Below are positions 1 to 64,000 of a stretch of 64,000 bases of DNA, in pieces. The notes beneath the pieces are model-generated. The model made no database searches. It saw only the letters and a program-made list of their open reading frames with translations, and was not told the origin of the DNA. The position numbers were made by a program, and so were the translations under genes. Each line of letters opens with the position of its first letter. Within the stretch, counting starts at the first letter, position 1. Source of the stretch: Legionella sp. (GTDB taxonomy: Bacteria > Pseudomonadota > Gammaproteobacteria > Legionellales > Legionellaceae); assembly GCA_013911415.1 (NCBI GenBank), contig JACETI010000004.1, positions 124,001 to 188,000 of the forward strand, read 5' to 3'.

Positions 1-28
1 GGAAAGTTTTTATAAATTATCTAGGAAG

Positions 29-64
29 AAAATGAGTGTTCGCGAAAGCACCACTCATTTTTTT
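29..64 (+). terminator. Rho-independent terminator of an upstream plus-strand gene
   Basis: A perfect 10-bp stem (AAAATGAGTG with CACTCATTTT) encloses a 13-base loop and runs into seven T residues. The T run follows the stem on the plus strand, so it most likely ends a plus-strand gene left of the window. It also lies just past the stop of the minus-strand gene ending at 104, but is less T-rich in that direction. Confidence 0.75.
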
Positions 65-103
65 AGTTTGTGAAGGGTAATATGTCTGTTGCATCCAAAC
101 CAG

Positions 104-2158
104 TTAGGACATTTTAATTTTTTTAAGACCAATAGTGGGCCTATCATCGGCATTGGTACGACGCAAATTCATTGAGTGTTTATCCATGTGCCAGCTGCTG
201 AAAAAAGAAGGTTGATTCGTGGGGTTAATTAATTCAACGGTTAAAGGTTGTCTTTCGGCAAGGGCGTTAAGCATTGTTTCTTTAATCGACCGGTTCTTTT
301 GAACATGCTTGGCTTTTGTTAAGGTGGTGGCGTTTGCCGTAAAGGTCGCTTTCGCAGCGATGATGGCATCTAAATAGCCAGTATTATCACGGGTAATTTC
401 GGGGACTGCAGATAATTTGTTAAAGAAATTAAAGCAGAGTATTCGATTCGACACGCCTGAGTTAATGACTAAATTGAAAAGCTCTGTCAGAAACGCAATA
501 TTAGTAACTTTGTCATGGGTATTAAGGCTGTCTTTGATTTCCTCGATTATCGCTTTTGAATGAGATTGCCATTGTCGTACCGCATTGCTGACTTTTTTAT
601 TTTGCAGTTGTTCTTTAAAAGGGGTCAAAGGATTTTTTACAGTTGTATGAAGAGGATATTGTGCATGAAGGTTTGCAAGCTCTAGTTCAGGGGCAATTTT
701 AATTAAATACTTTAAGCATGCATTACGTTTGGCTTGGTTATAACGTAAGAATTTAGGGTTTTCTAAAAAGTGCTCGCTGTTATTTTCTCTTTCTTTTTGA
801 AGGAATTGCAGACTGTTATGCAAAGCCTCCATGTACTTCTTTTTCGTGGCCAATGTTAACTTTTTAATCGGAGATGTTTGCAAAATATTGTCCCAAAAAA
901 AGCTTACTTGCTTATAAAAAGACTGAGTAACCTGCAAGCTCAATTCAATAAATTCTTGCTTTTTGAGTGCCGCTATGGATGGAAGCATGTTACGAATATC
1001 TTCACGAGATAATGCTTTCGGGGATTCAATGATTTCATCGAAAGAAGATTCTTCTTCTATATTTTTTTTCACTTGAATCGAAGTGGAGAAAGAATTTTCT
1101 TGTTCAGAATCATTGAAAGAGCGATCCTCGTTATCATTGAGATTATCATCGTAACCTTCTTGATTTGATACTAAGGGATTCTGTTCAAGATCAACCGGCA
1201 TATTATTGATCATCGAATGGTTAGTAACCGTTTCTACTTCTATCAATTCTTCGATTTTTATTTCAATTTGCTCTTGAATATCAAAGATTTTTAATTGCAG
1301 TTCCTCTAAATGCTGATGCAGAGGGAGGAGATCTAATGAGAATAACTCATTTTCATTAAGGATGCTTTCTTCTGTTTTTAAATGAAAGGCTTTAATTTTG
1401 GTGTCGAATGTTTCTACAATCCCTTGACAGGCAGCACTGTTAATAAATTCGCTGTCTCTCCACTGTACATTTAAATTATTATTCTTACGAAGTTCTATCC
1501 ATTTTTTAGAAATTTGTAGATCTTTTAGCATGGAGACTTCTACCGTAAAAATCTCTAGATTTTTTTCTGCCTCATTAATTTTATGTTCATGTGCGTTGAG
1601 CAATTCGATTCTTTGTGCCTCAAGAGAATCAAGCTCCGCTTTGAATATTTTCAAATGGGATTGTTTTTCTTCGATAATTTTTTCTGTTTTTGCATAATCG
1701 CGTTCGATGTTTCTCAGAGTGGTCTGATACTCTTGGTACTGATCCTTAAGTACGGATTGTCGCTGTTCTTCCTCTTCTATTTGCTCATTCTCAGCGTCGC
1801 TAAGGTGTTTAGGAGTCTGGTATTCACTATTATATTTTGTTAAGAATTCCATGTGATTAATCGTCGGAGAGTCTTTAACTTGTTCGAGGTATTTTCTCGA
1901 AAGGCTCTTGGTGTTTGCCACAGAGTGTGCAAAAATTTGTAGTGCGATATCGTGATATCTATTTTGCGCTTCTTCAAAATACGTCTCAAATGCCTGAAAA
2001 GCCATTAAATAACCATTTTTTGCTACTTCTATTTCTCGTGTTTTTTGTCGAGAGAGTGTCTCGGCGTCTTTTTCAAGATCACCCTGGATCGTTAAAAGAG
2101 TCTGAGTAATGTTTTCAATTTTTTCTTTGAGCAAAATACTGGCGGCATTTTCTGACAT
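104..2158 (-). CDS. Large coiled-coil protein, candidate type IV effector
   Basis: The 684-residue protein belongs to no family I recognise. It is rich in Glu, Lys and Gln. Long heptad-like helical stretches are visible at about residues 5-60, 125-215 and 275-310. A low-complexity acidic linker (Asp, Glu, Asn, Ser) follows at about 320-375, then a mixed helical C-terminal half. There is no signal peptide, membrane segment or catalytic motif. The C-terminus is basic and polar, without the Glu-rich block common in Dot/Icm substrates. It stands alone, divergent from the ferritin-like gene, with no operon partner. Large coiled-coil proteins of this kind are common among Legionella and Coxiella effectors, so an effector role is reasonable by analogy only. 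A structural role is equally possible. Confidence 0.7.
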   Translation of the reverse strand: MSENAASILLKEKIENITQTLLTIQGDLEKDAETLSRQKTREIEVAKNGYLMAFQAFETYFEEAQNRYHDIALQIFAHSVANTKSLSRKYLEQVKDSPTINHMEFLTKYNSEYQTPKHLSDAENEQIEEEEQRQSVLKDQYQEYQTTLRNIERDYAKTEKIIEEKQSHLKIFKAELDSLEAQRIELLNAHEHKINEAEKNLEIFTVEVSMLKDLQISKKWIELRKNNNLNVQWRDSEFINSAACQGIVETFDTKIKAFHLKTEESILNENELFSLDLLPLHQHLEELQLKIFDIQEQIEIKIEELIEVETVTNHSMINNMPVDLEQNPLVSNQEGYDDNLNDNEDRSFNDSEQENSFSTSIQVKKNIEEESSFDEIIESPKALSREDIRNMLPSIAALKKQEFIELSLQVTQSFYKQVSFFWDNILQTSPIKKLTLATKKKYMEALHNSLQFLQKERENNSEHFLENPKFLRYNQAKRNACLKYLIKIAPELELANLHAQYPLHTTVKNPLTPFKEQLQNKKVSNAVRQWQSHSKAIIEEIKDSLNTHDKVTNIAFLTELFNLVINSGVSNRILCFNFFNKLSAVPEITRDNTGYLDAIIAAKATFTANATTLTKAKHVQKNRSIKETMLNALAERQPLTVELINPTNQPSFFSSWHMDKHSMNLRRTNADDRPTIGLKKIKMS

Positions 2159-2389
2159 GGCATAAGCTTATTGGAGAGGGGGCTATAGCATACAACATAA
2201 TGTTTAAAAAAGAAATTTTACAGTGGAAAAATTCTTTTTTTGGCGGGATTTAATTCAAAACGCATTCGGTTAAATTCGCATTTTAGAGCGAATGTATCTA
2301 GTTGTAAAATGCCTTAATTAATCGCAGTGCTGGAAAAATTCTTTAAATTTAATAAACTAAACAGCAGTTCCTAAGAAGAGTTGACTAAA

Positions 2390-2944
2390 ATGATAAAATC
2401 ACAATTTTTAATTGATCTCGAAGAAATTCAAAAGCAAGCACGACATAACTTGCATCAAGGTGCCGTAACAAGTCAATATGCACTTGATTTGGATACCGTT
2501 TATAGCATGTTGAACGCGGCATTAGCGACAGAAATTATTTGTACATTGCGTTACAAAAAGCATTATTTTAAAGCGATGGAGCTTGGTGCCTCAATTGCGT
2601 CACAGGAATTTTTAGAACATTCAAACCAAGAACAAGAACATGCAGATACCATTGCAGAGCGTATCGTGCAGTTGGGGGGCGAACCCGATTACAATCCCTC
2701 CCATATAGTCAGCCGTGCGCATGCAAACTATGTGGATTGTGGGACAGTCAAGGAAATGATCCGAGAAAACCTCATTGCAGAACGAATAGCAATCGATATC
2801 TATCGGAAGATGGTCCAATTTATCGGCGATGCTGATCCAACCACACGAAAAATCATTGAGACCATCCTTGCTGTTGAAGAAGAACATGCGGATGACTTGC
2901 TTGACCTGGCTGCAGAATATGATCTTTCTTTAGAGGAAGAATAA
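2390..2944 (+). CDS. Ferritin-like (bacterioferritin/Dps-type) di-iron protein
   Basis: A 184-residue four-helix-bundle protein of the ferritin-like superfamily, expected to oxidise and store iron or protect DNA from oxidative damage in the cytoplasm. Ligands expected of a di-iron centre are visible: Glu48 in helix 1, an ExxH motif at 81-84, a Glu in the third helix (about 130) and a second ExxH near 162-165. A TTG codon lies three codons upstream (2381), but the Shine-Dalgarno-like AAGAAGAG at 2373-2380 abuts it, whereas it is 9 bases from the ATG at 2390; I chose that ATG. The acidic tail is typical of bacterioferritin-like proteins. It is monocistronic. Iron storage rather than Dps-type DNA protection cannot be decided from sequence. 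Confidence 0.85.
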   Translation: MIKSQFLIDLEEIQKQARHNLHQGAVTSQYALDLDTVYSMLNAALATEIICTLRYKKHYFKAMELGASIASQEFLEHSNQEQEHADTIAERIVQLGGEPDYNPSHIVSRAHANYVDCGTVKEMIRENLIAERIAIDIYRKMVQFIGDADPTTRKIIETILAVEEEHADDLLDLAAEYDLSLEEE

Positions 2945-3031
2945 TTAAAGCTCTTTCTGATCGCTTGGCCTGATATGGCAGGTTGGCAAAGCAGCATTGA
3001 TGCGTTCTATCTATAATTCAATTCCCTGTTC

Positions 3032-3059
3032 AGAGATAGCTGCTATAGCGGCTATCTCT
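3032..3059. terminator. Stem-loop between convergent genes
   Basis: A perfect 9-bp stem (AGAGATAGC with GCTATCTCT) with a 10-base loop lies midway between the convergent ferritin-like and kinase genes. No T run follows on either strand, so it is at best a weak bidirectional terminator or an RNA-stabilising hairpin. Confidence 0.35.
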
Positions 3060-3111
3060 TCGACGGATTAAGGGGGTTAAACCTCAAAACCTTTGCTTAT
3101 GCAACTTGAAA

Positions 3112-4935
3112 TTAAGGCCCGCCTAAAAAATTCTTCTTGGTTATAACAGGCGTGGATTTTTTTTGTAATTTTAAGACGTCATTAATTTCCGGTATTAATT
3201 TGCCTTCTTCATTCATCAAATTTGTAGCTCTAAATGCTTGATATGTCCTCGAATTCTTTCCTCGTTTTTGATCTCTGACGACTTTTTCACATATTTCTAA
3301 AAAACTCATAGTTAGTGTATCTGCAGCAGTATTAAACGGCTTAAATAAAGAAAACTTTTTTGCTATGTCAGCTTTTACAAGATTTGAATAAGTTGTTATA
3401 AATGCAGGCGCATAAAGACGAAGAACTGCGTTCTTTTCCCTCAAGTCTTCGATATTTTCTGACGTAATACTCTCTTTACTGCGAATAACATTGGTTAAAA
3501 GCTCATCAATAAGAAGCATCTTATTTACGCTATCGAGATATTTAGAATCAATTTGTACTTTCTTATTATCTATTCGAATTTGTAGTAAATCTCGCATCAG
3601 GTTTTGTGGATGGTAGCGTTCCTGAGGGAGATCTTGTATCACTATTTCTTCATAAGTGGTATCTAAATACAACAAACGTGGATTTTTTTGGATATCGACA
3701 TTTGTAAATATTGAAGGAAATAAATCAAACTTCGGAGCACGCTGTCTCATTGCTGTAATAATTTTTTGGGGCATATATAAGACGCGTAGAAGGGCGAACC
3801 TATTTAAGGTAGATATAGTTTTGTCGAGCGATGATATCGGCAGGTAGTTAGCGGTGCCTTGCCGAGAATCCTCGGTTTCTGGTATGAGTGTTTTATCTCT
3901 TGAAAAGGCAAAGTCAATACATTGAATGCTTCCTTGTTCATTGATGGTTAAGTTACGGGGTTTAATATCTCGGTGATAGATAGGTAAGGCCTCAACGGCA
4001 CCGAGTACCCTGACAGACAATGAAAGCTTTTCATCTAAGCGAAAAGTATATTCTTCGGTGTGACGTTTAAGTAAATAGTCTCGAAAGTCTTCACCTAAGT
4101 AGGGAAAGAACATATACATTTTTTCATGTAGTTGTAAATGATTCGTTAAAAATCCAAGCTTGGTGGATACTTTAAATTCATTTGGGATAAGTTTTTTTCC
4201 GGAGTAATGTTTATAAACAATGTCTTTATCCTCTTTGCTAAATTTATTTTCTTGTTCTTGTACAGCGTCGAGATGATTTTGTGCTTTTATAAAATTCGAA
4301 TCATATCGATTTCCTCGTGCTTGTTCCTCCGCTCGCATAAGTGCTTTTTTTGCCTCAATAATGGCTTGAGCATTTATATAGATGTCATAGTGTATCTCCT
4401 TTGTTAAGGTAGGAAAATCGACTTTTTTTCTAACAAATGCTTGTTTATACTGATTGTTTGCTTCTTCAATGGTTTTCTCTCGATCTGGGCCTATGTTTTC
4501 TGCCGCGGATGCGAGATTGATCACCTTCTTCACTTGGGACATACCGCCGTTCAACAGTTTATCTTTAGGCGTATCTAGGCTCAGGTAAAAATTTGTCTTT
4601 TCCTGAGGATCAATGAGTGGGTGAGGGTTTGCTTTTAATAGGGTGCAAGGCAATTCATAAACCTGACCATGGAGCTCATAAAAACGTAATTTTGCACCTT
4701 CTTTTAAGGGCTTGCTTCTTTTAATTTTTCCAGACTTATCCTGAAATGCTTGCCGGGCAAAATCTAATAATTCATTGATAGTTGAAATTTTTTTTATTTT
4801 TTGAGGGATAACCTCTTCTTCTGTCAATTGCCGAATAGCGGGAAGATGCAAGCTTTCCGCTGTCAATTCTTGAAGAATAGAAACGTCGGAGGTCTCTATC
4901 GTGGAGGGATTTAAATCTTCAGATTTTCTGCGCAT
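3112..4935 (-). CDS. Eukaryotic-like Ser/Thr kinase, paralogue 1 (HRD intact, DFA for DFG)
   Basis: A 607-residue protein with a divergent protein kinase fold. A glycine-loop-like GGMSQVK is at 130-136, a beta-3 lysine candidate in VRKK at 168-171, the catalytic loop HRDIKPRN at 321-328 and IDFAF at 340-344 in the place of the magnesium-binding DFG (Asp341 kept, Gly replaced by Ala). About 140 residues of mostly helical insert separate beta-3 from the catalytic loop. The C-terminal 200 residues are conserved with the two neighbouring paralogues and match nothing I know. It has no signal peptide or membrane segment. It is the last of three tandem paralogues on the minus strand, with its own promoter-like leader at 4933-4974 and no clear Shine-Dalgarno. 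Such kinases in Legionellales are usually Dot/Icm effectors acting in the host; that role is inferred. Confidence 0.8.
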   Translation of the reverse strand: MRRKSEDLNPSTIETSDVSILQELTAESLHLPAIRQLTEEEVIPQKIKKISTINELLDFARQAFQDKSGKIKRSKPLKEGAKLRFYELHGQVYELPCTLLKANPHPLIDPQEKTNFYLSLDTPKDKLLNGGMSQVKKVINLASAAENIGPDREKTIEEANNQYKQAFVRKKVDFPTLTKEIHYDIYINAQAIIEAKKALMRAEEQARGNRYDSNFIKAQNHLDAVQEQENKFSKEDKDIVYKHYSGKKLIPNEFKVSTKLGFLTNHLQLHEKMYMFFPYLGEDFRDYLLKRHTEEYTFRLDEKLSLSVRVLGAVEALPIYHRDIKPRNLTINEQGSIQCIDFAFSRDKTLIPETEDSRQGTANYLPISSLDKTISTLNRFALLRVLYMPQKIITAMRQRAPKFDLFPSIFTNVDIQKNPRLLYLDTTYEEIVIQDLPQERYHPQNLMRDLLQIRIDNKKVQIDSKYLDSVNKMLLIDELLTNVIRSKESITSENIEDLREKNAVLRLYAPAFITTYSNLVKADIAKKFSLFKPFNTAADTLTMSFLEICEKVVRDQKRGKNSRTYQAFRATNLMNEEGKLIPEINDVLKLQKKSTPVITKKNFLGGP

Positions 4936-4974
4936 GATTAACTAAATAAAATAATTTGTAAAATTATAGTACAA
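4933..4974 (-). promoter_or_regulatory. Conserved AT-rich promoter and leader of kinase paralogue 1
   Basis: Read on the minus strand, the 42 bases ending in the start codon match the leader of paralogue 2 (6844-6885) at 35 of 42 positions, without gaps. They contain an exact TATAAT -10 (4963-4968) and an inverted repeat ATAATT-N5-AATTAT. No Shine-Dalgarno is present. No good -35 box is seen. Confidence 0.55.
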
Positions 4975-5037
4975 TTTATTTAAAATAATTCATATTGGGT
5001 ATTTATGAATAATTTGGCAGGTGCTGCCCGCCGATAA

Positions 5038-6846
5038 TTAGATGCGTAAGGAATGAACGCTAGGACAATGGGTGTTGACGAAACTGACAGTGGCTTGTTT
5101 TAGCTGTCGTATTTTATCAATCTCTGGAATTAACTGCCCAGCTTTGTTAATGAGCTTAGCAGCGACAAAGGCGCGATAAGTTCTCGAGTTATTACCGCTT
5201 TTTTTATCGTTCACTGCTTTTTCACAAAGTTCTAAAAAACTATTATCCAGAGTCCCTTGCGCGGTATTGAAATGTTTAAAGATAAAAAACTTTTTTTGAG
5301 TATCTGCTGTAAGAAGGCGTACATAGGCTTTTAGAAAAAGCGGGGCATAAACACGCAGAATATCGTTTTTTTGTATTAAATCAGCAATGTTTTGAGGAGT
5401 AATTGCCTTATCCTTGTGCTGAACCACGTTGGTTAAAAGCTCATTTATGAGAAGCATATCTTGTGGCGTTTGCAAAAACTTAGGGTCAAGGGTTAACCGC
5501 TTTCGTTCGATTCGTCTTTGCAGAAAAGCTCGCATGAGCGTCAGTGGATCGCAAGCGTTCTGCTCTGTAATATCATTTATGATGGATTCGTCGTACTTTG
5601 TATTCAAGAAAGACAAGCCATAATTCTTTATGTCGTTCGTAGTAAAGATCGAATATAAATCCTCCGTATTCTCAGCGCCGTTCTTTGTGGTAATGATCTT
5701 AGGCATGTATAAAACCCGCATCAAAGCAAATCTGTCTAATGCGACAAGATTTTTACCGCGGGGTTTTGCTGGTAAATAGCAAGAAGTGCCATCTGTTGAC
5801 TGCGCAACGTTACCGGACTGTTTCTTAGCACTTGATAAAGCAAAATCAATACAATGAACAACACCTTGTGCATCGATCACTAAGTTTTCTGGTTTAATAT
5901 CTCGGTGATAAACAGCTAAATTGTTGACAGCGAAAGCGACTTTAATCGCTAAAGCTAGTTTCTCATCGAAAGAAAATGCATCCGTTATGCGGTAACGTTT
6001 TTGTAAGTACTCTCTTAAATTTTCACCTTTATCACAAAAGAACAGGTACATGGCATTTTTCAGTTGTAATTGGCCTGTAAGGTGTGGAGATCGAAGAATT
6101 TCACCCTTAATCTGATCAGCTGCTTGCAGGTGCTTATCGACATTTTCTTTTTCCTTATCAACAAAAAGCTTTTGCGTGTCTTGTAAGTCGGTAAGTATTT
6201 GTTGGAGTTCTGTCACGCTTGATTGAGGGGCTTTTTCGCTTAAAAGCGCTTTGATCTTCTTTTGTATTTGGCCTATTTGTTCCTTGTTTTCTAAAAAGCT
6301 TTGTTGGTCTTGATCGAGCTCATGGTAAGTAATTTTTTTTCTGATACAAGCTTCTGTACACTGAGTAATTGCTTCTTGTATCGGCATCGTCGGATGTGCA
6401 CTGCTTACTAATTTTTCGAGCTCGATAACTTTTTTCACCTTTGACATGCTGCCTTGAGCAATTGGGTGGCTATTATCAAGCACAAGATAAATAGGTGCGC
6501 TTTGGTTGAAATTTTTAAGGGGATGGGAGCCTGCTTTAATAAGTGTGTAGGGTAATGCATAGATTTGATTGTCTATTTCGTAGAAACGCGATTGACCATA
6601 TACTTTGGTTTGACTTTTTTTCAATTTTCCAAAATCATCTTGGAATGCTTTTTCAGCGAATGCCTGTAGCTCTTGTAAGGTTACTAATTTGTGAATAGGT
6701 TGATTGCAATCGCGTACGTCCACTTCTGTCAGCTGCCGAATAGCTGGCAAAGGCATCTGAGCTTGGGTGATATAAATTGAAGAAGGGGTTTGAGTTACCA
6801 TAACCGGTTGTATGATATCGTCTTTATCTTCAGATTTCTTACGCAT
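5038..6846 (-). CDS. Eukaryotic-like Ser/Thr kinase, paralogue 2 (HRD intact, DFA for DFG)
   Basis: A 602-residue paralogue of the proteins at 3112-4935 and 6886-8511. GSMSKVK is at 132-138, the beta-3 lysine pair in IRKK at 168-171, the catalytic loop HRDIKPEN at 314-321 and IDFA at 333-336 (Asp334 kept, Gly of DFG replaced by Ala). A 60-residue helical, Gln- and Glu-rich stretch around 185-245 sits in the insert before the catalytic loop. The C-terminal domain (about 400-585) is shared by all three proteins. Retention of HRD Asp, Lys and Asn and of the metal-binding Asp suggests it may be catalytic. Its upstream gap is only 39 bp, almost all of it the conserved leader, so it probably has its own start of transcription. 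A role as a translocated effector is inferred from family habit. Confidence 0.8.
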   Translation of the reverse strand: MRKKSEDKDDIIQPVMVTQTPSSIYITQAQMPLPAIRQLTEVDVRDCNQPIHKLVTLQELQAFAEKAFQDDFGKLKKSQTKVYGQSRFYEIDNQIYALPYTLIKAGSHPLKNFNQSAPIYLVLDNSHPIAQGSMSKVKKVIELEKLVSSAHPTMPIQEAITQCTEACIRKKITYHELDQDQQSFLENKEQIGQIQKKIKALLSEKAPQSSVTELQQILTDLQDTQKLFVDKEKENVDKHLQAADQIKGEILRSPHLTGQLQLKNAMYLFFCDKGENLREYLQKRYRITDAFSFDEKLALAIKVAFAVNNLAVYHRDIKPENLVIDAQGVVHCIDFALSSAKKQSGNVAQSTDGTSCYLPAKPRGKNLVALDRFALMRVLYMPKIITTKNGAENTEDLYSIFTTNDIKNYGLSFLNTKYDESIINDITEQNACDPLTLMRAFLQRRIERKRLTLDPKFLQTPQDMLLINELLTNVVQHKDKAITPQNIADLIQKNDILRVYAPLFLKAYVRLLTADTQKKFFIFKHFNTAQGTLDNSFLELCEKAVNDKKSGNNSRTYRAFVAAKLINKAGQLIPEIDKIRQLKQATVSFVNTHCPSVHSLRI

Positions 6847-6885
6847 AATTAAACAAATTAAATAATTTGTATAATTTTAGCACAA
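6844..6885 (-). promoter_or_regulatory. Conserved promoter and leader of kinase paralogue 2
   Basis: This fills the whole 39-bp gap between paralogues 3 and 2 plus the start codon. It is nearly identical to the leader at 4933-4974. The -10 is TAAAAT instead of TATAAT, and there is again no Shine-Dalgarno. Confidence 0.5.
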
Positions 6886-8511
6886 TTACATAGCCGGTGC
6901 TGAGACGAGAGAAAGGCGGTCGGTAGTCGTGATAAAAGAAGTCTGTTGAGACTTTAGCAGTTCCTCAAGACGGAGTGTGAGCTTTCCATCAACTAACCAT
7001 CCTTCCTTTTTAAAAACCCTGACAGTTCTCGAGTCTTTGCCTCGGGTCACTTCCTGTACTGCCTTTTTAGCGAGTTCGAAGAAGTTTTTGTGTAACGTCG
7101 AGCGAGAGGTATTAAAGAAAGAGAGCAAAGGGAGTTTTTTTAGAGAATCTTCTTTCAAGAGCGTTTTATACACCTGTGTGAACCTTTCCTTTTTTAAATA
7201 AAGCTCATTTTTTAGGTTTAGATGGGTAAGGTTTTCACGGTTAATGAGGTCATTGTTTTGAACCACGTTGCTCAATATATCGTTAATTAATAGCATTGAT
7301 TGGTAATTATCTAAAAGTGCTGGGTCAATGCGTATGTTGCGTCTTGCGCTTCTTTTCTTAATAAGAAATTGCATCAGAGCAAGTGGGGTGGGAGTAGAGG
7401 GCTCAAACTTTTGCAGCGTTGCCCGGTCATCAGCGGTATCAATAAAGGTCAAGCCTTCCTTGTATACATCTTTTTTATTGAAGATTGAATAGGCATGATC
7501 GGTATATACCCTATCCTCTTTAAAAGTATTAACCAGTGAAGGGATGTATAGAACTCGCATTAAAGCAAATATATCTAAGCTCTTCCTTGGTTGGTTTTTG
7601 GGGTGGCTAGGCAAATAGAAGGCAGTGCCCTGGACTGAGAGTAATACTTTATTCAACCCAGTGCCTGAAAAACCAAAATCGATACAGTTAACGACTCCAT
7701 CTTCGTCCATGACAAGGTTGGCCGGTTTAATGTCACCTAGATAGATATTTTTTTCATGTATTGCTGCAATCGCAGCTACCGTTTTAATAGCTAGGGTGTA
7801 TTTTCCATCCAGAGTAGGTGGATACCAGGAACGATCTCGCTCACGCAGTATTTGCTCTAAATTTTTGCCTCTAAATCGAGAGAGCATATACATTTTGTTA
7901 TGCCTTATACATTTTCCTGCGAGAAAACCAAGCGTTTCTGCTATCTGGGCTTCGTGTTCAAAGGCTTTCTTTCTAGCAACATAAGCCTTGGCTTGTTCGG
8001 GAGGAGGTTGCTGTAACGAGATGGCTGCTTCTTTTCGTAGTGAACAGGCGTCATAATGTTTTTTTATGCAGGCATTATCGGTATGATTTTGGTCTGCAAC
8101 CGTGTCTCCCGTTTCTGAGATCACGCCCATTTGTTTGAGCAGATGATTGGTATCCTCATCGATTAACGGCAGCTTGATTTTCTTTTGAACATAGAGCCCG
8201 CCATCTTTAGCAGTTAGCATTTTCACTTGAGACATCGCACCTTTGGGTAAGGCGTTCTTTGCTGTTTTCTTTTCAACAAGGTAAACGTTCCCAGCGATCT
8301 TAAAAAAGCTATTGGGGATTATATATTCAGTGCCGTTAAGCTCATATAAACGACGTGTTTTGGAGGATTTGGAAGGGACGGTTTTTGTTATTTTTCCATG
8401 GAATGTCTCGTTTAGCATCCGTTCAGCAAAATCCCAAGCATCTGCTTGACTCAAGTGTTTGATTTTTGCTGATAACAGTGTGGTTCTTTCTTGAGGTGCT
8501 TTTGGCTTCAT
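6886..8511 (-). CDS. Eukaryotic-like kinase paralogue 3 (HRD changed to LGD, DFG intact)
   Basis: A 541-residue paralogue with the reverse pattern of changes from its neighbours. The catalytic loop reads LGDIKPAN at 258-265 (His and Arg of HRD lost, Asp260, Lys262 and Asn265 kept) and DFG is intact at 278-280. GAMSQVK is at 91-97 and VQKK at 108-111. The frame is open up to an ATG at 8643. I chose 8511 because the protein then aligns with the paralogues from its first residues, and the bases before it are AT-rich with no Shine-Dalgarno, as before the other two. The 44 extra residues of the longer form are hydrophobic and unlike the family. Activity is possible because the metal and base residues are kept, but a regulatory or pseudokinase role is also possible. 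Confidence 0.75.
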   Translation of the reverse strand: MKPKAPQERTTLLSAKIKHLSQADAWDFAERMLNETFHGKITKTVPSKSSKTRRLYELNGTEYIIPNSFFKIAGNVYLVEKKTAKNALPKGAMSQVKMLTAKDGGLYVQKKIKLPLIDEDTNHLLKQMGVISETGDTVADQNHTDNACIKKHYDACSLRKEAAISLQQPPPEQAKAYVARKKAFEHEAQIAETLGFLAGKCIRHNKMYMLSRFRGKNLEQILRERDRSWYPPTLDGKYTLAIKTVAAIAAIHEKNIYLGDIKPANLVMDEDGVVNCIDFGFSGTGLNKVLLSVQGTAFYLPSHPKNQPRKSLDIFALMRVLYIPSLVNTFKEDRVYTDHAYSIFNKKDVYKEGLTFIDTADDRATLQKFEPSTPTPLALMQFLIKKRSARRNIRIDPALLDNYQSMLLINDILSNVVQNNDLINRENLTHLNLKNELYLKKERFTQVYKTLLKEDSLKKLPLLSFFNTSRSTLHKNFFELAKKAVQEVTRGKDSRTVRVFKKEGWLVDGKLTLRLEELLKSQQTSFITTTDRLSLVSAPAM

Positions 8512-8758
8512 AATAGAAAAATAAAATCTAGGTGCGTATGTTAACAATAAAAAATCAAACCAGTGCTTCATTATTATAAAAGGAATGTTTCTGTAATTAA
8601 GGGATGATAAATGTCCTATTGTAACAGATTCGATGTAACGCATTCTTTATTGAGCCGAGACAAAACCTACTTTTTTAATCTTTTGATGATGTTGATTCAA
8701 TCCTATTTACCGGCGGAGCCGTCAGCGGCAAGCGCTACTAAAATTATCGCTCGTTTCC

Positions 8759-9973
8759 TTAAGACGAAGTGAGTACCGCTTCTTTGCTCAGAGGGAATCG
8801 CGCATAGTTCAAGCTGACCAATAATAAAGTTATTCCGATACAGCCGCATAGCAACCAAATATAGCGCATGCCCATATTACCTTGAATATATCCACCAATA
8901 GAAGTGCCAAAAATTGTTCCGAGCGCATATAAAAATTTATAATAACTCAAAGCCTTACCTCTATTTGTTTTTTCAGCCGATTCGAAACAGACTAATTGCG
9001 ATAGGGTCATACCGAGCATTTCCCCTAGCGTAATCACAACGCAAATAAAGACTACTGCAGAAAACAAATAGGCAAATTGCAGCATGCACATTCCAAGTCC
9101 TAGTAGCACACCTCCCAACCCCATCATAATTATTTTGTTGCATTTGATGGCGAAGCGGGTGACGTTTGGCAGACAACAAATAATGATCAAAGAGTTGAGT
9201 AAAAATATACTGCTAGCGCCAGACTGGCCAAAAGATTCATTTAAAAATAAAGCATAAGAAATGCGTTGTTGCGCAAAAATCAACCCCAACATAAAGATAA
9301 AAAATAAACTTAATCGGTACATTGATCGGTTCGGTTTGGTGTGCATTCCAGGCGCTTCATGACTGAGCTGGAATTTAACTTTACCATCACATAAGTAGAT
9401 AACGCCTGTCAAAATCAAAAGAAAGCTAATGACAAGGAACATCCGCTGTGAATGTGCTGTCGAAAAATAATTGACTAAAACCCCGCCAATGCCTATGCCG
9501 ATATTTGATGAGACATCAAGCAAGCTGATAGCTCTGGCTCTACTTTCATGTGATGATCCTGCTAAGTTGGTGATTAAAAAACTGCTTGAAATAATATGAA
9601 AATAAGAACTAATACCCATGATTAACATCATCGGAATCAAAAGTATGGGCTCATGAATAAAAGCAATGGCGAAAAAACTTAACGCCAGGGCAAACAAAGA
9701 CAGAGCAGTTAAATAAAAATAATTTAATTTATCTAATGAATTCGATGCTAACCAAGAACCTAACAGCTGGCCTAACAAAAAGCAGGCAGAAATATGACCA
9801 ATTGCCTCTACCGCAAGCTTTAGATGCAGTTTTAAATAAAGGGCTATGAAAAAAGAAACACCGGCCGCCACCGAAAATAACATATAGAGCAACAAATACA
9901 TCTTGCATTTAGTGTTTAGTGTGAAATATTCCTGTAGGTAAGATCTGATAATTGTTCTCATTGCAGACGACAT
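8759..9973 (-). CDS. Major facilitator superfamily transporter
   Basis: A protein of about 404 residues with some 12 hydrophobic segments, a positively charged N-terminus and the usual MFS two-halves pattern. Inner-membrane location is certain, the substrate unknown. A central basic loop lies near residues 200-215. Starts are ambiguous: TTG 9982, ATG 9973 and ATG 9958 are in frame, and AAAAGG abuts 9973 and lies 12 bases before 9958. It faces the kinase array and is divergent from the helicase-ankyrin gene. Nothing links it to the polyketide cluster, which has its own MFS gene at 20957. Confidence 0.8.
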   Translation of the reverse strand: MSSAMRTIIRSYLQEYFTLNTKCKMYLLLYMLFSVAAGVSFFIALYLKLHLKLAVEAIGHISACFLLGQLLGSWLASNSLDKLNYFYLTALSLFALALSFFAIAFIHEPILLIPMMLIMGISSYFHIISSSFLITNLAGSSHESRARAISLLDVSSNIGIGIGGVLVNYFSTAHSQRMFLVISFLLILTGVIYLCDGKVKFQLSHEAPGMHTKPNRSMYRLSLFFIFMLGLIFAQQRISYALFLNESFGQSGASSIFLLNSLIIICCLPNVTRFAIKCNKIIMMGLGGVLLGLGMCMLQFAYLFSAVVFICVVITLGEMLGMTLSQLVCFESAEKTNRGKALSYYKFLYALGTIFGTSIGGYIQGNMGMRYIWLLCGCIGITLLLVSLNYARFPLSKEAVLTSS

Positions 9974-10098
9974 CCTTTTCAATATTTAAATAGCCCTAAG
10001 GCCCGATCAGCTTACACCAATTCGTCGAATCTTACTGCGATCTTCACCCTGGCTAACGAATGTTAACGGTTATCTTTGAGAAATCGTTAAACCCTTGG

Positions 10099-10128
10099 TT
10101 GACAAAATCGAAAATAAAACTTTATATT
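10099..10128 (+). promoter_or_regulatory. Sigma-70 type promoter upstream of the helicase-ankyrin gene
   Basis: An exact TTGACA (10099-10104) is followed after 18 bp by TATATT (10123-10128, five of six matches). It points toward the gene at 10290 and would give a leader of about 155 bases. The rest of the 316-bp gap 9974-10289 holds the second promoter at 10253 and no gene. Confidence 0.5.
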
Positions 10129-10252
10129 TGCTCCGCATTCGTTTTTGGAGATAACCCACAGCTAGCTTTGAGCCGTTAAAAAAATATACGGTTATTTTAA
10201 ATGCGGAGAACGATTCTAATAAGGTTATTTGCTCGATTTTTTGTACTTTATA

Positions 10253-10261
10253 TGATATAAT
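10253..10261 (+). promoter_or_regulatory. Extended -10 promoter of the helicase-ankyrin gene
   Basis: TGATATAAT is an exact extended -10 (TGnTATAAT), 28 bases before the start codon. The same nine bases occur before the repeat-protein gene at 15587. Confidence 0.5.
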
Positions 10262-10289
10262 TGGTTAAATTTTTATCTTTGTAGAAAAA

Positions 10290-13200
10290 ATGAAAGATAC
10301 TCTTACCGGCACGCTTGGATGGGCAGATTATTACCTGGATCCTGGGCACCTTATCTCAGATCCTAATAATGAAGGCGTTAAAAGAAAGATTGTTCCCACC
10401 TTATTTGAGAAAAATTTGGATGAGGATTCAATTAGAAAAGCCATGAATAAAATAGCCTGCGATTTTATGACGTTGGGGCATGCGTTACACGGAGCAAATT
10501 TTGGATGGTTTGGGGATGCCCCTGTTGCTTATGCGCGAGCGGATGACAAAGCACGCTTTATATTGGCCATTGGTCTTGACCAAAATGCTCAAGCAACTTT
10601 AATTGTTGTCAGCATTAACGAAGAGCATAATTTCACAAAATCAAAAGAAACCAACAGCCTAGCTAATAATACTTTTAAAATTTTTATCAAGAAACATACC
10701 GATGCATTAATTGCTCAGGAGATTGTTGCGGTCAAAAGTAAGAGCGCAATGTTTCAACTGAGTGAGGCGGCACACTTAAAGCTTGCGATGACTGAAGAAG
10801 AGCATGTTGCTGTTCCTTTGTCTAAATCCAGGAAAAAAGACATTGTATTCTCAGAAAAGCAACAACGGATATTAGCAGGGGTAGGTAGTAAGGTATTGCT
10901 TGGTGGCCCCGGTACCGGTAAGACACTCGTGGGTGTGGCCCAAGTTGTTGAGATGGAGGCGGCCGCTCCTACTGACAGTACAAAGCCGCTGATTACATTT
11001 ATTCAACCCAAGAAAGCATTGGTTGAACAAACAAAAAAATTGTATCAGGAACAACGGCTCGTCGATAAAAAAAGCTTAGTGGAATTCACAACCTATGAAG
11101 GTTGGGTACGTCCTTTTTTTGATGAGGAAGAAGAAGTCGATTTTCTTGCGTTTGACAAATGGTTGCAAAAAACAGGCTATGCAGTAACCTTCAATCAAAA
11201 GGATAAGCGTTGTGCTCTTTATAGTGAAATGCAAATTGCTGCTGGTTATTTAAATCCTTCTATGTACTTAGAAGCAGGTGAGCGTAGTACCCGGCTTAGC
11301 AAGGAAGAAGGTTTAGAGGTTAACAAAAAAACAACAAAAAAAACGAGCAAACAAGGTAAAAAAAACAATACAGCTCGAGCCACTGTCCTTGAGATTTATG
11401 AAGCGTATCGAGAGGAATTGGCAAAAAATAAGCAAGTGGATTTTCTATTATGTGCGCCGAGTTTTCCGCAGGAAATGTTTTCAGAAGACTTACTCATGGT
11501 GGTGGATGAATTCCAGGATATTCCCTTAACTGCCCTTAGTGCGTTAATGGCACACCCTAATCTTCTTTCAAAAATCATGCTACTAGGCGATCACCAACAA
11601 AAAACGGATGAGAATGCTTCAATTTCCTTTATTTCCTTTTTAAAACAAACCTATTTTGCTGCGGCCGGTGTGCCACTGAAGGTCGAGACATTGAGCGAAA
11701 ATTATCGCTGCCCCAAAGCAATCGTTGAATATGCCCAAGTGTTTTTAAACATAAAACTCAGTATTGATGAAGGTACAAACAGTAAAGAACAATACACAAT
11801 GTACACAGCCAATGAGAACAATCCTCCTGGCAAAGTTATATTCCAACATTCCATCTCTTTTAAAAATTTGCCGTTTGATACCGCAGTTATTGTGGCAAAT
11901 CAAACGACCCAGGAAGCACTTCAACAAGCTTATCCTGATTTGTTTGTGCTGATGGCTAGCGAAGTCAAAGGCTTAGAGTTTGAAAATGTGATCACCTATC
12001 ATTTATTGGATGATCCAGAACTGGCAGAGGTTGAAGAATACCTGAAAAATTGTGTCAAGAAGGCAGATGGTGAGTTAGTCGACGTATTAATGACGGTAAA
12101 AAATCAGCATCGTACGAAAGATAAAACAGCGCCGATTCAAAATAACGATGCTACTCGTTGTCTGAATAAAGTCTGCGCTGTACTGACAAGGTCCAAAGGT
12201 AGTCTCAAAATCATAGAGCCGAAAAATCCCCGGCATCCCTATTTACAGGCGGTAGCTAAAAAAAATACTAACCGTGTGATGAAAAAGTTTTCCCAATTTG
12301 AGAGTGAAGATTATTCGTATGAAGAATCGAAAGAGAACGATGTGATAGAGTCTCTTGCCAACCAATCGGTGGCTTCACAGTCCCTAGAGACAGAAGAAAG
12401 AAAGTTAAAATTTGAAAAGCAAGTTGCTGCATTGATTGAACAAGGCCAATTTGTTTTAGCAGAAAAATATGCATGGTCAAATAAACAGTGGCACCCCGAT
12501 TTTGATATGATCGATTTTGTCAACGATATACTTCTACAAAGTAAAGATGGATCACTAAGGTTATTGTGGGAGTTAAAAACCTTATTACCTAAGCTGAGTA
12601 AAGTTGACATGGAGGGCAAGAAAGAACTTTTACAGCTTAGCCAAGAAAAAAAATACGAAGTACTTTTTAAGCGGATTGCGAAACTTGCTCAAAGCGATAA
12701 ACACGCTATTCCAATTCTCGTTTGCTTAATAGAACAGGCGAAAGTACTCGGTTTAGTCATTAATAACATCCAAATGCCAACCGGTCATAAAGGCAAAAAA
12801 AATATCAATGCAGTTGATTATATTCTTAACATGATAAAAAACGCTAAAGATCATACTTCCGCTGATATATTGAAATTACAGGAGTTACTAATTTCTTTTA
12901 AAACGCAATCGGTGAGTCTCGGTCAATCTCGACTGAATTTTGAAGATCCTGAGTGCAAGGAGCAGGTAACACAGAATGTCATCCCAGATAAAACGCCGGA
13001 TGTAGCACCCAAGCGTTCAGGAAATTCAGCTTTTAGACATTTAAGGAACAACGTATCATCGAAAACGTCGAGCTATACGCACCCAGTTTTTCAAGCAATC
13101 CGTCAGGGTGATTTTTTGAAATTAAAATCTTTAGTGACGGGTAATATTGAATTGATTCACAAAATCGATAAGGGTGGTTTTACCCCTCTACATGAAGCAT

Positions 13201-14183
13201 GTAAACAAGGTCATCCTAGCATGGTGGAGTTTCTAATTAAAAATGGTGCGGATATTAATCAAAAAGATGATACAAATGCTACTGCTCTGTTTATAGCTTC
13301 GTTGGGAGGACATTATGAAATCGTATGTTTTCTTTTAGAGCAAAAAAATATCCAAACTGCTGAAAAAGTAAATGGCTTGGACGGAAAAAAGGGGAGTGCG
13401 GGTACAGCACTACACGCCGCCATAAGAAATGGAAGTAATTATACGGCGATAGTAGAGAAGCTTTTGCAGAATGATAACACGTTGATGAATATACCGATTG
13501 AACTCGGTATAACTCCCTTTCATAGGGCCGTTGATTTTGGCAGTATCGACACCGTGAAGCTTTTTATAAAAAACAAGGTTAACGTTAATAGAGCATTAGA
13601 CAATGGTCAAACACCGATTTTTTATGCCGCTGCTCGAGGAGATATAGCACTGCTAAAAGTTCTTTGGAGGGCAGGAGCAAATATTCATTATGTATCGCCC
13701 AGGGGAGAAACAGCAATTAATAACACCATACAATCTGAATTCACATTAGATGTAATCAAATTTTTTGTTGAAAAAGGTGCTAATGTTAATCAGATTCAAC
13801 ATAACGGTGTTACAGCTTTGTTTAGGGCGGCACAAAACGGTAATGAAGAGGCTGTTAGATATTTACTAAAAGCCGGAGCTAACACACAAATTTCAGTGAT
13901 CACAAGCAAAGATGATCTACTTGTTTATATAAGTAAACAGACAAAAGAGATTCAGAAACGGATAAAAGCCTGGATGAAAACGCAGGTAAAAAGTAAAGAC
14001 ACCTACTATGTCAAACCTGATGACGTAGCAGATATGATGGGATATAGCGGGATTGCGTCATTAATAAGGGCTTACAGACCTAACCCGTATACCTTTTATC
14101 CAAGAGAACGTTCAGAGAATTCTTCTCTTGCTGAGCTGAGAGGATTTAACGATTTCCCGTTCGGTAAAATTCCGGCTGTGTGA
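10290..14183 (+). CDS. SF1 UvrD-like helicase fused to ankyrin repeats
   Basis: A 1297-residue fusion. Residues 1-190 are an unrecognised N-terminal domain. From about 190 to 665 it is a superfamily 1 helicase: Walker A GGPGTGKT at 205-212, Walker B DEFQD at 406-410 followed by GDHQQ (motif III), NYRCP at 471-475 (motif IV), KGLEFENV (motif V) and VLTRSKGSL (motif VI). A Lys/Thr-rich linker near 345-365 interrupts the core. Residues 670-920 are helical and unassigned. About 930-1215 contain roughly seven ankyrin repeats with TPLHEA- and GADIN-type motifs. The start is the first ATG, 28 bases past an extended -10; no good Shine-Dalgarno is seen. It is monocistronic. Ankyrin repeats mediate protein binding and in Legionellales point to a host-directed effector. 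A helicase acting on the bacterium's own nucleic acid cannot be ruled out. Confidence 0.85.
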   Translation: MKDTLTGTLGWADYYLDPGHLISDPNNEGVKRKIVPTLFEKNLDEDSIRKAMNKIACDFMTLGHALHGANFGWFGDAPVAYARADDKARFILAIGLDQNAQATLIVVSINEEHNFTKSKETNSLANNTFKIFIKKHTDALIAQEIVAVKSKSAMFQLSEAAHLKLAMTEEEHVAVPLSKSRKKDIVFSEKQQRILAGVGSKVLLGGPGTGKTLVGVAQVVEMEAAAPTDSTKPLITFIQPKKALVEQTKKLYQEQRLVDKKSLVEFTTYEGWVRPFFDEEEEVDFLAFDKWLQKTGYAVTFNQKDKRCALYSEMQIAAGYLNPSMYLEAGERSTRLSKEEGLEVNKKTTKKTSKQGKKNNTARATVLEIYEAYREELAKNKQVDFLLCAPSFPQEMFSEDLLMVVDEFQDIPLTALSALMAHPNLLSKIMLLGDHQQKTDENASISFISFLKQTYFAAAGVPLKVETLSENYRCPKAIVEYAQVFLNIKLSIDEGTNSKEQYTMYTANENNPPGKVIFQHSISFKNLPFDTAVIVANQTTQEALQQAYPDLFVLMASEVKGLEFENVITYHLLDDPELAEVEEYLKNCVKKADGELVDVLMTVKNQHRTKDKTAPIQNNDATRCLNKVCAVLTRSKGSLKIIEPKNPRHPYLQAVAKKNTNRVMKKFSQFESEDYSYEESKENDVIESLANQSVASQSLETEERKLKFEKQVAALIEQGQFVLAEKYAWSNKQWHPDFDMIDFVNDILLQSKDGSLRLLWELKTLLPKLSKVDMEGKKELLQLSQEKKYEVLFKRIAKLAQSDKHAIPILVCLIEQAKVLGLVINNIQMPTGHKGKKNINAVDYILNMIKNAKDHTSADILKLQELLISFKTQSVSLGQSRLNFEDPECKEQVTQNVIPDKTPDVAPKRSGNSAFRHLRNNVSSKTSSYTHPVFQAIRQGDFLKLKSLVTGNIELIHKIDKGGFTPLHEACKQGHPSMVEFLIKNGADINQKDDTNATALFIASLGGHYEIVCFLLEQKNIQTAEKVNGLDGKKGSAGTALHAAIRNGSNYTAIVEKLLQNDNTLMNIPIELGITPFHRAVDFGSIDTVKLFIKNKVNVNRALDNGQTPIFYAAARGDIALLKVLWRAGANIHYVSPRGETAINNTIQSEFTLDVIKFFVEKGANVNQIQHNGVTALFRAAQNGNEEAVRYLLKAGANTQISVITSKDDLLVYISKQTKEIQKRIKAWMKTQVKSKDTYYVKPDDVADMMGYSGIASLIRAYRPNPYTFYPRERSENSSLAELRGFNDFPFGKIPAV

Positions 14184-14217
14184 TTAAAAAAAATTATTCA
14201 TAAGAATGCGTCGATAT

Positions 14218-15033
14218 TCAAAGCTGACATGATGAACAATAGACAGTGCTTCTTTGGCCGATACGCATCGATTGCAACGTTTTTTTGCAGGCTAGGCAGG
14301 GTAAGCCATTTCTGCCATACACCTGCAATCGTTGTGAAAAATAACCCGGTTTACCGTCACTATTCACAAAATCTTTTAAAGTAGTACCTCCTTGTTGAAT
14401 GGCTTGGTGTAATATTTTTTTGATGGCCTCAACAAGCTTAGCCATCTCTGTTTTGGATACTAAACAAGCAGGTCTTGTTGGGTGTATGCCTGCTAAGAAT
14501 AACGCTTCCGCTGCATAAATATTACCGACACCAACAACAACCCCATTCTCCATGATGAATGATTTAATGGATTTTTTGCGGCTTTGAGCCGTGTCCCATA
14601 AATACGCTGCAGAAAAATCCGCTGTTAATGGTTCCAAACCTAATTTTGTTAGCAATGAATGCTGTGAGTAGTCTCCATCAATCCATAATATGGCGCCAAA
14701 TCGTCTTGGATCTGTGAAGCGTAAGATTGTATTGTGATCGAACTCAATATCAACATGATCATGTTTTTTAGGCGGTACCATATGTTGTAAAATACGTAAG
14801 CTTCCTGACATTCCCAGATGAAGGATAAGCGACCCTTGCTCAAACTCAAACAATAAGTATTTACCGCGACGAGTGATTTTCTGAACCCTTTTACCTGGCA
14901 ACTGTTGGACTAAGTGATCGGGAATAAGCCATCGCAATTGGTACTGTCGAATAATTATTTGGGTAATAATTTGATTTTCTACATAAGGTTGTATACCTAA
15001 CCGTGTTATTTCAACTTCGGGTAATTCTGGCAT
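14218..15033 (-). CDS. mutM: Formamidopyrimidine-DNA glycosylase (Fpg)
   Basis: Removes 8-oxoguanine and ring-opened purines from DNA and nicks the resulting abasic site (base excision repair). The protein has 271 residues, the normal length. It begins MPELPEVE, with the catalytic Pro2 and Glu3. Lys58 lies in the RRGKYLL motif (Lys57 of E. coli Fpg), DPRRFG follows near 106, and the C-terminal zinc finger has the C-x2-C-x16-C-x2-C spacing, with the conserved Arg in GQRSTVYC. It is convergent with the helicase-ankyrin gene 34 bp away. It marks the last clear chromosomal gene before the islands. Confidence 0.97.
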   Translation of the reverse strand: MPELPEVEITRLGIQPYVENQIITQIIIRQYQLRWLIPDHLVQQLPGKRVQKITRRGKYLLFEFEQGSLILHLGMSGSLRILQHMVPPKKHDHVDIEFDHNTILRFTDPRRFGAILWIDGDYSQHSLLTKLGLEPLTADFSAAYLWDTAQSRKKSIKSFIMENGVVVGVGNIYAAEALFLAGIHPTRPACLVSKTEMAKLVEAIKKILHQAIQQGGTTLKDFVNSDGKPGYFSQRLQVYGRNGLPCLACKKTLQSMRIGQRSTVYCSSCQL

Positions 15034-15236
15034 CTCGTGCTCACGTCTCTGAATTTAAATTAATGCAGTCTGGTTGTTTCGTTTGCGTGCTTTCCTAAAA
15101 GGATTTATTTACCAAGAAAAGTTATAGCACTGAATGAATTATTATCTATTCTTAAATGCAAAAAATAAGCATTTTATAACTCTAACAGTCATATTATGAT
15201 GTCATTTACCAATTAAAGATACGAATTTTGTTGAAT

Positions 15237-15392
15237 ATGAAAAAAGAAGAAAGCGATAGCATGCTTAATCCTTCAATCTCTTCGGATAAGAGTATAAAGG
15301 AAAATAAACTTAGTTACTTTAGCGTATCCGATTTGTTTTTTAAAGGAACACCAGATTTTCCTTTAATTTGGTTGTTTCTCTGTAGGCTCTAA
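15237..15392 (+). CDS. Possible small ORF, 51 residues
   Basis: It lies in the 553-bp gap between mutM and the repeat-protein gene. The frame starts ATG-AAA-AAA-GAA-GAA and would encode a lysine- and serine-rich peptide with a hydrophobic end. No Shine-Dalgarno and no homologue that I recognise. The gap otherwise holds only the duplicated leader at 15459-15520 and the promoter at 15546. Confidence 0.2.
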   Translation: MKKEESDSMLNPSISSDKSIKENKLSYFSVSDLFFKGTPDFPLIWLFLCRL

Positions 15393-15458
15393 GGGTATGT
15401 ATTCTCTCGAAAAGATATTTTCTAGCTTAGCGTGGAAGCCTATTTCTACTGTTTTAAA

Positions 15459-15520
15459 CAAAGCAGATGGCTCACTTTGGATAAGCGGTAAGTTTGCTTC
15501 AATTGAAAATAACTTAATCA
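15459..15520 (+). repeat. Duplicated leader upstream of repeat-protein gene 1
   Basis: This resembles 17523-17585 upstream of the second paralogue; both contain ATAAGCGGTAAGTTT followed by TATTGAAA- or AATTGAAA-type sequence. The duplication that made the two genes therefore included at least 130 bp of upstream DNA. Confidence 0.55.
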
Positions 15521-15545
15521 AAATATAAAAGTAATTTACATTTTG

Positions 15546-15560
15546 TGATATAATATATCA
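15546..15560 (+). promoter_or_regulatory. Extended -10 inside a perfect palindrome
   Basis: TGATATAATATATCA has seven-base arms around a central A and contains the extended -10 TGATATAAT. A dyad over the -10 box suggests a repressor operator. The second paralogue has TATAAT at 17603-17608 but not the perfect palindrome. Confidence 0.4.
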
Positions 15561-15586
15561 TATTATTTTTATGATAGAGCTTTACA

Positions 15587-17158
15587 ATGAGCAAAGAATT
15601 CTTTGAAAATGACGACGTCAACAGGGGAGACAAAAGTCCTGCTGTAGATGATGGTAGCCCCTTATGTCTTGAGAATAGCCCTTCGGTAGAAGGCGACAAT
15701 CAAGAGCGAACAATACCCTCCCACCTGGTGGCATTGGAAAAAGCAATGATGTCATTATTCTTCAAGAACACTGAAAAACATCATTACCCGACCGCTAATA
15801 ACTTATTGGATTTTATCCACCATGATGCATCCTCAAAAGCATTATTGATGAATTTTACTCGCTCAGCAGTCGCTGAATATACAAAATACTTAGTAAAAAA
15901 AATGGCTTCCTATCCGATGATTACAGAGAAACCAAAAGTAAAATCTAAGCGGCTGGGACACGTTGAAAAAGAGATGCGAGAGTTATTCAAAGCTACTACA
16001 GGCTTAGAATCAACCGACAAAAATGTATACAATTTCATCACCACTGATCCACGTGCTATTTCGTTGTATAAGAATATTGAACGAGCGACCGTTACCGCAT
16101 TTAAAAAAAGATGTGAGCAAAACAACCCTGATCTATCCATGAATACTCCTACGTTTGTAGCATTTTCCAAAAAAGGCCGAGTGGGGCCAGTCGAAAAGCA
16201 AATACAACAGTTATTCCAAGCTACCACACACTCAAAACCAACCGCTGAAAATGTATTCAATTTCATGAATACTGATGAGTGTCATGAGTCGGTGTTAAAG
16301 AATATTGAGGCATCGACCGTTTCCGTCGTTAAAAAGCGTTTAAGAGACGCGCTTAATCTCCCTAAAGATAAAGCTTACTTTACCTTTTACCTAGATACAT
16401 GTGAGCCAAACAACCCTGACCTAAGCTTGAGTGCTCCTAAGCTCGTAACATATTCGAGAACGGGTCAGCGTATCGGACCTAAAGAAAAAGGAATGGTACA
16501 GTTATTCTGTAGCACGACCCATCAAGAGCCATCAGTTGAAAATATATGGGCATTTTTTCAAAAGGACGATTCTAAAATACTGTACCAAAATTTCCCAAAA
16601 AATACAGTTAACTGGTTTAAGGGTATAATAGCGGCAGAAGTCGGTTTGCCTAAGGTTAAAAAAAGCTCAACTCTTACTAGTATTGTAGAAAAGTACCGCC
16701 AAGAGCAGCCTACGCTGTCTCTAAGTGCATTAAGGGTATATTGCCGTAGTAAAATTCCTGAAATTATTACTGAATTAAATAGGACAAAAGCCTCGGTAAC
16801 CACTCAGTTAGCTGCATTATTTAAACCAAATGGAAAGATTGGTCGTCAGTTTCCTAGCGAACCCAACCTTGAGGGGAGTGCATCGAAAAAAATCAAAACA
16901 ATCAAGAATTCGCTCCCGCCGCAACAGAAGGCTAACAACGCGGAAAGTAAATTACATGAAAACATATTGAGGTATCAGGCAACTTCGATTGAGAATCCCC
17001 AAATGGGTAACTTCGACAATCAACAGATACTTTCTGGGCCATTGTTCCTATCCGATGCCTACAAGAACTTTGCTGTATTCAGCCAGATAAACCCGTCAGA
17101 ATCCGAAACGACTAGCATAGGAGATAAACAATCTTCTTTAAGAACCAGTTTTAAATAG
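15587..17158 (+). CDS. Tandem helical-repeat protein, possible DNA binding, paralogue 1
   Basis: A 523-residue protein of unknown family made of about four units of 70-90 residues: a degenerate one at 45-115, then about 120-185, 195-275 and 290-365. Each unit has three helices, with a pattern of GPxEKxMxxLF, then ExPTxEN and FxxxD, then LYKNI followed by TVxxFKxRL. The last helix looks like the recognition helix of a helix-turn-helix. A separate conserved segment (about 370-430) ends with a second HTH-like stretch around NRTKASVTTQL. The C-terminal 80 residues are Ser-, Asn- and Gln-rich. The protein is basic, with no signal or membrane segment. DNA binding, possibly in a host nucleus, is an inference from this pattern. 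The start is set by GAGCTTTACA-ATG, shared with the paralogue at 17648. Confidence 0.7.
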   Translation: MSKEFFENDDVNRGDKSPAVDDGSPLCLENSPSVEGDNQERTIPSHLVALEKAMMSLFFKNTEKHHYPTANNLLDFIHHDASSKALLMNFTRSAVAEYTKYLVKKMASYPMITEKPKVKSKRLGHVEKEMRELFKATTGLESTDKNVYNFITTDPRAISLYKNIERATVTAFKKRCEQNNPDLSMNTPTFVAFSKKGRVGPVEKQIQQLFQATTHSKPTAENVFNFMNTDECHESVLKNIEASTVSVVKKRLRDALNLPKDKAYFTFYLDTCEPNNPDLSLSAPKLVTYSRTGQRIGPKEKGMVQLFCSTTHQEPSVENIWAFFQKDDSKILYQNFPKNTVNWFKGIIAAEVGLPKVKKSSTLTSIVEKYRQEQPTLSLSALRVYCRSKIPEIITELNRTKASVTTQLAALFKPNGKIGRQFPSEPNLEGSASKKIKTIKNSLPPQQKANNAESKLHENILRYQATSIENPQMGNFDNQQILSGPLFLSDAYKNFAVFSQINPSESETTSIGDKQSSLRTSFK

Positions 17159-17208
17159 GAGATTGTTGTTTTCCAATTTTAAATGCATTTGGCGCTCCCT
17201 CCTTTATA

Positions 17209-17254
17209 TGGCGTTCTCGGAGGGACTCGACCTGGCACCTTAGTTCGAAGCCAA
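17209..17254. repeat. tRNA-Arg 3'-half remnant R1 (putative attachment site)
   Basis: This matches the 3' half of tRNA-Arg(UCG), from the CCA end to the anticodon stem (compare 48841-48889), in the same orientation, with several changes including loss of bases in the T arm. It cannot fold into a tRNA. It is the outer (left) end of the larger island. It is the most degenerate of the three copies and so perhaps the oldest. Confidence 0.65.
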
Positions 17255-17380
17255 ATTGTTTCTTATTAAATTATTATATTAATCAATTGTTTATTGTTTT
17301 TTTTTCTATTATAGCACTGCCTCAATCTACATAGGACATTAGGGGTTATATTTAAAACTGTGACCAATCTGCTACATCAC
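17209..17380. repeat. Long direct repeat, element left end, copy 1
   Basis: The tRNA remnant is followed by about 125 bp that match 44683-44804, including CTGCCTCAA, TTTAAAACTGT and GCTACATCA at the same relative positions. The gap 17159-17647 contains this, the short repeat at 17398 and the leader of the next gene, but no gene. Confidence 0.6.
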
Positions 17381-17397
17381 GTTACAAACCCATATTT

Positions 17398-17445
17398 GAC
17401 AGATTAACGTCAAGTTTTTTAGCCATTTCGACGTGGATGAGGTTT
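17398..17445. repeat. Short conserved block, copy 1
   Basis: About 45 bp starting ACAGATTAACGTCAAG and ending with CGTGGATGAG recur at 45751-45794 in the same orientation with few changes and one indel. The minus strand is open in places but frames differ between the copies, so it looks like a non-coding terminal block or a decayed gene end. Confidence 0.5.
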
Positions 17446-17647
17446 GCGCTTTTAGGAAAGTGGTCAGATTACGAACTGGTGTGATAGCTTGTTAATCACG
17501 GAAAGGAGTTTGTTTTTTTAAGCAAAGCAGTTGTCTCATTGTGAATAAGCGGTAAGTTTATTCCTATTGAAATTTATTTAATCATTGTGTAAAATTATTT
17601 TTTATAATGCTATCATAGCTCAATATTATTTTTGGTTGAGCTTTACA

Positions 17648-18118
17648 ATGAGCAAAGAATTCTTTGAAAATAACTTCCTCAACATGGGAGAAAATAGCCC
17701 TGCTGTAGATGATGGTAGCCCTTTAAGTCTTGCGAATAGCCTTTCGGTTGAAGAAGACAATCAAAGAACAATACCCACGCACCTGGTGGCATTGGAAAAA
17801 GCAATGATGTCATTATTCTTCGAGAACACTGAAGAATACCAATACCCGACCGCTAATAACTTATTGGATTTTATCCACCATGATGCATCCTCAAAAGCGT
17901 TATTGATGAATTTTACTCGCTCAGAAATCGCTGAATATACAAAATACTTAGTAAAACAAATGGCTTCCCATCCGATTCTTAAAGACAGCTCGATAGCAAG
18001 CGATGATTCTACGTTAGAAAAATTTGGAGAGGATTGTTTTATACAAGAAGAGATTTCTTCTATTAAAGAGGAAGCAAGAACAATACCCAAGTTACGGGAC
18101 GTGTCGAAAAAGAGATAG
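17648..18118 (+). CDS. 5' part of frameshifted repeat-protein paralogue 2
   Basis: The first 100 residues are nearly identical to those of the protein at 15587, at DNA level too. The frame is open from an upstream ATG (17585), but homology and the shared GAGCTTTACA-ATG context place the start at 17648. After about 145 residues the frame runs into TAG at 18116. Restoring one C in the CCC run at 18086-18088 would continue it into the frame of 18169-19353. The 156-residue product has the N-terminal unit plus an acidic stretch unique to this copy. Probably half of a broken gene. Confidence 0.6.
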   Translation: MSKEFFENNFLNMGENSPAVDDGSPLSLANSLSVEEDNQRTIPTHLVALEKAMMSLFFENTEEYQYPTANNLLDFIHHDASSKALLMNFTRSEIAEYTKYLVKQMASHPILKDSSIASDDSTLEKFGEDCFIQEEISSIKEEARTIPKLRDVSKKR

Positions 18119-18168
18119 AACGGTTATTCCTCGCCACGACACACTTAGAACCAACCGCTGAAAATTTA

Positions 18169-19353
18169 TTGGCATTCCTTACCACTACTCTGCGTGCTAT
18201 GCCATCTTATAAGCGTCTGAATCAAGCGACCGTTTCCGCATTTAAAGGGCGTTTAGAAAAAGCGATCAATCTATCTAAAGCTAAAGCTTACTTTACATCT
18301 CGCCCAGTAACAGGTGAGAACGACCCTGCCCTAGGCATGAATGCTCCTACGATGACCCTAGAATATTGCAAAATGGGCCAGCGTGTCGGATGTAAAGAGC
18401 AGCAAATGGTACAGTTATTTATTAACACAATAAGAGAAAAGCCCTCAGCTCGAAATTTATTGAATTTCCTTACCTTTGATCCACGTGCTAGGTTCTTGTA
18501 TAAGAATATTAATCCAGGGACCGTTTCCGGATTTAAAGAACGTTTAGAAAAAGCGCTGGACCTCCCTAAAAATGAAATAGTTTCCTTACCTCGCCGCCCA
18601 GAAGCGTTTGAGCAAAATGACTCTGACCAAAGCATGAATGCTCCTACAGTCGTAGAATATTACAAAAAGGGTAAGAATATCGGGCCCAAAGAGCGCGGAA
18701 TGATACAGGAATTCATCAAATCCACCGGAAAATTCCCATCATCTCAAAATTTATGGAAATTTTTTCAAGAGGAAGAGTCTGAAATATTTTATAAAAACTT
18801 TCATATCGATACAGTTAAAGGATTTAAGAACCGCATAGATAAAGAACTCGGCCTTGATGTTAAAAAGAAAAAAACCTTACCTAGTATTGTAGAAGGCTAC
18901 CGTTTAGAGCATCCTACGCTGTCTCTAAGTGAATTAAGGGCATATTGTCAAAACAAAATTCCTCAGATTGCGAATAAATTAAATAGGACAAAAGGCTCCG
19001 TGACTGCTCATTTAATTAAATTATTTCAACGAACTGGAAAGATTGGTCGTCAGTTTCCTAGCGAACCCAACCTTGAAAGGACTGTATCGAAAAAAATGAA
19101 AACCATCGTGCAGTCGCTATCCCCGGAAGAAGCTACGAAAGCAAGATGGGAGGAACAAATGCTGAGGCACCAGGAAACTGCAAGAGATAACTCCTCAATG
19201 AGCAACCTCGTTAATCAACAGAAACCCTCTGGGCCATTGTCCCTATCTGATGCTTACAAGACTTTTGCTCTATTCAGCCAGATAAACCCGTCAGAATCCA
19301 AAACGACTAGCATAGGCAATATAGACGCTTCTTTAGAGAATAGTTTTCGATAG
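18169..19353 (+). CDS. 3' part of frameshifted repeat-protein paralogue 2
   Basis: This frame is open upstream to the frameshift near 18088, and homology to paralogue 1 begins at about 18095 (GRVEKEIERLF). The first available start is a TTG inside a repeat unit with no Shine-Dalgarno, so separate translation is doubtful. It holds three helical units (about 70-90 residues each), the conserved segment with the HTH-like NRTKGSVTAHL, and the same Ser/Asn-rich C-terminus as paralogue 1. With the 5' part the intact protein would have about 568 residues. Confidence 0.6.
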   Translation: MAFLTTTLRAMPSYKRLNQATVSAFKGRLEKAINLSKAKAYFTSRPVTGENDPALGMNAPTMTLEYCKMGQRVGCKEQQMVQLFINTIREKPSARNLLNFLTFDPRARFLYKNINPGTVSGFKERLEKALDLPKNEIVSLPRRPEAFEQNDSDQSMNAPTVVEYYKKGKNIGPKERGMIQEFIKSTGKFPSSQNLWKFFQEEESEIFYKNFHIDTVKGFKNRIDKELGLDVKKKKTLPSIVEGYRLEHPTLSLSELRAYCQNKIPQIANKLNRTKGSVTAHLIKLFQRTGKIGRQFPSEPNLERTVSKKMKTIVQSLSPEEATKARWEEQMLRHQETARDNSSMSNLVNQQKPSGPLSLSDAYKTFALFSQINPSESKTTSIGNIDASLENSFR

Positions 19354-19387
19354 CAGAAATGGGCGCAAGGAAAATTTTAGATAATTG

Positions 19388-20956
19388 CTACCTTTTTCTC
19401 AGTAAATAATCATTATTTATATTTAAAGCTCGTACAAACTGCACATCGTGGCTGATTAAGACGATAGAGCCTTGGTATTGTTTTAGTGCAGTAAGCAATA
19501 AAGCTTTTGATGTTAAATCTAAGTGATTATCTGGTTCATCAAGCAGTAGTAATGGGGGGGAACTGAGGCCGCTAAATAATACGGCTAGTGACAGCTTTAA
19601 TGTTTCACCGCCACTTAGGGTAGAAACGGGTTGTAGAGCTGACTCTCTTCTTAGGCGTAATTGTGCGAGGATGGTTCGACATTCTGCTTCGCTTAATCCT
19701 GGTGATAGTCTTGAGAAATTATTTAGTACGCTCTCTTCCTGGTTTAAAAAGCTAAAATGTTGATCTAAGAAAGCGGTTTCTTCGGGTTTGCTAACAGAGC
19801 CTTGTAATGGTTGAACTGTTCCTTGAATAATTTTCAACAGCGTTGATTTTCCTGACCCATTCTCACCGGATAACCATAAGTGTTCGCCACGGGCCAGTTG
19901 CAGATTGATTGGCTGATTATGGCCATAAGGCAGGATAATATTCTCTAAAATTAAATGTTGTTTGCTCTGTGTTTTTACTGGGGATACTCTAAAGGCCTGC
20001 GGTTTCACTTCAATAAGTTCTTCTTTAGCTTCGGCATAGGCTTTAGTCGCATCGCTGACACGCTTTTCATTTAAACCAGCAAGCCGGGCGCCAGTTGTTT
20101 CGCTGGTTGCTTTCTTTTTGTCTAGAATAAGCTTTGATTGATTGGTTTGATGGCGATCTTTCTGGGCTTTATTTTGTTTGGCTTGTAAGGCTTCCTGATT
20201 TTTTTGTTTTGCTTTTAAACTCTCGGCTAGCGTCTGTTGTGTTTTTGCTACTTTTCGCTCTAATTCAAGTTCCTGTTGTTTTTTTGAAACCAGATATTCT
20301 TTCCAGCCTCCCTGATAGCGATGTATCCCTTTGGGATTTAATTCTAATATTACTTGGCTTTGTTCTAAAAGGCTTAAATCATGACTGATAATGAGGCAAT
20401 TGGGATGTGCTTTTATCCAGCGCATCAACCAAAGTCTGCTGGTTTTATCGAGATGATTAGATGGTTCATCAAGTATATAGAAGTCGCAACGCTGTCTTTC
20501 TAAATTGAGTAAGTTAAGACGAGTGCGCATGCCACCACTTAAACTGGTATACGGTTGATTCAAAATAGTTGTGGGTAGTTCGTAAGATTCGAATTGTTTT
20601 TCTAAAATGGTTTTAATATCCCAATTATTTTCCAATAATTCAAAATCTTTTTCTAAGATACCTCCTTCTTCAGAGCGTTGTAATGCTTTTACGAGCTCAT
20701 CAATTCCCAGTTTTTCAGCAACAGTTCCTGCAAAGGAATTCAATTCTTGACTTAGGTAACCCACAATTCCAAAATGACTGACTTGATGAGATTGCTGGGC
20801 TAAGCTTTTCGCTAAGCTTGATTTGCCACAACCGTTATCACCAACCATGAAGTGAGTTGTATCTAATAAACACAGATCTAAATTCGTGTATAGGGGCTTG
20901 GGCTTTTGGGGTGGGTGGAAGCTAAGTCCTTTAGCTTCTATCAATATTTTAGGCAT
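19388..20956 (-). CDS. ABC-F family ATPase
   Basis: A 522-residue protein with two ABC ATPase domains on one chain and no membrane segment, the mark of ABC-F proteins, which act on the ribosome. Domain 1: Walker A GDNGCGKSS at 39-47, LSGGM signature, LDEPSNHLD. A Lys/Gln-rich linker follows at about 225-300. Domain 2: GENGSGKST, LSGGE, LLDEPDNHLD and a C-terminal HD switch in LISHD. Its start codon directly abuts the stop of the MFS gene, so the two are co-transcribed as the distal part of the minus-strand arm of the polyketide cluster. ABC-F proteins in antibiotic clusters often protect the producer's ribosome; that is the inferred role. A housekeeping Uup/YheS-like role is the alternative. 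Confidence 0.85.
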   Translation of the reverse strand: MPKILIEAKGLSFHPPQKPKPLYTNLDLCLLDTTHFMVGDNGCGKSSLAKSLAQQSHQVSHFGIVGYLSQELNSFAGTVAEKLGIDELVKALQRSEEGGILEKDFELLENNWDIKTILEKQFESYELPTTILNQPYTSLSGGMRTRLNLLNLERQRCDFYILDEPSNHLDKTSRLWLMRWIKAHPNCLIISHDLSLLEQSQVILELNPKGIHRYQGGWKEYLVSKKQQELELERKVAKTQQTLAESLKAKQKNQEALQAKQNKAQKDRHQTNQSKLILDKKKATSETTGARLAGLNEKRVSDATKAYAEAKEELIEVKPQAFRVSPVKTQSKQHLILENIILPYGHNQPINLQLARGEHLWLSGENGSGKSTLLKIIQGTVQPLQGSVSKPEETAFLDQHFSFLNQEESVLNNFSRLSPGLSEAECRTILAQLRLRRESALQPVSTLSGGETLKLSLAVLFSGLSSPPLLLLDEPDNHLDLTSKALLLTALKQYQGSIVLISHDVQFVRALNINNDYLLRKR

Positions 20957-22174
20957 TTATGCTGCCTTTAGCGACTGAGTTCGTGATGTATTAAAAAACA
21001 TCAACAGGGCGGTGAGGCTCATTAACAACAAGACGCTAAAGAAAGCAAAATTACTCAGAGCATTGAGATAGCCACCTAAGAGGGCCGTCAATGTTGCTGA
21101 AATGGCGCAAATTGAGGCGATGGAGCCAAGAATAAGGCCTTTTTCTCCATCACTTGAAATAGACAAAATAAAGCCCAACATTGCTGAATAACCAACAGCA
21201 TAGAGTAGGGCCATACTTACTGCTACTAGGCTAAAAAAATTAAAATCTAGCGTGGGGGTTAGGAAGCTAAAATTAAACACTGCAAAAAGGGTGAAACACA
21301 AAGTAATGAGTTTTACTGGAGCAATTTTTAATTTAGGCACTATAAAGCAAAAACCAAAGCACATGGCGGCTCCTATGGCAGCCATTAACATTGTACTGTT
21401 ACCAGATTGTAACTTAGGCAGATATTGATAAAACAAAGTCCAAGCGCATTGAAATAGGAAAAAACTAAGTAGGGCGCCTCTTAAAGCCTGGAGTTTAAAT
21501 AATGCAAGGACAGAGGTGAATGCGCTAAAAATTTTTAATTTCTGTAGGTTGGATTGCGGGCTTTTAGTTTCTTCAATGAGTCTTAATAAACCAATACAGC
21601 CTAAACACGACAGGGCAATCACCAGAAAGGGGAGAGCGTGATTTGGGTTATTGCCCAGATAGGCACTTTCTGCAATCACTGGTCCGAACATATAGCCAGA
21701 TGTGACTGCGAACATGACTTGTCCAATGCCGGTCATTTGGTTTGATTTACTGTCAATATCAGTGAGTATCGCTTGTGCTACAGGAATACTGCCGGCACTT
21801 AGTCCATCAATAATCCGCCCTAAAATAAAGAGCGCAGGGGCTTTACTGATAACTGCAATGGTACAGATTAAGTAGCCTACTAATGCTCCTAACAAGGAGA
21901 GATAAAGTACTCGTTTACGGCCGTATTTATCTGAGAGTTGCCCTAAAATGCTGGCACCAAAAATCATCACCATAGAAAAAGCTGCTAGGTTAGCACTGTA
22001 GTAAAACTGATTCAGCCAATTGGGTGCGTTATCACTGAGCAAGGAAGATATTCCAGGAGCAAAGAGATCGCCGCTTAAGGGTATAATCAAGGACATGCCT
22101 ACGCCATCAATAAACATGATAAGCAATAAAGTGAGGGTTTGGCTTGTGTAGTGCCAAGATTTTTTTTGGTTCAT
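20957..22174 (-). CDS. MFS exporter of the polyketide cluster
   Basis: A 405-residue drug:proton antiporter-like MFS protein (DHA1 type). It has about 12 membrane segments, and the loop 2-3 motif A reads GQLSDKYGRKRVL near residue 78. The N-terminus has a GVGMSLIIPL segment similar to those of tetracycline-type exporters. It is 12 bp downstream of the isochorismatase-like gene and abuts the ABC-F gene, in the minus-strand operon running from the PKS at 30401. Export of the cluster product is the likely job, inferred from position. Confidence 0.8.
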   Translation of the reverse strand: MNQKKSWHYTSQTLTLLLIMFIDGVGMSLIIPLSGDLFAPGISSLLSDNAPNWLNQFYYSANLAAFSMVMIFGASILGQLSDKYGRKRVLYLSLLGALVGYLICTIAVISKAPALFILGRIIDGLSAGSIPVAQAILTDIDSKSNQMTGIGQVMFAVTSGYMFGPVIAESAYLGNNPNHALPFLVIALSCLGCIGLLRLIEETKSPQSNLQKLKIFSAFTSVLALFKLQALRGALLSFFLFQCAWTLFYQYLPKLQSGNSTMLMAAIGAAMCFGFCFIVPKLKIAPVKLITLCFTLFAVFNFSFLTPTLDFNFFSLVAVSMALLYAVGYSAMLGFILSISSDGEKGLILGSIASICAISATLTALLGGYLNALSNFAFFSVLLLMSLTALLMFFNTSRTQSLKAA

Positions 22175-22186
22175 TGTGTCGTATTC

Positions 22187-22741
22187 CTATCGAATGTAAC
22201 GGCCGTCTAAAAACTTCATTGCGAGTTCAAGGTAGTCTGGTCGTTCTGAGTGTTTGAGTAGTTCAAAAAAGAGCATTTCTTTGGTAATTAATTCACATTT
22301 TGTCTTTTTTAATCGCTCTAATGCACATTGGCTGTCTTGTCGGTTACGAGCGGAAACGCTGTCGGTTAGAACGAATACTTCATATCCAAGCGCTAGTAAA
22401 TCAACTACGGATTGATAAATGCAGACATGTACCTCAGAGCCGGCTATGACTACTTGCTTTCTATTGAGTTGTTTTAAGTAGTTGATGATCGAGGGTTCAT
22501 CGGCAATGGAGAAATGATGTTTAGTTAATACCTTAGCCTTAGGTGAAACTTGTAGGATTGGTGGGGCTAATGTGCCTAGTTTTTTATGTTCGATTAATGC
22601 TGTAGGTAGGTCATGCGTTGCAAATAGGTCTGCGAGCCAAACACAGTTATGGGTTAAGTTGGCGCTGTTTTCAAGGAGTGGGATGAGCTCTAATTGCATA
22701 TTAAATAGGATTAAACTTGCCTCGTCGAATGTTACTTTCAT
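22187..22741 (-). CDS. Isochorismatase-like hydrolase with Asn for the catalytic Asp
   Basis: A 184-residue protein of the isochorismatase/YcaC cysteine hydrolase fold. Of the catalytic triad, Lys74 (TKHHF) and Cys107 (GSEVHVC) are in place, but the Asp expected in the first strand (LxxxDMQ) is Asn14 (LFNMQ). The C-terminal 30 residues are a helical extension. It lies 12 bp upstream of the MFS gene in the cluster operon. It may be a tailoring enzyme or a binding protein without hydrolase activity. The substrate is unknown. Confidence 0.75.
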   Translation of the reverse strand: MKVTFDEASLILFNMQLELIPLLENSANLTHNCVWLADLFATHDLPTALIEHKKLGTLAPPILQVSPKAKVLTKHHFSIADEPSIINYLKQLNRKQVVIAGSEVHVCIYQSVVDLLALGYEVFVLTDSVSARNRQDSQCALERLKKTKCELITKEMLFFELLKHSERPDYLELAMKFLDGRYIR

Positions 22742-22809
22742 AATGGTTCCTTGTTAATCGTTCTTAAGCTAAGAAAAAGTCAAATCCAGGCTACATTTTA
22801 AACAGTCCG

Positions 22810-24222
22810 CTAAAACAACAGTTCGCCGATAAAATGATGGGCGAATTTTTGATGTATCTTTAATTTCTTTGCCAAAGAAAATGCCTTTTGGTTTACTGTT
22901 GTTTTTAAGCGTTCTGTTACTGAGTAAATCCCCATGAATTGCTTAATGGTATTAAATTGTGACTTTGCTAGCCAATTATCTTCAAAGGGATATTCTGCCC
23001 CTAAATGATGAGCAATCACTAAGCCTGAAACCATCGCTCCTTCATGTCCGGTTAATGAATAATCAGTGCCGCAGTACCAAAGGTTGTTTTGACCTTGAAT
23101 GGTTCGTACTTGCATCTTATTCCATAAATCTTTTGGTCTAAGTTTTGGCAACCGCCAGTTTTTAGTTGCGATTATTTTATCACGGTCTAATTGCTCAGCT
23201 CTATCAAAGCTGACAAACAAAGGAGTGCTTAAGTCCTGATAAGGTTTTAGATGATTAATCACTCGAGTAAGATAGCCTGGGAAATTATGAGTGGGATTTT
23301 GAGCGAGCTCAAATTGAAAGTATTCGTGGGCGTTACTCGGTAGGTTAAGCGCTTCTTTATCAGAATGTATGCTTGATTGTACATCAACGTATTCAAAGGC
23401 ACTGAGGATTTTTTGCTGAGATTCACTGGGCTTATCGAGTAATCTTAGAGCAATCTCTGCTTGGCAGGCAAAGATCACTTGGTCAACCTCTATAGTTTCT
23501 TCGTTTCTAAGAATCACTAAGACTTTATCCTGTTGCGATGAAACCTTTGTCACGGCGCAATTGAGTTTAATGTACTGACTTAATTGTTGTTGGAGCTTGA
23601 GTAAATATTGATGAATTCCACCAGCCAACTTGCGCCAATGACATGAAGAAAAAAATGACAGCAAGTTCATATTAAATGAGATCGCAATGTAGAGTAGTGA
23701 ATACTCAAGTGATGGGGCACGACATCCTGAGAAGGTAGTTAGGATCGGCAATAAGACCTGTTTCGCAAATTCATCGGAGTATTTACCTTGGGTGACAAAA
23801 TCACCAATTGATAGTTTTTTTAATTGTTCTTTATCTTGGAATATTAAGTTTTGCAATTCGATGTGAAAGCGATCCATTTCTGCGAAAAAGCGATTGTTTA
23901 GGGTGCCGCCTATGCGTAAGTTGCTCCAATAATTTCGTTTCCTATCTTCTGCTTTAAAGGCGCAAAAGGAGAGAGGGGCGATGTAAGTCGGTAATTCCAA
24001 TTGATTGATCAGCGCAAAAAAGTTAGGCGATAGGCGTTCGTGGATGTATTCAACGCCCATATCAACAGAGATTTTTTGGTTTTGGTCTACTAACTCATGT
24101 GTGTAGGCATGGCCGCCAATTTCTGTTGATGCTTCAAATAAAGTTACATCATGAGTTTTATAAAGTGCCCATAAGGCGCTCATGCCTGCAACTCCACCGC
24201 CTATAATAATTGTTTTTTTCAT
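22810..24222 (-). CDS. FAD-dependent amine-oxidase-like oxidoreductase (COG2907 type)
   Basis: A 470-residue flavoprotein. The dinucleotide-binding motif IIIGGGVAGMSAL is at 5-17, an acidic residue ends beta-2 (LFEAS), and IGGHAYTH follows near 36-43, as in the NAD/FAD-binding proteins of COG2907. A C-terminal FAD motif is present near 390 (LWYCGTDYSLTGHEGAMVSG). It overlaps the acyltransferase gene by four bases (ATGA), so the two are translationally coupled. In this operon it is a candidate oxidative tailoring enzyme for the polyketide. A general lipid-metabolism enzyme is the alternative, since relatives often lie beside cyclopropane fatty acid synthase genes. Confidence 0.8.
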   Translation of the reverse strand: MKKTIIIGGGVAGMSALWALYKTHDVTLFEASTEIGGHAYTHELVDQNQKISVDMGVEYIHERLSPNFFALINQLELPTYIAPLSFCAFKAEDRKRNYWSNLRIGGTLNNRFFAEMDRFHIELQNLIFQDKEQLKKLSIGDFVTQGKYSDEFAKQVLLPILTTFSGCRAPSLEYSLLYIAISFNMNLLSFFSSCHWRKLAGGIHQYLLKLQQQLSQYIKLNCAVTKVSSQQDKVLVILRNEETIEVDQVIFACQAEIALRLLDKPSESQQKILSAFEYVDVQSSIHSDKEALNLPSNAHEYFQFELAQNPTHNFPGYLTRVINHLKPYQDLSTPLFVSFDRAEQLDRDKIIATKNWRLPKLRPKDLWNKMQVRTIQGQNNLWYCGTDYSLTGHEGAMVSGLVIAHHLGAEYPFEDNWLAKSQFNTIKQFMGIYSVTERLKTTVNQKAFSLAKKLKIHQKFAHHFIGELLF

Positions 24223-25067
24223 CCGAGTTCCTTTTTATAGGCCATAATCTGCTGATTAAGTTGGCTTAACACATGACCTGGTCCAATTTCTTGAAAGTGA
24301 GCCTGCGGGTATTTGTTTATTAGGCTAACAATGGTTTGTCTCCAACGCACGGGTTGAACCAATTGATAGGTCAATTCTTCCAGCAGATGAGAGCTGCTAA
24401 TAAAGCCGCCGTGGGTGCTGGAAATAACAGGTATTTTAGGTTCAGCAAAGTCGTATTGGCTTAAAAATTTGAAAAATGAATGAGCGACATCCTTCATATA
24501 ACGAGAATGGAAGGCTCCGCTGACAGCCAGTGGGACTATCCGAAAATGAGCCTTGTGTAATAATGGGGCTAATGCTGCTAGGCGGTCTTTTTTTCCGCTT
24601 AAGACTCTTTGAGTGTAGGTGTTGTCATTAGCAATATCTACATCATTAAAGCCCTCTGTAATTAACAAGTCAGCAAGGCGGTCGCAGTGCTCGCCAATCA
24701 CCGCTAACATAGAACCATTTTGTGCCTGAGCCATTAATCTCGCCCGTTCTTTAACAATTGCTAAGCCTTGGACAAAGGTGAACACTCCAGTCGCGAATAA
24801 GGCGGTATATAAGCCAAGACTGTGCCCAATGACTGCATCGGGGTTTTGCTTTGCTTCTAAAAATGCTAGTGCCGATACCAGGTAAATTAATGGTTGCGTG
24901 TATTGTGTCGCATTGAGCCTTTGTTCTTTATCATTAAGGCATAGTGAAACGACATCGTAGCCTAGGAGATCTGAAGCAAAGGCTGTTTCTAGAGGATAGG
25001 CCTGGAATAGCTCCTTGCCCATCCCTTGCACTTGCGATCCTTGTCCTGGAAACATCGTAATAATCAT
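24219..25067 (-). CDS. Stand-alone malonyl-CoA acyltransferase (trans-AT)
   Basis: A 282-residue FabD-like protein. It begins ITMFPGQGSQ, with the catalytic Ser83 in GHSLG, the conserved Arg near 108-110 and His187 in GAFHSRYM, which is typical of malonyl-specific enzymes. It loads extender units onto acyl carrier proteins. None of the four assembly-line proteins here contains an AT domain, so this enzyme must serve them in trans. It lies 9 bp after the PKS at 25077-30401 and overlaps the oxidoreductase by 4 bases. Confidence 0.9.
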   Translation of the reverse strand: MIITMFPGQGSQVQGMGKELFQAYPLETAFASDLLGYDVVSLCLNDKEQRLNATQYTQPLIYLVSALAFLEAKQNPDAVIGHSLGLYTALFATGVFTFVQGLAIVKERARLMAQAQNGSMLAVIGEHCDRLADLLITEGFNDVDIANDNTYTQRVLSGKKDRLAALAPLLHKAHFRIVPLAVSGAFHSRYMKDVAHSFFKFLSQYDFAEPKIPVISSTHGGFISSSHLLEELTYQLVQPVRWRQTIVSLINKYPQAHFQEIGPGHVLSQLNQQIMAYKKELG

Positions 25068-25076
25068 AAAAATACC

Positions 25077-28000
25077 CTAATTTAACTCAAACACTTTAAC
25101 TGCTGGAGTTGCCTTAACTTGTTCTTGTGGTGCTTCAAACAGCTTATCCATTGTGGATGTTATAGAGGTAACTCCTTTGAGGCTCAGCAATAAATTGCCT
25201 TTGCTGTCACACAGTTCAATATCGTAGCTGCTAGTAGACGCACTTGATTGTTCTTTGGGGATGCACAAACAGTAAATGGGTTGGCACAGTGCCGGTAGTT
25301 TCACTAGGTTAATTTGTTCAATCAAGAAAGGAACTTTTACTTGACCTGTAGTATTGCTATTAAATTCAGTCAAAATCGCAGTTTGTAAGGCGCCGTCAAT
25401 CAATGCCGGAGATAGGGCATAGCCCCAATTTTGTTCTACCAATAATATTGAGCGCACTTGTTTACCTTGAAGTGCTGCTTGATGAATGACGCTAAAATCA
25501 GGCCCGTAGTTGTAGCCCTTAGTTTTAAAATAATGATAAATTTCTCGCTTCGAAAAGGTGATGCTTGCGGCCATGTGTGCTTGATGCATACTTGATTGTA
25601 TTCCAACACGATGCGTCCCTAATTCTCCTTGGCTATAAATGAGGGGTTGATCTTTATCTACGAGTTGATAACGGTTGCCTTGCTGAGAAATACGCGACGC
25701 TTCAGGGTTTCGTATGATTTTTCTCCATAAGAGATTATGCATGGTCTGGAAAGGTTGATGCTCATAAAACATAGAAATACTCAGTGCCGCGGGAGCAATC
25801 GCTTGGCCCAAAATCACGTGTTGGTTAACCAATTCACTAGGATGCGATAATCGAGTTTCTTTTGCATCCACCCAATGCTTAAAGTTATCAAAGGGATAGG
25901 CTGGTAAAATGCTCGCATACTTTTGGGCGAATAAAGGATTAAAATCAACATCCATGCCTTGGTTAAATGCATCGATGAGTGCATGAGTCGATTGACTCAA
26001 TGATGATTGAATCTGAGGTAAGGGCAGTTCACAGAGTTTGATTAACTCATCTCTATGTTTAACAACAAAGCCTAATCGTATTTTCTGCGGACTTCTAATA
26101 CAGCAATAGCCATAGCTTAATGCCATCAGGTCTTCTTGATCATGAACTAAAGCATTTCTTAAGTGGATTAATTCTTTTTGCAGCGCCCCTTCAGAATGAG
26201 CAGATAAAGCAAAAAGGTATTGAGGGGATTGTTCTGATTGCATTGTAAGCGGTTTATGTGATTCGATAATCACATGAGCATTGGCCCCACCTGCGCCAAA
26301 AGAACTGATGGCTGCGCGAACAGGGGATTCACTGTAAGTATTTGATGACTTATTAATAAAAAACGGCGTGTTGTGGAGGTTTAAATGGGGGTTTTCCATG
26401 GTACTATGTAGGCTTGGCGCTAATTGCTTATGCTGCATTTGTAATAATACTTTCACTACAGATGCAAGGCCTGCGGCCGATTCCAAATGGCCAATATTGC
26501 CTTTAATCGAACCTATTGGGATGCTCTGTTGGGGTAGACCATGATAGGCTTCCGTTAATGCGCGTAGTTCAATCGGATCACCTAACTCAGTGCCTGTGCC
26601 GTGGGCTTCGATAACATTGATGTCTTTGGGTTCGAGTTGGGCGCGCTTTAGCGCTTTTTTTATCAGCTCGCTTTGGGCTTTGGGATTGGGCGCAGAATAG
26701 CCATTCGCCTTTCCTCCGGCATTCAGCGCACTGCCTCTGATCACACCATAAATTCTTAAACTCTTCTCCAAGGCTTTTTGGTAGGGCATAAGTACGATGC
26801 TAATGACTCCTTCACCATCAATAAAACCATCGGCTTTGTGGCCAAAGGGTTTGCATTGGCTGGTTTTGGAGAGCATATGCAGTTGGCATAAAACCTCAAT
26901 TTGTCGAGGATGGCTAATCAGGTTCACACCACCAACAATCGCCATTTCGCAATCGCCATGAAGTAGGGCAGTCACGGCAGTATGCAGTGCAGTGAGTGAA
27001 GAAGAGCAGGCACTATCAACGGCAAAGCTTGGGCCATGCCAATTAAATTGATAGGAGGTACGATTTGCAATCGACCAAAAGAGTGAACTTGGGTAGTTTT
27101 GGCTTTCTTGATTTAAGTTTAATAATGAATAACCATGATTCATTACTCCGACGTAACAACCCACTTCTTGGCCATTCAGTTGTTTTAGTGATAGGCCTGC
27201 ATCTTCAATCGCGTGATAGGTAGTTTGCAAAAAAAGACGTTCTTGCGGATCCATACGCTCGGCATCAATAGGCGCTATATTAAAAAACTCATGATCAAAG
27301 CTCTGAGGATCATTAATTAAGGCGGCAGTTTGGGTGTATGTGTTAGGTTGATTATTAATCCAACGCTCCGAGGGAATGGGCTCGAATGCATCTTCTCCGC
27401 TTAAGAGTAAATCCCACAATTGATCGCAATTATCCGCTCCTGGAAACTTACCGGCCATACCGACAATAGCAATACTATTGTTTAGTTCAGGCACCGTTGC
27501 TTGTGGTGCTATGACCTCTGCTACAGACACTTCATTAAAGGAGTTATATTCGGCAATATATTGAGCTAATAAGTGAATAGTCGGGTATTCAAATAAAATA
27601 GTCGCAGGCAAATAACCAAGCTTTTGCTGTAAGGCAGTGACTATTTCTAATGAAATTAACGAGTCAATGCCCAGTTCACTAAAAGGAATGTTTGCTTCCA
27701 ATTCATGTTCTGGAGTGTGCAATACTTGCGAAATAATGCTGCGGATTAAGTCTGCAATGTTAGGATTTTGCACTTTATTTTTAGGCGGTTCAATTGCTTG
27801 CTCGGCAAATTGGTTAGCAAAATTATCTGTGAAATAAGTACTCAGTTTATTGAGGGTAGGATACTCAAATAATAAAGTTGCTGGTACATAGCCTACTTTA
27901 TCGGTTATTGGCCTGATTAACTCTAAAGAGATAAGCGAGTCTATGCCGTACTCGCTAAAAGGGATATCTCCTTGCAGTTCTTTTTCAGGGGTATGCATGA

Positions 28001-30401
28001 CTTGAGCAATTAATTGTCTAAGCCAGGTATAGGTCGGATTGGTTGTTTGCGGTGCTGCTTCGTGTTTTAAAGGCTGTTGTGACGCAGGAACTGCTTCTTG
28101 CGGTTTGTTTCTATGAGCCTCAATGATGTGCTGGCCAAAACCTCCATGATCATAACAGACAGAAAAGCCGGCTTGAGTAAGAACTTTGTTCCAAGTGTTT
28201 AAATCCAAGAGTGGGCTGTAAGGAATTCTATATTCGTCTTGACTTAGCCACCAGCCATCAGTCAAGCCAAAGGTCAGGGTTGCGAAATCTTGGCGGCTGG
28301 TGATTTCATTGAGTAGCAATATACCGCCTTCGTTTAACAGGCGAAACAAATTGAGGACTGTTTGCGGAATAGCGCTGGTTGCGTGGATGACATTGGTAGC
28401 AAGAATGATGTCAAATGGCGCAAGATCAGCTTTTGGGACCTCAATGTTTAAAATGGTGTATTCAATAAAGTCGTAGTCTGTAAATTCCTTTCTCGCCTTA
28501 TTTAAAAAAGCATGCGATAGATCAGAATATACGTAATGCACCGATTTTCCTTTGAGTCTAGGCAGCACTTTCTCTGAGGTGCTCCCCGTTCCGGCGCCGA
28601 TCTCTAGAATGCGAACGAATTTGCCGCTTTGATTTGCTTCAACAACGTATTTCTCAACTGCCAAAGCCATACACTCGTTGTAATAATCAGCTACAGGGTT
28701 ATTGCGATACACCGGCTCTACCAAAGCAAAGCTTCCTTGCGGAAACATAATCGAAAGAGGACAGGTCTGACCACTTAGAACAGTGGGTAAATGCATTAAG
28801 CATGTGTCAATTAAATTAAGATGTCCTTGAAGCTCAGGAAATTTATTCAGCAATTCCTGTCTATTGGGTGAAGTTGAAGGGCTAATATTGGATAGGGCCT
28901 CCCATAGTTTTTTGTATTTAGGGCTAACCGCTGGTGGCCTTGCTGTTTGAGTAAATTGATGTTTAGAGTATTTATCTAATGCTTCCATCATCGCATTATT
29001 GTATTGAATGTTAGATGCCGTTTTATTAAATGGTGGAAGTAGACTGGCGTTTTTTGTAAAGGGTTCTATATCAATTCCCATGTTATTTAAAGCCTTGTTT
29101 GATCCTTTAACCATTACTACTTGCGATAACTGCTGTTGTAAACAGTGTTCAATGACAGCCAATCCTTCTTCAGCCGTGATTGAGCTGATTTCTTGGCTTT
29201 GCATTCTACTTCGGTAAAAATCAGTGGCAACAATCCCTTGTTCACCCCAAAAGCCCCAGTTAATGATATGGGTTTTAATAGTAAAGGCCTCTTCTATCAG
29301 CTCTGCCAATGCATCTTTAGCTAGGCAGGCTGCGGTATAATTGGCTTGGCCTGCATTAGCGATGAATGATTGAATTGATGAAAAAAACATCACAAAGTCA
29401 AAATGACGTTGAGCCATAGCTTTAATTAGATTAACTGTTCCTTGCACCTTAGGTGCCAGCACTGAAACTAATTGTTCTTTAGACATCGCCATGAGTGAGG
29501 AATCATCAAGGACTAAGGCTGAATGGATTATTCCATCGATTTGGGGATGGCGTTGTAACAATCCTTTGACACTTTGCTCATCGTTTAGATCCGCTTGTTC
29601 TAAGATCATTCTAGGCTTGGCGAACTGCGCTAGCATTTCCGGTGAAGGTGCCTTTCTACCCACTAAAATAACTTGAGCTTGATAGTTATCGCATAAATAG
29701 TTGGCTAATAATGATCCCAAACCGCCTCTACCGCCAAGGAGCAGATAGGTGCCTTGGGGTTTAAAACCTCGACGGCTAGGTTGGATGTTAAATCCTATCG
29801 ATTGTAATTTTTTGAAAGAATATTCATTTTCACTAAGGAATAGGGGAGATAGCCGTTGTGGCCGGACTGGTAGCTTGGCTAAGTTTTGTATATTGGTCAA
29901 TGATAGTTGTTCCAGCTGCACACTGCTAATGTTGGCGTTGGGAATTTCTTTAGCAAAAGTTTGCGCTAGACCTAAATACACTGCATCTAATGGGTTAGTC
30001 ACTGAATTGTTCTTGGGCCCTCTAAGCGCGTTTAAAGTAACTACCGATAATTTAAATTGAGCAAGTTGTTTAAGTGATTGTAGCCATTTTAAAAAAAGTA
30101 GTTGATCTTGGTTGGTTTGAGTATTGGACCAAGTTGAATGGCTAATAAATACTAGGTGCGGATTAGTCGTGGCCTGGCATAGGGAGTAAATACGAGCAAA
30201 CGACTCCTCATGTTGCAACTCAATTATGCTGGCATTTAATCCTAATGAACGCAGCTTGGTTTGTAACTGCAGTTGATTGATCGGAGTGATAATGCACTGA
30301 GGATTGAACTCATTAGTTCCTTCATGTTCTAAGGGGCTAGTTGCCCAAAGTGGGATAAATAATTTGCTCTCAGAACAAACAAATGAATCCTTATTTAGCA
30401 T
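25077..30401 (-). CDS. Trans-AT PKS: KR-MT-ACP-ACP-KS-DH
   Basis: A 1774-residue assembly-line protein. Domains: a ketoreductase (Rossmann GGRGGLG near 221-227; Ser and Tyr in the FSSIQSF..NY region; LDD motif of B-type KR); a C-methyltransferase with EIGAGTGS near 597-604; two tandem ACPs, each with GIDSL (Ser near 822 and 913); a ketosynthase at about 975-1395 with Cys near 1131 (DSACSSS) and both His (HGTGT, NIGH); and a C-terminal dehydratase with HxxxGxxxxP at 1528-1537 and the DxxxQ motif near 1668. There is no AT and no thioesterase. The N-terminal KR lacks its own KS and the C-terminal KS-DH lacks a carrier, so modules are split between proteins. It is the first gene of the minus arm, divergent from 30488. 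Confidence 0.92.
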   Translation of the reverse strand: MLNKDSFVCSESKLFIPLWATSPLEHEGTNEFNPQCIITPINQLQLQTKLRSLGLNASIIELQHEESFARIYSLCQATTNPHLVFISHSTWSNTQTNQDQLLFLKWLQSLKQLAQFKLSVVTLNALRGPKNNSVTNPLDAVYLGLAQTFAKEIPNANISSVQLEQLSLTNIQNLAKLPVRPQRLSPLFLSENEYSFKKLQSIGFNIQPSRRGFKPQGTYLLLGGRGGLGSLLANYLCDNYQAQVILVGRKAPSPEMLAQFAKPRMILEQADLNDEQSVKGLLQRHPQIDGIIHSALVLDDSSLMAMSKEQLVSVLAPKVQGTVNLIKAMAQRHFDFVMFFSSIQSFIANAGQANYTAACLAKDALAELIEEAFTIKTHIINWGFWGEQGIVATDFYRSRMQSQEISSITAEEGLAVIEHCLQQQLSQVVMVKGSNKALNNMGIDIEPFTKNASLLPPFNKTASNIQYNNAMMEALDKYSKHQFTQTARPPAVSPKYKKLWEALSNISPSTSPNRQELLNKFPELQGHLNLIDTCLMHLPTVLSGQTCPLSIMFPQGSFALVEPVYRNNPVADYYNECMALAVEKYVVEANQSGKFVRILEIGAGTGSTSEKVLPRLKGKSVHYVYSDLSHAFLNKARKEFTDYDFIEYTILNIEVPKADLAPFDIILATNVIHATSAIPQTVLNLFRLLNEGGILLLNEITSRQDFATLTFGLTDGWWLSQDEYRIPYSPLLDLNTWNKVLTQAGFSVCYDHGGFGQHIIEAHRNKPQEAVPASQQPLKHEAAPQTTNPTYTWLRQLIAQVMHTPEKELQGDIPFSEYGIDSLISLELIRPITDKVGYVPATLLFEYPTLNKLSTYFTDNFANQFAEQAIEPPKNKVQNPNIADLIRSIISQVLHTPEHELEANIPFSELGIDSLISLEIVTALQQKLGYLPATILFEYPTIHLLAQYIAEYNSFNEVSVAEVIAPQATVPELNNSIAIVGMAGKFPGADNCDQLWDLLLSGEDAFEPIPSERWINNQPNTYTQTAALINDPQSFDHEFFNIAPIDAERMDPQERLFLQTTYHAIEDAGLSLKQLNGQEVGCYVGVMNHGYSLLNLNQESQNYPSSLFWSIANRTSYQFNWHGPSFAVDSACSSSLTALHTAVTALLHGDCEMAIVGGVNLISHPRQIEVLCQLHMLSKTSQCKPFGHKADGFIDGEGVISIVLMPYQKALEKSLRIYGVIRGSALNAGGKANGYSAPNPKAQSELIKKALKRAQLEPKDINVIEAHGTGTELGDPIELRALTEAYHGLPQQSIPIGSIKGNIGHLESAAGLASVVKVLLQMQHKQLAPSLHSTMENPHLNLHNTPFFINKSSNTYSESPVRAAISSFGAGGANAHVIIESHKPLTMQSEQSPQYLFALSAHSEGALQKELIHLRNALVHDQEDLMALSYGYCCIRSPQKIRLGFVVKHRDELIKLCELPLPQIQSSLSQSTHALIDAFNQGMDVDFNPLFAQKYASILPAYPFDNFKHWVDAKETRLSHPSELVNQHVILGQAIAPAALSISMFYEHQPFQTMHNLLWRKIIRNPEASRISQQGNRYQLVDKDQPLIYSQGELGTHRVGIQSSMHQAHMAASITFSKREIYHYFKTKGYNYGPDFSVIHQAALQGKQVRSILLVEQNWGYALSPALIDGALQTAILTEFNSNTTGQVKVPFLIEQINLVKLPALCQPIYCLCIPKEQSSASTSSYDIELCDSKGNLLLSLKGVTSITSTMDKLFEAPQEQVKATPAVKVFELN

Positions 30402-30440
30402 TATTACGTCCTAATGAGTTTTAAAATTAAACGAAAAGAG

Positions 30441-30448
30441 ATTATAAT
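30441..30448. promoter_or_regulatory. Back-to-back -10 boxes in the divergent PKS promoter region
   Basis: ATTATAAT reads as TATAAT on both strands, in the short gap between the two divergent PKS operons. No convincing -35 box is seen on either side. Shared control of the two arms is likely. Confidence 0.35.
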
Positions 30449-30487
30449 TCTCCTGACATTAAAAATAAAAGACAATGATTGCCAATT

Positions 30488-33400
30488 ATGGACATCGACC
30501 AGCGGTTAACCCATTCCTTTCAACTTGTAGTTACTGATCAGTTCACTTTAGAAGACAAGCTATTCAGTACTGATTACCTGCATATTCTCATTAAATCAGA
30601 CGTTAACTTATTGAATAATCGTAATAATAAACAATCTATTGTTTATGAAGTTAGCATTAGCAATGAATTAATAGTTGGACAATTATGGACGGTTGTAGAA
30701 CATTTTTTCGTTGGCGGTGGTACTCGAATCGCGATCACTCTGGATGATGACCGGAGTTCTTGGCAAAGCCAAACGAAGTTTATTTATCAGCTATTAAAGG
30801 TAATTAACACCAACTCATGTGAGTTAATGCTTATTGATTTCCGGCCCAATTTATTCTCCGGTCTGCTATTTGGCGCAGTCACTGCCTTTGCCTGTGAATC
30901 ACAACGAATTAAACTCAATCGAGTTCGGGTCGAAGATACAGGGGCATTTGATCTGCTCCCAGCTTTGTTTGAGCACTGTCTTTTTGTCTTGCCTTCACAA
31001 CAGTATCAGCTGCGTAACCGTAGCTTGGAGAACTTGCAATGGAGGCCAGTGGTTCACAATCCAATTCAAACACCCTCTTTTTCAGGAAATGTACTTATTA
31101 CAGGTGGCAGTGGCGCTGTTGGCCAAATATTAGCTCATCACCTGTATCAAAGTCATGGATGTCAAGTATTTGTAGTTGGTCGTAAACACCTAAACGCTGA
31201 ACAAGCAGCCGCTTTGAAACAAATCAAAACCAAGTCTTATTTCCAAGCGGATTGCAGTCAATTTGCAGAAATGCAGGCAATTTATCATTACATTACTGAG
31301 CATCATGGCTCTATAAATCATGTTTTTCATCTAGCTGGTAGTCTTAATGATTCTTTGTTTATCAATAAGTCCTTGGATGATTTTTTAGCGACTATTGCCG
31401 TAAAAATAGCTGGGGCAGCAGTGATTGAGCGACTGGCAGAACAATATAAGCCGCAATCGGTTTGCTTATTTTCTTCTCTATCTGGAATATTAGGAAATGC
31501 CGGTCAAACAGATTATGCTGCAGCTAATGCCGGTCTTAATGAGTTGGCAGAACAAAATAATATAAATAATTCAACTCACTGGTTTGCAATTAATTGGGGC
31601 TTATGGGAGACCGCGTCGGGCATGCAAATGACTGATACGGCGGTCATGAACGCAATGAAATCAGCAGAAGCATTGAAGCAACTCGATGCAATTTATGCAA
31701 GCAAACTCGCTATAGCTGCGGTTTACCATGGCCAAGCTGAGTTACTCAAACCTGTTACACAACCGATACCTAGAGCGGTTTCATCGGAAATTGCATTGGC
31801 AACTGCCTGTCAGCGGATAAAAGAGCTTATTACTGAATGCACCAAAATTAAAAATATAGATGAGGATGTTTCCTTGCTGGAAAAAGGAGTTGATTCCATC
31901 ATTGCCACCCACATTGCGATTCATCTTGAAAAAGAATTATCGAAATGTGGCGTGTTGTGCCCCATACCTAAAACACTGGTTTTTCAACACAGTAGTGTGA
32001 ACCAAATTATTGATTATTTGCTAGCGAATCATGCGGATGCACTGCATTCAGTGTTTCCTGCTGAAAGAGGACAAATTATCGCGTCTATAACCCCAAATTC
32101 GGCAGCTCAACCGGTAGAAGACGATCGGTTTGCTATTATTGCAGCGGCTGGTGAATTTCCGCAAGCAGCAGATATACATGAGCTCTGGGAACTATTAAGC
32201 AACGGCTCGAATGCAATAAAACCTATTCCTAAAGATCGTTGGGATTGGCAACAGGAGTTTAGTTTAGATGCGGCTAAACCAGGAAAAAGCTATTGCCGTC
32301 AGGGTGGCTTTATCCAAAACGCGGCGCGATTTGATGTCAATTATTTCAAAATTACTCCGCGTGATGCGCAAAAGATCACACCTGAGGCGCGAAGGTTATT
32401 GCATCAAAGCTACTATGCTTTAGAACAGTGTCATTTCCTTAAAACCCTTGGTGGTTCTGTGGGTGTTTTTTTTGCCAATATGTATGCTCATTACCAAAAC
32501 CTTGATAAAGACAGTGAGCTGTTTGATAGTTCTTTGTCGGCCATGGCCAATCACGTTTCCTATGCTTTTAATTTTAATGGTCCAAGTATGGGCATTGATT
32601 CCATGTGCTCTGGGGGCCTTAATGCCTTACATGTCGGCTTGAATAGTTTGAAGCTCAATGACTGTGATGCCATTTTGGTTGGCGCGGCTAATATCATGTC
32701 GCATCCCGGGAAATACCGCTTTTTATCTGAAGGCAAATTTTTAAGCCCCTCGGGTAAATGCCAGGGCTTTGGCATAGGAGCTGATGGCTATGTGCCAGGT
32801 GAAGGCTGCGTGGTCTTGGTGATTAAGCGCTATAAAGACGCCATCGCAAATCAAGATAAAATTTTAGGCATTATTCGTAGCTCTGCTGTCAATTCAAATG
32901 GAGCCAACGGCTCCATGACTGTTCCTTCGGCAAAGGCACAATCACAAGTCATTAAAAAAGCCTTGGGACGAAGTGGTTTGCGCGCAGACGACATTAGTTA
33001 TATAGAAACTCACGGGACTGGAACTTCCTTAGGTGATCCAATTGAGATCGATGGCTTAAAGCAAGTCTATGGTCAGAGCAATAAAACGATTTCATTAGGT
33101 TCATTAAAAAGTAATATCGGTCATTTAGAAGCCGCTGCAGGTCTTGCATCCATAGTCAAAGTGCTTTTACAAATGCATTACCGTAGGAAGGTGGCGAGTC
33201 TTCATTGTGACATAGAAAATCCTTTACTAGGCTTGGATAAAACGCCCTTCGTGCTTCAAAAACAATCAGATGTATGGGGCGAGGAGGGGGAGCAAACGCT
33301 TTATGCTGGCGTCAGTGCTTTTGGTGCTGGAGGAGCGAATGCGCATGTGATTTTAGAATCGCCGCCGTCAGACTATGCATGCAGTCAGTTACCTCGGGGG

Positions 33401-36400
33401 ATAAAACAACTTAATGAGAGCCAATCATTTTGGTTGGACCCACAGACTAGCTGCCTAAGACAAAATAAAGTTGATTTTGATAGCGCTCGTTCGCTGTGGT
33501 TGACGAAAGAGCTTCAATCCTGTGATTCGCCATTGGCTCAATTAGATAAAGGTTCTTATTGCTTCATAGTAACACCCGGACAAAAGCAAATTTTAGATTT
33601 AGTAGATAATACCCTGCCTTTAATGCTGCTTCATGAAGCGGGGCAACAACTGCATTACAAACAGGTGATCATTAATTTAAGTGCCTTAGATGAGTCAACT
33701 GATGATAGTTATTTATTAGATCAATTTAATTTGGCGCAAAGCTTAGCCAATCAAAAAGCAAATCTGGATTTAATTACTTTAAACCGCTTAGACTTCTTAT
33801 CCTATACATCCGCTTATCGTGCGGCATTTGATGGGCTGTATCGCACGTTAAGCTTAGAGAATCCAAGAATTAATTATCTGATTGTTCAAACGGATGAGTC
33901 ATTAACCCAGATTGTCGATTTATTAAAAAATTCCCAAATAAACGAGCAAGCTTTTGGCGTTTATCGGTGGCAAAATTCTTGTTGGAAACAACAAAAATTC
34001 ATTGAGAATAAAGAGTTAATCCACCAACCGCATAAATCTTTATTAAAGCAAGCCGGTGTTTATGTGATTAGTGGTGGTTTGGGGGCGATAGGTCAAATCA
34101 TTAGTCGATGTTTATTAAGTCAATACGATGCCAAAGTGATTTGTCTAGGCCGTTCTCCATTGCTTGGTGTGAAACAAGAGCAGTTTGCAAAACTGCATGC
34201 AATCAATGGCAAGCTTGAATATTATCAAGTAGATGTTATTGATAAGGTCAAGGTCCATGAAATAATACAAAAAATTGGGGCTATCGATGGGGTTATCAAT
34301 AGCGCTTGTGTATTAAACGATGGTTTGCTAAGTGAAAAAACCTTCGCAGTGTTTGCGGAGGTAGTAAACAGTAAAGTACAGGGCACTATAAATCTTGATG
34401 AAGCAACTAAAAACTGCTCACTTGATTTCTTTGTTTCATTCTCGTCAATGTCAGCGGTTTATTCCAATGTAGGTCAGTCTGATTATTGCCTGGCGAATAC
34501 CTTTGTGGATAATTTTACCTACTATCGTCAGAGCCTCGTTACGAAGTCTCAGCGTTTTGGTGCAAGCCTTACCATCAATTGGCCTTTATGGGATGTTGAT
34601 GGCTTATCATTGAGTTCGCAAGCCATTGCCTATCTTTGCGAGTCAACGGGAATAGATCCTTTAAATGAAGAGCAAGGGGCGATACTCTTTGCCCGATTGA
34701 TGGATAGCAAACATCCAAATCAACTTCTGCCTCTATATGGAAATAAAGCGGATATTCGTGCAAAGCTTTTAACGTCAAAAACGGCTGCTCCACGTCATGC
34801 GCCAGAGCATTCTTTAGAGCGAGTTCTCACTACGGTCATTGACTGCATTAGCCAGGTTACTCATATCAACAAGTCACATTTAAGCGTTGAGACTAGCATT
34901 AACGATTTAGGAATGTCTTCCGTTCTCTTGGCAGAACTTGCTGGGTTAATTGAAAATAATTTAGGGACGCCTATAGCACCTAGTGCCTTTTTTTCTTATA
35001 ACACCGTGCACAAAATAGCGCATTATTTAAATCCGAAGATTGCTAAGGACGAAGCTCATCATCCCAAGATGGAGAAGGGGTCGGATGTGCTTCCTGCCAA
35101 TGATGAATACGCCATTATTGGTTTGTCAGCACTCTTACCCGGGGGGGAGAAACCAGAAGAATTTTGGACGAGCTTAGTTAACAATCAGTCAGCGGTCAGA
35201 AAGATAACGCGTTGGCAAGATGAGTATTTCGCTGCTACTTTGGACTCGATAAAACAATTTGATAATGAGTTTTTTAGCTTATCGAATAAAGAAGCCATGT
35301 TAATGGATCCGCAGCATCGCTTATTTTTGCAAGAAAGCTATCAAGCTTTACTTAATGCCGGTTATCCGCCCAGCAGCATCAAACAAGTAGGTGTCTTTGC
35401 AGGCGTGCAATTTAATGACTATCACAATTTATTAAATCGCAATCAAGTTCCGCAACATCCCTATATGGCAACAGGTAACTCTCATGCCATGCTCGCTAAT
35501 AGAGTTTCTTATTTGTTTGATTTTAACGGCCCCAGTCAGACTATTGATACTGCCTGCTCGAGCACTTTGGTTGCCATAAATCGTGGATTATTAGCTTTGA
35601 AGAACAGTGAGTGCGAACTTGCATTATGTGGCGCGGTCAGTTTGCTCATTGATGCTCGGGTTACTGATGCGGCACAAAGTATAGGGGTTTTATCTCCTAA
35701 TTTTCGCTGTGCAACCTTTGATGAGAGTGCGGATGGTTATGTACGTGGCGAAGGAGTAGGCGTGTTTGTGATTAAACGTCTGAATGATGCTCTGAGAGAT
35801 AAAGATGCCATTCATGCAATTATCGCTTCTTCAGCAGAAAATCATGGCGGTAGAGCAAATTCGCTCACAGCACCTAATCCCCTTGCTCAAAAAGAATTAT
35901 TACTGAAGGCTTATAAGGGTACTTTGGCGCAGCAGGTTAGTTATATAGAAACACATGGCACTGGCACTCGCCTAGGAGATCCCATTGAACTGGATGCTTT
36001 GACGCAGGCCTTTAACCATCTGCGTTCTGAGACGGATACTAAACCCATCCTGTTGGGTTCAGTAAAAACCAATGTTGGCCATCTTGAGCCTGCAGCTGGT
36101 GTGGCATCACTGATCAAAGTGATCTATGCCTTAAAGTACAAGCTACTTCCTGCTAATCTGCACTTCAAGCAATTGAATCCGTACATTAACTTAGATAATA
36201 CTCCGTTTAAAATCGTCGATAGCAATACTCCGTGGCAAAGTTGTGATCGAGTCGCGGGCATCAGCTCCTTTGGCTTCGGTGGTTCTAACGCCCATCTGGT
36301 TTTAAAAGAGACACCGGAATTAGTAACCTCGCCACGCACGCAGCAGGCGTTTTATCTGCCTTTATCAGCTCGTAAGCCAGAACTCTTACAGGCCATGAAA

Positions 36401-36730
36401 GCTCAAATGCTTAGATTCTTGCAGCAAAATAAGAACATTTCCTTAGAAGCGCTTTCTTATATGTTGTGTTGCTGCAGAGATCATTTTACTCATCGATTTA
36501 TTGCACGCTGTAGTTCGATAGAGGAACTAATAGCATGCTTAAAGAGTCAAGCAATTCAGGATGACTTGCTTTCTCGTGAGTATGGTGAAGGGAAAGATAT
36601 TAATTGGGATAAGTATTTCCCTCATATACCAAATAAACACTTTATTCCTGGATATGTATTTGAACAAAAAGAATTTTGGTTTAACACCAAGGGCTTAGAA
36701 TCAGTAGCAGGGTTAGATAATGAACGCTAG
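30488..36730 (+). CDS. Trans-AT PKS: KR-ACP-KS-KR-ACP-KS
   Basis: About 2080 residues. Domains: KR1 (GGSGAVG near 206, LND motif); ACP1 (GVDSI, Ser near 470); KS1 about 547-970 with DSMCSGG (Cys near 705), HGTGT and NIGH; KR2 (GGLGAIG near 1196, FSSMSAVYSNVGQSDY); ACP2 (LGMSSV near 1475: the Asp before the carrier Ser is Ser, but Ser is kept); KS2 about 1539-1945 with DTACSST (Cys near 1690), HGTGT and NVGH. It ends soon after KS2. KS1 lacks the usual DPQQR stretch. A TTG at 30479 is in frame but I prefer the ATG at 30488; neither has a Shine-Dalgarno. The stop overlaps the start of the next gene by 11 bases. The leading KR-ACP would complete the KS-DH at the end of the protein at 25077. Confidence 0.92.
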   Translation: MDIDQRLTHSFQLVVTDQFTLEDKLFSTDYLHILIKSDVNLLNNRNNKQSIVYEVSISNELIVGQLWTVVEHFFVGGGTRIAITLDDDRSSWQSQTKFIYQLLKVINTNSCELMLIDFRPNLFSGLLFGAVTAFACESQRIKLNRVRVEDTGAFDLLPALFEHCLFVLPSQQYQLRNRSLENLQWRPVVHNPIQTPSFSGNVLITGGSGAVGQILAHHLYQSHGCQVFVVGRKHLNAEQAAALKQIKTKSYFQADCSQFAEMQAIYHYITEHHGSINHVFHLAGSLNDSLFINKSLDDFLATIAVKIAGAAVIERLAEQYKPQSVCLFSSLSGILGNAGQTDYAAANAGLNELAEQNNINNSTHWFAINWGLWETASGMQMTDTAVMNAMKSAEALKQLDAIYASKLAIAAVYHGQAELLKPVTQPIPRAVSSEIALATACQRIKELITECTKIKNIDEDVSLLEKGVDSIIATHIAIHLEKELSKCGVLCPIPKTLVFQHSSVNQIIDYLLANHADALHSVFPAERGQIIASITPNSAAQPVEDDRFAIIAAAGEFPQAADIHELWELLSNGSNAIKPIPKDRWDWQQEFSLDAAKPGKSYCRQGGFIQNAARFDVNYFKITPRDAQKITPEARRLLHQSYYALEQCHFLKTLGGSVGVFFANMYAHYQNLDKDSELFDSSLSAMANHVSYAFNFNGPSMGIDSMCSGGLNALHVGLNSLKLNDCDAILVGAANIMSHPGKYRFLSEGKFLSPSGKCQGFGIGADGYVPGEGCVVLVIKRYKDAIANQDKILGIIRSSAVNSNGANGSMTVPSAKAQSQVIKKALGRSGLRADDISYIETHGTGTSLGDPIEIDGLKQVYGQSNKTISLGSLKSNIGHLEAAAGLASIVKVLLQMHYRRKVASLHCDIENPLLGLDKTPFVLQKQSDVWGEEGEQTLYAGVSAFGAGGANAHVILESPPSDYACSQLPRGIKQLNESQSFWLDPQTSCLRQNKVDFDSARSLWLTKELQSCDSPLAQLDKGSYCFIVTPGQKQILDLVDNTLPLMLLHEAGQQLHYKQVIINLSALDESTDDSYLLDQFNLAQSLANQKANLDLITLNRLDFLSYTSAYRAAFDGLYRTLSLENPRINYLIVQTDESLTQIVDLLKNSQINEQAFGVYRWQNSCWKQQKFIENKELIHQPHKSLLKQAGVYVISGGLGAIGQIISRCLLSQYDAKVICLGRSPLLGVKQEQFAKLHAINGKLEYYQVDVIDKVKVHEIIQKIGAIDGVINSACVLNDGLLSEKTFAVFAEVVNSKVQGTINLDEATKNCSLDFFVSFSSMSAVYSNVGQSDYCLANTFVDNFTYYRQSLVTKSQRFGASLTINWPLWDVDGLSLSSQAIAYLCESTGIDPLNEEQGAILFARLMDSKHPNQLLPLYGNKADIRAKLLTSKTAAPRHAPEHSLERVLTTVIDCISQVTHINKSHLSVETSINDLGMSSVLLAELAGLIENNLGTPIAPSAFFSYNTVHKIAHYLNPKIAKDEAHHPKMEKGSDVLPANDEYAIIGLSALLPGGEKPEEFWTSLVNNQSAVRKITRWQDEYFAATLDSIKQFDNEFFSLSNKEAMLMDPQHRLFLQESYQALLNAGYPPSSIKQVGVFAGVQFNDYHNLLNRNQVPQHPYMATGNSHAMLANRVSYLFDFNGPSQTIDTACSSTLVAINRGLLALKNSECELALCGAVSLLIDARVTDAAQSIGVLSPNFRCATFDESADGYVRGEGVGVFVIKRLNDALRDKDAIHAIIASSAENHGGRANSLTAPNPLAQKELLLKAYKGTLAQQVSYIETHGTGTRLGDPIELDALTQAFNHLRSETDTKPILLGSVKTNVGHLEPAAGVASLIKVIYALKYKLLPANLHFKQLNPYINLDNTPFKIVDSNTPWQSCDRVAGISSFGFGGSNAHLVLKETPELVTSPRTQQAFYLPLSARKPELLQAMKAQMLRFLQQNKNISLEALSYMLCCCRDHFTHRFIARCSSIEELIACLKSQAIQDDLLSREYGEGKDINWDKYFPHIPNKHFIPGYVFEQKEFWFNTKGLESVAGLDNER

Positions 36731-39074
36731 TCAGGAGAGAATTGCGCTTGTTGGCATGGCATGCAGGCTTCCTGATGCGCAGACGGTCAATGAATTTTGG
36801 CAGAACTTGTTGCAAGGTAGAGTGTCTACCAAAAAGAAGAGACTTTGGCCGGATGGTACTTCGAGCTATTCAGGATTTTTAGATAATCCCAATAGTTTTG
36901 ATGCGGCTTTTTTTAATTGCTCTCCTAATGAAGCTCAATGCATGAGCCCGCAATTACGTCAATTATTAGAAGTATCGTACCAGGCAATTGAAAGCAGTGG
37001 ATTAACGATAAAAAAATTAGCTAAGTTAAATGTTGGGGTATTTTGTACCAGTTTACCAGGAGATTATAAAAATCTACTGGCCCAAGATACGCAAAATGCA
37101 ATTAATCCTTATAGTTTTTCCGGCAATGCGCCTTCGGCGATGTCGGGCAGATTATCTTATTATTATGATTTTCATGGTCCTTCAATTTCTGTTGATACAG
37201 CCTGTTCTTCCGGGCTTACTGCTTTACATTTGGCGCAATTATCGATTAAAAACGGCGATTGTGATGCTGCCTTAGTGGGTGGGGCAAGTATCTTTTCAAC
37301 CAGTGAATTTCATCGCTTGGCTAGAGCCAGCCAAATGCTTTCTAAAGATAATGAATGCGCGGCTTTTGATGAAAAAGCAGATGGTTTCGTGGCAAGTGAA
37401 GCGGTTGTTTGTTTGGTTTTGATTCGTGAAAGTAAAGCTCAAGAGTTGGGACTGCCGATTTATGGTTTAATTAAAGAGCTTAAATTAAATCACAATGGCT
37501 TGAGTAACGGCCTGATGGCACCTAATGCAAAACAGCAAGAATCATTAATTAGACAAACCTATCAACAAGCTGGACTATCGCTAAAAGATGTAGCACTTTT
37601 TGAAGCGCATGGAACAGCAACAAAACTGGGTGATAGCATTGAGCTTAGAGGACTAGCCGATGCTTTGGGTGAGCAAGGTGGTTCAGTCAGCTATCTAGGC
37701 GCCTCAAAAATGATGATTGGCCATTGCTTGGTTTGCTCTGCCTTAGCATCCGTTATTAAAGTAGCTTTGTCTTATCATTATCAAATGATTCCTCCCAATC
37801 CTTTATTTAAAACAAGAAATCCCTTGTTGACTATCCCTGATGGGTTAGTGATCAACACCACTGCTGTTCCTTGGCCTAAAGGAAAGCAGTATGCCAGCAT
37901 CAGTGCCTACGGATTCACCGGATCTAATGGTCATTTGATCATGGAGTTTGTTGCAGATCAGACGGCCAAAGCAGAGCTAGTGCCGCCATACTCTTTTGAG
38001 CGTGTTGAATATCACGTTAAGAAAAATCAAGAGCGAGTAGCAAAGACAGAGACTCAGACTTTCGAAATGGAAGCATGCATTGAAGTGTTATGTGAGGTCT
38101 TATCTTATCAAGCAAATAAATTGGATCCCAGTAAATCTCTAGCCGAGTTAGGCATTGATTCGCTCAGCGCTTTAAATGTCCTAACTAAACTTAAAGAGCG
38201 TGGTTACGCCATCTCGGCGGACAAAGTATGGAGTGCCCCCAGTCTTAGGGATTTTTCTCATGAATTAATTCCTCCGATGTATAAGGAGCTAGAGAGCGGC
38301 ATTCCTGGGATGAAGAAGAAAAAAATCAATGGCTTAGAGTGGTTGTATTCTAATGGTGATGGGCCTTTGTTAATTCTTTTACCGCCATTAAATAGTGACT
38401 ATAAAGCGTGGATGCGGCAAATTCCTATGCTGTTAAAACGCAATTACCAACTCTATATTCCTCATTATCCTGGCCATGGGGCACAAGTCGTTGAAGGGTC
38501 ATTGGTGCTGGCCGAACTAGCAAATAAAATTGTGGATTTTGCTTATTCCTTGCCGCAAAAAGCGCATTTTATCGGCTGGTCATTGGGGGGGGTTTTAAGC
38601 ATCTTAATCGCGACAGTGCACAAGGATTTAATAAAAAGCATGACCTTAATTGCCTGCACCACGCAATTTGATGAGAGTTTGTTTGAAAAAACGGTGGAGA
38701 TGCAAGAGGATCTGAAAACTAAGGATGACTTATTAAAAATTGCTTTTCAGACCGAGCAATCAATCAGCGAATATATATCCTGCAAAACGGCCATGACGGT
38801 GTTGAAAGACTATTATCAAGAGCTGATGAATTTATCCATTGATACAAAAGCACTTATCGCAATTAATACACCTACGCAGATCATTCTAGGAAAACAAGAT
38901 CCAGTGATTAATGTGCAACAAATTGAGCGATTGAAAACAATTCCTCATCAAGTGCTCACGGTGTTTGAGCACGCAGGACATTTTATTCCGATTACCTCTG
39001 CCGCGGAGTTTAATTCATTGCTGCTTTCTTTTGTGACCTCAGTTGAGAACACTAAGACTCCTGAGCATGTATGA
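36720..39074 (+). CDS. Terminal PKS module: KS-ACP-thioesterase
   Basis: 784 residues. The KS occupies about 1-420, with Cys162 in DTACSSG, His in HGTATKLGD and His in MIGHCLVCSA. The last motif departs from the usual NIGHLExAAG, so elongation activity is uncertain. ACP: LGIDSLSAL with Ser481. The C-terminal alpha/beta-hydrolase thioesterase has Ser621 in GWSLGG, Asp727 in GKQDPV and His754 in HAGHF, a complete triad, so it should release the product. It is the only release domain in the cluster, although it is encoded in the middle of the operon. It overlaps both neighbours by 8-11 bases, indicating tight co-translation. Confidence 0.9.
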   Translation: MNASQERIALVGMACRLPDAQTVNEFWQNLLQGRVSTKKKRLWPDGTSSYSGFLDNPNSFDAAFFNCSPNEAQCMSPQLRQLLEVSYQAIESSGLTIKKLAKLNVGVFCTSLPGDYKNLLAQDTQNAINPYSFSGNAPSAMSGRLSYYYDFHGPSISVDTACSSGLTALHLAQLSIKNGDCDAALVGGASIFSTSEFHRLARASQMLSKDNECAAFDEKADGFVASEAVVCLVLIRESKAQELGLPIYGLIKELKLNHNGLSNGLMAPNAKQQESLIRQTYQQAGLSLKDVALFEAHGTATKLGDSIELRGLADALGEQGGSVSYLGASKMMIGHCLVCSALASVIKVALSYHYQMIPPNPLFKTRNPLLTIPDGLVINTTAVPWPKGKQYASISAYGFTGSNGHLIMEFVADQTAKAELVPPYSFERVEYHVKKNQERVAKTETQTFEMEACIEVLCEVLSYQANKLDPSKSLAELGIDSLSALNVLTKLKERGYAISADKVWSAPSLRDFSHELIPPMYKELESGIPGMKKKKINGLEWLYSNGDGPLLILLPPLNSDYKAWMRQIPMLLKRNYQLYIPHYPGHGAQVVEGSLVLAELANKIVDFAYSLPQKAHFIGWSLGGVLSILIATVHKDLIKSMTLIACTTQFDESLFEKTVEMQEDLKTKDDLLKIAFQTEQSISEYISCKTAMTVLKDYYQELMNLSIDTKALIAINTPTQIILGKQDPVINVQQIERLKTIPHQVLTVFEHAGHFIPITSAAEFNSLLLSFVTSVENTKTPEHV

Positions 39075-42000
39075 GTTAGTGGAAGCCAATTTTGCAGAGC
39101 AACTGATTTGGCGGCGTTTGCTAGAAAATCCTTATGATAAATCCTGCACACTTAGTTATCGCTTTTTGATCAAACAGATATTAACGTCAGAACAAATTAA
39201 CGCAGGGATTTATCGCTTTCTCAATGCGCATAAAGAGCTCAATTATCGCTTTTATGAACATGATGGAAGGGTTTATAAACGGTTTCAACCACCATCCATC
39301 GACCCAGCCCGAGAATTATCGGAGCGTTGCGAAAAGGTTTTATTTAACAAACCCTTAACGCCGCTTTATGAGTTTCAATGGCAAAAGACCGATGATGGCA
39401 TTTATTTATATGTCTATTTGAGTCACTTAATCATTGATGGCAGTGGATTTTGGCTCTTAGTTAATGAGATGGAAGCAGCATTTTTAGATAAGCAGAACCC
39501 AATACACAAGGAGCAGCCGCAAAAGCACTCGGAAGATGATTCATATTGGCAGCATTATTTGCACAATCAATCCTTACACCAAGTAATTCCCTTTTTGGAT
39601 CATGTTAAAACACCACAATGGGTTAGTCATGAATCCTTACTTTCTTCAGAGCGAGCAAGAGCGTTAATCAATTATAAAAACAGCCATTCTGTATCGTTAT
39701 TTCATTTATTAAGTGCGGCTTTAGCGAGTACCTTACATCAATACTTAAAAGATGAATCATCGGCTACAATCATTCGCTTAGCCTATTACGTTAAATTAAA
39801 TCGGCAACTCAACCAGTTTGGGTGCGATATCAACCTTTTACCCTTATTCGTGCCCTGCGAGGATACTCAGACTCTGGAACAAGTACTTCAGTCAGTTGTT
39901 GCAACGCGCAAAAAGCAGGTTAGCGTACAAAATAGGCCTATTCTTGAGTTGTTGAAGTATGTAGATTCTATCAAAAATAACAATCGTCCTTTATTGAATG
40001 TAGTGGTGAATGAGTCGCCTGGGTTAATTGCTCAGACGACTACTCCGTTCTTTAATGAAGTTAGGGGTTTGGATAATCAAAGTGCGTCTAATACTCTGTC
40101 GCTCGTTTACACCTTTGACGGAGAACAATTACGCATCCGTTTTGAATCAAATCAAGGGCCATTGCTGCAGGAATTATTAGGTCAATTAGCGGTAAATTGT
40201 ATAAAAATATTGGAGCTAATGATCACTAAACCGCAGACACTCTTAGCGGATGTGGTATTGCGAGAACAAGCACAACCAATAAGTAAAGGTGCGCAGTATG
40301 ATTCTCAATGGCCCTTATTTCTTGTCCAACAAAATCAAGAACGTACGGCTGTTATTGATGAGACTAACACCTTGTCTTACCTTGAGCTTCACAAGCGCAT
40401 CAATGCGGTCTATAAGACTTTAGCCGCTTTAGATAAAGACTTATTAACCCAGGGCGTCGCTTTATTTTTAACTCGTAGCTGTCAACTTCCAATAGCGATG
40501 CTAAGCGCATTAGCCGCTAAAGTAACTTTTATTCCTATAGCAGAAAATACATCTGCAGCAGCTCGGGGTTTACTCATCAAGGAAACGCAATTAAAGACTA
40601 TCTTTGTTGACAATCAAACTGAACAATTACTCACTGCAGAAGAAAGAGCAATTCAGCAGGTGATTAATTTAGATTTGATAAAGGGTGTGGATGGCCAGTT
40701 GTCTCTCGAGCCCTTATTAGACAATGAAATTGCCTACATTTTGTTTACCTCCGGTTCAACAGGTAAGCCTAAAGGGGTGATGATTAGTTATGACAACCTA
40801 AGCCATTTTTTCTCGTCGATGGCCGCTCATCCAGGATTGACTCAGCATGATACCTTGCTTGCGCTGACAGCAATTAGCTTCGATATTTCTATCAATGAAC
40901 TTCTATTGCCGCTGTTTTGTGGTGGTTGTGTATTAATCGCCTCTAATGCAGTGCGCTTATCTCATCAAGCTCTAGGTGAGATGGTTAATCAATATGACGT
41001 ATCCGTCGTTCAAGCAACCCCATCAACACTGAACTTGCTGATGCAAAGCAAATGGGCCTGGCATAATAAAAGAACCCTGCGTTTATGGGTTGGTGGTGAG
41101 GTTTTAAGCGCGGATCTAGTTCGCTTTTTTAAGCACCAAAACATTGAGATCTACAATATGTACGGCCCAACCGAAGCAACGATTTGGGTGAGTGCTTCAT
41201 TGGTTCATTCGGCAGACTTAATCTCTATTGGAACGCCTTTAGCGAATACCTCTTTATATGTGCTTGATAGCAATGGGGCATCCATGCCGCTTGGAATGGT
41301 TGGTGAGTTGGTAATTGAAGGCAAATTAGTTGGTCAAGGTTATATTAATTATCCAGCTACTTCCTTTAAACACGGAGATATTGGAGTAAGGCGCTATCAT
41401 ACCGGCGATAAAGTGATCGCCTTAGCAAAAGACATCATAATCTATCTCAAACGTTACGATGAACAGGTCAAAGTACGAGGTCATCGGGTTGAATTGGAGG
41501 AGATCAACACTCAGATACGAAAGTTAATTCCTAGTTTTATTGGTTTAACGCTATTAGTTCCAGAACCAGAAGCGCATCTTTGTGTTTACTACACCTCGCC
41601 GACACATCTTAATGTGAGGCAGTTAAAGGAAGCCCTTAAGAAAATACTACCTGAGTACAAAGTGCCGCAACGGTATTATTTATTAGAAACAATGCCCTTA
41701 ACTAATAATGGTAAGCTAGATAAGAACAAACTTATTGGCTATAAGCCGCAACCACAGCCTGCGACGCCTATTGATGACAAAGAGCCGACATCCTTTGAAC
41801 AAAAAATTCTAAGGCTTATTACGCAGCATTTTAATGTGATTATCAGTGATCCAGAGCGCTCTTTGTTGGATTATGGCTTTAATTCATTGAGTTTTAATCA
41901 GTTGTCCTTTTTATGTGGCCAATACTTGGAATTTAGTGTAAGTCCTCATCAGTTTTATCAGCTCAATACCATCAAAACACTGAGTGAATATTATCAATTT

Positions 42001-44490
42001 AATAAAATTGCAGTTGCCAAAGATTATTCACCAATAGCTTTTAAAAACAGGCGAACACCCATTGCGGTCATTGGCTATGATGCCTTGTTGCCAGGGGGTA
42101 AAAATCCTGCTGAATTTTGGCAGTCATTAGTGAAACAAGAATGTTTAATTAGCGATCACCAACGTCCTTGGTTAAGTAGCAGGGACCGGGCGGGTTATAT
42201 CAATAAGGTAGAGTATTTCGATAGAAAGTTTTTCAATCTTTCTCCTATTGAGGTCATGCACCTTGATTTTAGGCAACGCTTATTGCTGCAATGTGCTTTT
42301 CGTACTTTAGAGCACGCTAGTATTCTATCCGCCGCCCTGGATCATAAGGCCGTGGCGTGTTTTATTGCGGCAACGGGTATGGATTCAATGCTGGCCTCAA
42401 GTAAACAACAGATTCCTGCGCATCCCTATACGCTTTCAGGGAACTCGCTCAGTATGTTAGCAAATAGATTATCCTTTTATTTTAATTGGAAAGGGCCTTC
42501 AGCAACTGTTGATACGGCGTGTAGTGGTTCTTTAACGGCGCTGGCAAGAGCAATCGATAGTTTAATTTTAGGCAAGGCTGATTTATGTTTTGTTGGTTCT
42601 GCTAATTTAATCTTGGATAATGACTTCACCGATGCCTTACAAGCTGGACGATTTTTATCACCTCAATACAGATGTGCGAGCTTTTTAGACCAAGCCGATG
42701 GTTATGTGCGTGGTGAAGGGGTGATGGGTTTTCTGTTGAAGCCTTTGGAACAAGCAGAAAAAGACGGGGATGTTATTCATGCCGTTATTCATCATGTGGT
42801 GGAAAATCATGGCGGCAGATCTGCATCGCTTACCTCGCCCAATCAGCAGGCTCAGGCCGATTTATTAGTGAGAGCTTATCCTAAAGAATTGGCCCAAGAT
42901 CTCAGTTATATAGAAACTCACGGTACGGGAACAAAGCTTGGTGATCCTATAGAAATCGATGCACTTAAAGAGTTTGAGCAGCTCAGCTTGGGCGATAATC
43001 AACATGAAACAATTTATTTAGGCGCTTTAAAACAAAATATAGGTCATTTGGAGGCTTCAGCTGGATTTGCCTCCTTATTAAAAATAATTTTGGCGATGAA
43101 GCATCAATGCCTGCCTGCAAATGTACAGAGTCAATCAATTAATCCATTAATCAATTTAGCGAGTTCTAAGTTTAAGTTAAGTGCTGAGACTATACCCTGG
43201 GGAGCTAAAAAGCTCATGGCCGGAGTTAGTTCATTTGGTTTTGGTGGTTCAAATGCCCATGTCGTGTTATCAAATTATGATGCGGTCGAGCTGCACCGCG
43301 ATTTAGACCCTGATGTGCCTCTACCTATCGTTTTATCTGCTAAAACAAAATCCGCGTTAAGGGCGCGCATAAACAATCTGCTGAATGACCTGGCGAGTGA
43401 TCTATCATTGATAGATATAGCTTATAGTTTGGCAGTGGGGCGAACTCATTTTGAGTGTCGTACGGTGGTATTAGCACAAAGTAAGCAGCAATTGGTTGAA
43501 GAGTTGAAGGAGTTATTAGCCACTGAACAATTACAAAAACCAATAGAGGGGTATTCAGCTGTTCTTGACGACTATTTAGCGGGTAACCCAGTGAATTGGG
43601 AGTCCCTTTTCTCTTCATTTAAAGCAAAGCGGGTCGCGCTTAGCCCCTATATTTTTGATACAGAGCCCTATGTGCATAAAACTTTTGCTTCAAGCACTAA
43701 TTTAATAGATAGCATTAAATTCACTTCGATTAATGCGAATCACTATTCAATAATAATCGCGAGTGATCATCCTTTTCTTGAGCAGCATCGAGTATTTAAT
43801 CATAAGGTACTTCCCGGAGTTGCCTATGTTGATTTTATTTTGTCATGTTTATCCAAACAAAAGTCCAAAAAAGCGTTGTGTTTAGAAAATCTACGTTGGC
43901 TCCGACCAGCTGTATGCACAGGAGAGTCCTTGTCTTTAAATCTTGATCTCGGCATGAATGCGTTTAAATTTTCAAACCTGGATAATCAGCTTTTAGCCAC
44001 AGGAGAATACAGTTGGTTAGAGAAAGAATCTGTTTTTACCCAGAATTGGTTTAAAGAAGCGCAAAGTAAGCTAAAAAAATTAGCTCTTAATAAGTCTTTA
44101 GCGGCATATGTTTATAACCGATTTAAACAACTGGGCATAGATTACGGCACCTATTTTCAAGGGATATCCTCAATAAGTTGTTACGAGAATTTAGCATTGA
44201 CTCAAATCTTAATAGAGCCCCAAGGAAGTTGTATTGGTCTATTGGACGCAGCGTTTCAATCAGGAATGGCGATTAACTTGGCAGAAATTCAGGCAGGATT
44301 AATGCCCTTTAGTTTAGGGCGAATGATTATTCTTGATCCCAATAAATTAAGATTAATACAAAAAAGCCACGTGTATACCCTAAAAAACTCGCCATTTAGA
44401 ACCAATTTTGTAATTTGCGATGAGCATGATAATCCTTTGTGCATACTAATAGACCTAGGTGTCAAAGCATCAAATCTGTCTTTATCATAA
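39067..44490 (+). CDS. Hybrid NRPS-PKS: C-A-PCP-KS-DH
   Basis: About 1807 residues. Condensation domain with the catalytic His120 in SHLIIDG. Adenylation domain about 440-900 with TSGSTGKPKG near 560, YGPTEAT, the YHTGD loop and the NGKLDK lysine. PCP with GFNSL (Ser940; Asp of GxDS is Asn). Ketosynthase about 997-1410 with Cys1152 (DTACSGS), HGTGT and NIGH. Dehydratase with HPFLEQH from 1568, LPGVAY and Asp1727 (LLDAAFQ). It then ends without carrier or release domain. The C domain at the very N-terminus suggests a starter acylation of the amino acid, so this is probably the first protein of the line. The ATG at 39067 overlaps the preceding stop by 8 bases and is preferred over the TTG at 39043. 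Confidence 0.92.
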   Translation: MYELVEANFAEQLIWRRLLENPYDKSCTLSYRFLIKQILTSEQINAGIYRFLNAHKELNYRFYEHDGRVYKRFQPPSIDPARELSERCEKVLFNKPLTPLYEFQWQKTDDGIYLYVYLSHLIIDGSGFWLLVNEMEAAFLDKQNPIHKEQPQKHSEDDSYWQHYLHNQSLHQVIPFLDHVKTPQWVSHESLLSSERARALINYKNSHSVSLFHLLSAALASTLHQYLKDESSATIIRLAYYVKLNRQLNQFGCDINLLPLFVPCEDTQTLEQVLQSVVATRKKQVSVQNRPILELLKYVDSIKNNNRPLLNVVVNESPGLIAQTTTPFFNEVRGLDNQSASNTLSLVYTFDGEQLRIRFESNQGPLLQELLGQLAVNCIKILELMITKPQTLLADVVLREQAQPISKGAQYDSQWPLFLVQQNQERTAVIDETNTLSYLELHKRINAVYKTLAALDKDLLTQGVALFLTRSCQLPIAMLSALAAKVTFIPIAENTSAAARGLLIKETQLKTIFVDNQTEQLLTAEERAIQQVINLDLIKGVDGQLSLEPLLDNEIAYILFTSGSTGKPKGVMISYDNLSHFFSSMAAHPGLTQHDTLLALTAISFDISINELLLPLFCGGCVLIASNAVRLSHQALGEMVNQYDVSVVQATPSTLNLLMQSKWAWHNKRTLRLWVGGEVLSADLVRFFKHQNIEIYNMYGPTEATIWVSASLVHSADLISIGTPLANTSLYVLDSNGASMPLGMVGELVIEGKLVGQGYINYPATSFKHGDIGVRRYHTGDKVIALAKDIIIYLKRYDEQVKVRGHRVELEEINTQIRKLIPSFIGLTLLVPEPEAHLCVYYTSPTHLNVRQLKEALKKILPEYKVPQRYYLLETMPLTNNGKLDKNKLIGYKPQPQPATPIDDKEPTSFEQKILRLITQHFNVIISDPERSLLDYGFNSLSFNQLSFLCGQYLEFSVSPHQFYQLNTIKTLSEYYQFNKIAVAKDYSPIAFKNRRTPIAVIGYDALLPGGKNPAEFWQSLVKQECLISDHQRPWLSSRDRAGYINKVEYFDRKFFNLSPIEVMHLDFRQRLLLQCAFRTLEHASILSAALDHKAVACFIAATGMDSMLASSKQQIPAHPYTLSGNSLSMLANRLSFYFNWKGPSATVDTACSGSLTALARAIDSLILGKADLCFVGSANLILDNDFTDALQAGRFLSPQYRCASFLDQADGYVRGEGVMGFLLKPLEQAEKDGDVIHAVIHHVVENHGGRSASLTSPNQQAQADLLVRAYPKELAQDLSYIETHGTGTKLGDPIEIDALKEFEQLSLGDNQHETIYLGALKQNIGHLEASAGFASLLKIILAMKHQCLPANVQSQSINPLINLASSKFKLSAETIPWGAKKLMAGVSSFGFGGSNAHVVLSNYDAVELHRDLDPDVPLPIVLSAKTKSALRARINNLLNDLASDLSLIDIAYSLAVGRTHFECRTVVLAQSKQQLVEELKELLATEQLQKPIEGYSAVLDDYLAGNPVNWESLFSSFKAKRVALSPYIFDTEPYVHKTFASSTNLIDSIKFTSINANHYSIIIASDHPFLEQHRVFNHKVLPGVAYVDFILSCLSKQKSKKALCLENLRWLRPAVCTGESLSLNLDLGMNAFKFSNLDNQLLATGEYSWLEKESVFTQNWFKEAQSKLKKLALNKSLAAYVYNRFKQLGIDYGTYFQGISSISCYENLALTQILIEPQGSCIGLLDAAFQSGMAINLAEIQAGLMPFSLGRMIILDPNKLRLIQKSHVYTLKNSPFRTNFVICDEHDNPLCILIDLGVKASNLSLS

Positions 44491-44557
44491 ACTCGTTCTT
44501 ACTTTGCCTGGAGAAGGTGCTGGCAGGTGGATGGAAGTATGTACTTTGTGTTTGATA

Positions 44558-44632
44558 AAGTGCCCCCAGATTTGGGGAAGACTCTGAAAAACTTACATGG
44601 ACAGAAAATGACGCTAAATCATTGATTTACAT
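44558..44632 (+). pseudogene. Decayed tail of a winged-helix gene at the right end of island B
   Basis: AAGTGCCCCC, then a GGG(A/G)AAGAC-like segment and GCTAAATCATTGATT, follow the same order as the last 50 bases of the gene at 48461-48835 and its spacer to tRNA-Arg, with an insertion in between. Only the end of the gene is recognisable. The gap 44491-44904 otherwise holds the repeat at 44633 and the higB promoter region. Confidence 0.4.
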
Positions 44633-44682
44633 GACTCGCTCGGAGGGACTCGAACCCCCGACGCCTTGGTTCGAAGCCAAAT
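44633..44682. repeat. tRNA-Arg 3'-half remnant R2 (putative attachment site)
   Basis: CTCGGAGGGACTCGAACCCC onward is almost identical to 48846-48889, the 3' half of tRNA-Arg(UCG), up to the anticodon stem (TTCGAAGCCAA), where similarity to the tRNA stops. The 5' half is absent, so it is not a tRNA gene. It separates the two islands. Confidence 0.75.
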
Positions 44683-44804
44683 TGATCTTGGTAAATTAAT
44701 ATGTTAATCAACGGGTTATTATTTTTACTTCTATTCTAACCCTGCCTCAAACCACGTACTACATAAGTGGTTACATTTAAAACTGTTACAATTTTGCTAC
44801 ATCA
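44633..44804. repeat. Long direct repeat, element left end, copy 2
   Basis: The tRNA remnant is followed by the same 125 bp or so as at 17255-17380. Sharing beyond the tRNA core shows that both repeats are left ends of related elements, and not merely two chance tRNA fragments. Confidence 0.6.
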
Positions 44805-44875
44805 TTTTAAATCGCTTAAAACATAAAGGAAGCTTTAAAGTAAGTGATTGACAAAACAAATCATTTTTATTACCG

Positions 44876-44894
44876 TATATCGATATTTGATATA
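44876..44894. promoter_or_regulatory. Palindromic operator upstream of higBA
   Basis: TATATC and GATATA flank seven bases (GATATTT) 10 bp before the preferred higB start. TTGACA lies upstream at 44848-44853 and TGCTATAAT at 44895-44903. Antitoxins of the HigA family repress their own operon through such dyads. Confidence 0.5.
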
Positions 44895-44904
44895 TGCTAT
44901 AATA

Positions 44905-45198
44905 ATGATTATCAACTTTCAGAATAAATTGTGTGCAGATATTTTTAATGGGGTAGATAGCCGTTATTCAAGAAAACTTCCAAGTGAGCTACATAAAAAA
45001 GCTCGGCGGAAGTTGGATATGGTTCATGCAGCAACTCTCATTGATACATTAAAGATACCGCCTAGTAATAAGCCGGCAAAACTAACAGGCAATTTATCTG
45101 AATATTGGCGAATTAAAATTGATAAACAATGGGCTGTCATTTTCCGATGGGAAAATGGTAATGCGCATGATGTGAGTATTGTTGATTACCATGACTGA
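44905..45198 (+). CDS. higB: HigB-type toxin (RelE superfamily mRNA interferase)
   Basis: About 97 residues. The sequence follows the HigB family closely: FNG near the start, SRKLP, ARRKL, the PPSN loop, the KL.G..YWRIKI strand, QWAVIFRW and the terminal VDYHD. These toxins cleave mRNA on the ribosome. The frame is open 19 codons further to 44848, but family members start at the MIINF equivalent, so 44905 is preferred. No Shine-Dalgarno is visible. The antitoxin gene follows after 9 bp, the toxin-first order usual for higBA. Confidence 0.88.
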   Translation: MIINFQNKLCADIFNGVDSRYSRKLPSELHKKARRKLDMVHAATLIDTLKIPPSNKPAKLTGNLSEYWRIKIDKQWAVIFRWENGNAHDVSIVDYHD

Positions 45199-45207
45199 GG
45201 GGAGCTG

Positions 45208-45522
45208 ATGTTACCAAAAAATAGAGCGCCTACGCATCCGGGTGAAATGCTATTAGAAGAGTTTATTAAGCCCATGCAGCTCACTCAAAAAGAGTTTGCG
45301 GCTGGTTTGGGCTGGACGTATGCAAAACTCAATGAAATTATCCATGGTAAAAGGGGAATAACCCCTGAAGCCGCCTTAGATTTAGCGGATGCATTAAATA
45401 TGGAGCCTGAATTTTGGCTTAATTTGCAAAGGGATTATGCGTTATGGAATGCAAGAAAAAAACACAAGCATAGATCACAAATGATGAGGATTGGCTCTAC
45501 ATCATATAAGAGGGCACTTTAA
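45208..45522 (+). CDS. higA: HigA-type antitoxin (XRE family)
   Basis: 104 residues with the HigA signature HPGEMLLEEFIKP followed by an XRE helix-turn-helix (TQKEFAAGLG..YAKLNEIIHGKRGIT) and the EFWLNLQ.DYALW tail. It neutralises HigB and autoregulates the operon. A GGGGAG Shine-Dalgarno is 4-5 bases before the ATG. The pair may stabilise the island. Confidence 0.92.
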   Translation: MLPKNRAPTHPGEMLLEEFIKPMQLTQKEFAAGLGWTYAKLNEIIHGKRGITPEAALDLADALNMEPEFWLNLQRDYALWNARKKHKHRSQMMRIGSTSYKRAL

Positions 45523-45553
45523 GTGAATTAGAATCATAAAAAGATTGCAGCAT

Positions 45554-45658
45554 ATGTTTAGCGCCAGAGGTAACCCCACGATACAATCTTTGTTTTCAGT
45601 AATCCACGCTTTGCAAGAAGCAGAAGGAATTAAGCTAGAAGTGAATGCGGTTCACTAA
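45554..45658 (+). pseudogene. Remnant of a second antitoxin (HI1420-like)
   Basis: A 34-residue frame contains FSARGNPTIQSLFSVIHAL, which resembles the C-terminal half of the putative addiction-module antidote proteins (HI1420 type). The helix-turn-helix N-terminal part and its toxin are missing. The 435-bp gap 45523-45957 holds only this and the repeat at 45751. Confidence 0.4.
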
Positions 45659-45750
45659 AAAGAAGTAAATAGGGTATGCGATTGAAATCAAACTATTTGA
45701 ACGTCTTTTGTAGGAAATCAATAAGTATTTTTAACCTACAGTTTCAATTT

Positions 45751-45794
45751 ACAGATTAACGTCAAGCTTTTAGACATTTCGATGTGGATCAGTT
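45751..45794. repeat. Short conserved block, copy 2
   Basis: Matches 17398-17445. In this island it is separated from the left-end repeat by the higBA segment, which suggests that higBA was inserted into, or lost from, a shared ancestral end. Confidence 0.5.
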
Positions 45795-45957
45795 GAAACA
45801 TTCCAATATGCTTCAAGTTGAGTACAGTAATTATTTGATTTGTCCTTTGATTTGTCATCCATATTATTCTTTTTAGGGGATATTAAAATTCATTGAGAGT
45901 ACAATTCATCTAAAAAATATAGATGGATTTGATGATTCAAATAATGAGGTTCGCAAT

Positions 45958-46206
45958 ATGCAAGTCAAGATATTTATAACCCTAGCGGTTAGCATGACAA
46001 TTACAGGGTTGTCAGCATCAGAAGCCTTTGCCAAGAAAATTTTTCCTGCTGAAATTATGGCAAGAGATTTAAATTATCCCGGACTTGGATGGTTAGGCCA
46101 TGTTGGTATTGCGACTGCTAATATGATGGATCCGGGTGGAATGAATCAAAACGCAAGCCAAGTGATCGAAATTTTGAATGAGTCGGTGGTAGGCCAAATA
46201 AAATAG
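45958..46206 (+). CDS. 5' part of a frameshifted secreted NlpC/P60-like protein
   Basis: 82 residues with a clear signal peptide (about 1-25, ending ASEAFA-K). The mature part has GWLGHVGIAT, a His motif like that of the permuted NlpC/P60 (YiiX/YaeF) papain fold. It stops at TAG 46204. Removing one A from the AAAA run at 46200-46203 joins it in frame to the protein at 46223, giving one of about 470 residues. As it stands it lacks the catalytic Cys. Confidence 0.6.
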   Translation: MQVKIFITLAVSMTITGLSASEAFAKKIFPAEIMARDLNYPGLGWLGHVGIATANMMDPGGMNQNASQVIEILNESVVGQIK

Positions 46207-46222
46207 TATAAATAATTTTAAG

Positions 46223-47377
46223 ATGCGTTCCGGTTATTGGGGAAGTAAATATGGCGTTGCTGATAGAGGGGTTCGAGGGTATAACATCCTAGTAGAAGCA
46301 AATCACCAACGATGGTGGTGTCCAGTTTATACTGCTAATACGGATTATCACATTGGCTCGGGAATTCCAACGACAGGCCAAGCAATTGAATGCGGGCGAT
46401 GGCGATGTGATACTTACGTTTGGTGGGCATTTTACAGCCAAGGGCTAGATACTATGCCGGGCCGGGTTTGGTTTCCAAGAGTTTTATTTAATTACTTCCC
46501 TTATTTTAATGATGAAAGGTTGCATAGTGGATCTTTTTCTCCAGATAAACCCGAAAGTAACAGAACGTTGGAAAGTGTATCTGCCACAGAGCTAAACTCG
46601 ATGCCTTTTGAGGAGTTTCAAATGATTATGGATCTGCCACCTGCTAATTATGTTACTTCTCCATCCACTGTACAGATGCAATTAGCCGCAAATCCCGAAA
46701 TAAACGATGCTAAACGAGGCATTATGATAGATAGACTTGTTTCTAGATCCACAGAACCGGATTTAGTTAAAAAATTACTTGCACTCTATAATGAGTCTGA
46801 TCATCTAGAAATAAAAAGCAAAATAATTGAAAATTTAATGCTGTACAACCAACAACACAGACTTCAACAACCTTATCTTGACAATGAGAGGTTGATGGTT
46901 AAAGATTTTTTTGAAAAATGTTTAGAGGAAGAATCCTTCACACCGCATATGGTAGATACCAGTTTAAGGGGTTTTATTGATACGCATGCAGCTGATGAAA
47001 TTATGAATCAACAATTCAAAATCAATGAGCAGCTAAAAAAAGTTAATCACCATTCTTCCGTGATGTTAAAGTACGCATTAACTTTCAAATCAAAAGAGCT
47101 CCAAAAAATTTATATGAAGTCTTTAGTAAATGAATTAAGAGCAGTCAATGATTCGGATTTAGATAGTTACTTGTTTGGCCCATTATCAATGGCATACCAG
47201 GCACAAGGGGACGTACTTTTAGAGCCGGAAACGAAGCAAGTTATCTTAGACTATTTGTTGGAAGTGAGAGATAAATACACAGTGAAAGGTATCAAAGCGA
47301 ATCCTGATGATATACATAGAAATATGACAGCGCCTTATTATCTTGAATTAATTAAAATGTTAGACCAAAAGAAATAA
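46223..47377 (+). CDS. 3' part of a frameshifted secreted NlpC/P60-like protein
   Basis: 384 residues. The frame extends upstream only to a stop at 46199, exactly at the frameshift. The first 85 residues contain RCDTYVWWAF, with the Cys expected to pair with the His of the 5' part in a permuted papain-like cell-wall hydrolase or amidase. From about residue 110 on it is helical with no known domain. An ATG is present but no Shine-Dalgarno, and without the 5' part there is no signal peptide, so the product is unlikely to be exported. A terminator follows at 47394. Confidence 0.6.
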   Translation: MRSGYWGSKYGVADRGVRGYNILVEANHQRWWCPVYTANTDYHIGSGIPTTGQAIECGRWRCDTYVWWAFYSQGLDTMPGRVWFPRVLFNYFPYFNDERLHSGSFSPDKPESNRTLESVSATELNSMPFEEFQMIMDLPPANYVTSPSTVQMQLAANPEINDAKRGIMIDRLVSRSTEPDLVKKLLALYNESDHLEIKSKIIENLMLYNQQHRLQQPYLDNERLMVKDFFEKCLEEESFTPHMVDTSLRGFIDTHAADEIMNQQFKINEQLKKVNHHSSVMLKYALTFKSKELQKIYMKSLVNELRAVNDSDLDSYLFGPLSMAYQAQGDVLLEPETKQVILDYLLEVRDKYTVKGIKANPDDIHRNMTAPYYLELIKMLDQKK

Positions 47378-47393
47378 TATTCGGTGCTGAGTG

Positions 47394-47432
47394 AAATTTA
47401 TGGGCTATACATTTTACTCCATAAATTTTTAC
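47394..47432 (+). terminator. Terminator after the NlpC/P60-like gene
   Basis: A 10-bp AT-rich perfect stem (AAATTTATGG with CCATAAATTT) and a 15-base loop are followed by further T residues, 17 bp past the stop codon. Confidence 0.55.
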
Positions 47433-47471
47433 TAGTGACTTGCTAAGAGATAAACACAAATTTACTACATT

Positions 47472-47518
47472 ATATCGTGTGGCTGCCAAAGTTACGTTAT
47501 ATTTCAGTCACACGATAT
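47472..47518. repeat. Inverted repeat with 10-bp perfect arms
   Basis: ATATCGTGTG and CACACGATAT, extended inward by CTG/CAG after one mismatch, enclose about 20 bases. There is no T run on either side. It lies between the converging NlpC/P60-like and repressor genes. It could be a protein binding site or an RNA hairpin. Confidence 0.5.
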
Positions 47519-47625
47519 GATTCAAATCTTTGAAGCGAAAAATTAGATTCTACATTATAGCTAATTACTGATTAAATACCTGGGATTTCCCGTCAGTAGC
47601 AGCTCTCATAATTTATTTTTTCTAA

Positions 47626-48297
47626 TTAGTTATATTCGCGAATGACTTGGATAACTTTGCCAATTATTTTAATTTCAAGAGCTTCTGCGTTCTTAATATT
47701 TGGCCAATTATCGTTTAATGTCAATAATTCAAAATCTTTTGATGTGTAAGATAACTTCTTGTATTGACATATGATCACTTCATCTTTCTCAGAAATTTTA
47801 ACCACGACATAATCGCTGGGATTCGGACAAATAATGGAGTTAATTATTAACACATCGTCCAATCTAAACTCTGGAAGCATGCTGTTATCAGACATGCGCA
47901 GTGCAAAAGCATGATGATTTAATTCTGTCGTTAAAGCTGTACTAACTGGGATTAAGACTTTATTTTTAGGGTGATGGTCTTTTATCGACTCTATATGGGC
48001 TTTCGCATCACATGCTTGTTGGCGATCTAGTAAAGGGATTAAGTAGTGGCTGGGATCTTTAGCTCGGTTATCTAGCTTATCGTCGGATAAACACATTAAA
48101 AAAGCTGCCGATACCTCCAAGGCCTCAGCCAGTTGTTTAACTTCGTTAGGTCCGGGCGTGCGTAAGCCTCGTTCCCAATTATTAATACGAGATTGTTTAA
48201 GATCTTCTGTCAAATTAGCCAGAGCAAGTCGGGTTAGACCTTTGACCTTACGTGCTTCCAGAATACGTTGGCCAATTTTTTCTTTGATGTTACTCAC
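47626..48297 (-). CDS. Phage-type repressor, XRE HTH plus S24 peptidase domain
   Basis: 223 residues. An XRE helix-turn-helix spans about 8-65 (LTRLALANL..RINNWERG). A LexA/CI-like S24 domain covers about 120-215, with the nucleophile Ser in DNSMLPEF and a general-base Lys in DYVVVKIS. I cannot place a clear Ala-Gly cleavage site. The start is GTG with GAGGA 10 bases before it. It is divergent from the winged-helix gene at 48461, with a 21-bp palindrome between them. Such repressors control excision and transfer of integrative elements in Legionella; here it is left without its element's transfer genes. Confidence 0.88.
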   Translation of the reverse strand: MSNIKEKIGQRILEARKVKGLTRLALANLTEDLKQSRINNWERGLRTPGPNEVKQLAEALEVSAAFLMCLSDDKLDNRAKDPSHYLIPLLDRQQACDAKAHIESIKDHHPKNKVLIPVSTALTTELNHHAFALRMSDNSMLPEFRLDDVLIINSIICPNPSDYVVVKISEKDEVIICQYKKLSYTSKDFELLTLNDNWPNIKNAEALEIKIIGKVIQVIREYN

Positions 48298-48368
48298 AAA
48301 GATTTAGTCCTCAAAAATAGTTAGATAATTATTGCATATACACCAAATCGTGCTATACAATACATTTT

Positions 48369-48389
48369 ATTTGCACTTAAAGTGCAAAT
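48369..48389. promoter_or_regulatory. 21-bp perfect palindromic operator
   Basis: ATTTGCACTT and AAGTGCAAAT flank a central A. It lies midway in the divergent gap between the repressor and winged-helix genes, the place expected for the repressor's operator. Confidence 0.65.
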
Positions 48390-48460
48390 CAGAATGATTA
48401 CTTTGTTCAATTTATCATAAAATGAAAAAGTAACAAATTATTTAATGGATTTGATCGACG

Positions 48461-48835
48461 ATGGAATTTTTAATGAATGGGGAAGAGCTTAATGCACTTT
48501 GTGGATTATCGCATATCCAGCAATTAGCTTATCTGCGGGGAATAAGGCCATATATGGACGCTAGAAATCGGACAGTAGGCATCAAAAGACGTATCAGTTA
48601 TCAGTCTATAGCCGAACAGCTATATATCGAACCGCATCAAGGGGTTAAAAGCCAAACTTTCTCACGCGATCAGGTCAGAAGAGCTGTGGCTGGATTAGTG
48701 CGTGGAGGCATTATTGAGGTGCAATCTGAGGGTATGCAACTCATTTTAAAATGGCTAAATCAGAGTGAAAGTTCTCTGTTCATGAGAAGTGCCCCCGTAA
48801 ATGGGAAAGACCCGAAAGACCCGCTAAGTCATTGA
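48461..48835 (+). CDS. Small winged-helix protein of the island
   Basis: 124 residues. A helix-turn-helix with wing is visible at about 45-105 (SYQSIAEQL, then FSRDQVRRAVAGLVRGGIIEV and a beta-like LILKW). It pairs with the divergent S24 repressor in an arrangement like the regulatory modules of Legionella integrative elements, but I cannot assign it to a named member. Its last codons end 5 bp from tRNA-Arg. ATG 48461 and ATG 48473 are both possible starts. A decayed copy of its tail is at 44558-44632. Confidence 0.7.
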   Translation: MEFLMNGEELNALCGLSHIQQLAYLRGIRPYMDARNRTVGIKRRISYQSIAEQLYIEPHQGVKSQTFSRDQVRRAVAGLVRGGIIEVQSEGMQLILKWLNQSESSLFMRSAPVNGKDPKDPLSH

Positions 48836-48840
48836 TTATA

Positions 48841-48917
48841 TGGCGCGCTCGGAGGGACTCGAACCCCCGACACCTTGGTTCGAAGCCAAGTACTCTATCC
48901 AGCTGAGCTACGAGCGC
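48841..48917 (-). tRNA. tRNA-Arg (anticodon UCG)
   Basis: On the minus strand it begins GCGCUCG and ends CGAGCGC-G-CCA, with a 7-bp acceptor stem and encoded CCA. The anticodon arm is CUUGG-CUUCGAA-CCAAG, giving UCG. D and T arms are standard (GGUUCGAGUCC). Its 3' half is repeated at 17209 and 44633, so it is the integration target of the islands. Confidence 0.96.
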
Positions 48918-48957
48918 TTGAAGAGTCTACAGATGATATTTTTTTGTATCGGATAAT

Positions 48958-49033
48958 TGGTGGGCCGTATAAGAATCGAACTTATGACACAGAGGTTAAA
49001 AGCCTCCTGCTCTACCGACTGAGCTAACGGCCC
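48958..49033 (-). tRNA. tRNA-Lys (anticodon UUU)
   Basis: On the minus strand it has acceptor GGGCCGU pairing with ACGGCCC, encoded CCA, and anticodon arm GAGG-CUUUUAA-CCUC, giving UUU. It is 40 bp upstream of tRNA-Arg on the same strand and probably co-transcribed. Confidence 0.96.
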
Positions 49034-49071
49034 CAGGTGTGCAATATTAACAGATCAGCCGAAGATTGCAA

Positions 49072-50007
49072 CTAAATCAGAGGATTTTCTCGATATAAAT
49101 TTTCAGCCGAAGATAAAATTGTCCAACCTTGGTCGAGAAGTTCATTTTTAACGCTTACTGCCGCGTGTTTTGCATGCACAATTAAAAATACATCGGCCCC
49201 CATAGCTCCGCAGCCTTTGGCGGCAAGAATCTCAGGATGACGACGAAATTTTTCTAAAGCTGCTTTGCTATGCGGGGCAGAGAGCCCTAACGATTCTAGC
49301 GCTTGTTGGTAAGCGTTAATGCTCTCAACTAATTGAGAACTATTTGAAGTTTGAAAGGCGATACGCGCTTGTTCTGCGAGCAAGGATAATCGAGAGGTAT
49401 CTTGATGAAGCAGTGTTACATTTTTTAAATGTTCATGCGTAGCATATTTGTGGCCGCTGTGGACCAATAAAAAATCAAGATCCGAGAAACACCAATCAAA
49501 AGAGGTTATTTCATTTTTGTTAAGATGAATGTAAACACAGCCAGATTGTGATTGAGCAATGACATCATAGCCGCTAGGTTTAGTTCCTTCGCCAGACCAA
49601 GCAACGTTATGGTAGGCATTAAGAAGAGTTGTGAGTGGCATGGGCGTTGTTTGAAGGTTAGAAGTTTGAAGGCTCGCTAAAAAAACACCTAAGAATTGTG
49701 CGCTCGAAGCCCCTAGGCCACCAACGCCTCCATAAGGATCTAACCACCTAAAGTAGTTTTGCCGCAAAGATTGTTGTATCCATTTTCCTGCAGGTGAGTG
49801 AGGATGTATGTTTTTTTCAGCAGTAGACTTAAAGGAATCAGTATGTCCTTTGATTTTTAAAACAAAAGTAGGGTTTTGATTGTCTATCGTGGGCACATGA
49901 GCACGTAACTCAAAGCAAGGGTTAGTCGTCAAAACCAAGGCTGCGCCACCGGCAGTAGCGGCGTACTCGCCAACAAGAAAGGTTTTTGAGGGAATACGCC
50001 AAATCAT
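49072..50007 (-). CDS. mvaK2: Phosphomevalonate kinase (GHMP family)
   Basis: 311 residues of the GHMP kinase fold: PSKTFLVGEYA at the N-terminus, the glycine-rich phosphate loop GGVGGLGASSAQ near 92-103 and a C-terminal GCGAMGADV. It phosphorylates 5-phosphomevalonate. The specific assignment rests on context: it is in an operon with HMG-CoA reductase (4-base overlap) and IPP isomerase, and the other two GHMP enzymes of the pathway are recognised at 58336 and 59280. The GEYA sequence and SGEGTKPSGYDV (Lys/Pro-Ser-Gly-x-Asp) also fit phosphomevalonate kinase. Confidence 0.82.
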   Translation of the reverse strand: MIWRIPSKTFLVGEYAATAGGAALVLTTNPCFELRAHVPTIDNQNPTFVLKIKGHTDSFKSTAEKNIHPHSPAGKWIQQSLRQNYFRWLDPYGGVGGLGASSAQFLGVFLASLQTSNLQTTPMPLTTLLNAYHNVAWSGEGTKPSGYDVIAQSQSGCVYIHLNKNEITSFDWCFSDLDFLLVHSGHKYATHEHLKNVTLLHQDTSRLSLLAEQARIAFQTSNSSQLVESINAYQQALESLGLSAPHSKAALEKFRRHPEILAAKGCGAMGADVFLIVHAKHAAVSVKNELLDQGWTILSSAENLYRENPLI

Positions 50008-51323
50008 GATTGAAAAACAGTCTCTCCATCAGCGATGGGGTTTTCACGCATACGTCGTAATAAGATATGTACTTGTTCTAAACTGATGTGTTTGTTCTCT
50101 TCTAACCAAGCTTGTAATTGTGCCTTAAGTGCTGGTTTTTCATTATGCTGAGCGCCGGCATTCAATAGTAAGTTGTCGATGTGTAATCGCATATGCCCTT
50201 TAATAATTCCTTCGGTGCACAAAGCGCGTATGGCACCTAAATTTTGAATCAAGCCTACAGCTGCAACAATGCGCGATAAGTGGTTAGCGGACTCTATGCC
50301 CATCATGCGCATACATAATTTAGCGGTAGGATGCAAGGTTGTAACGCCTCCCACGGTACCTACAATAATCGGCGCCGTTAAACTACCTTTTAATATGCCA
50401 TCCTGATAGCGCCATTGGCTAAGAGCTTGGTAACTACCTGATCGTGCTGCATAAGCATGCATGCCCGCTTCGACTGCACGCCAATCATTACCTGTCGCAA
50501 TTAAAACAGCATCTATGCCGTTCATGATGCCCTTATTATGTGTTGCTGCGCGATAGGGATCCGTTTCTGCAAAAATAGAAGCTTCTTGCAGACGTTGGCC
50601 GAGTGCCGAATCAATAGGCATAGAGACTTCGGCAGTTGTAAGTTTTGTATCATTTAAATTGGAAAGAATACACAAACCAATCGATTCGTTTGTTAATTCT
50701 TCAATAGGGCCTTTTAAAAATTCAAGCGCTTGATTCAGAATGTTAGCCCCCATGGCATCGCATGGATTAAGTGCGACATGAATGATAGCCATGTTTCCTT
50801 GACCGTCGATCCTTGGAACGGAGCGAAGCGATAAATCAACAATGCCGCCACCGCGCCTTACCATACTTGCTAAAATGGCGTGATTGGCCTTATCAATTAA
50901 AAGATCTTTGTTACGCTTTAACAAATGCTCAAAACGATCAAAATCATTTACGTAGGGCAACTGCATTTGACCAATAATAGTGCTACCAACGACCTTTGTT
51001 GAAATGGTTCCCTGCTGTCTGACCCACTTTGCGGTTTTTGACAAGGCAGCAATAATGGATGTTTCCTCTACAGCCATGGGAATCAAGTAATCTTGTTCAT
51101 CAATGCGGAAGTTAGGTGCAACGCCAAGAGGTAATTGAAAATAGCCGATGGCATTTTCAATGAGAGTTTCTGCGAGCGCAAGTTCTTGTACACCTCCGGC
51201 TTCGATGAAACGCATATCTTCTTCGGTAATTGCGCCTAGGGCTAAGAGTCGCTCAAAACGTTCTGCACGATTTAATTTTGAAAAACCCTGAAACATAGCA
51301 GTTGCTTGATCGTTTAACAGCAT
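50004..51323 (-). CDS. mvaA: HMG-CoA reductase, class II
   Basis: 439 residues, like the Pseudomonas mevalonii class II enzyme. ENAIGYFQLPLGVAPNF is at 56-72, the catalytic Glu in MAVEETS at 83-89, the lysine in HNKGIMNG, the Asp/Asn region IDAVLIATGNDWR and the C-terminal His in GHMRLHIDN. It interconverts HMG-CoA and mevalonate, the committing step of the pathway. It is co-transcribed between the isomerase (22 bp upstream) and mvaK2 (overlap). Confidence 0.95.
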   Translation of the reverse strand: MLLNDQATAMFQGFSKLNRAERFERLLALGAITEEDMRFIEAGGVQELALAETLIENAIGYFQLPLGVAPNFRIDEQDYLIPMAVEETSIIAALSKTAKWVRQQGTISTKVVGSTIIGQMQLPYVNDFDRFEHLLKRNKDLLIDKANHAILASMVRRGGGIVDLSLRSVPRIDGQGNMAIIHVALNPCDAMGANILNQALEFLKGPIEELTNESIGLCILSNLNDTKLTTAEVSMPIDSALGQRLQEASIFAETDPYRAATHNKGIMNGIDAVLIATGNDWRAVEAGMHAYAARSGSYQALSQWRYQDGILKGSLTAPIIVGTVGGVTTLHPTAKLCMRMMGIESANHLSRIVAAVGLIQNLGAIRALCTEGIIKGHMRLHIDNLLLNAGAQHNEKPALKAQLQAWLEENKHISLEQVHILLRRMRENPIADGETVFQS

Positions 51324-51345
51324 AAGAGTTCCTTTAAAAGCTTAA

Positions 51346-52401
51346 TCATTTCTCTTCTCGTATACATGCAGTTGCTTGAAAGAGTCCTTGCCGAAGATCG
51401 ATGAGCATACGTGAGCCGGTGCAAAACATAGCGATTTTTAACTCGTATTCGATCGATAACATTTTCTCATTTACTGCATCAGCGCTAACAAGCGCCGCTT
51501 CTAACAGAGGTTTTGCAAAACCGACAGCATTCGCGCCAAGCGCAATTAATTTAGCGGCATCAAGCCCGTGTCGTACACCGCCTGAACCCCAAATCTCAAA
51601 ATGAGGATTGAGAACGACAGCATTGACTATACTTTGAACCGTGTTAACACCCCAGCGTTGGAAGGTCTGTGCTGCTTTTTGTTGTATACTGCCGGGCTCG
51701 GCACGATGGCCTTCAATACGTCCCCAGTGAGTACCTCCAGAGCCACTCACATCGACGGCAGCTATACCTAATCGATTAAGTTTTTTAAGGGTAGATGGAG
51801 AGAAACCACAACCGGTTTCTTTGATAACGATCGGTATGGTAAGGTTCTGAGTAATCTTTTCAAGCGCCTCCCAGCAGCCTTTAAATTGAGGGGTGCCTTC
51901 TGGCTGAATGAGTTCTTGTAAAGGATTGCAATGGATAATCAGTGCGGCTGCTTGCAATGCATCAATGAGTCGTTGAATTTGATCAAGTGAAGACGTGATA
52001 AGTTGACTAATACCTAAGTTACTAAACAAAGAAACGTTTGGGAAAGACTTACGCAGCAACTCCCATTCCTTCGCAGCTGTGTGATCATTGAGTTCTCGAC
52101 GTTGAGACCCTACACCCATCGCCCAATGATTTTGGGCACACGCCGATACTAAGTTACGATTGATGGTCATGGATTGTTCATGGCCAGCTGTCATTGAGCT
52201 CACAAAAAAAGGCTTAGGGACGGCTGTTCCAAATCGTTGCGCAGTTAGATCAATGTCTTCAAAATTTAGATCAGGCAATGCTTCGTGCTGCAGCGTGATA
52301 GTATCGAAGGCATTCATCTCGGTGGCCTGATTGATATCCATCAATGCTAACTTGATATGGTCCTGCTTACGTTTTTCAAAAGGATCGGTGCATTCTTGCA
52401 T
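51346..52401 (-). CDS. fni: Type 2 isopentenyl-diphosphate isomerase (FMN)
   Basis: 351 residues. RKQDHIKLAL at the N-terminus, FVSSMTAGH, NRNLVSACAQ and GVGSQR, then VDVSGSGGTHWGRIEGHR and the FMN phosphate site WGSGGVRHGLDAAK. It interconverts IPP and DMAPP using reduced FMN. First gene of the three-gene mevalonate operon, divergent from the mla operon across a 140-bp gap. Confidence 0.95.
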   Translation of the reverse strand: MQECTDPFEKRKQDHIKLALMDINQATEMNAFDTITLQHEALPDLNFEDIDLTAQRFGTAVPKPFFVSSMTAGHEQSMTINRNLVSACAQNHWAMGVGSQRRELNDHTAAKEWELLRKSFPNVSLFSNLGISQLITSSLDQIQRLIDALQAAALIIHCNPLQELIQPEGTPQFKGCWEALEKITQNLTIPIVIKETGCGFSPSTLKKLNRLGIAAVDVSGSGGTHWGRIEGHRAEPGSIQQKAAQTFQRWGVNTVQSIVNAVVLNPHFEIWGSGGVRHGLDAAKLIALGANAVGFAKPLLEAALVSADAVNEKMLSIEYELKIAMFCTGSRMLIDLRQGLFQATACIREEK

Positions 52402-52541
52402 GATGTATTTAGCACGACATATAAAGGGTTTGAATAGGGGAGGATCGTACCATAATTTTTAATAGAGGTCTCAAACGCATTGATGTCCTGAGTGCTTCTG
52501 TTATCCTAGGGTAATGTGCAGCACTTGAATGTCCTTTGTAA

Positions 52542-53666
52542 ATGAACGAAACCCACGCGCCTGCTACATTTACTTTTGACGAAGACCAACACTGCTATCG
52601 ATGTGAGGGAGCGTGGTCTATTTTTCATATGGACGGATTGCTATCGCGCTTTCGCTCAAGCGCTTTCCCTGATGAGACGGAACTAACGATTAGTGGGCAA
52701 GATTTAAAGGATTTTGACAGTGCCGGTGCTTTAACACTTTTAATGTGTAAAGCGGCGTTAACAGATAAAGGAAAGACTGTTCATTTAAAGGAGTTTAAGG
52801 ATAAGCAAAAAGCACTTTTAGATTTAATTGAGAAACAAGAAAATGAATTAATTTACAAACCCTTACCACCCGTTAAAAAGAATTTTTTTGAGCGCGTCGG
52901 TGAAGAAGCGGTTGAGAAATTCAAGCAATTTGACGGGTTCATTATTTTAATTGGTGACTTAAGCTCAAAAATGTTTGCAGCGTTTGGGGATTGGCGCCGT
53001 TTTCAATTTCCCAGCATCTTTTCAAATATCTTTTCAGCCGGTATTCAAGCGCTGCCTATTCTGAGTCTCTTAGCCTTCTTGATTGGTGTAGTTTTAGCCT
53101 ATCAAATGGGATTACAATTGAAAACATATGGTGCCAATACCTACATTGCATACTTGTCTGGATTGGCGATTTTTCGTGAATTTGGTCCATTAATAACCGC
53201 AATTATTGTCGCAGGTCGTACGAGTTCTGCCTTTACGGCTCAAATTGGCAGCATGAAAATTAATGAAGAAATTGATGCGTTAAAAACGATGGGATTACCG
53301 ACCACTGAATATCTCGTTATGCCAAAGGTTTTAGCGTTATTATTTGTTTTTCCTTTACTGATATTTTGGGCCGATTTTTTTAGTATTCTCGGGGCATTAT
53401 ATATGTCAAAATGGATGTTAAATATAAATTACGCTGATTTTCTTGTACGCCTTAAAGATTCAGTAGGTATCCATGAGCTTTTGCTCGGGTTATATAAAGC
53501 ACCTGCCTTTGCCATTCTGACAGCGCTGGTTGGTTGCTTCCAAGGATTTCGGGTAGAGGCGGACACTATTGGTCAACAAACAACAAAGAGTGTTGTGCAA
53601 GCGCTCTTTATGATTATTGTAGCGGACGCCGTTTATTCCATTATTTACAGCTGGCTACAGTTATAG
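52542..53666 (+). CDS. mlaE: Lipid transport permease with N-terminal STAS domain (MlaE type)
   Basis: 374 residues. Residues 1-100 form a STAS domain (the role played by separate MlaB in E. coli). After a helical linker, about 130-374 are the MlaE/YrbE permease with five or six membrane segments and the EFGPLITAIIVAGRTSSAFTA- and EIDALKTMGL-type motifs. It moves phospholipids between inner and outer membrane with the ATPase and MCE protein that follow. First gene of a four-gene operon. Confidence 0.93.
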   Translation: MNETHAPATFTFDEDQHCYRCEGAWSIFHMDGLLSRFRSSAFPDETELTISGQDLKDFDSAGALTLLMCKAALTDKGKTVHLKEFKDKQKALLDLIEKQENELIYKPLPPVKKNFFERVGEEAVEKFKQFDGFIILIGDLSSKMFAAFGDWRRFQFPSIFSNIFSAGIQALPILSLLAFLIGVVLAYQMGLQLKTYGANTYIAYLSGLAIFREFGPLITAIIVAGRTSSAFTAQIGSMKINEEIDALKTMGLPTTEYLVMPKVLALLFVFPLLIFWADFFSILGALYMSKWMLNINYADFLVRLKDSVGIHELLLGLYKAPAFAILTALVGCFQGFRVEADTIGQQTTKSVVQALFMIIVADAVYSIIYSWLQL

Positions 53667-53673
53667 GTCGGCC

Positions 53674-54417
53674 ATGACGGAATCGATTATTGAAGTAAGT
53701 GGATTGAAAAATTACCTTGGCGGCCAGTGGGTTCATAAGGACATTAATTTCAAGATCAATCCCGGTGAAATTGTGGCAATTATCGGAGGAAGTGGCACCG
53801 GCAAAACAACGATTTTGCGCTCGTTACTGATGCTCTTAAAGCCAACCGAAGGGCAAATAAAAATTTTTGGCCAAGATATCGCGACAATCACGCATCGTAA
53901 TGCGGATGCCTTGCGCCGGCGATGGGGGATGCTGTTTCAACATAGCGCATTATTTGCAGTAAAAAATGTGCTCGAGAATATTATGTTTCCCATGGAAGAA
54001 TTTACAGTGTTAGATCCGTCATTGATGGAAAAGTTGGCCATGCTAAAAATTGCCTTGGTGGGCTTACCACCAGAAGCAGCCAATAAATTTCCTTCCGAAT
54101 TAAGTGGCGGGATGCAGCGCCGTGCAGCGGCAGCTCGCGCACTGGCCATGGACCCGGAATTGCTGTTTCTCGATGAACCAACAACTGGGCTAGATCCGCA
54201 CAGTGCAAGGTTATTTGACGAGCTTGTATTGTTTTTGCGTGACGCGTTGCATTTGACGATTGTAATGGTTACACATGATATGGAATCATTAAAACGTGTT
54301 CCAGATAGGATTTTGTTTATTGGCGAAGGTAAAATACTTGGGGATGGACCGCTAGAAACATTGAGGAAAGATTCGCATCCTTTGATTGCGGATTATTTTC
54401 GCAAAGAGAATCTATAA
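53674..54417 (+). CDS. mlaF: Lipid transport ATPase (MlaF type)
   Basis: 247 residues, a single ABC ATPase: Walker A GGSGTGKTT near 38-46, Q-loop in LFQHSALF, signature LSGGMQRR, Walker B ELLFLDEPTTGLDP and the switch His in VTHDM. Located 7 bp after mlaE. It powers the MlaE permease on the cytoplasmic side. Confidence 0.95.
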   Translation: MTESIIEVSGLKNYLGGQWVHKDINFKINPGEIVAIIGGSGTGKTTILRSLLMLLKPTEGQIKIFGQDIATITHRNADALRRRWGMLFQHSALFAVKNVLENIMFPMEEFTVLDPSLMEKLAMLKIALVGLPPEAANKFPSELSGGMQRRAAAARALAMDPELLFLDEPTTGLDPHSARLFDELVLFLRDALHLTIVMVTHDMESLKRVPDRILFIGEGKILGDGPLETLRKDSHPLIADYFRKENL

Positions 54418-54441
54418 TCGTTCATAACAGGAGCCTGATTT

Positions 54442-55371
54442 TTGGAAGCAAAAACCAATTACACGGTCGTCGGGATCATTGTTTTAATTCTTATCGGCGG
54501 ACTAATCTCTACCATGCTATGGTTATCCGTGGGATTTAATCAGAAAAATTATCATCTTTACGAAGTACACATGCGTGAAGCAACGTCTGGTTTAAACAAT
54601 GAAGCTCCCGTTAAGTTTAATGGCGTGCAAGTGGGATTTGTTAAGAGAATTGGATTAAATCAAGATGACCCTCAAGAGGTCAATTTGCTTTTAAATATTG
54701 AAGAAGGCACACCAATTACTGTCAGTACCACAGCGACGCTCATTGCTCAAGGTATCACAGGCAATACCTATGTAGGTCTTTCTGCCACCTCTTCAGATTT
54801 AACGCCCTTGAGGGCTGTGCCTCCCAATCCGTATCCCATTATTCCGGCGAAACCTTCTTTGCTAAAGCAATTAGATAGTGTCCTTAAAGACGTCGGCGAA
54901 AATATTAATAAAGTCAGCCTGCGTGTTGATGAAGTACTTGATAAAGAAAACATCATGCACATTAAAGAATCTTTAGGAAATATAAAAACGGCGACAGCTG
55001 TCTTGGCTTCAGATAGTAAAATGATTCATCGAAGCCTAACCAATCTCGATGTTGTTTTAAAGAATGGTGCCAAGGCAAGTGAGAAATTTGGTGAAGCCAT
55101 GGGGCAGCTAGAAGGTGGTATTAAGCATTTTAATCAAATGGCGGATTCAATGAAACAAGCAGGGAGCGGTGTTGCTGAAACCATGCGCTCAGGTAAGGTA
55201 GCGATTGATAAAATTTCACAACAAGCATTACCGCCGGCTGTTGTTTTACTGCAACGCTTAGAAACGATCGCTGTCAATTTAGAGAAGCTTAGTACACAAT
55301 TGCGTCAGAACCCTTCAGTGGTTGTCCGTGGATTACGCGCGCCACCACTGGGCCCTGGAGAGAAACCATGA
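54442..55371 (+). CDS. mlaD: MCE-domain lipid-binding protein (MlaD type)
   Basis: 309 residues: N-terminal membrane anchor (about 7-29), a single MCE domain (about 35-125, with EATSGLNNEAPVKFNGVQVG), then a long helical tail to about 280. The start is TTG, supported by AGGAG eight bases before it. It sits in the periplasm on the permease. It overlaps the lipoprotein gene by four bases. The tail is longer than in E. coli MlaD. Confidence 0.92.
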   Translation: MEAKTNYTVVGIIVLILIGGLISTMLWLSVGFNQKNYHLYEVHMREATSGLNNEAPVKFNGVQVGFVKRIGLNQDDPQEVNLLLNIEEGTPITVSTTATLIAQGITGNTYVGLSATSSDLTPLRAVPPNPYPIIPAKPSLLKQLDSVLKDVGENINKVSLRVDEVLDKENIMHIKESLGNIKTATAVLASDSKMIHRSLTNLDVVLKNGAKASEKFGEAMGQLEGGIKHFNQMADSMKQAGSGVAETMRSGKVAIDKISQQALPPAVVLLQRLETIAVNLEKLSTQLRQNPSVVVRGLRAPPLGPGEKP

Positions 55372-56033
55372 AATATTTGAAACGTGTGAGTCAACCATTC
55401 TCGCGTTTCTGTTTAGCGTTAGGCATTTTTACTACGTTAGGGCTGACGGGCTGTGCAGTTACGCCACTCGTTACGGATCAATATAAACTCACAGGGCATA
55501 GCGAAAAACGTCTTAACTGCGCGGGTAAAATGGGTTCGGTTTTTGTAAATATGCCTGAAGCAGTGGTTGGTTATCAAACCGACAGTATGCTCTACATGCA
55601 AAAACCCTACAAACTAATGCCTTTTGTCCATCATGCTTGGATAAGTCCTCCCGCAGGCATGCTGTTGCCTCTCATTGTTCAGAGTTTAAGCCGAACTGGC
55701 TGTTTTACTGCGGTAAATTCGAGTCCCAGCGCTGCGACTGCAGATTATATGATTGAGACACAACTGCTTGAATTACATCAAAATTTCTTGGTAAAACCGA
55801 GTGAAATTGCTTTCGTTGCTAAAGTTTCGCTAATTAGAAGCTCAACCAATCAAGTTGTTTCTTCTCGGATCATGAAGTATTATGTGAAATGCCGCATGGA
55901 TACTCCTTATGGCGGGGTTATTGCAGCCAATCACGCCGCTAAACTATTTACTGAAGCGCTAACTCATTTTATAGTAGCCCAGATACGTAACATAGGTAGC
56001 GATCATCGAAGAGGGCATGCTCATTATAAGTAA
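55368..56033 (+). CDS. ABC transport auxiliary lipoprotein (PqiC-like)
   Basis: 221 residues with a lipoprotein signal (lipobox LTGC, Cys29) and a domain like that of the ABC-type transport auxiliary lipoproteins (PqiC/YmbA family). It overlaps mlaD, so it belongs to the transporter. No mlaC gene follows; this lipoprotein probably takes a place at the outer membrane in its stead, as in the Pqi system. Confidence 0.8.
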   Translation: MKYLKRVSQPFSRFCLALGIFTTLGLTGCAVTPLVTDQYKLTGHSEKRLNCAGKMGSVFVNMPEAVVGYQTDSMLYMQKPYKLMPFVHHAWISPPAGMLLPLIVQSLSRTGCFTAVNSSPSAATADYMIETQLLELHQNFLVKPSEIAFVAKVSLIRSSTNQVVSSRIMKYYVKCRMDTPYGGVIAANHAAKLFTEALTHFIVAQIRNIGSDHRRGHAHYK

Positions 56034-56127
56034 GCGTTAACCTTGAATACTTCAGGTAACCGATGGGATCACAGGATTGAAATAAATCAGTAGCTGTTTG
56101 AACATGTAGCGCCAAGGAGACTTTAGA

Positions 56128-56643
56128 ATGATATTAAAAAAACAAATCGCAGTAGGTATGATGATTACAAGCGCTTTACTGCTGAGTGGTTGTTCACATC
56201 ATTTTGGTAGAGCAAACGGAGGAGCAGGGCTCTCTTCTTTTGGCCTCGGTAAATGGGGTCGATTTGCAGGACAAGAAGCCGGTGAATCCTATACAACACA
56301 AGCACCTCATGAGCAAATATATCTTTTTTCTTATGATGACAGCGTCGTTAATGCAAAATATCATCCTTCTATTTTTGCGCAAGCAGAGTATTTAAAAACA
56401 CATCCAAAGGCACAAATTTTACTGGCCGGACATACCGACGAGCGTGGAAGTCGTGAATATAACATTGCATTAGGCGAACATCGTGCACAGGCAGTTGCGG
56501 AGTTGATTCGACAAGATGGTGTTAGCCGACACCAGATTCGGATCGTAAGTTATGGCAAAGAACGTCCTGTGAATGAAGGGCACGATCCTGACTCTCATAA
56601 ACAAAATCGACGTGTTGAATTAACATATGAGATGCTCAAATGA
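56128..56643 (+). CDS. pal: Peptidoglycan-associated lipoprotein
   Basis: 171 residues, lipobox LLSGC with Cys22, a Gly/Ala linker, and an OmpA-like peptidoglycan-binding domain (about 60-170) with GHTDERGSREYNIALGEHRA and QNRRVELT. It anchors the outer membrane to the cell wall in the Tol-Pal system. A Shine-Dalgarno AAGGAG is present. It overlaps cpoB by four bases. tolB is not in the window. Confidence 0.96.
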   Translation: MILKKQIAVGMMITSALLLSGCSHHFGRANGGAGLSSFGLGKWGRFAGQEAGESYTTQAPHEQIYLFSYDDSVVNAKYHPSIFAQAEYLKTHPKAQILLAGHTDERGSREYNIALGEHRAQAVAELIRQDGVSRHQIRIVSYGKERPVNEGHDPDSHKQNRRVELTYEMLK

Positions 56644-57623
56644 AATTGAAAGCGTCGAAAGCAAACGCGTTCCTTTCTCAAATTTGCTACAAGCGAGGCA
56701 TACTTTTAGCCTCGCTCGTAACAATAATGACGCCTGGATTTTCGGCTTGGTCTCAGCTTACATTGGACAAAGAAACACTTGACCCAAAGCAACTTGCGAC
56801 TACCGCGTTTGTAACGACAACAAGTAATACAGATTTGGTTGCACCGAGACTTGGTTTAAAAAAAATTAGCCAAGTGATCGATAGGGATGAAGAAATTGCA
56901 TTTGTTCAAGATCGTGACAATGTCGATGCTAGTGAACGCAGTTTGCTTGATAAAGTGCAGGGTTTGCAGCAAGAGCTTCAAGAGCTGCGTGGGCAACTCG
57001 AAATGCAAGCCCATCATTTAAAAACACTGCAGCAACAACAGCTAAGTTTTTATAAAGACTTAGATGAACGTTTGCGTCAACCTTCCCACCCGGGAGAAAC
57101 AGGCATCCCTAGCAGAACAGTGCCCCAAGATGCGCCAGCAACTTTATCGATGCAGGTGCCGTCATCTCGCTCGAATGAAGTCGAAAAGCTATCGTCACCA
57201 TCCTTCGCACCGCGTGGTGCAAATCTGCATCGGATGCAATCGGCAAACGAACAACTGCGTTATTTAGCGGCGTATGATTTAGTCAAAAGCAAACGTTTTG
57301 ATGAAGCCCTAGAGGCAATGCAATCCTTTATCCTTCAGTACCCGCGAGGCGGATATACAGCGAATGCAGAATATTGGCTAGGTGAGCTGTTCATGGTGAA
57401 GAATAATTACCCCAAAGCGATTGATCATTTTGAAACAGTTTTAAGGAAATTTCCTCTTTCAAGTAAGACGGCAGCCAGTACATTAAAAATCGGTTATGCC
57501 CTCGCTGCTTCTGGTAAAATGGAAGAAGCTAAAATGAGACTTCAGGAAGTGTTAAAAAATTATCCCGATACCCCAACAGCACAGTTGGCAGCCACAAAGT
57601 TAGATTCTTTAGGTGTTTCTTAA
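56640..57623 (+). CDS. cpoB: Tol-Pal cell division coordinator CpoB (YbgF)
   Basis: 327 residues: signal peptide (about 1-40, rather long), a trimerising coiled coil at about 100-145 rich in Gln and Leu, a variable linker, and three TPR repeats in the last 120 residues (YDLVKSKRFDEAL, WLGELFMVKNNYPKAI, GYALAASGKMEEAK). A periplasmic partner of Tol-Pal. Its place after pal is the standard gene order. Confidence 0.93.
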   Translation: MKLKASKANAFLSQICYKRGILLASLVTIMTPGFSAWSQLTLDKETLDPKQLATTAFVTTTSNTDLVAPRLGLKKISQVIDRDEEIAFVQDRDNVDASERSLLDKVQGLQQELQELRGQLEMQAHHLKTLQQQQLSFYKDLDERLRQPSHPGETGIPSRTVPQDAPATLSMQVPSSRSNEVEKLSSPSFAPRGANLHRMQSANEQLRYLAAYDLVKSKRFDEALEAMQSFILQYPRGGYTANAEYWLGELFMVKNNYPKAIDHFETVLRKFPLSSKTAASTLKIGYALAASGKMEEAKMRLQEVLKNYPDTPTAQLAATKLDSLGVS

Positions 57624-57636
57624 GAGGTAGCGCGAT

Positions 57637-58284
57637 TTGGATGAAAATAGTTTAAGACTCACAGAAATTTTTTATTCACTGCAAGGTGAGTCAAGCACGG
57701 TTGGGCAACCTACCGCCTTTATTCGTCTTACGGGTTGTCCCTTACGTTGTCAATATTGCGACACCGCCTATGCATTTCGTGGCGGCAAGTGGTTTTCTTT
57801 GGAAACGATCCTCTCTAAAGTGGCTGATTTTGGTGCTCGCTACGTATGTGTTACCGGTGGAGAACCATTAGCGCAACCTAAAGCTATCGAGTTGCTCCGT
57901 GCGCTGTGTGATACTGGCTATTATGTGTCCTTAGAAACAAGCGGGGCACTTGATATTTCAGCGGTTGATTCTAGAGTGATGATTGTTATGGATCTAAAAA
58001 CACCAGGATCAGGAGAAGAAGGGAAAAATTTATTAACAAATCTAGATTATCTAAAGCCGACCGATGAAATTAAATTTGTTTTATCGCATCGGGAAGATTA
58101 CGATTGGGCTGCTAAAATGATAAAAAACTATCAGCTTACTGATCGCGCCAAAGTGCTTTTCTCACCCAGCTGGCATGAACTTAATCCACAAACACTAGCG
58201 GATTGGATTGTACATGATAAAATCCAAGTGCGCTTTCAGATGCAGTTACATAAAATTTTGTGGCATGATTTACCAGGACATTAG
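57637..58284 (+). CDS. queE: 7-carboxy-7-deazaguanine synthase (radical SAM)
   Basis: 215 residues. The radical SAM cluster Cys34-x3-Cys38-x2-Cys41 (GCPLRCQYCDTAYAF), the QGESSTVGQP N-terminal motif and GGEPLAQ. It makes 7-carboxy-7-deazaguanine for queuosine. Start TTG with AGAGG nine bases before it; an ATG four bases later is out of frame. Follows cpoB by 13 bp. Confidence 0.94.
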   Translation: MDENSLRLTEIFYSLQGESSTVGQPTAFIRLTGCPLRCQYCDTAYAFRGGKWFSLETILSKVADFGARYVCVTGGEPLAQPKAIELLRALCDTGYYVSLETSGALDISAVDSRVMIVMDLKTPGSGEEGKNLLTNLDYLKPTDEIKFVLSHREDYDWAAKMIKNYQLTDRAKVLFSPSWHELNPQTLADWIVHDKIQVRFQMQLHKILWHDLPGH

Positions 58285-58335
58285 CATTATTTAATTCATA
58301 GGCCGCATCGACGTCATTTCAAGAGGAAAGCTACC

Positions 58336-59283
58336 ATGCAATGGTTCGCGCAAGCACCGTCTAATATTGCCCTTATTAAATACATGGGAAAAGAGGACGC
58401 ACAATCAAATATCCCTAGTAACCCCTCGCTGTCCTATACACTGCCAAAGCTGCTTTCCAATGTGGCTCTTGAATCGACTCATTGGAAAGAAGACTTTTGG
58501 GAACCTTTAGAGGTGCCTGGGGGCGAGAACTTTACCCTTTCTGCGAAGGATCAGCTACGCTTTCTCTCACATTTGAACTACTTAAAGGGTTTTTTTAATT
58601 ATCAGGGTTGTTTTGTCGTTCGCTCGTCCAATAATTTTCCTTTAAGCAGTGGACTAGCAAGCTCGGCTTCTAGTTTCGCGGCGCTGACTAAAGCAGCGGT
58701 GGCGGCACTGAGCGAGCTGACAAAGGTTGAACCTCCCTCTCTAGAAGTGCAATCGGAATTAAGTCGTGTAGGCTCAGGTTCTTCTTGCCGTTCTTTTTAT
58801 GCTCCATGGGCATTGTGGGAAGGAGAGAATGTCAAAGCAATCAAGTTACCTTATATGAATTTGATTCATCAAGTGGTGATTATCAGTCGTGCGGAAAAAA
58901 AAATCTCCTCACGCGAGGCGCACCAGCGCGTAAAAACAAGCCCACTCTTTAAAGGACGTCCAGAGCGTGCGATAGAAAATCTGAAATTACTGTTGCAAGC
59001 GTTTGACGCAAAAGCTTGGATAGATGCTTACCACATTTGCTGGCAAGAATTCATGGATATGCATCAACTTTTTACCACATCAACCCCTTCTTTTTCGTAC
59101 ATGACCGAGCAAACTGAAGCACTGCTTAAAGCCATAGAAACGCATTGGGAAAATCACGGTGATGGGCCTTTGGTGACAATGGATGCAGGGCCAAATGTTC
59201 ATCTTTTATACCGGGAAGATCAACAAGTAATGGCCTCCCAGTTTACCCAAGATTATTTAGTTGGTAACCATGACTTTATATGA
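58336..59283 (+). CDS. mvaD: Diphosphomevalonate decarboxylase
   Basis: 315 residues, GHMP fold. The family signature APSNIALIKYxGK at 7-19 has Met where most have Trp. SGLASSASSFAALTKA follows near 112, then SRVGSGSSCRSF with the catalytic Arg, and MDAGPNVH with the catalytic Asp. It converts diphosphomevalonate to IPP. A Shine-Dalgarno GAGGAAAG is present. It overlaps mvaK1 by four bases and follows queE, so this half of the pathway is transcribed away from the HMG-CoA reductase operon. Confidence 0.95.
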   Translation: MQWFAQAPSNIALIKYMGKEDAQSNIPSNPSLSYTLPKLLSNVALESTHWKEDFWEPLEVPGGENFTLSAKDQLRFLSHLNYLKGFFNYQGCFVVRSSNNFPLSSGLASSASSFAALTKAAVAALSELTKVEPPSLEVQSELSRVGSGSSCRSFYAPWALWEGENVKAIKLPYMNLIHQVVIISRAEKKISSREAHQRVKTSPLFKGRPERAIENLKLLLQAFDAKAWIDAYHICWQEFMDMHQLFTTSTPSFSYMTEQTEALLKAIETHWENHGDGPLVTMDAGPNVHLLYREDQQVMASQFTQDYLVGNHDFI

Positions 59284-60185
59284 GCGCTTATGACTTTGAA
59301 ACGCAAACACATGGGAAGTGGATATTAGCTGGCGAACATGCAGTGTTACGAGGACATCCTGCTCTCGTTTTTCCTCTAAAAGGAAAAACACTTGCACTAA
59401 GTTATCAGCAGAGTGAAAGGGAACTAACCGTCCAATCGGAAGGTACAACCGGTGACGTCATGGAAAAGCTTTTCTGGCACCTGCTGGGCCACGTGCGCGA
59501 AGTTTTAGGTCATGCTCTTTCAATGCAGATAGTCTTTACGGGGTACGTTCGTCTTTTTTCAGATATTCCGGTCGGCCGTGGTATGGGCGCATCCGCCGCG
59601 TTGTCGGTCGCAATGGCGCGCTGGTTGTCTTTTCAAGGATACCTAACAGAGCCTATCGCAAGTTTTGCAAAAACACTGGAGAATCTTTTTCACGGGCAAA
59701 GCAGTGGGTTGGACATCGTTGGTGTTGCGGCTCAAGAAGGATATATTTTTAAAGCAGGTCATGCGCAACGATTGCAACAACGTTGGTCTCCTCAATGGGT
59801 ATTGTCTTTTTCAGGCGAAGATGGCATGACTGCTCATTGCATTGAACAGGTAAAAAACATTTGGCTAAAAAATCCCACTCATGCAGAAGCGATTGATCAA
59901 TCCATGAGAAAAAGTGTGCTTGTGGCAACACAGGCACTTTCAGAAGACAAGCCAGAGGCATTGGAGTACTTAGCACGTGCTGTGGAAGAAGCAGCAAATT
60001 GCTTTAAAGCTTGGGGATTAGTAAATGAATCTCTTGCACAACATATGATTGTGCTAAAAAAGAGAGGCGCTTTAGCGACCAAACCGACCGGTTCCGGTGG
60101 TGGCGGTTATGTACTTAGTTTGTGGCCCAAAGAGACATCAATAGCTTTGCTTGCTAAGGCCGATCCAAATCTTATTCCGCTCTAA
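59280..60185 (+). CDS. mvaK1: Mevalonate kinase
   Basis: 301 residues, GHMP fold: GKWILAGEHAVLRGHPAL at the N-terminus, phosphate loop PVGRGMGASAAL near 97-108, ENLFHGQSSGLD with the catalytic Asp, and KPTGSGGGGYVL at the C-terminus. The GEHAVxxGHPAL motif distinguishes it from phosphomevalonate kinase. It catalyses the first phosphorylation of mevalonate. Confidence 0.93.
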   Translation: MSAYDFETQTHGKWILAGEHAVLRGHPALVFPLKGKTLALSYQQSERELTVQSEGTTGDVMEKLFWHLLGHVREVLGHALSMQIVFTGYVRLFSDIPVGRGMGASAALSVAMARWLSFQGYLTEPIASFAKTLENLFHGQSSGLDIVGVAAQEGYIFKAGHAQRLQQRWSPQWVLSFSGEDGMTAHCIEQVKNIWLKNPTHAEAIDQSMRKSVLVATQALSEDKPEALEYLARAVEEAANCFKAWGLVNESLAQHMIVLKKRGALATKPTGSGGGGYVLSLWPKETSIALLAKADPNLIPL

Positions 60186-60241
60186 TTTTTTGCAAGAGCA
60201 GGGTGCTTTCAAATATTTAACTGAACATAAGGTAAACGTCT

Positions 60242-61003
60242 GTGACAGAAGTAAAACCAACCCTTCCGCGTCGAATTAAAAGTTTCGTGCAGCGAGCGGG
60301 GCGCCTGAGCCCTCGTCAGCATACCGGTTTGACGATTCTACTGCCTTCTTACGCATTATCCCTTGAAGATAGTCCTTGGGACTTGAATGCTATTTTTGGA
60401 AGAACAGCGAACACTATAGTTGAAATCGGTTTTGGAAGCGGCGCGTCTTTATTAGCGATGGCAAAAGCAGAGCCAGATAAGGATTTTATCGGTATTGAAG
60501 TCTATAAGGCAGGAATTGGTGCGGTTGCAGCAACATTACAAGAACAAAAAATAACCAATGTGCGGCTGGCTTCCTTTGATGCCGTGACCGTATTTAAAGA
60601 ATGCATTGCAGCAAATGCATTGGCAGGTGTGCAAATTTTCTTTCCTGATCCGTGGCCTAAAAAAAGACATCATAAGCGACGTTTAATTCAGTCAGAATTT
60701 GTGCAGTTACTAATTAGTCGACTGCAGCCAGGTGGTTTCTTGCATTGTGCGACAGATTGGGCGTGTTATGCAGCGCACATGTACGATATTTTATCAGAGG
60801 CCCCTCAGTTATCTTTTGATAAATTTCAGTTTCAACCGGGTGGTGATGAAACGAAGCTTGATGAAATTAAAAATCGTGCGCTTTATCCCTTTATGCAGGA
60901 CAAAACATATCATCATGTGCCAGCAAGGCCGCTTACACGTTTTGAAACAAGAGGATTGAAGTTAGGTCACAGTATTTGGGATTTTGTTTATAGGAAATGC
61001 TAA
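60242..61003 (+). CDS. trmB: tRNA (guanine-N7)-methyltransferase
   Basis: 253 residues, GTG start with AAGG about ten bases before it. The SAM site VEIGFGSGASLLAMA, the family signature FPDPWPKKRHHKRR and the C-terminal TRFETRG are all present. It forms m7G46 in tRNA. Confidence 0.95.
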   Translation: MTEVKPTLPRRIKSFVQRAGRLSPRQHTGLTILLPSYALSLEDSPWDLNAIFGRTANTIVEIGFGSGASLLAMAKAEPDKDFIGIEVYKAGIGAVAATLQEQKITNVRLASFDAVTVFKECIAANALAGVQIFFPDPWPKKRHHKRRLIQSEFVQLLISRLQPGGFLHCATDWACYAAHMYDILSEAPQLSFDKFQFQPGGDETKLDEIKNRALYPFMQDKTYHHVPARPLTRFETRGLKLGHSIWDFVYRKC

Positions 61004-61096
61004 GATGAGTCGCGACTTTTAGTTGGCATAGGATAGGGTGCTTTTTTTTTAAACCCGAGATCGTTGTACTCAGCTTAAGCAGAAAAGGAAGAGGTT

Positions 61097-62635
61097 ATGA
61101 TGATTTTAGAAGAATTAAAAGCAGCTCTTCATCAAGGTGTGATGCAGTTTAAAACCAAAGTGCTCGCTTATGAAAAATTGCAGCCCGGGTTTTTAAATCA
61201 AACGCATTGGACTGCCACCGGCACACAACATACTCTTCTTACTTATCTCATTGAGTTAGATAGTGAATACCTCCCGCTTTCTGAGCCTATCCAATGGCTG
61301 CTCGAAAGAGGCGCCGATTGTTATATTAATCAACCGTTACATCGTATTTTACAACTCAATAACCAAAGCTTAGCTTTTTTGTTTTTTGATCATTTAGAAC
61401 AATTATTATTATCGAAAGAGGGTAATAGCGAACAATCAGTACCCCTTGAAGAATCGGAAGAAAATTTATCCCGAGACTCCAATAAATCACGTCGTTCTTT
61501 TTACCCTGCGGTGATGCATGCGCGAGATCAATCTGGCATGACGTTATTTGCCCGGGCAATCGCTTCAAAAGAAAGCATCTATGTAAATCGTTTATTAAAG
61601 CTGGGTGTAGACGTTAATCAGGCCAGTCCGGTGCCGTTTGAGGGAGGGGTAATTGAGGCGCAGCCTTTACATCAAGCCATCATTGATGATATGCCCGAAG
61701 TTGTGCCGGCGCTTTTAAAAAAAGGTGCACAAGCCTTTAATCCTGCCGGTCCTCTGCGTGAAACGCCTTTGTTGCTCGCTGTACGTTTGGGCCGCGTAGA
61801 ATTGATCGAAATTCTTTGTCGCTCGATTGCAGCGCCTGACACCCTGCAAGGGCAAAATCCAATCAATTATAACAATGAGCTCTTACGTTTAAACGAAGAA
61901 AATGCGGAAGGGCTCTATCCGATAGAAGTTTTATGTAAACGACTGTCTAATCGTAAGCACCGTGGGACGCAAGAACAAACCTTAAAGGCCATTGCTATTT
62001 TGCTTTACCATGGTTCCCTGGCGCCACGATGGCCGGAATTAACGACGGATTTAGTTAAACACCGCATGGCATTGGTGGATGCAATTCAAAGTTATTGGAA
62101 AGAATATCGTCATTTAAGAGGTTATCCAGCCTTAATTATCGATTTTGTTCGCCGCTCTTTAAATAAAAACGATCCGCTGCATAGCATTATGTATGCCCAG
62201 CAATCACCTCAACAATCCTTAATGGCTTTTTTGGGCAAAATTGACGAAAGGCCGGCCGTTAAAATGCAAGCCTTATTTGAAGAAGCACATCGTGCTTTAC
62301 CCGATGCTGTACAACTCGCTGATCAAACTAAAGTCTTGAGCACGGATGAACTGAACTTCACCCGTTTTATCGAACGTTATGAAACAGCGAAAAACGCCCA
62401 TACCTTTTTTAAAATACCTATTTATAATCCCTGGAGTGGAATGCGACAAAAGCTCGCACGTGGAGAAATTACAACGTGGGAGGGCGTGGTGCAATATGCC
62501 CATGTGCATGCAAAATCACGTACGAGTAAAATTGTTATTCCTATGTTAGAAGAACGTAAAATGCCTTCGATACCTATGGAGGAATGTGAACCACCTGAGA
62601 TTTTAGTAACTTCTGCGGTAAAGAGTGCGACCTAA
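61097..62635 (+). CDS. Ankyrin-repeat protein, candidate Dot/Icm effector
   Basis: 512 residues. Ankyrin-like repeats are recognisable between about 55 and 265 (WLLERGADCYINQPLH; GMTLFARAIA..VNRLLKLGVDVNQ; QPLHQAIIDD..VPALLKKGAQ; TPLLLAVRLGRVELIEIL), interrupted by an acidic linker at 112-130. The rest is helical and unassigned. The C-terminus carries a Glu-rich stretch (EECEPPE, 18 to 12 residues from the end), the position of the E-block in Dot/Icm substrates. A Shine-Dalgarno GGAAGAGG lies before the ATG. Monocistronic between trmB and hflK. Effector status is inferred. Confidence 0.75.
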   Translation: MMILEELKAALHQGVMQFKTKVLAYEKLQPGFLNQTHWTATGTQHTLLTYLIELDSEYLPLSEPIQWLLERGADCYINQPLHRILQLNNQSLAFLFFDHLEQLLLSKEGNSEQSVPLEESEENLSRDSNKSRRSFYPAVMHARDQSGMTLFARAIASKESIYVNRLLKLGVDVNQASPVPFEGGVIEAQPLHQAIIDDMPEVVPALLKKGAQAFNPAGPLRETPLLLAVRLGRVELIEILCRSIAAPDTLQGQNPINYNNELLRLNEENAEGLYPIEVLCKRLSNRKHRGTQEQTLKAIAILLYHGSLAPRWPELTTDLVKHRMALVDAIQSYWKEYRHLRGYPALIIDFVRRSLNKNDPLHSIMYAQQSPQQSLMAFLGKIDERPAVKMQALFEEAHRALPDAVQLADQTKVLSTDELNFTRFIERYETAKNAHTFFKIPIYNPWSGMRQKLARGEITTWEGVVQYAHVHAKSRTSKIVIPMLEERKMPSIPMEECEPPEILVTSAVKSAT

Positions 62636-62670
62636 GGTGCGATTGAGCTTTGCGAAAGATGTAACGTGAC

Positions 62671-62699
62671 TTTACTAATCTTCAGGGAACAAAGATAAT
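62671..62699 (+). promoter_or_regulatory. Sigma-70 type promoter of hflKC
   Basis: TTTACT (62671-62676) and GATAAT (62694-62699) are 17 bp apart, about 60 bp before hflK. A small stem (CCGATT with AATCGG, 62701-62719) follows in the leader. Confidence 0.4.
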
Positions 62700-62759
62700 A
62701 CCGATTTGGTTTTAATCGGCCGGCACTAAAAACGTAGGCGCTCTGAAGAGGAGAACGGT

Positions 62760-63917
62760 ATGGGTTGGAATGAACCAGACAAGGGGAATGATCGGCGGAA
62801 AGATAAATCACAACCGCCTGATTTGGAAGAAGCATTAAAACGCTTACAAGAAAATCTCAAAAACGTTTTCTTAAGAAAAAAAAATCTCCGCTCTCCTTCG
62901 ATGGCTCCCTCCACGAGTGGAGGCGGTGGCTTACTGCTGGCGTTGATTGGAGGTACGGTAGCGCTTTTATGGGCGTTGGCGGGTATTTTTATTGTCGATC
63001 CAGCTGAGCAAGCCGTTATTTTACGGTTTGGAAAATATCTAGAAACCGTTGGACCGGGCCCTCATTGGATACCACGTTTTATTGAGTCAAAAATAATTCG
63101 TAATGTTGATCGTGTGATGGACTACTCCTACTCTGCGCAAATGCTCACTAAAGACGAGAATTTGGTTTCTGTTTCCTTAGCTGTTCAATACCGTATCGGC
63201 GAGTTGAAGGATTATTTATTCAACGTTAAAGATCCTCAAAAAAGCCTTCAACAAGCGACATCAAGTGCTTTAAGACAGGTCGTGGGTACGACAACGTTTG
63301 ACCAAATTATTACTGAGGGACGGGAAGCGTGGGGTAACGGCGTCTATGAGACGCTGAACAAAATTTTAGCGCAATATAAAACAGGTATTTTGATTGTAAA
63401 CGTGTCTCCTCAACCTGCACGTGCGCCGGAAAATGTACAAGATGCATTTGATGATGCCATTAAAGCAAGAGAAGATGAAAAACGCTTTAAGGAGCAAGCA
63501 TTCGCTTATCAAGCACACGTTGTGCCGCTTGCAGAAGGAAATGCTAGACGCATTATGGAAGAAGCGAACGCTTATGCTCAAAAAGTGCTTTTCAATGCGA
63601 AGGGCGAGGTAGCAGAATACAAGGCACTCCTGCCTGAATATTTGCGTGCTCCAAAAGTGATGTCAGAACGTTTATATCTTGAGACCATGCAGCGAGTGCT
63701 TGCTCGTAGCACCAAAGTTGTGATTGAGAATAAAGCCAACAACTTAATTTACTTACCCTTGGATAAATGGTTGAAAAGGGACGAGACATCGGCTGTTCTG
63801 CCCTTAGAAAAAGATGGACAGAAAAAAATAGCTCCTGAAGCGTCGGATAACTTGTTGATGATGACAGAGCGCAACACGGTTAGACGCTCTTATACGCAAG
63901 AGGGGAGAAACGAATGA
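62760..63917 (+). CDS. hflK: HflK, FtsH protease modulator
   Basis: 385 residues: a charged cytoplasmic N-terminus with Gly-rich stretch, one membrane segment (about 58-82), and a periplasmic SPFH/band-7 domain (VDPAEQAVILRFGKYLETVGPGPHWI...). With HflC it forms the membrane complex around FtsH. A GAGGAG Shine-Dalgarno is seven bases before the ATG. The stop overlaps the hflC start. Confidence 0.95.
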   Translation: MGWNEPDKGNDRRKDKSQPPDLEEALKRLQENLKNVFLRKKNLRSPSMAPSTSGGGGLLLALIGGTVALLWALAGIFIVDPAEQAVILRFGKYLETVGPGPHWIPRFIESKIIRNVDRVMDYSYSAQMLTKDENLVSVSLAVQYRIGELKDYLFNVKDPQKSLQQATSSALRQVVGTTTFDQIITEGREAWGNGVYETLNKILAQYKTGILIVNVSPQPARAPENVQDAFDDAIKAREDEKRFKEQAFAYQAHVVPLAEGNARRIMEEANAYAQKVLFNAKGEVAEYKALLPEYLRAPKVMSERLYLETMQRVLARSTKVVIENKANNLIYLPLDKWLKRDETSAVLPLEKDGQKKIAPEASDNLLMMTERNTVRRSYTQEGRNE

Positions 63918-64000
63918 AGACGGTTCACACAGTATTAGGCGTTCTTTTTTTTGTACTCTTATTATTTTTTCTGGCGAGCGTTTTTACCATTAAACAAGGC
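63914..64000 (+). CDS. hflC: HflC, N-terminal part (cut by the window end)
   Basis: The ATG overlaps the hflK stop (ATGA), with GGGGAG before it. The 29 codons present encode a short basic start and a membrane segment (VLGVLFFVLLLFFLASVF) followed by TIKQG, as expected for HflC. The gene continues beyond the window. Confidence 0.85.
   Translation, partial: MKTVHTVLGVLFFVLLLFFLASVFTIKQG

What the first reader, a model, noticed from the sequence alone, without database searches (positions are those of the whole stretch)
19388..44490. Trans-AT hybrid NRPS-PKS cluster with no obvious known counterpart
Four assembly-line proteins, one stand-alone malonyltransferase, an oxidoreductase, a modified isochorismatase-like protein, an MFS exporter and an ABC-F protein are arranged as two divergent operons. 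I do not recognise the domain series as that of a described compound. Polyketides from Legionellales are little known.
Basis: partly seen in the sequence, partly recalled or inferred. Interest (0 to 1): 0.85.

Follow-up and report, generated by a model that had tools for sequence, protein, structure and literature searches.

The report
Lankacidin-type antibiotic cluster in Legionellaceae
This stretch of a Legionella relative's genome is a gene set for a lankacidin/chejuenolide-type ring-shaped polyketide, a known natural-product family, and it appears to move between related bacteria, here as an island next to a tRNA gene.

Summary
In detail: nine open genes at 19388-44490 form a trans-AT NRPS-PKS cluster in two divergent operons. 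"No known counterpart" is wrong. All nine proteins have a counterpart in the lankacidin (lkc) region of Streptomyces, at 28-48% identity. The decisive gene is the oxidoreductase, an orthologue of the amide oxidase/Mannich macrocyclase LkcE (PDB 6f32, E 1.3e-113), which keeps E64, Y182 and R326. All five ketosynthases fall into position-specific clades with lkc, Hahella (chejuenolide genus) and Pseudomonas clusters (support 100/99-100). Most likely product: a 17-membered carbocyclic lankacidin/chejuenolide-type polyene.

What is new is a divergent branch in Legionellaceae (4 of 143 genomes of the order): the dehydratase LkcB is fused to LkcA in all four; three of the four genomes lack an FkbH-type (lactoyl-loading) gene; gene order differs, with exporter and ABC-F genes in the operon. 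Copies of the tRNA-Arg 3' end bracket the cluster, and cluster and RpoB similarities conflict between genera, which implies horizontal transfer. Product, starter and activity are unproven. The searches named found no print record of such genes in Legionellaceae. Verdict: new variant of a known kind.

The parts
39043..44490 (+). P4, LkcA-LkcB fusion: C-A(Gly-like)-PCP-KS-DH, 1815 aa
   Evidence: Pfam; 34% to LkcA over 1637 aligned positions and 32% to the discrete DH LkcB; A-domain code DINQWGMIWK vs DILQLGMIWK in lkc and Hahella; DH in one frame with the LkcA part in 4 of 4 Legionellaceae
25077..30401 (-). P1, LkcC orthologue: KR-MT-ACP-ACP-KS-DH, 1774 aa
   Evidence: 39% over 1818 aligned positions; the two lkc clusters rank first of 1266 plasmid records
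30479..36730 (+). P2, LkcF orthologue: KR-ACP-KS-KR-ACP-KS, 2083 aa (TTG start; ATG at 30488 possible)
   Evidence: (36-37% in two pieces); start region
36720..39074 (+). P3, LkcG orthologue: KS-ACP-TE, 784 aa
   Evidence: (44% KS, 29% ACP-TE)
24219..25067 (-). LkcD orthologue: stand-alone malonyl acyltransferase
   Evidence: 45%; GHSLG
22810..24222 (-). LkcE orthologue: FAD amide oxidase / Mannich macrocyclase
   Evidence: PDB 6f32 E 1.3e-113; 42.6%; E64, Y182, R326, T397, Q428 conserved, H65, Y168, N179 changed
22187..22741 (-). LkcH orthologue: isochorismatase-fold protein with altered catalytic residues
   Evidence: 48% over 184 of 184 aa; alignment of 8
20957..22174 (-). MFS exporter
   Evidence: 28% to the lkc-cluster MFS
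19388..20956 (-). ABC-F ATPase, possible ribosome self-protection
   Evidence: NCBIfam ribo_prot_ABC_F 290.4 bits (cut-off 380), EttA model 152.5; 29% to an lkc-cluster ABC-F; PDB matches mix resistance and housekeeping ABC-Fs
30402..30478 (.). divergent intergenic (promoter) region
   Evidence: promoter-like matches 2 against 0.9 expected: weak
44627..44680 (.). direct repeat of the tRNA-Arg 3' end, about 135 nt past the P4 stop (att-like, right end)
   Evidence: 93% to 48836-48889; longer match 44612-44680, 91%, E 1.3e-18
17204..17254 (.). degenerate copy of the same repeat (att-like, left end)
   Evidence: 85%, E 4.5e-6
48841..48917 (-). tRNA-Arg(tcg), the presumed integration site, beside tRNA-Lys

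Best explanation
This is a biosynthetic gene cluster of the lankacidin/chejuenolide family, in a divergent Legionellaceae branch. Proposed working: P4 (LkcA) loads glycine on its A-PCP unit, and the C domain joins it to a small acyl starter (probably acetyl, because the lactoyl-loading gene is missing). The malonate chain is then built by P4's KS, P1 (C-methylating, reused several times), P2 and P3, all served with malonate by the separate AT. The fused DH acts where the discrete LkcB acts in lankacidin. The TE of P3 releases a beta-oxo-delta-lactone. The LkcE-like flavoenzyme oxidises the glycine-derived amide to an iminium and closes the ring by an intramolecular Mannich reaction at the lactone carbon, giving a 17-membered all-carbon macrocycle. 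The MFS protein exports it and the ABC-F protein protects the producer's ribosomes. The cluster travels between Legionellaceae, in this genome as an island at tRNA-Arg. Shown here: gene identity, domain order, motifs, orthology, tRNA-end repeats, conflict of cluster and RpoB similarity. Inferred from the lankacidin literature: chemistry, starter, iteration, product, target.
For: LkcE: PDB 6f32 E 1.3e-113 against 1.1e-7 for the best non-LkcE oxidase; E64, Y182, R326, T397, Q428 in 9 of 9 cluster LkcEs and in none of 6 outgroup oxidases (residues from PMC6162330). All nine window proteins have a counterpart in the S. griseofuscus lankacidin region, and lankacidins A and C were tentatively identified by HR-MS in that strain (PMC8443760, passages). 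KS tree of 57 domains: five position-specific clades, each holding Legionellaceae with lkc, Hahella and Pseudomonas, 100/99-100. Lkc clusters rank first among plasmid records for P1, P4 and LkcH. A code 8 of 10 identical to lankacidin's. Motifs present. The same nine genes in 4 of 143 genomes of the order. Transfer: RpoB and cluster identities conflict. Island repeats. No FkbH match in G000, G051, G080. One PPTase match in the host genome.
Against: Identity to characterised members is moderate (28-48%), and LkcE (43%) lies below the 54-100% range reported for LkcE homologues in lkc/che clusters (PMC6162330). Of the six candidate catalytic residues named there, H65 and Y168 differ here (Tyr, Phe), as does N179 (Ser); Y168 bonds the lactoyl group in LkcE. 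Hahella keeps Y168 although chejuenolide is an acetamide, so Y168 does not track the starter. The MFS and ABC-F matches (28-29%) do not by themselves show common descent with the lkc genes. The ABC-F score is below the NCBIfam cut-off, and its PDB matches mix resistance and housekeeping types (ExpZ 160.9, YheS 148.0, a macrolide efflux protein 147.5 bits). Chejuenolides are reported without antibiotic activity (PMC9030710), so family membership does not guarantee an antibiotic. The KS tree carries long-branch warnings and no AU test was run. No expression or product data.
Confidence: 0.9

Rival explanations
1. A sub-case of the best explanation as to the family, a rival as to the function: it makes a chejuenolide-like product (acetamide, lactone lost by decarboxylation) that is not a ribosome antibiotic; the ABC-F gene is incidental.
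For: No FkbH-type gene in G000, G051, G080 or in the two Hahella genomes searched. Without the lactamide hydrogen bond the macrocyclic lactone decarboxylates easily (PMC9881209, passages). Chejuenolides reported without antibiotic activity (PMC9030710, passages).
Against: An ABC-F gene sits in the operon in 4 of 4 Legionellaceae clusters and beside the Pseudomonas and both Streptomyces clusters, and none was seen in the 40 kb read around each of two Hahella clusters. That pattern fits a ribosome-active product.
Confidence: 0.35
2. The assembly line is lkc-derived but has drifted to a different ring or a linear product.
For: Long stem branches of several Legionellaceae clades in the KS tree; shorter P2 and P3 than LkcF and LkcG; altered LkcE pocket residues.
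Against: Domain order, five KS positions, most of the A-domain code and the E64/Y182/R326 residues of LkcE are kept.
Confidence: 0.12
3. The cluster is a decaying remnant and makes nothing.
For: No regulator was recognised in the cluster and no integrase in the neighbouring ORFs tested; a split duplicate of a neighbouring gene lies beside it.
Against: All nine ORFs are open with catalytic motifs present, and nine open counterparts are read in G051 and in G080.
Confidence: 0.05
4. An unrelated new trans-AT pathway that only shares single genes with lankacidin.
For: Moderate identity and rearranged gene order.
Against: Five position-specific KS orthologues plus LkcD, LkcE and LkcH orthologues.
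Confidence: 0.02

Closest known systems
Lankacidin cluster (lkc), Streptomyces griseofuscus pSGRIFU1 (L009); plasmid reported highly similar to pSLA2-L of S. rochei (PMC8443760, passages)
   Same: LkcA, C, D, E, F, G, H orthologues, LkcB homologue, same domain order, five KS positions, MFS and ABC-F genes nearby
   Different: 28-48% identity; LkcB separate there and fused here; lkc has a HAD-IIIC (FkbH-type) gene plus ACP, an SDR/MaoC-like gene, PQQ genes and two ABC-Fs; different gene order; linear plasmid rather than tRNA-Arg island
   Same: A-B-C-D-E-H-F-G plus MFS, no FkbH-type gene in these two genomes
   Different: LkcB separate; one gene direction; LkcE 62-63% to Streptomyces but 44% to the window; no ABC-F seen in the 40 kb read. 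That these make chejuenolide is inferred from genus and homology; PMC9030710 describes the che cluster as six genes, fewer than the eight lkc-type genes I read
Pseudomonas sp. BGI-2 cluster (L122-L124)
   Same: A-B-C-D-E-H-F-G orthologues and an ABC-F
   Different: LkcB separate; LkcE 46% to the window and 53% to Streptomyces; no lkc-type MFS matched in the 60 kb read; product not known to me
Legioliulin trans-AT PKS of Legionella (PMC5126622, passages)
   Same: trans-AT PKS in the same family of bacteria
   Different: makes a fluorescent compound of another kind; not compared by sequence here

Membership tests
Lankacidin/chejuenolide family | LkcE-type amide oxidase/macrocyclase with E64, Y182, R326 | tested here: met
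Lankacidin/chejuenolide family | Hybrid LkcA: C-A(Gly)-PCP-KS | tested here: met
   the glycine reading of the code is recalled
Lankacidin/chejuenolide family | LkcC KR-MT-ACP-ACP-KS-DH, LkcF KR-ACP-KS-KR-ACP-KS, LkcG KS-ACP-TE | tested here: met
Lankacidin/chejuenolide family | Each KS orthologous to the KS at the same position | tested here: met
   five of five clades
Lankacidin/chejuenolide family | Stand-alone AT LkcD and isochorismatase-like LkcH | tested here: met
   (45% and 48%)
Lankacidin/chejuenolide family | 17-membered carbocyclic polyene product | not testable with these tools
   needs chemistry
Lankacidin proper (lkc) | Lactoyl/pyruvoyl loading gene (FkbH-type HAD-IIIC) | tested here: not met
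   no TIGR01686 match in G000, G051, G080; one in G072 on another contig; present in both Streptomyces records
Lankacidin proper (lkc) | Discrete dehydratase LkcB | tested here: not met
   fused to LkcA in 4 of 4 Legionellaceae
Lankacidin proper (lkc) | PQQ genes beside the cluster | tested here: not met
   none among the neighbouring window ORFs profiled (not every window ORF was profiled and the host genome was not searched for PQQ genes); present in L009 and L011
Chejuenolide (che) | Acetyl starter and decarboxylated macrocycle | not testable with these tools
   absence of FkbH is consistent only
ABC-F ribosome protection | Passes the curated NCBIfam cut-off | tested here: not met
   290.4 bits against cut-off 380, though it is the best of 179 models

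The most novel reading that the evidence does not exclude
Legionellaceae carry a further, previously unrecognised branch of the lankacidin family, here on a tRNA-Arg island. It makes a new lankacidin-like macrocycle (non-lactoyl amide, LkcA-LkcB fusion logic) that still hits the ribosome, as the operon's ABC-F suggests. These bacteria would be passing a self-protected ribosome antibiotic cluster among themselves.
Probability: 0.4. Interest if true: 0.65.

Novelty: new variant of a known kind. Interest (0 to 1): 0.5.

Why it matters
Lankacidin-type macrocycles are a small natural-product family known from Streptomyces, with chejuenolide as its Hahella counterpart. A divergent, mobile branch in Legionellaceae gives a natural experiment on the Mannich macrocyclase LkcE (which pocket residues vary when the starter changes), on modular-iterative trans-AT assembly (a DH fused rather than discrete), and on why bacteria known (recalled) for living in amoebae keep a possible ribosome inhibitor with its own protection gene.

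Tried and rejected
Rejected: "no known counterpart". Rejected: that the LkcE match is only a general amine-oxidase match; an LkcE profile over 143 genomes of the order gives 709-818 bits in four genomes and at most 199 in the rest, and the one other oxidase of this kind whose neighbourhood I read (an Aeromonas plasmid) sits beside DUF1365 and cyclopropane-synthase genes, not a PKS. Rejected: purely vertical inheritance of the cluster within the family. Considered and dropped: the E. coli plasmid LkcE-like gene as a family member; it lies in a phenazine-like cluster with an NRPS gene but no annotated PKS in the stretch read, and lacks Y182 and T397. Considered and dropped: the Legionella adelaidensis LkcH-like hit, a lone gene among housekeeping genes. 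The class-wide search found no further genome (1 of 369, own). No integrase was found in the ORFs tested. Neighbouring ORFs of the window gave no tblastn match in the loci held. A near-identity search of plasmids with 19388-30401 found nothing. Structure prediction was not used; the solved LkcE structure at 43% identity made it unnecessary. MIBiG, antiSMASH and transATor were not available. Caveats on the KS tree: several outgroup KSs have long branches and the tool warned of long-branch joins; two KS fragments were dropped; the A-position KSs of G080 and G072 were not in the stretches then held.

Full report
WHAT IS THERE. The window lies in a 2.5-Mb genome whose RpoB is 83.7% identical to that of Legionella adelaidensis and at most 70.8% to the other listed hosts in the plasmid collection. 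All genomes listed by the order-wide search are labelled the same family, so I call it Legionellaceae; the genus is unnamed. Nine ORFs at 19388-44490 form two divergent gene sets. Pfam and motif reading give P4 C-A-PCP-KS-DH, P1 KR-MT-ACP-ACP-KS-DH, P2 KR-ACP-KS-KR-ACP-KS, P3 KS-ACP-TE, a stand-alone AT, an FAD oxidase, an isochorismatase-like protein, an MFS exporter and an ABC-F ATPase. Catalytic motifs of KS, KR, MT, ACP, DH, TE and AT are present; the C domain has SHxxxDG where HHxxxDG is usual (recalled), as in all six LkcAs aligned.

THE COUNTERPART. The oxidase matches LkcE of lankacidin biosynthesis in the PDB at E 1.3e-113; the best non-LkcE oxidase is at 1.1e-7. The plasmid search led to the lankacidin region of Streptomyces griseofuscus pSGRIFU1 and a second Streptomyces plasmid. 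Lankacidins A and C were tentatively identified by HR-MS in S. griseofuscus, and its plasmid is described as highly similar to pSLA2-L of S. rochei (PMC8443760, passages). Every window protein has a counterpart there: LkcA 34%, LkcB 32% (as the C-terminal part of P4), LkcC 39%, LkcD 45%, LkcE 43%, LkcF 36-37%, LkcG 44% (KS) and 29% (ACP-TE), LkcH 48%, MFS 28%, ABC-F 29%. By Pfam the S. griseofuscus proteins have the same domain order and also five KS domains; a figure legend in PMC6162330 counts four. For P1, P4 and LkcH the two Streptomyces clusters rank first of 1266, 2692 and 179 matching plasmid records.

ORTHOLOGY BY POSITION. A tree of 57 KS domains (two fragments dropped; the A-position KSs of G080 and G072 not held at that time) puts the KSs of Legionellaceae, Streptomyces, Hahella and Pseudomonas into five clades by position, supports 100/99, 100/99, 100/100, 100/99 and 100/100 for A, C, F1, F2 and G. 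The tool warned of long outgroup branches and of possible false joins among them; I ran no AU test. The A-domain code reads DINQWGMIWK here and DILQLGMIWK in Streptomyces and Hahella; that this is a glycine code is recalled.

THE MACROCYCLASE. PMC6162330 (text parts 1 to 3 of 7 and passages) reports E64, Y182 and R326 as strictly conserved in LkcE-type cyclases; E64A, E64Q and R326L were inactive, while R326Q and Y182F kept activity. With LkcE numbering, E64, Y182, R326, T397 and Q428 are present in 9 of 9 cluster LkcEs and in none of the 6 outgroup oxidases. H65, Y168 and N179 differ in Legionellaceae (Tyr, Phe, Ser); Hahella and Pseudomonas also have Tyr at 65 and Pseudomonas also has Phe at 168. 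Y168 bonds the lactoyl group in LkcE, but Hahella keeps it although chejuenolide is an acetamide, so it is not a clean marker. The paper's nine homologues in lkc/che clusters span 54-100% identity; the window's 43% lies outside, hence a divergent branch.

LkcH. In an alignment of eight, the catalytic Asp of the isochorismatase family is Asn in the four Legionellaceae, the Pseudomonas and the Hahella proteins, and the catalytic Cys is Val in both Streptomyces proteins (the triad is recalled). None of the eight keeps the full triad, so ordinary hydrolysis is doubtful. PMC6162330 names LkcH as a candidate for the acetylation step.

DISTRIBUTION. Of 143 genomes held for the order, four score 709-818 bits with the LkcE profile and the rest at most 199. 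The four are the host and G051, G080, G072 of one other genus. All carry the same nine genes in the same divergent layout, 82-91% identical to the window in G051, 63-83% in G080 and 56-77% in G072 (BLAST over the parts aligned). The DH is fused to LkcA in 4 of 4 and is a separate gene in the two Streptomyces, the two Hahella and the one Pseudomonas cluster examined. The P4 gene of G072 appears in two pieces, but a run of 160 N lies between them, so it may be an assembly gap. In the class, 1 of 369 evenly drawn genomes matches at 1e-90, the host itself. In the genus of Hahella sp. CCB-MM4, 4 of 7 genomes match; I read the clusters of two of these. They hold eight lkc-type genes plus an MFS gene, whereas PMC9030710 speaks of six genes in the chejuenolide cluster (passages).

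STARTER. The FkbH-type model finds nothing in G000, G051, G080, the Pseudomonas genome and two Hahella genomes, one gene on another contig of G072, and one gene in each Streptomyces record. Chejuenolide carries an acetamide where lankacidin has a lactoyl-derived amide (PMC9881209, part 1 of 4 and passages). An acetyl starter is therefore my inference for the Legionellaceae clusters. The same paper says the macrocyclic lactone is then prone to decarboxylation, and PMC9030710 (passages) says chejuenolides have no antibiotic activity. Against a non-antibiotic product stands the ABC-F gene in the operon: the 4 Legionellaceae clusters, the Pseudomonas cluster and both Streptomyces clusters have one close by, and none was seen in the 40 kb around each of two Hahella clusters. 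The ABC-F scores best with the ribosomal-protection-like model but below its cut-off, and its PDB matches mix resistance and housekeeping ABC-Fs. That lankacidin binds the ribosome is recalled.

MOBILITY. RpoB identity is 84.3% between host and G051 but 97.4% between G051 and G072. For seven cluster proteins (P4 and LkcH left out) the host and G051 share 82.7-90.9% while G051 and G072 share 63.9-76.4%. The conflict means horizontal transfer between genera. In the window the 3' end of tRNA-Arg(tcg) (48836-48889) recurs as a direct repeat at 44627-44680 (93%), about 135 nt past the P4 stop, and in degenerate form at 17204-17254 (85%, E 4.5e-6), so the cluster is bracketed as an island of about 27.5 kb. 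In G051 the cluster lies about 3.5 kb from the same kind of tRNA group (Lys, Lys, Arg-tcg), and beyond the tRNAs, past one unrelated 726-aa ORF, stands a protein 44% identical to the window's mevalonate-kinase-like protein; so the cluster sits in the same chromosomal neighbourhood in both. No second repeat was found in the 54 kb read there. Four of seven related genomes (G080, G061, G053, G081) have extra partial copies of the tRNA-Arg end within about 8-18 kb of the full copy, which suggests an integration hotspot. In G080 and G072 the tRNA group and the cluster are on different contigs, so their sites are unknown. No integrase was recognised in the ORFs tested.

IN PRINT. lankacidin + gene cluster: 127 papers, 30 listed. 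lankacidin + Legionella: five papers, none on such a cluster by its listing. chejuenolide: 16 papers by listing. trans-AT + Legionella + polyketide: ten papers, of which I read passages of PMC5126622 (legioliulin; another trans-AT PKS in one species; unnamed NRPS/PKS hybrids in three) and PMC11828895; neither names lankacidin in what I saw. LkcE: twelve papers. lankacidin + Gammaproteobacteria + amine oxidase: none. Only open-licence papers are held, and supplementary files were not readable, so a listing elsewhere, for example among the unnamed Legionella hybrids, is possible.

VERDICT. It is a divergent, mobile branch of the lankacidin/chejuenolide family. Membership of the family is nearly certain; product, starter and activity are inference.

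Noticed in passing
L010:15686-17098 (E. coli O170:H18 plasmid NZ_CP076707.1): An LkcE-like flavoenzyme (39% to the window's; E64, R326, Q428 kept, Y182 and T397 not) in a phenazine/NRPS-like cluster with a gene annotated clbA nearby: LkcE-type chemistry may occur outside lankacidin.
   Followed up: partly
window 15452-17162 and 17516-19357: A direct duplication of about 1.7-1.8 kb: ORF 15587-17158 and a second copy read as ORFs 17585-18118 and 18169-19353, one copy on each side of the left att-like repeat; no Pfam or PHROG match.
   Followed up: partly
window 44681-48840: A second short module between tRNA-Arg repeats (36.3% GC) with a HigB-like toxin gene, an HTH gene and a phage-repressor-like S24 gene; looks like a tandem island.
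   Followed up: partly
window 10290-14183 and 61097-62635: Ankyrin-repeat proteins; the first has partial matches to Dot/Icm effector models, well below cut-offs.
   Followed up: no
window 3112-8643: Three neighbouring ORFs with weak protein-kinase matches.
   Followed up: no
window 49072-52401: Mevalonate-kinase-like gene (below cut-off), HMG-CoA reductase and type 2 IPP isomerase beside the tRNA-Arg/Lys pair.
   Followed up: no
G000:C8:352424-353173 (L001): A second large PKS-like ORF (2548 aa) elsewhere in the host genome; its KS does not join the lkc clades, on a long branch.
   Followed up: partly
L116:6340-7173: An aminoglycoside-adenylyltransferase-like gene about 2.9 kb beyond the ABC-F end of the G080 cluster.
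   Followed up: no
LkcH alignment: LkcH proteins lose a different catalytic residue in different hosts (Asp to Asn, or Cys to Val) while a C-terminal DGRYIR motif is the same in all eight, which suggests a changed or non-catalytic role.
   Followed up: partly
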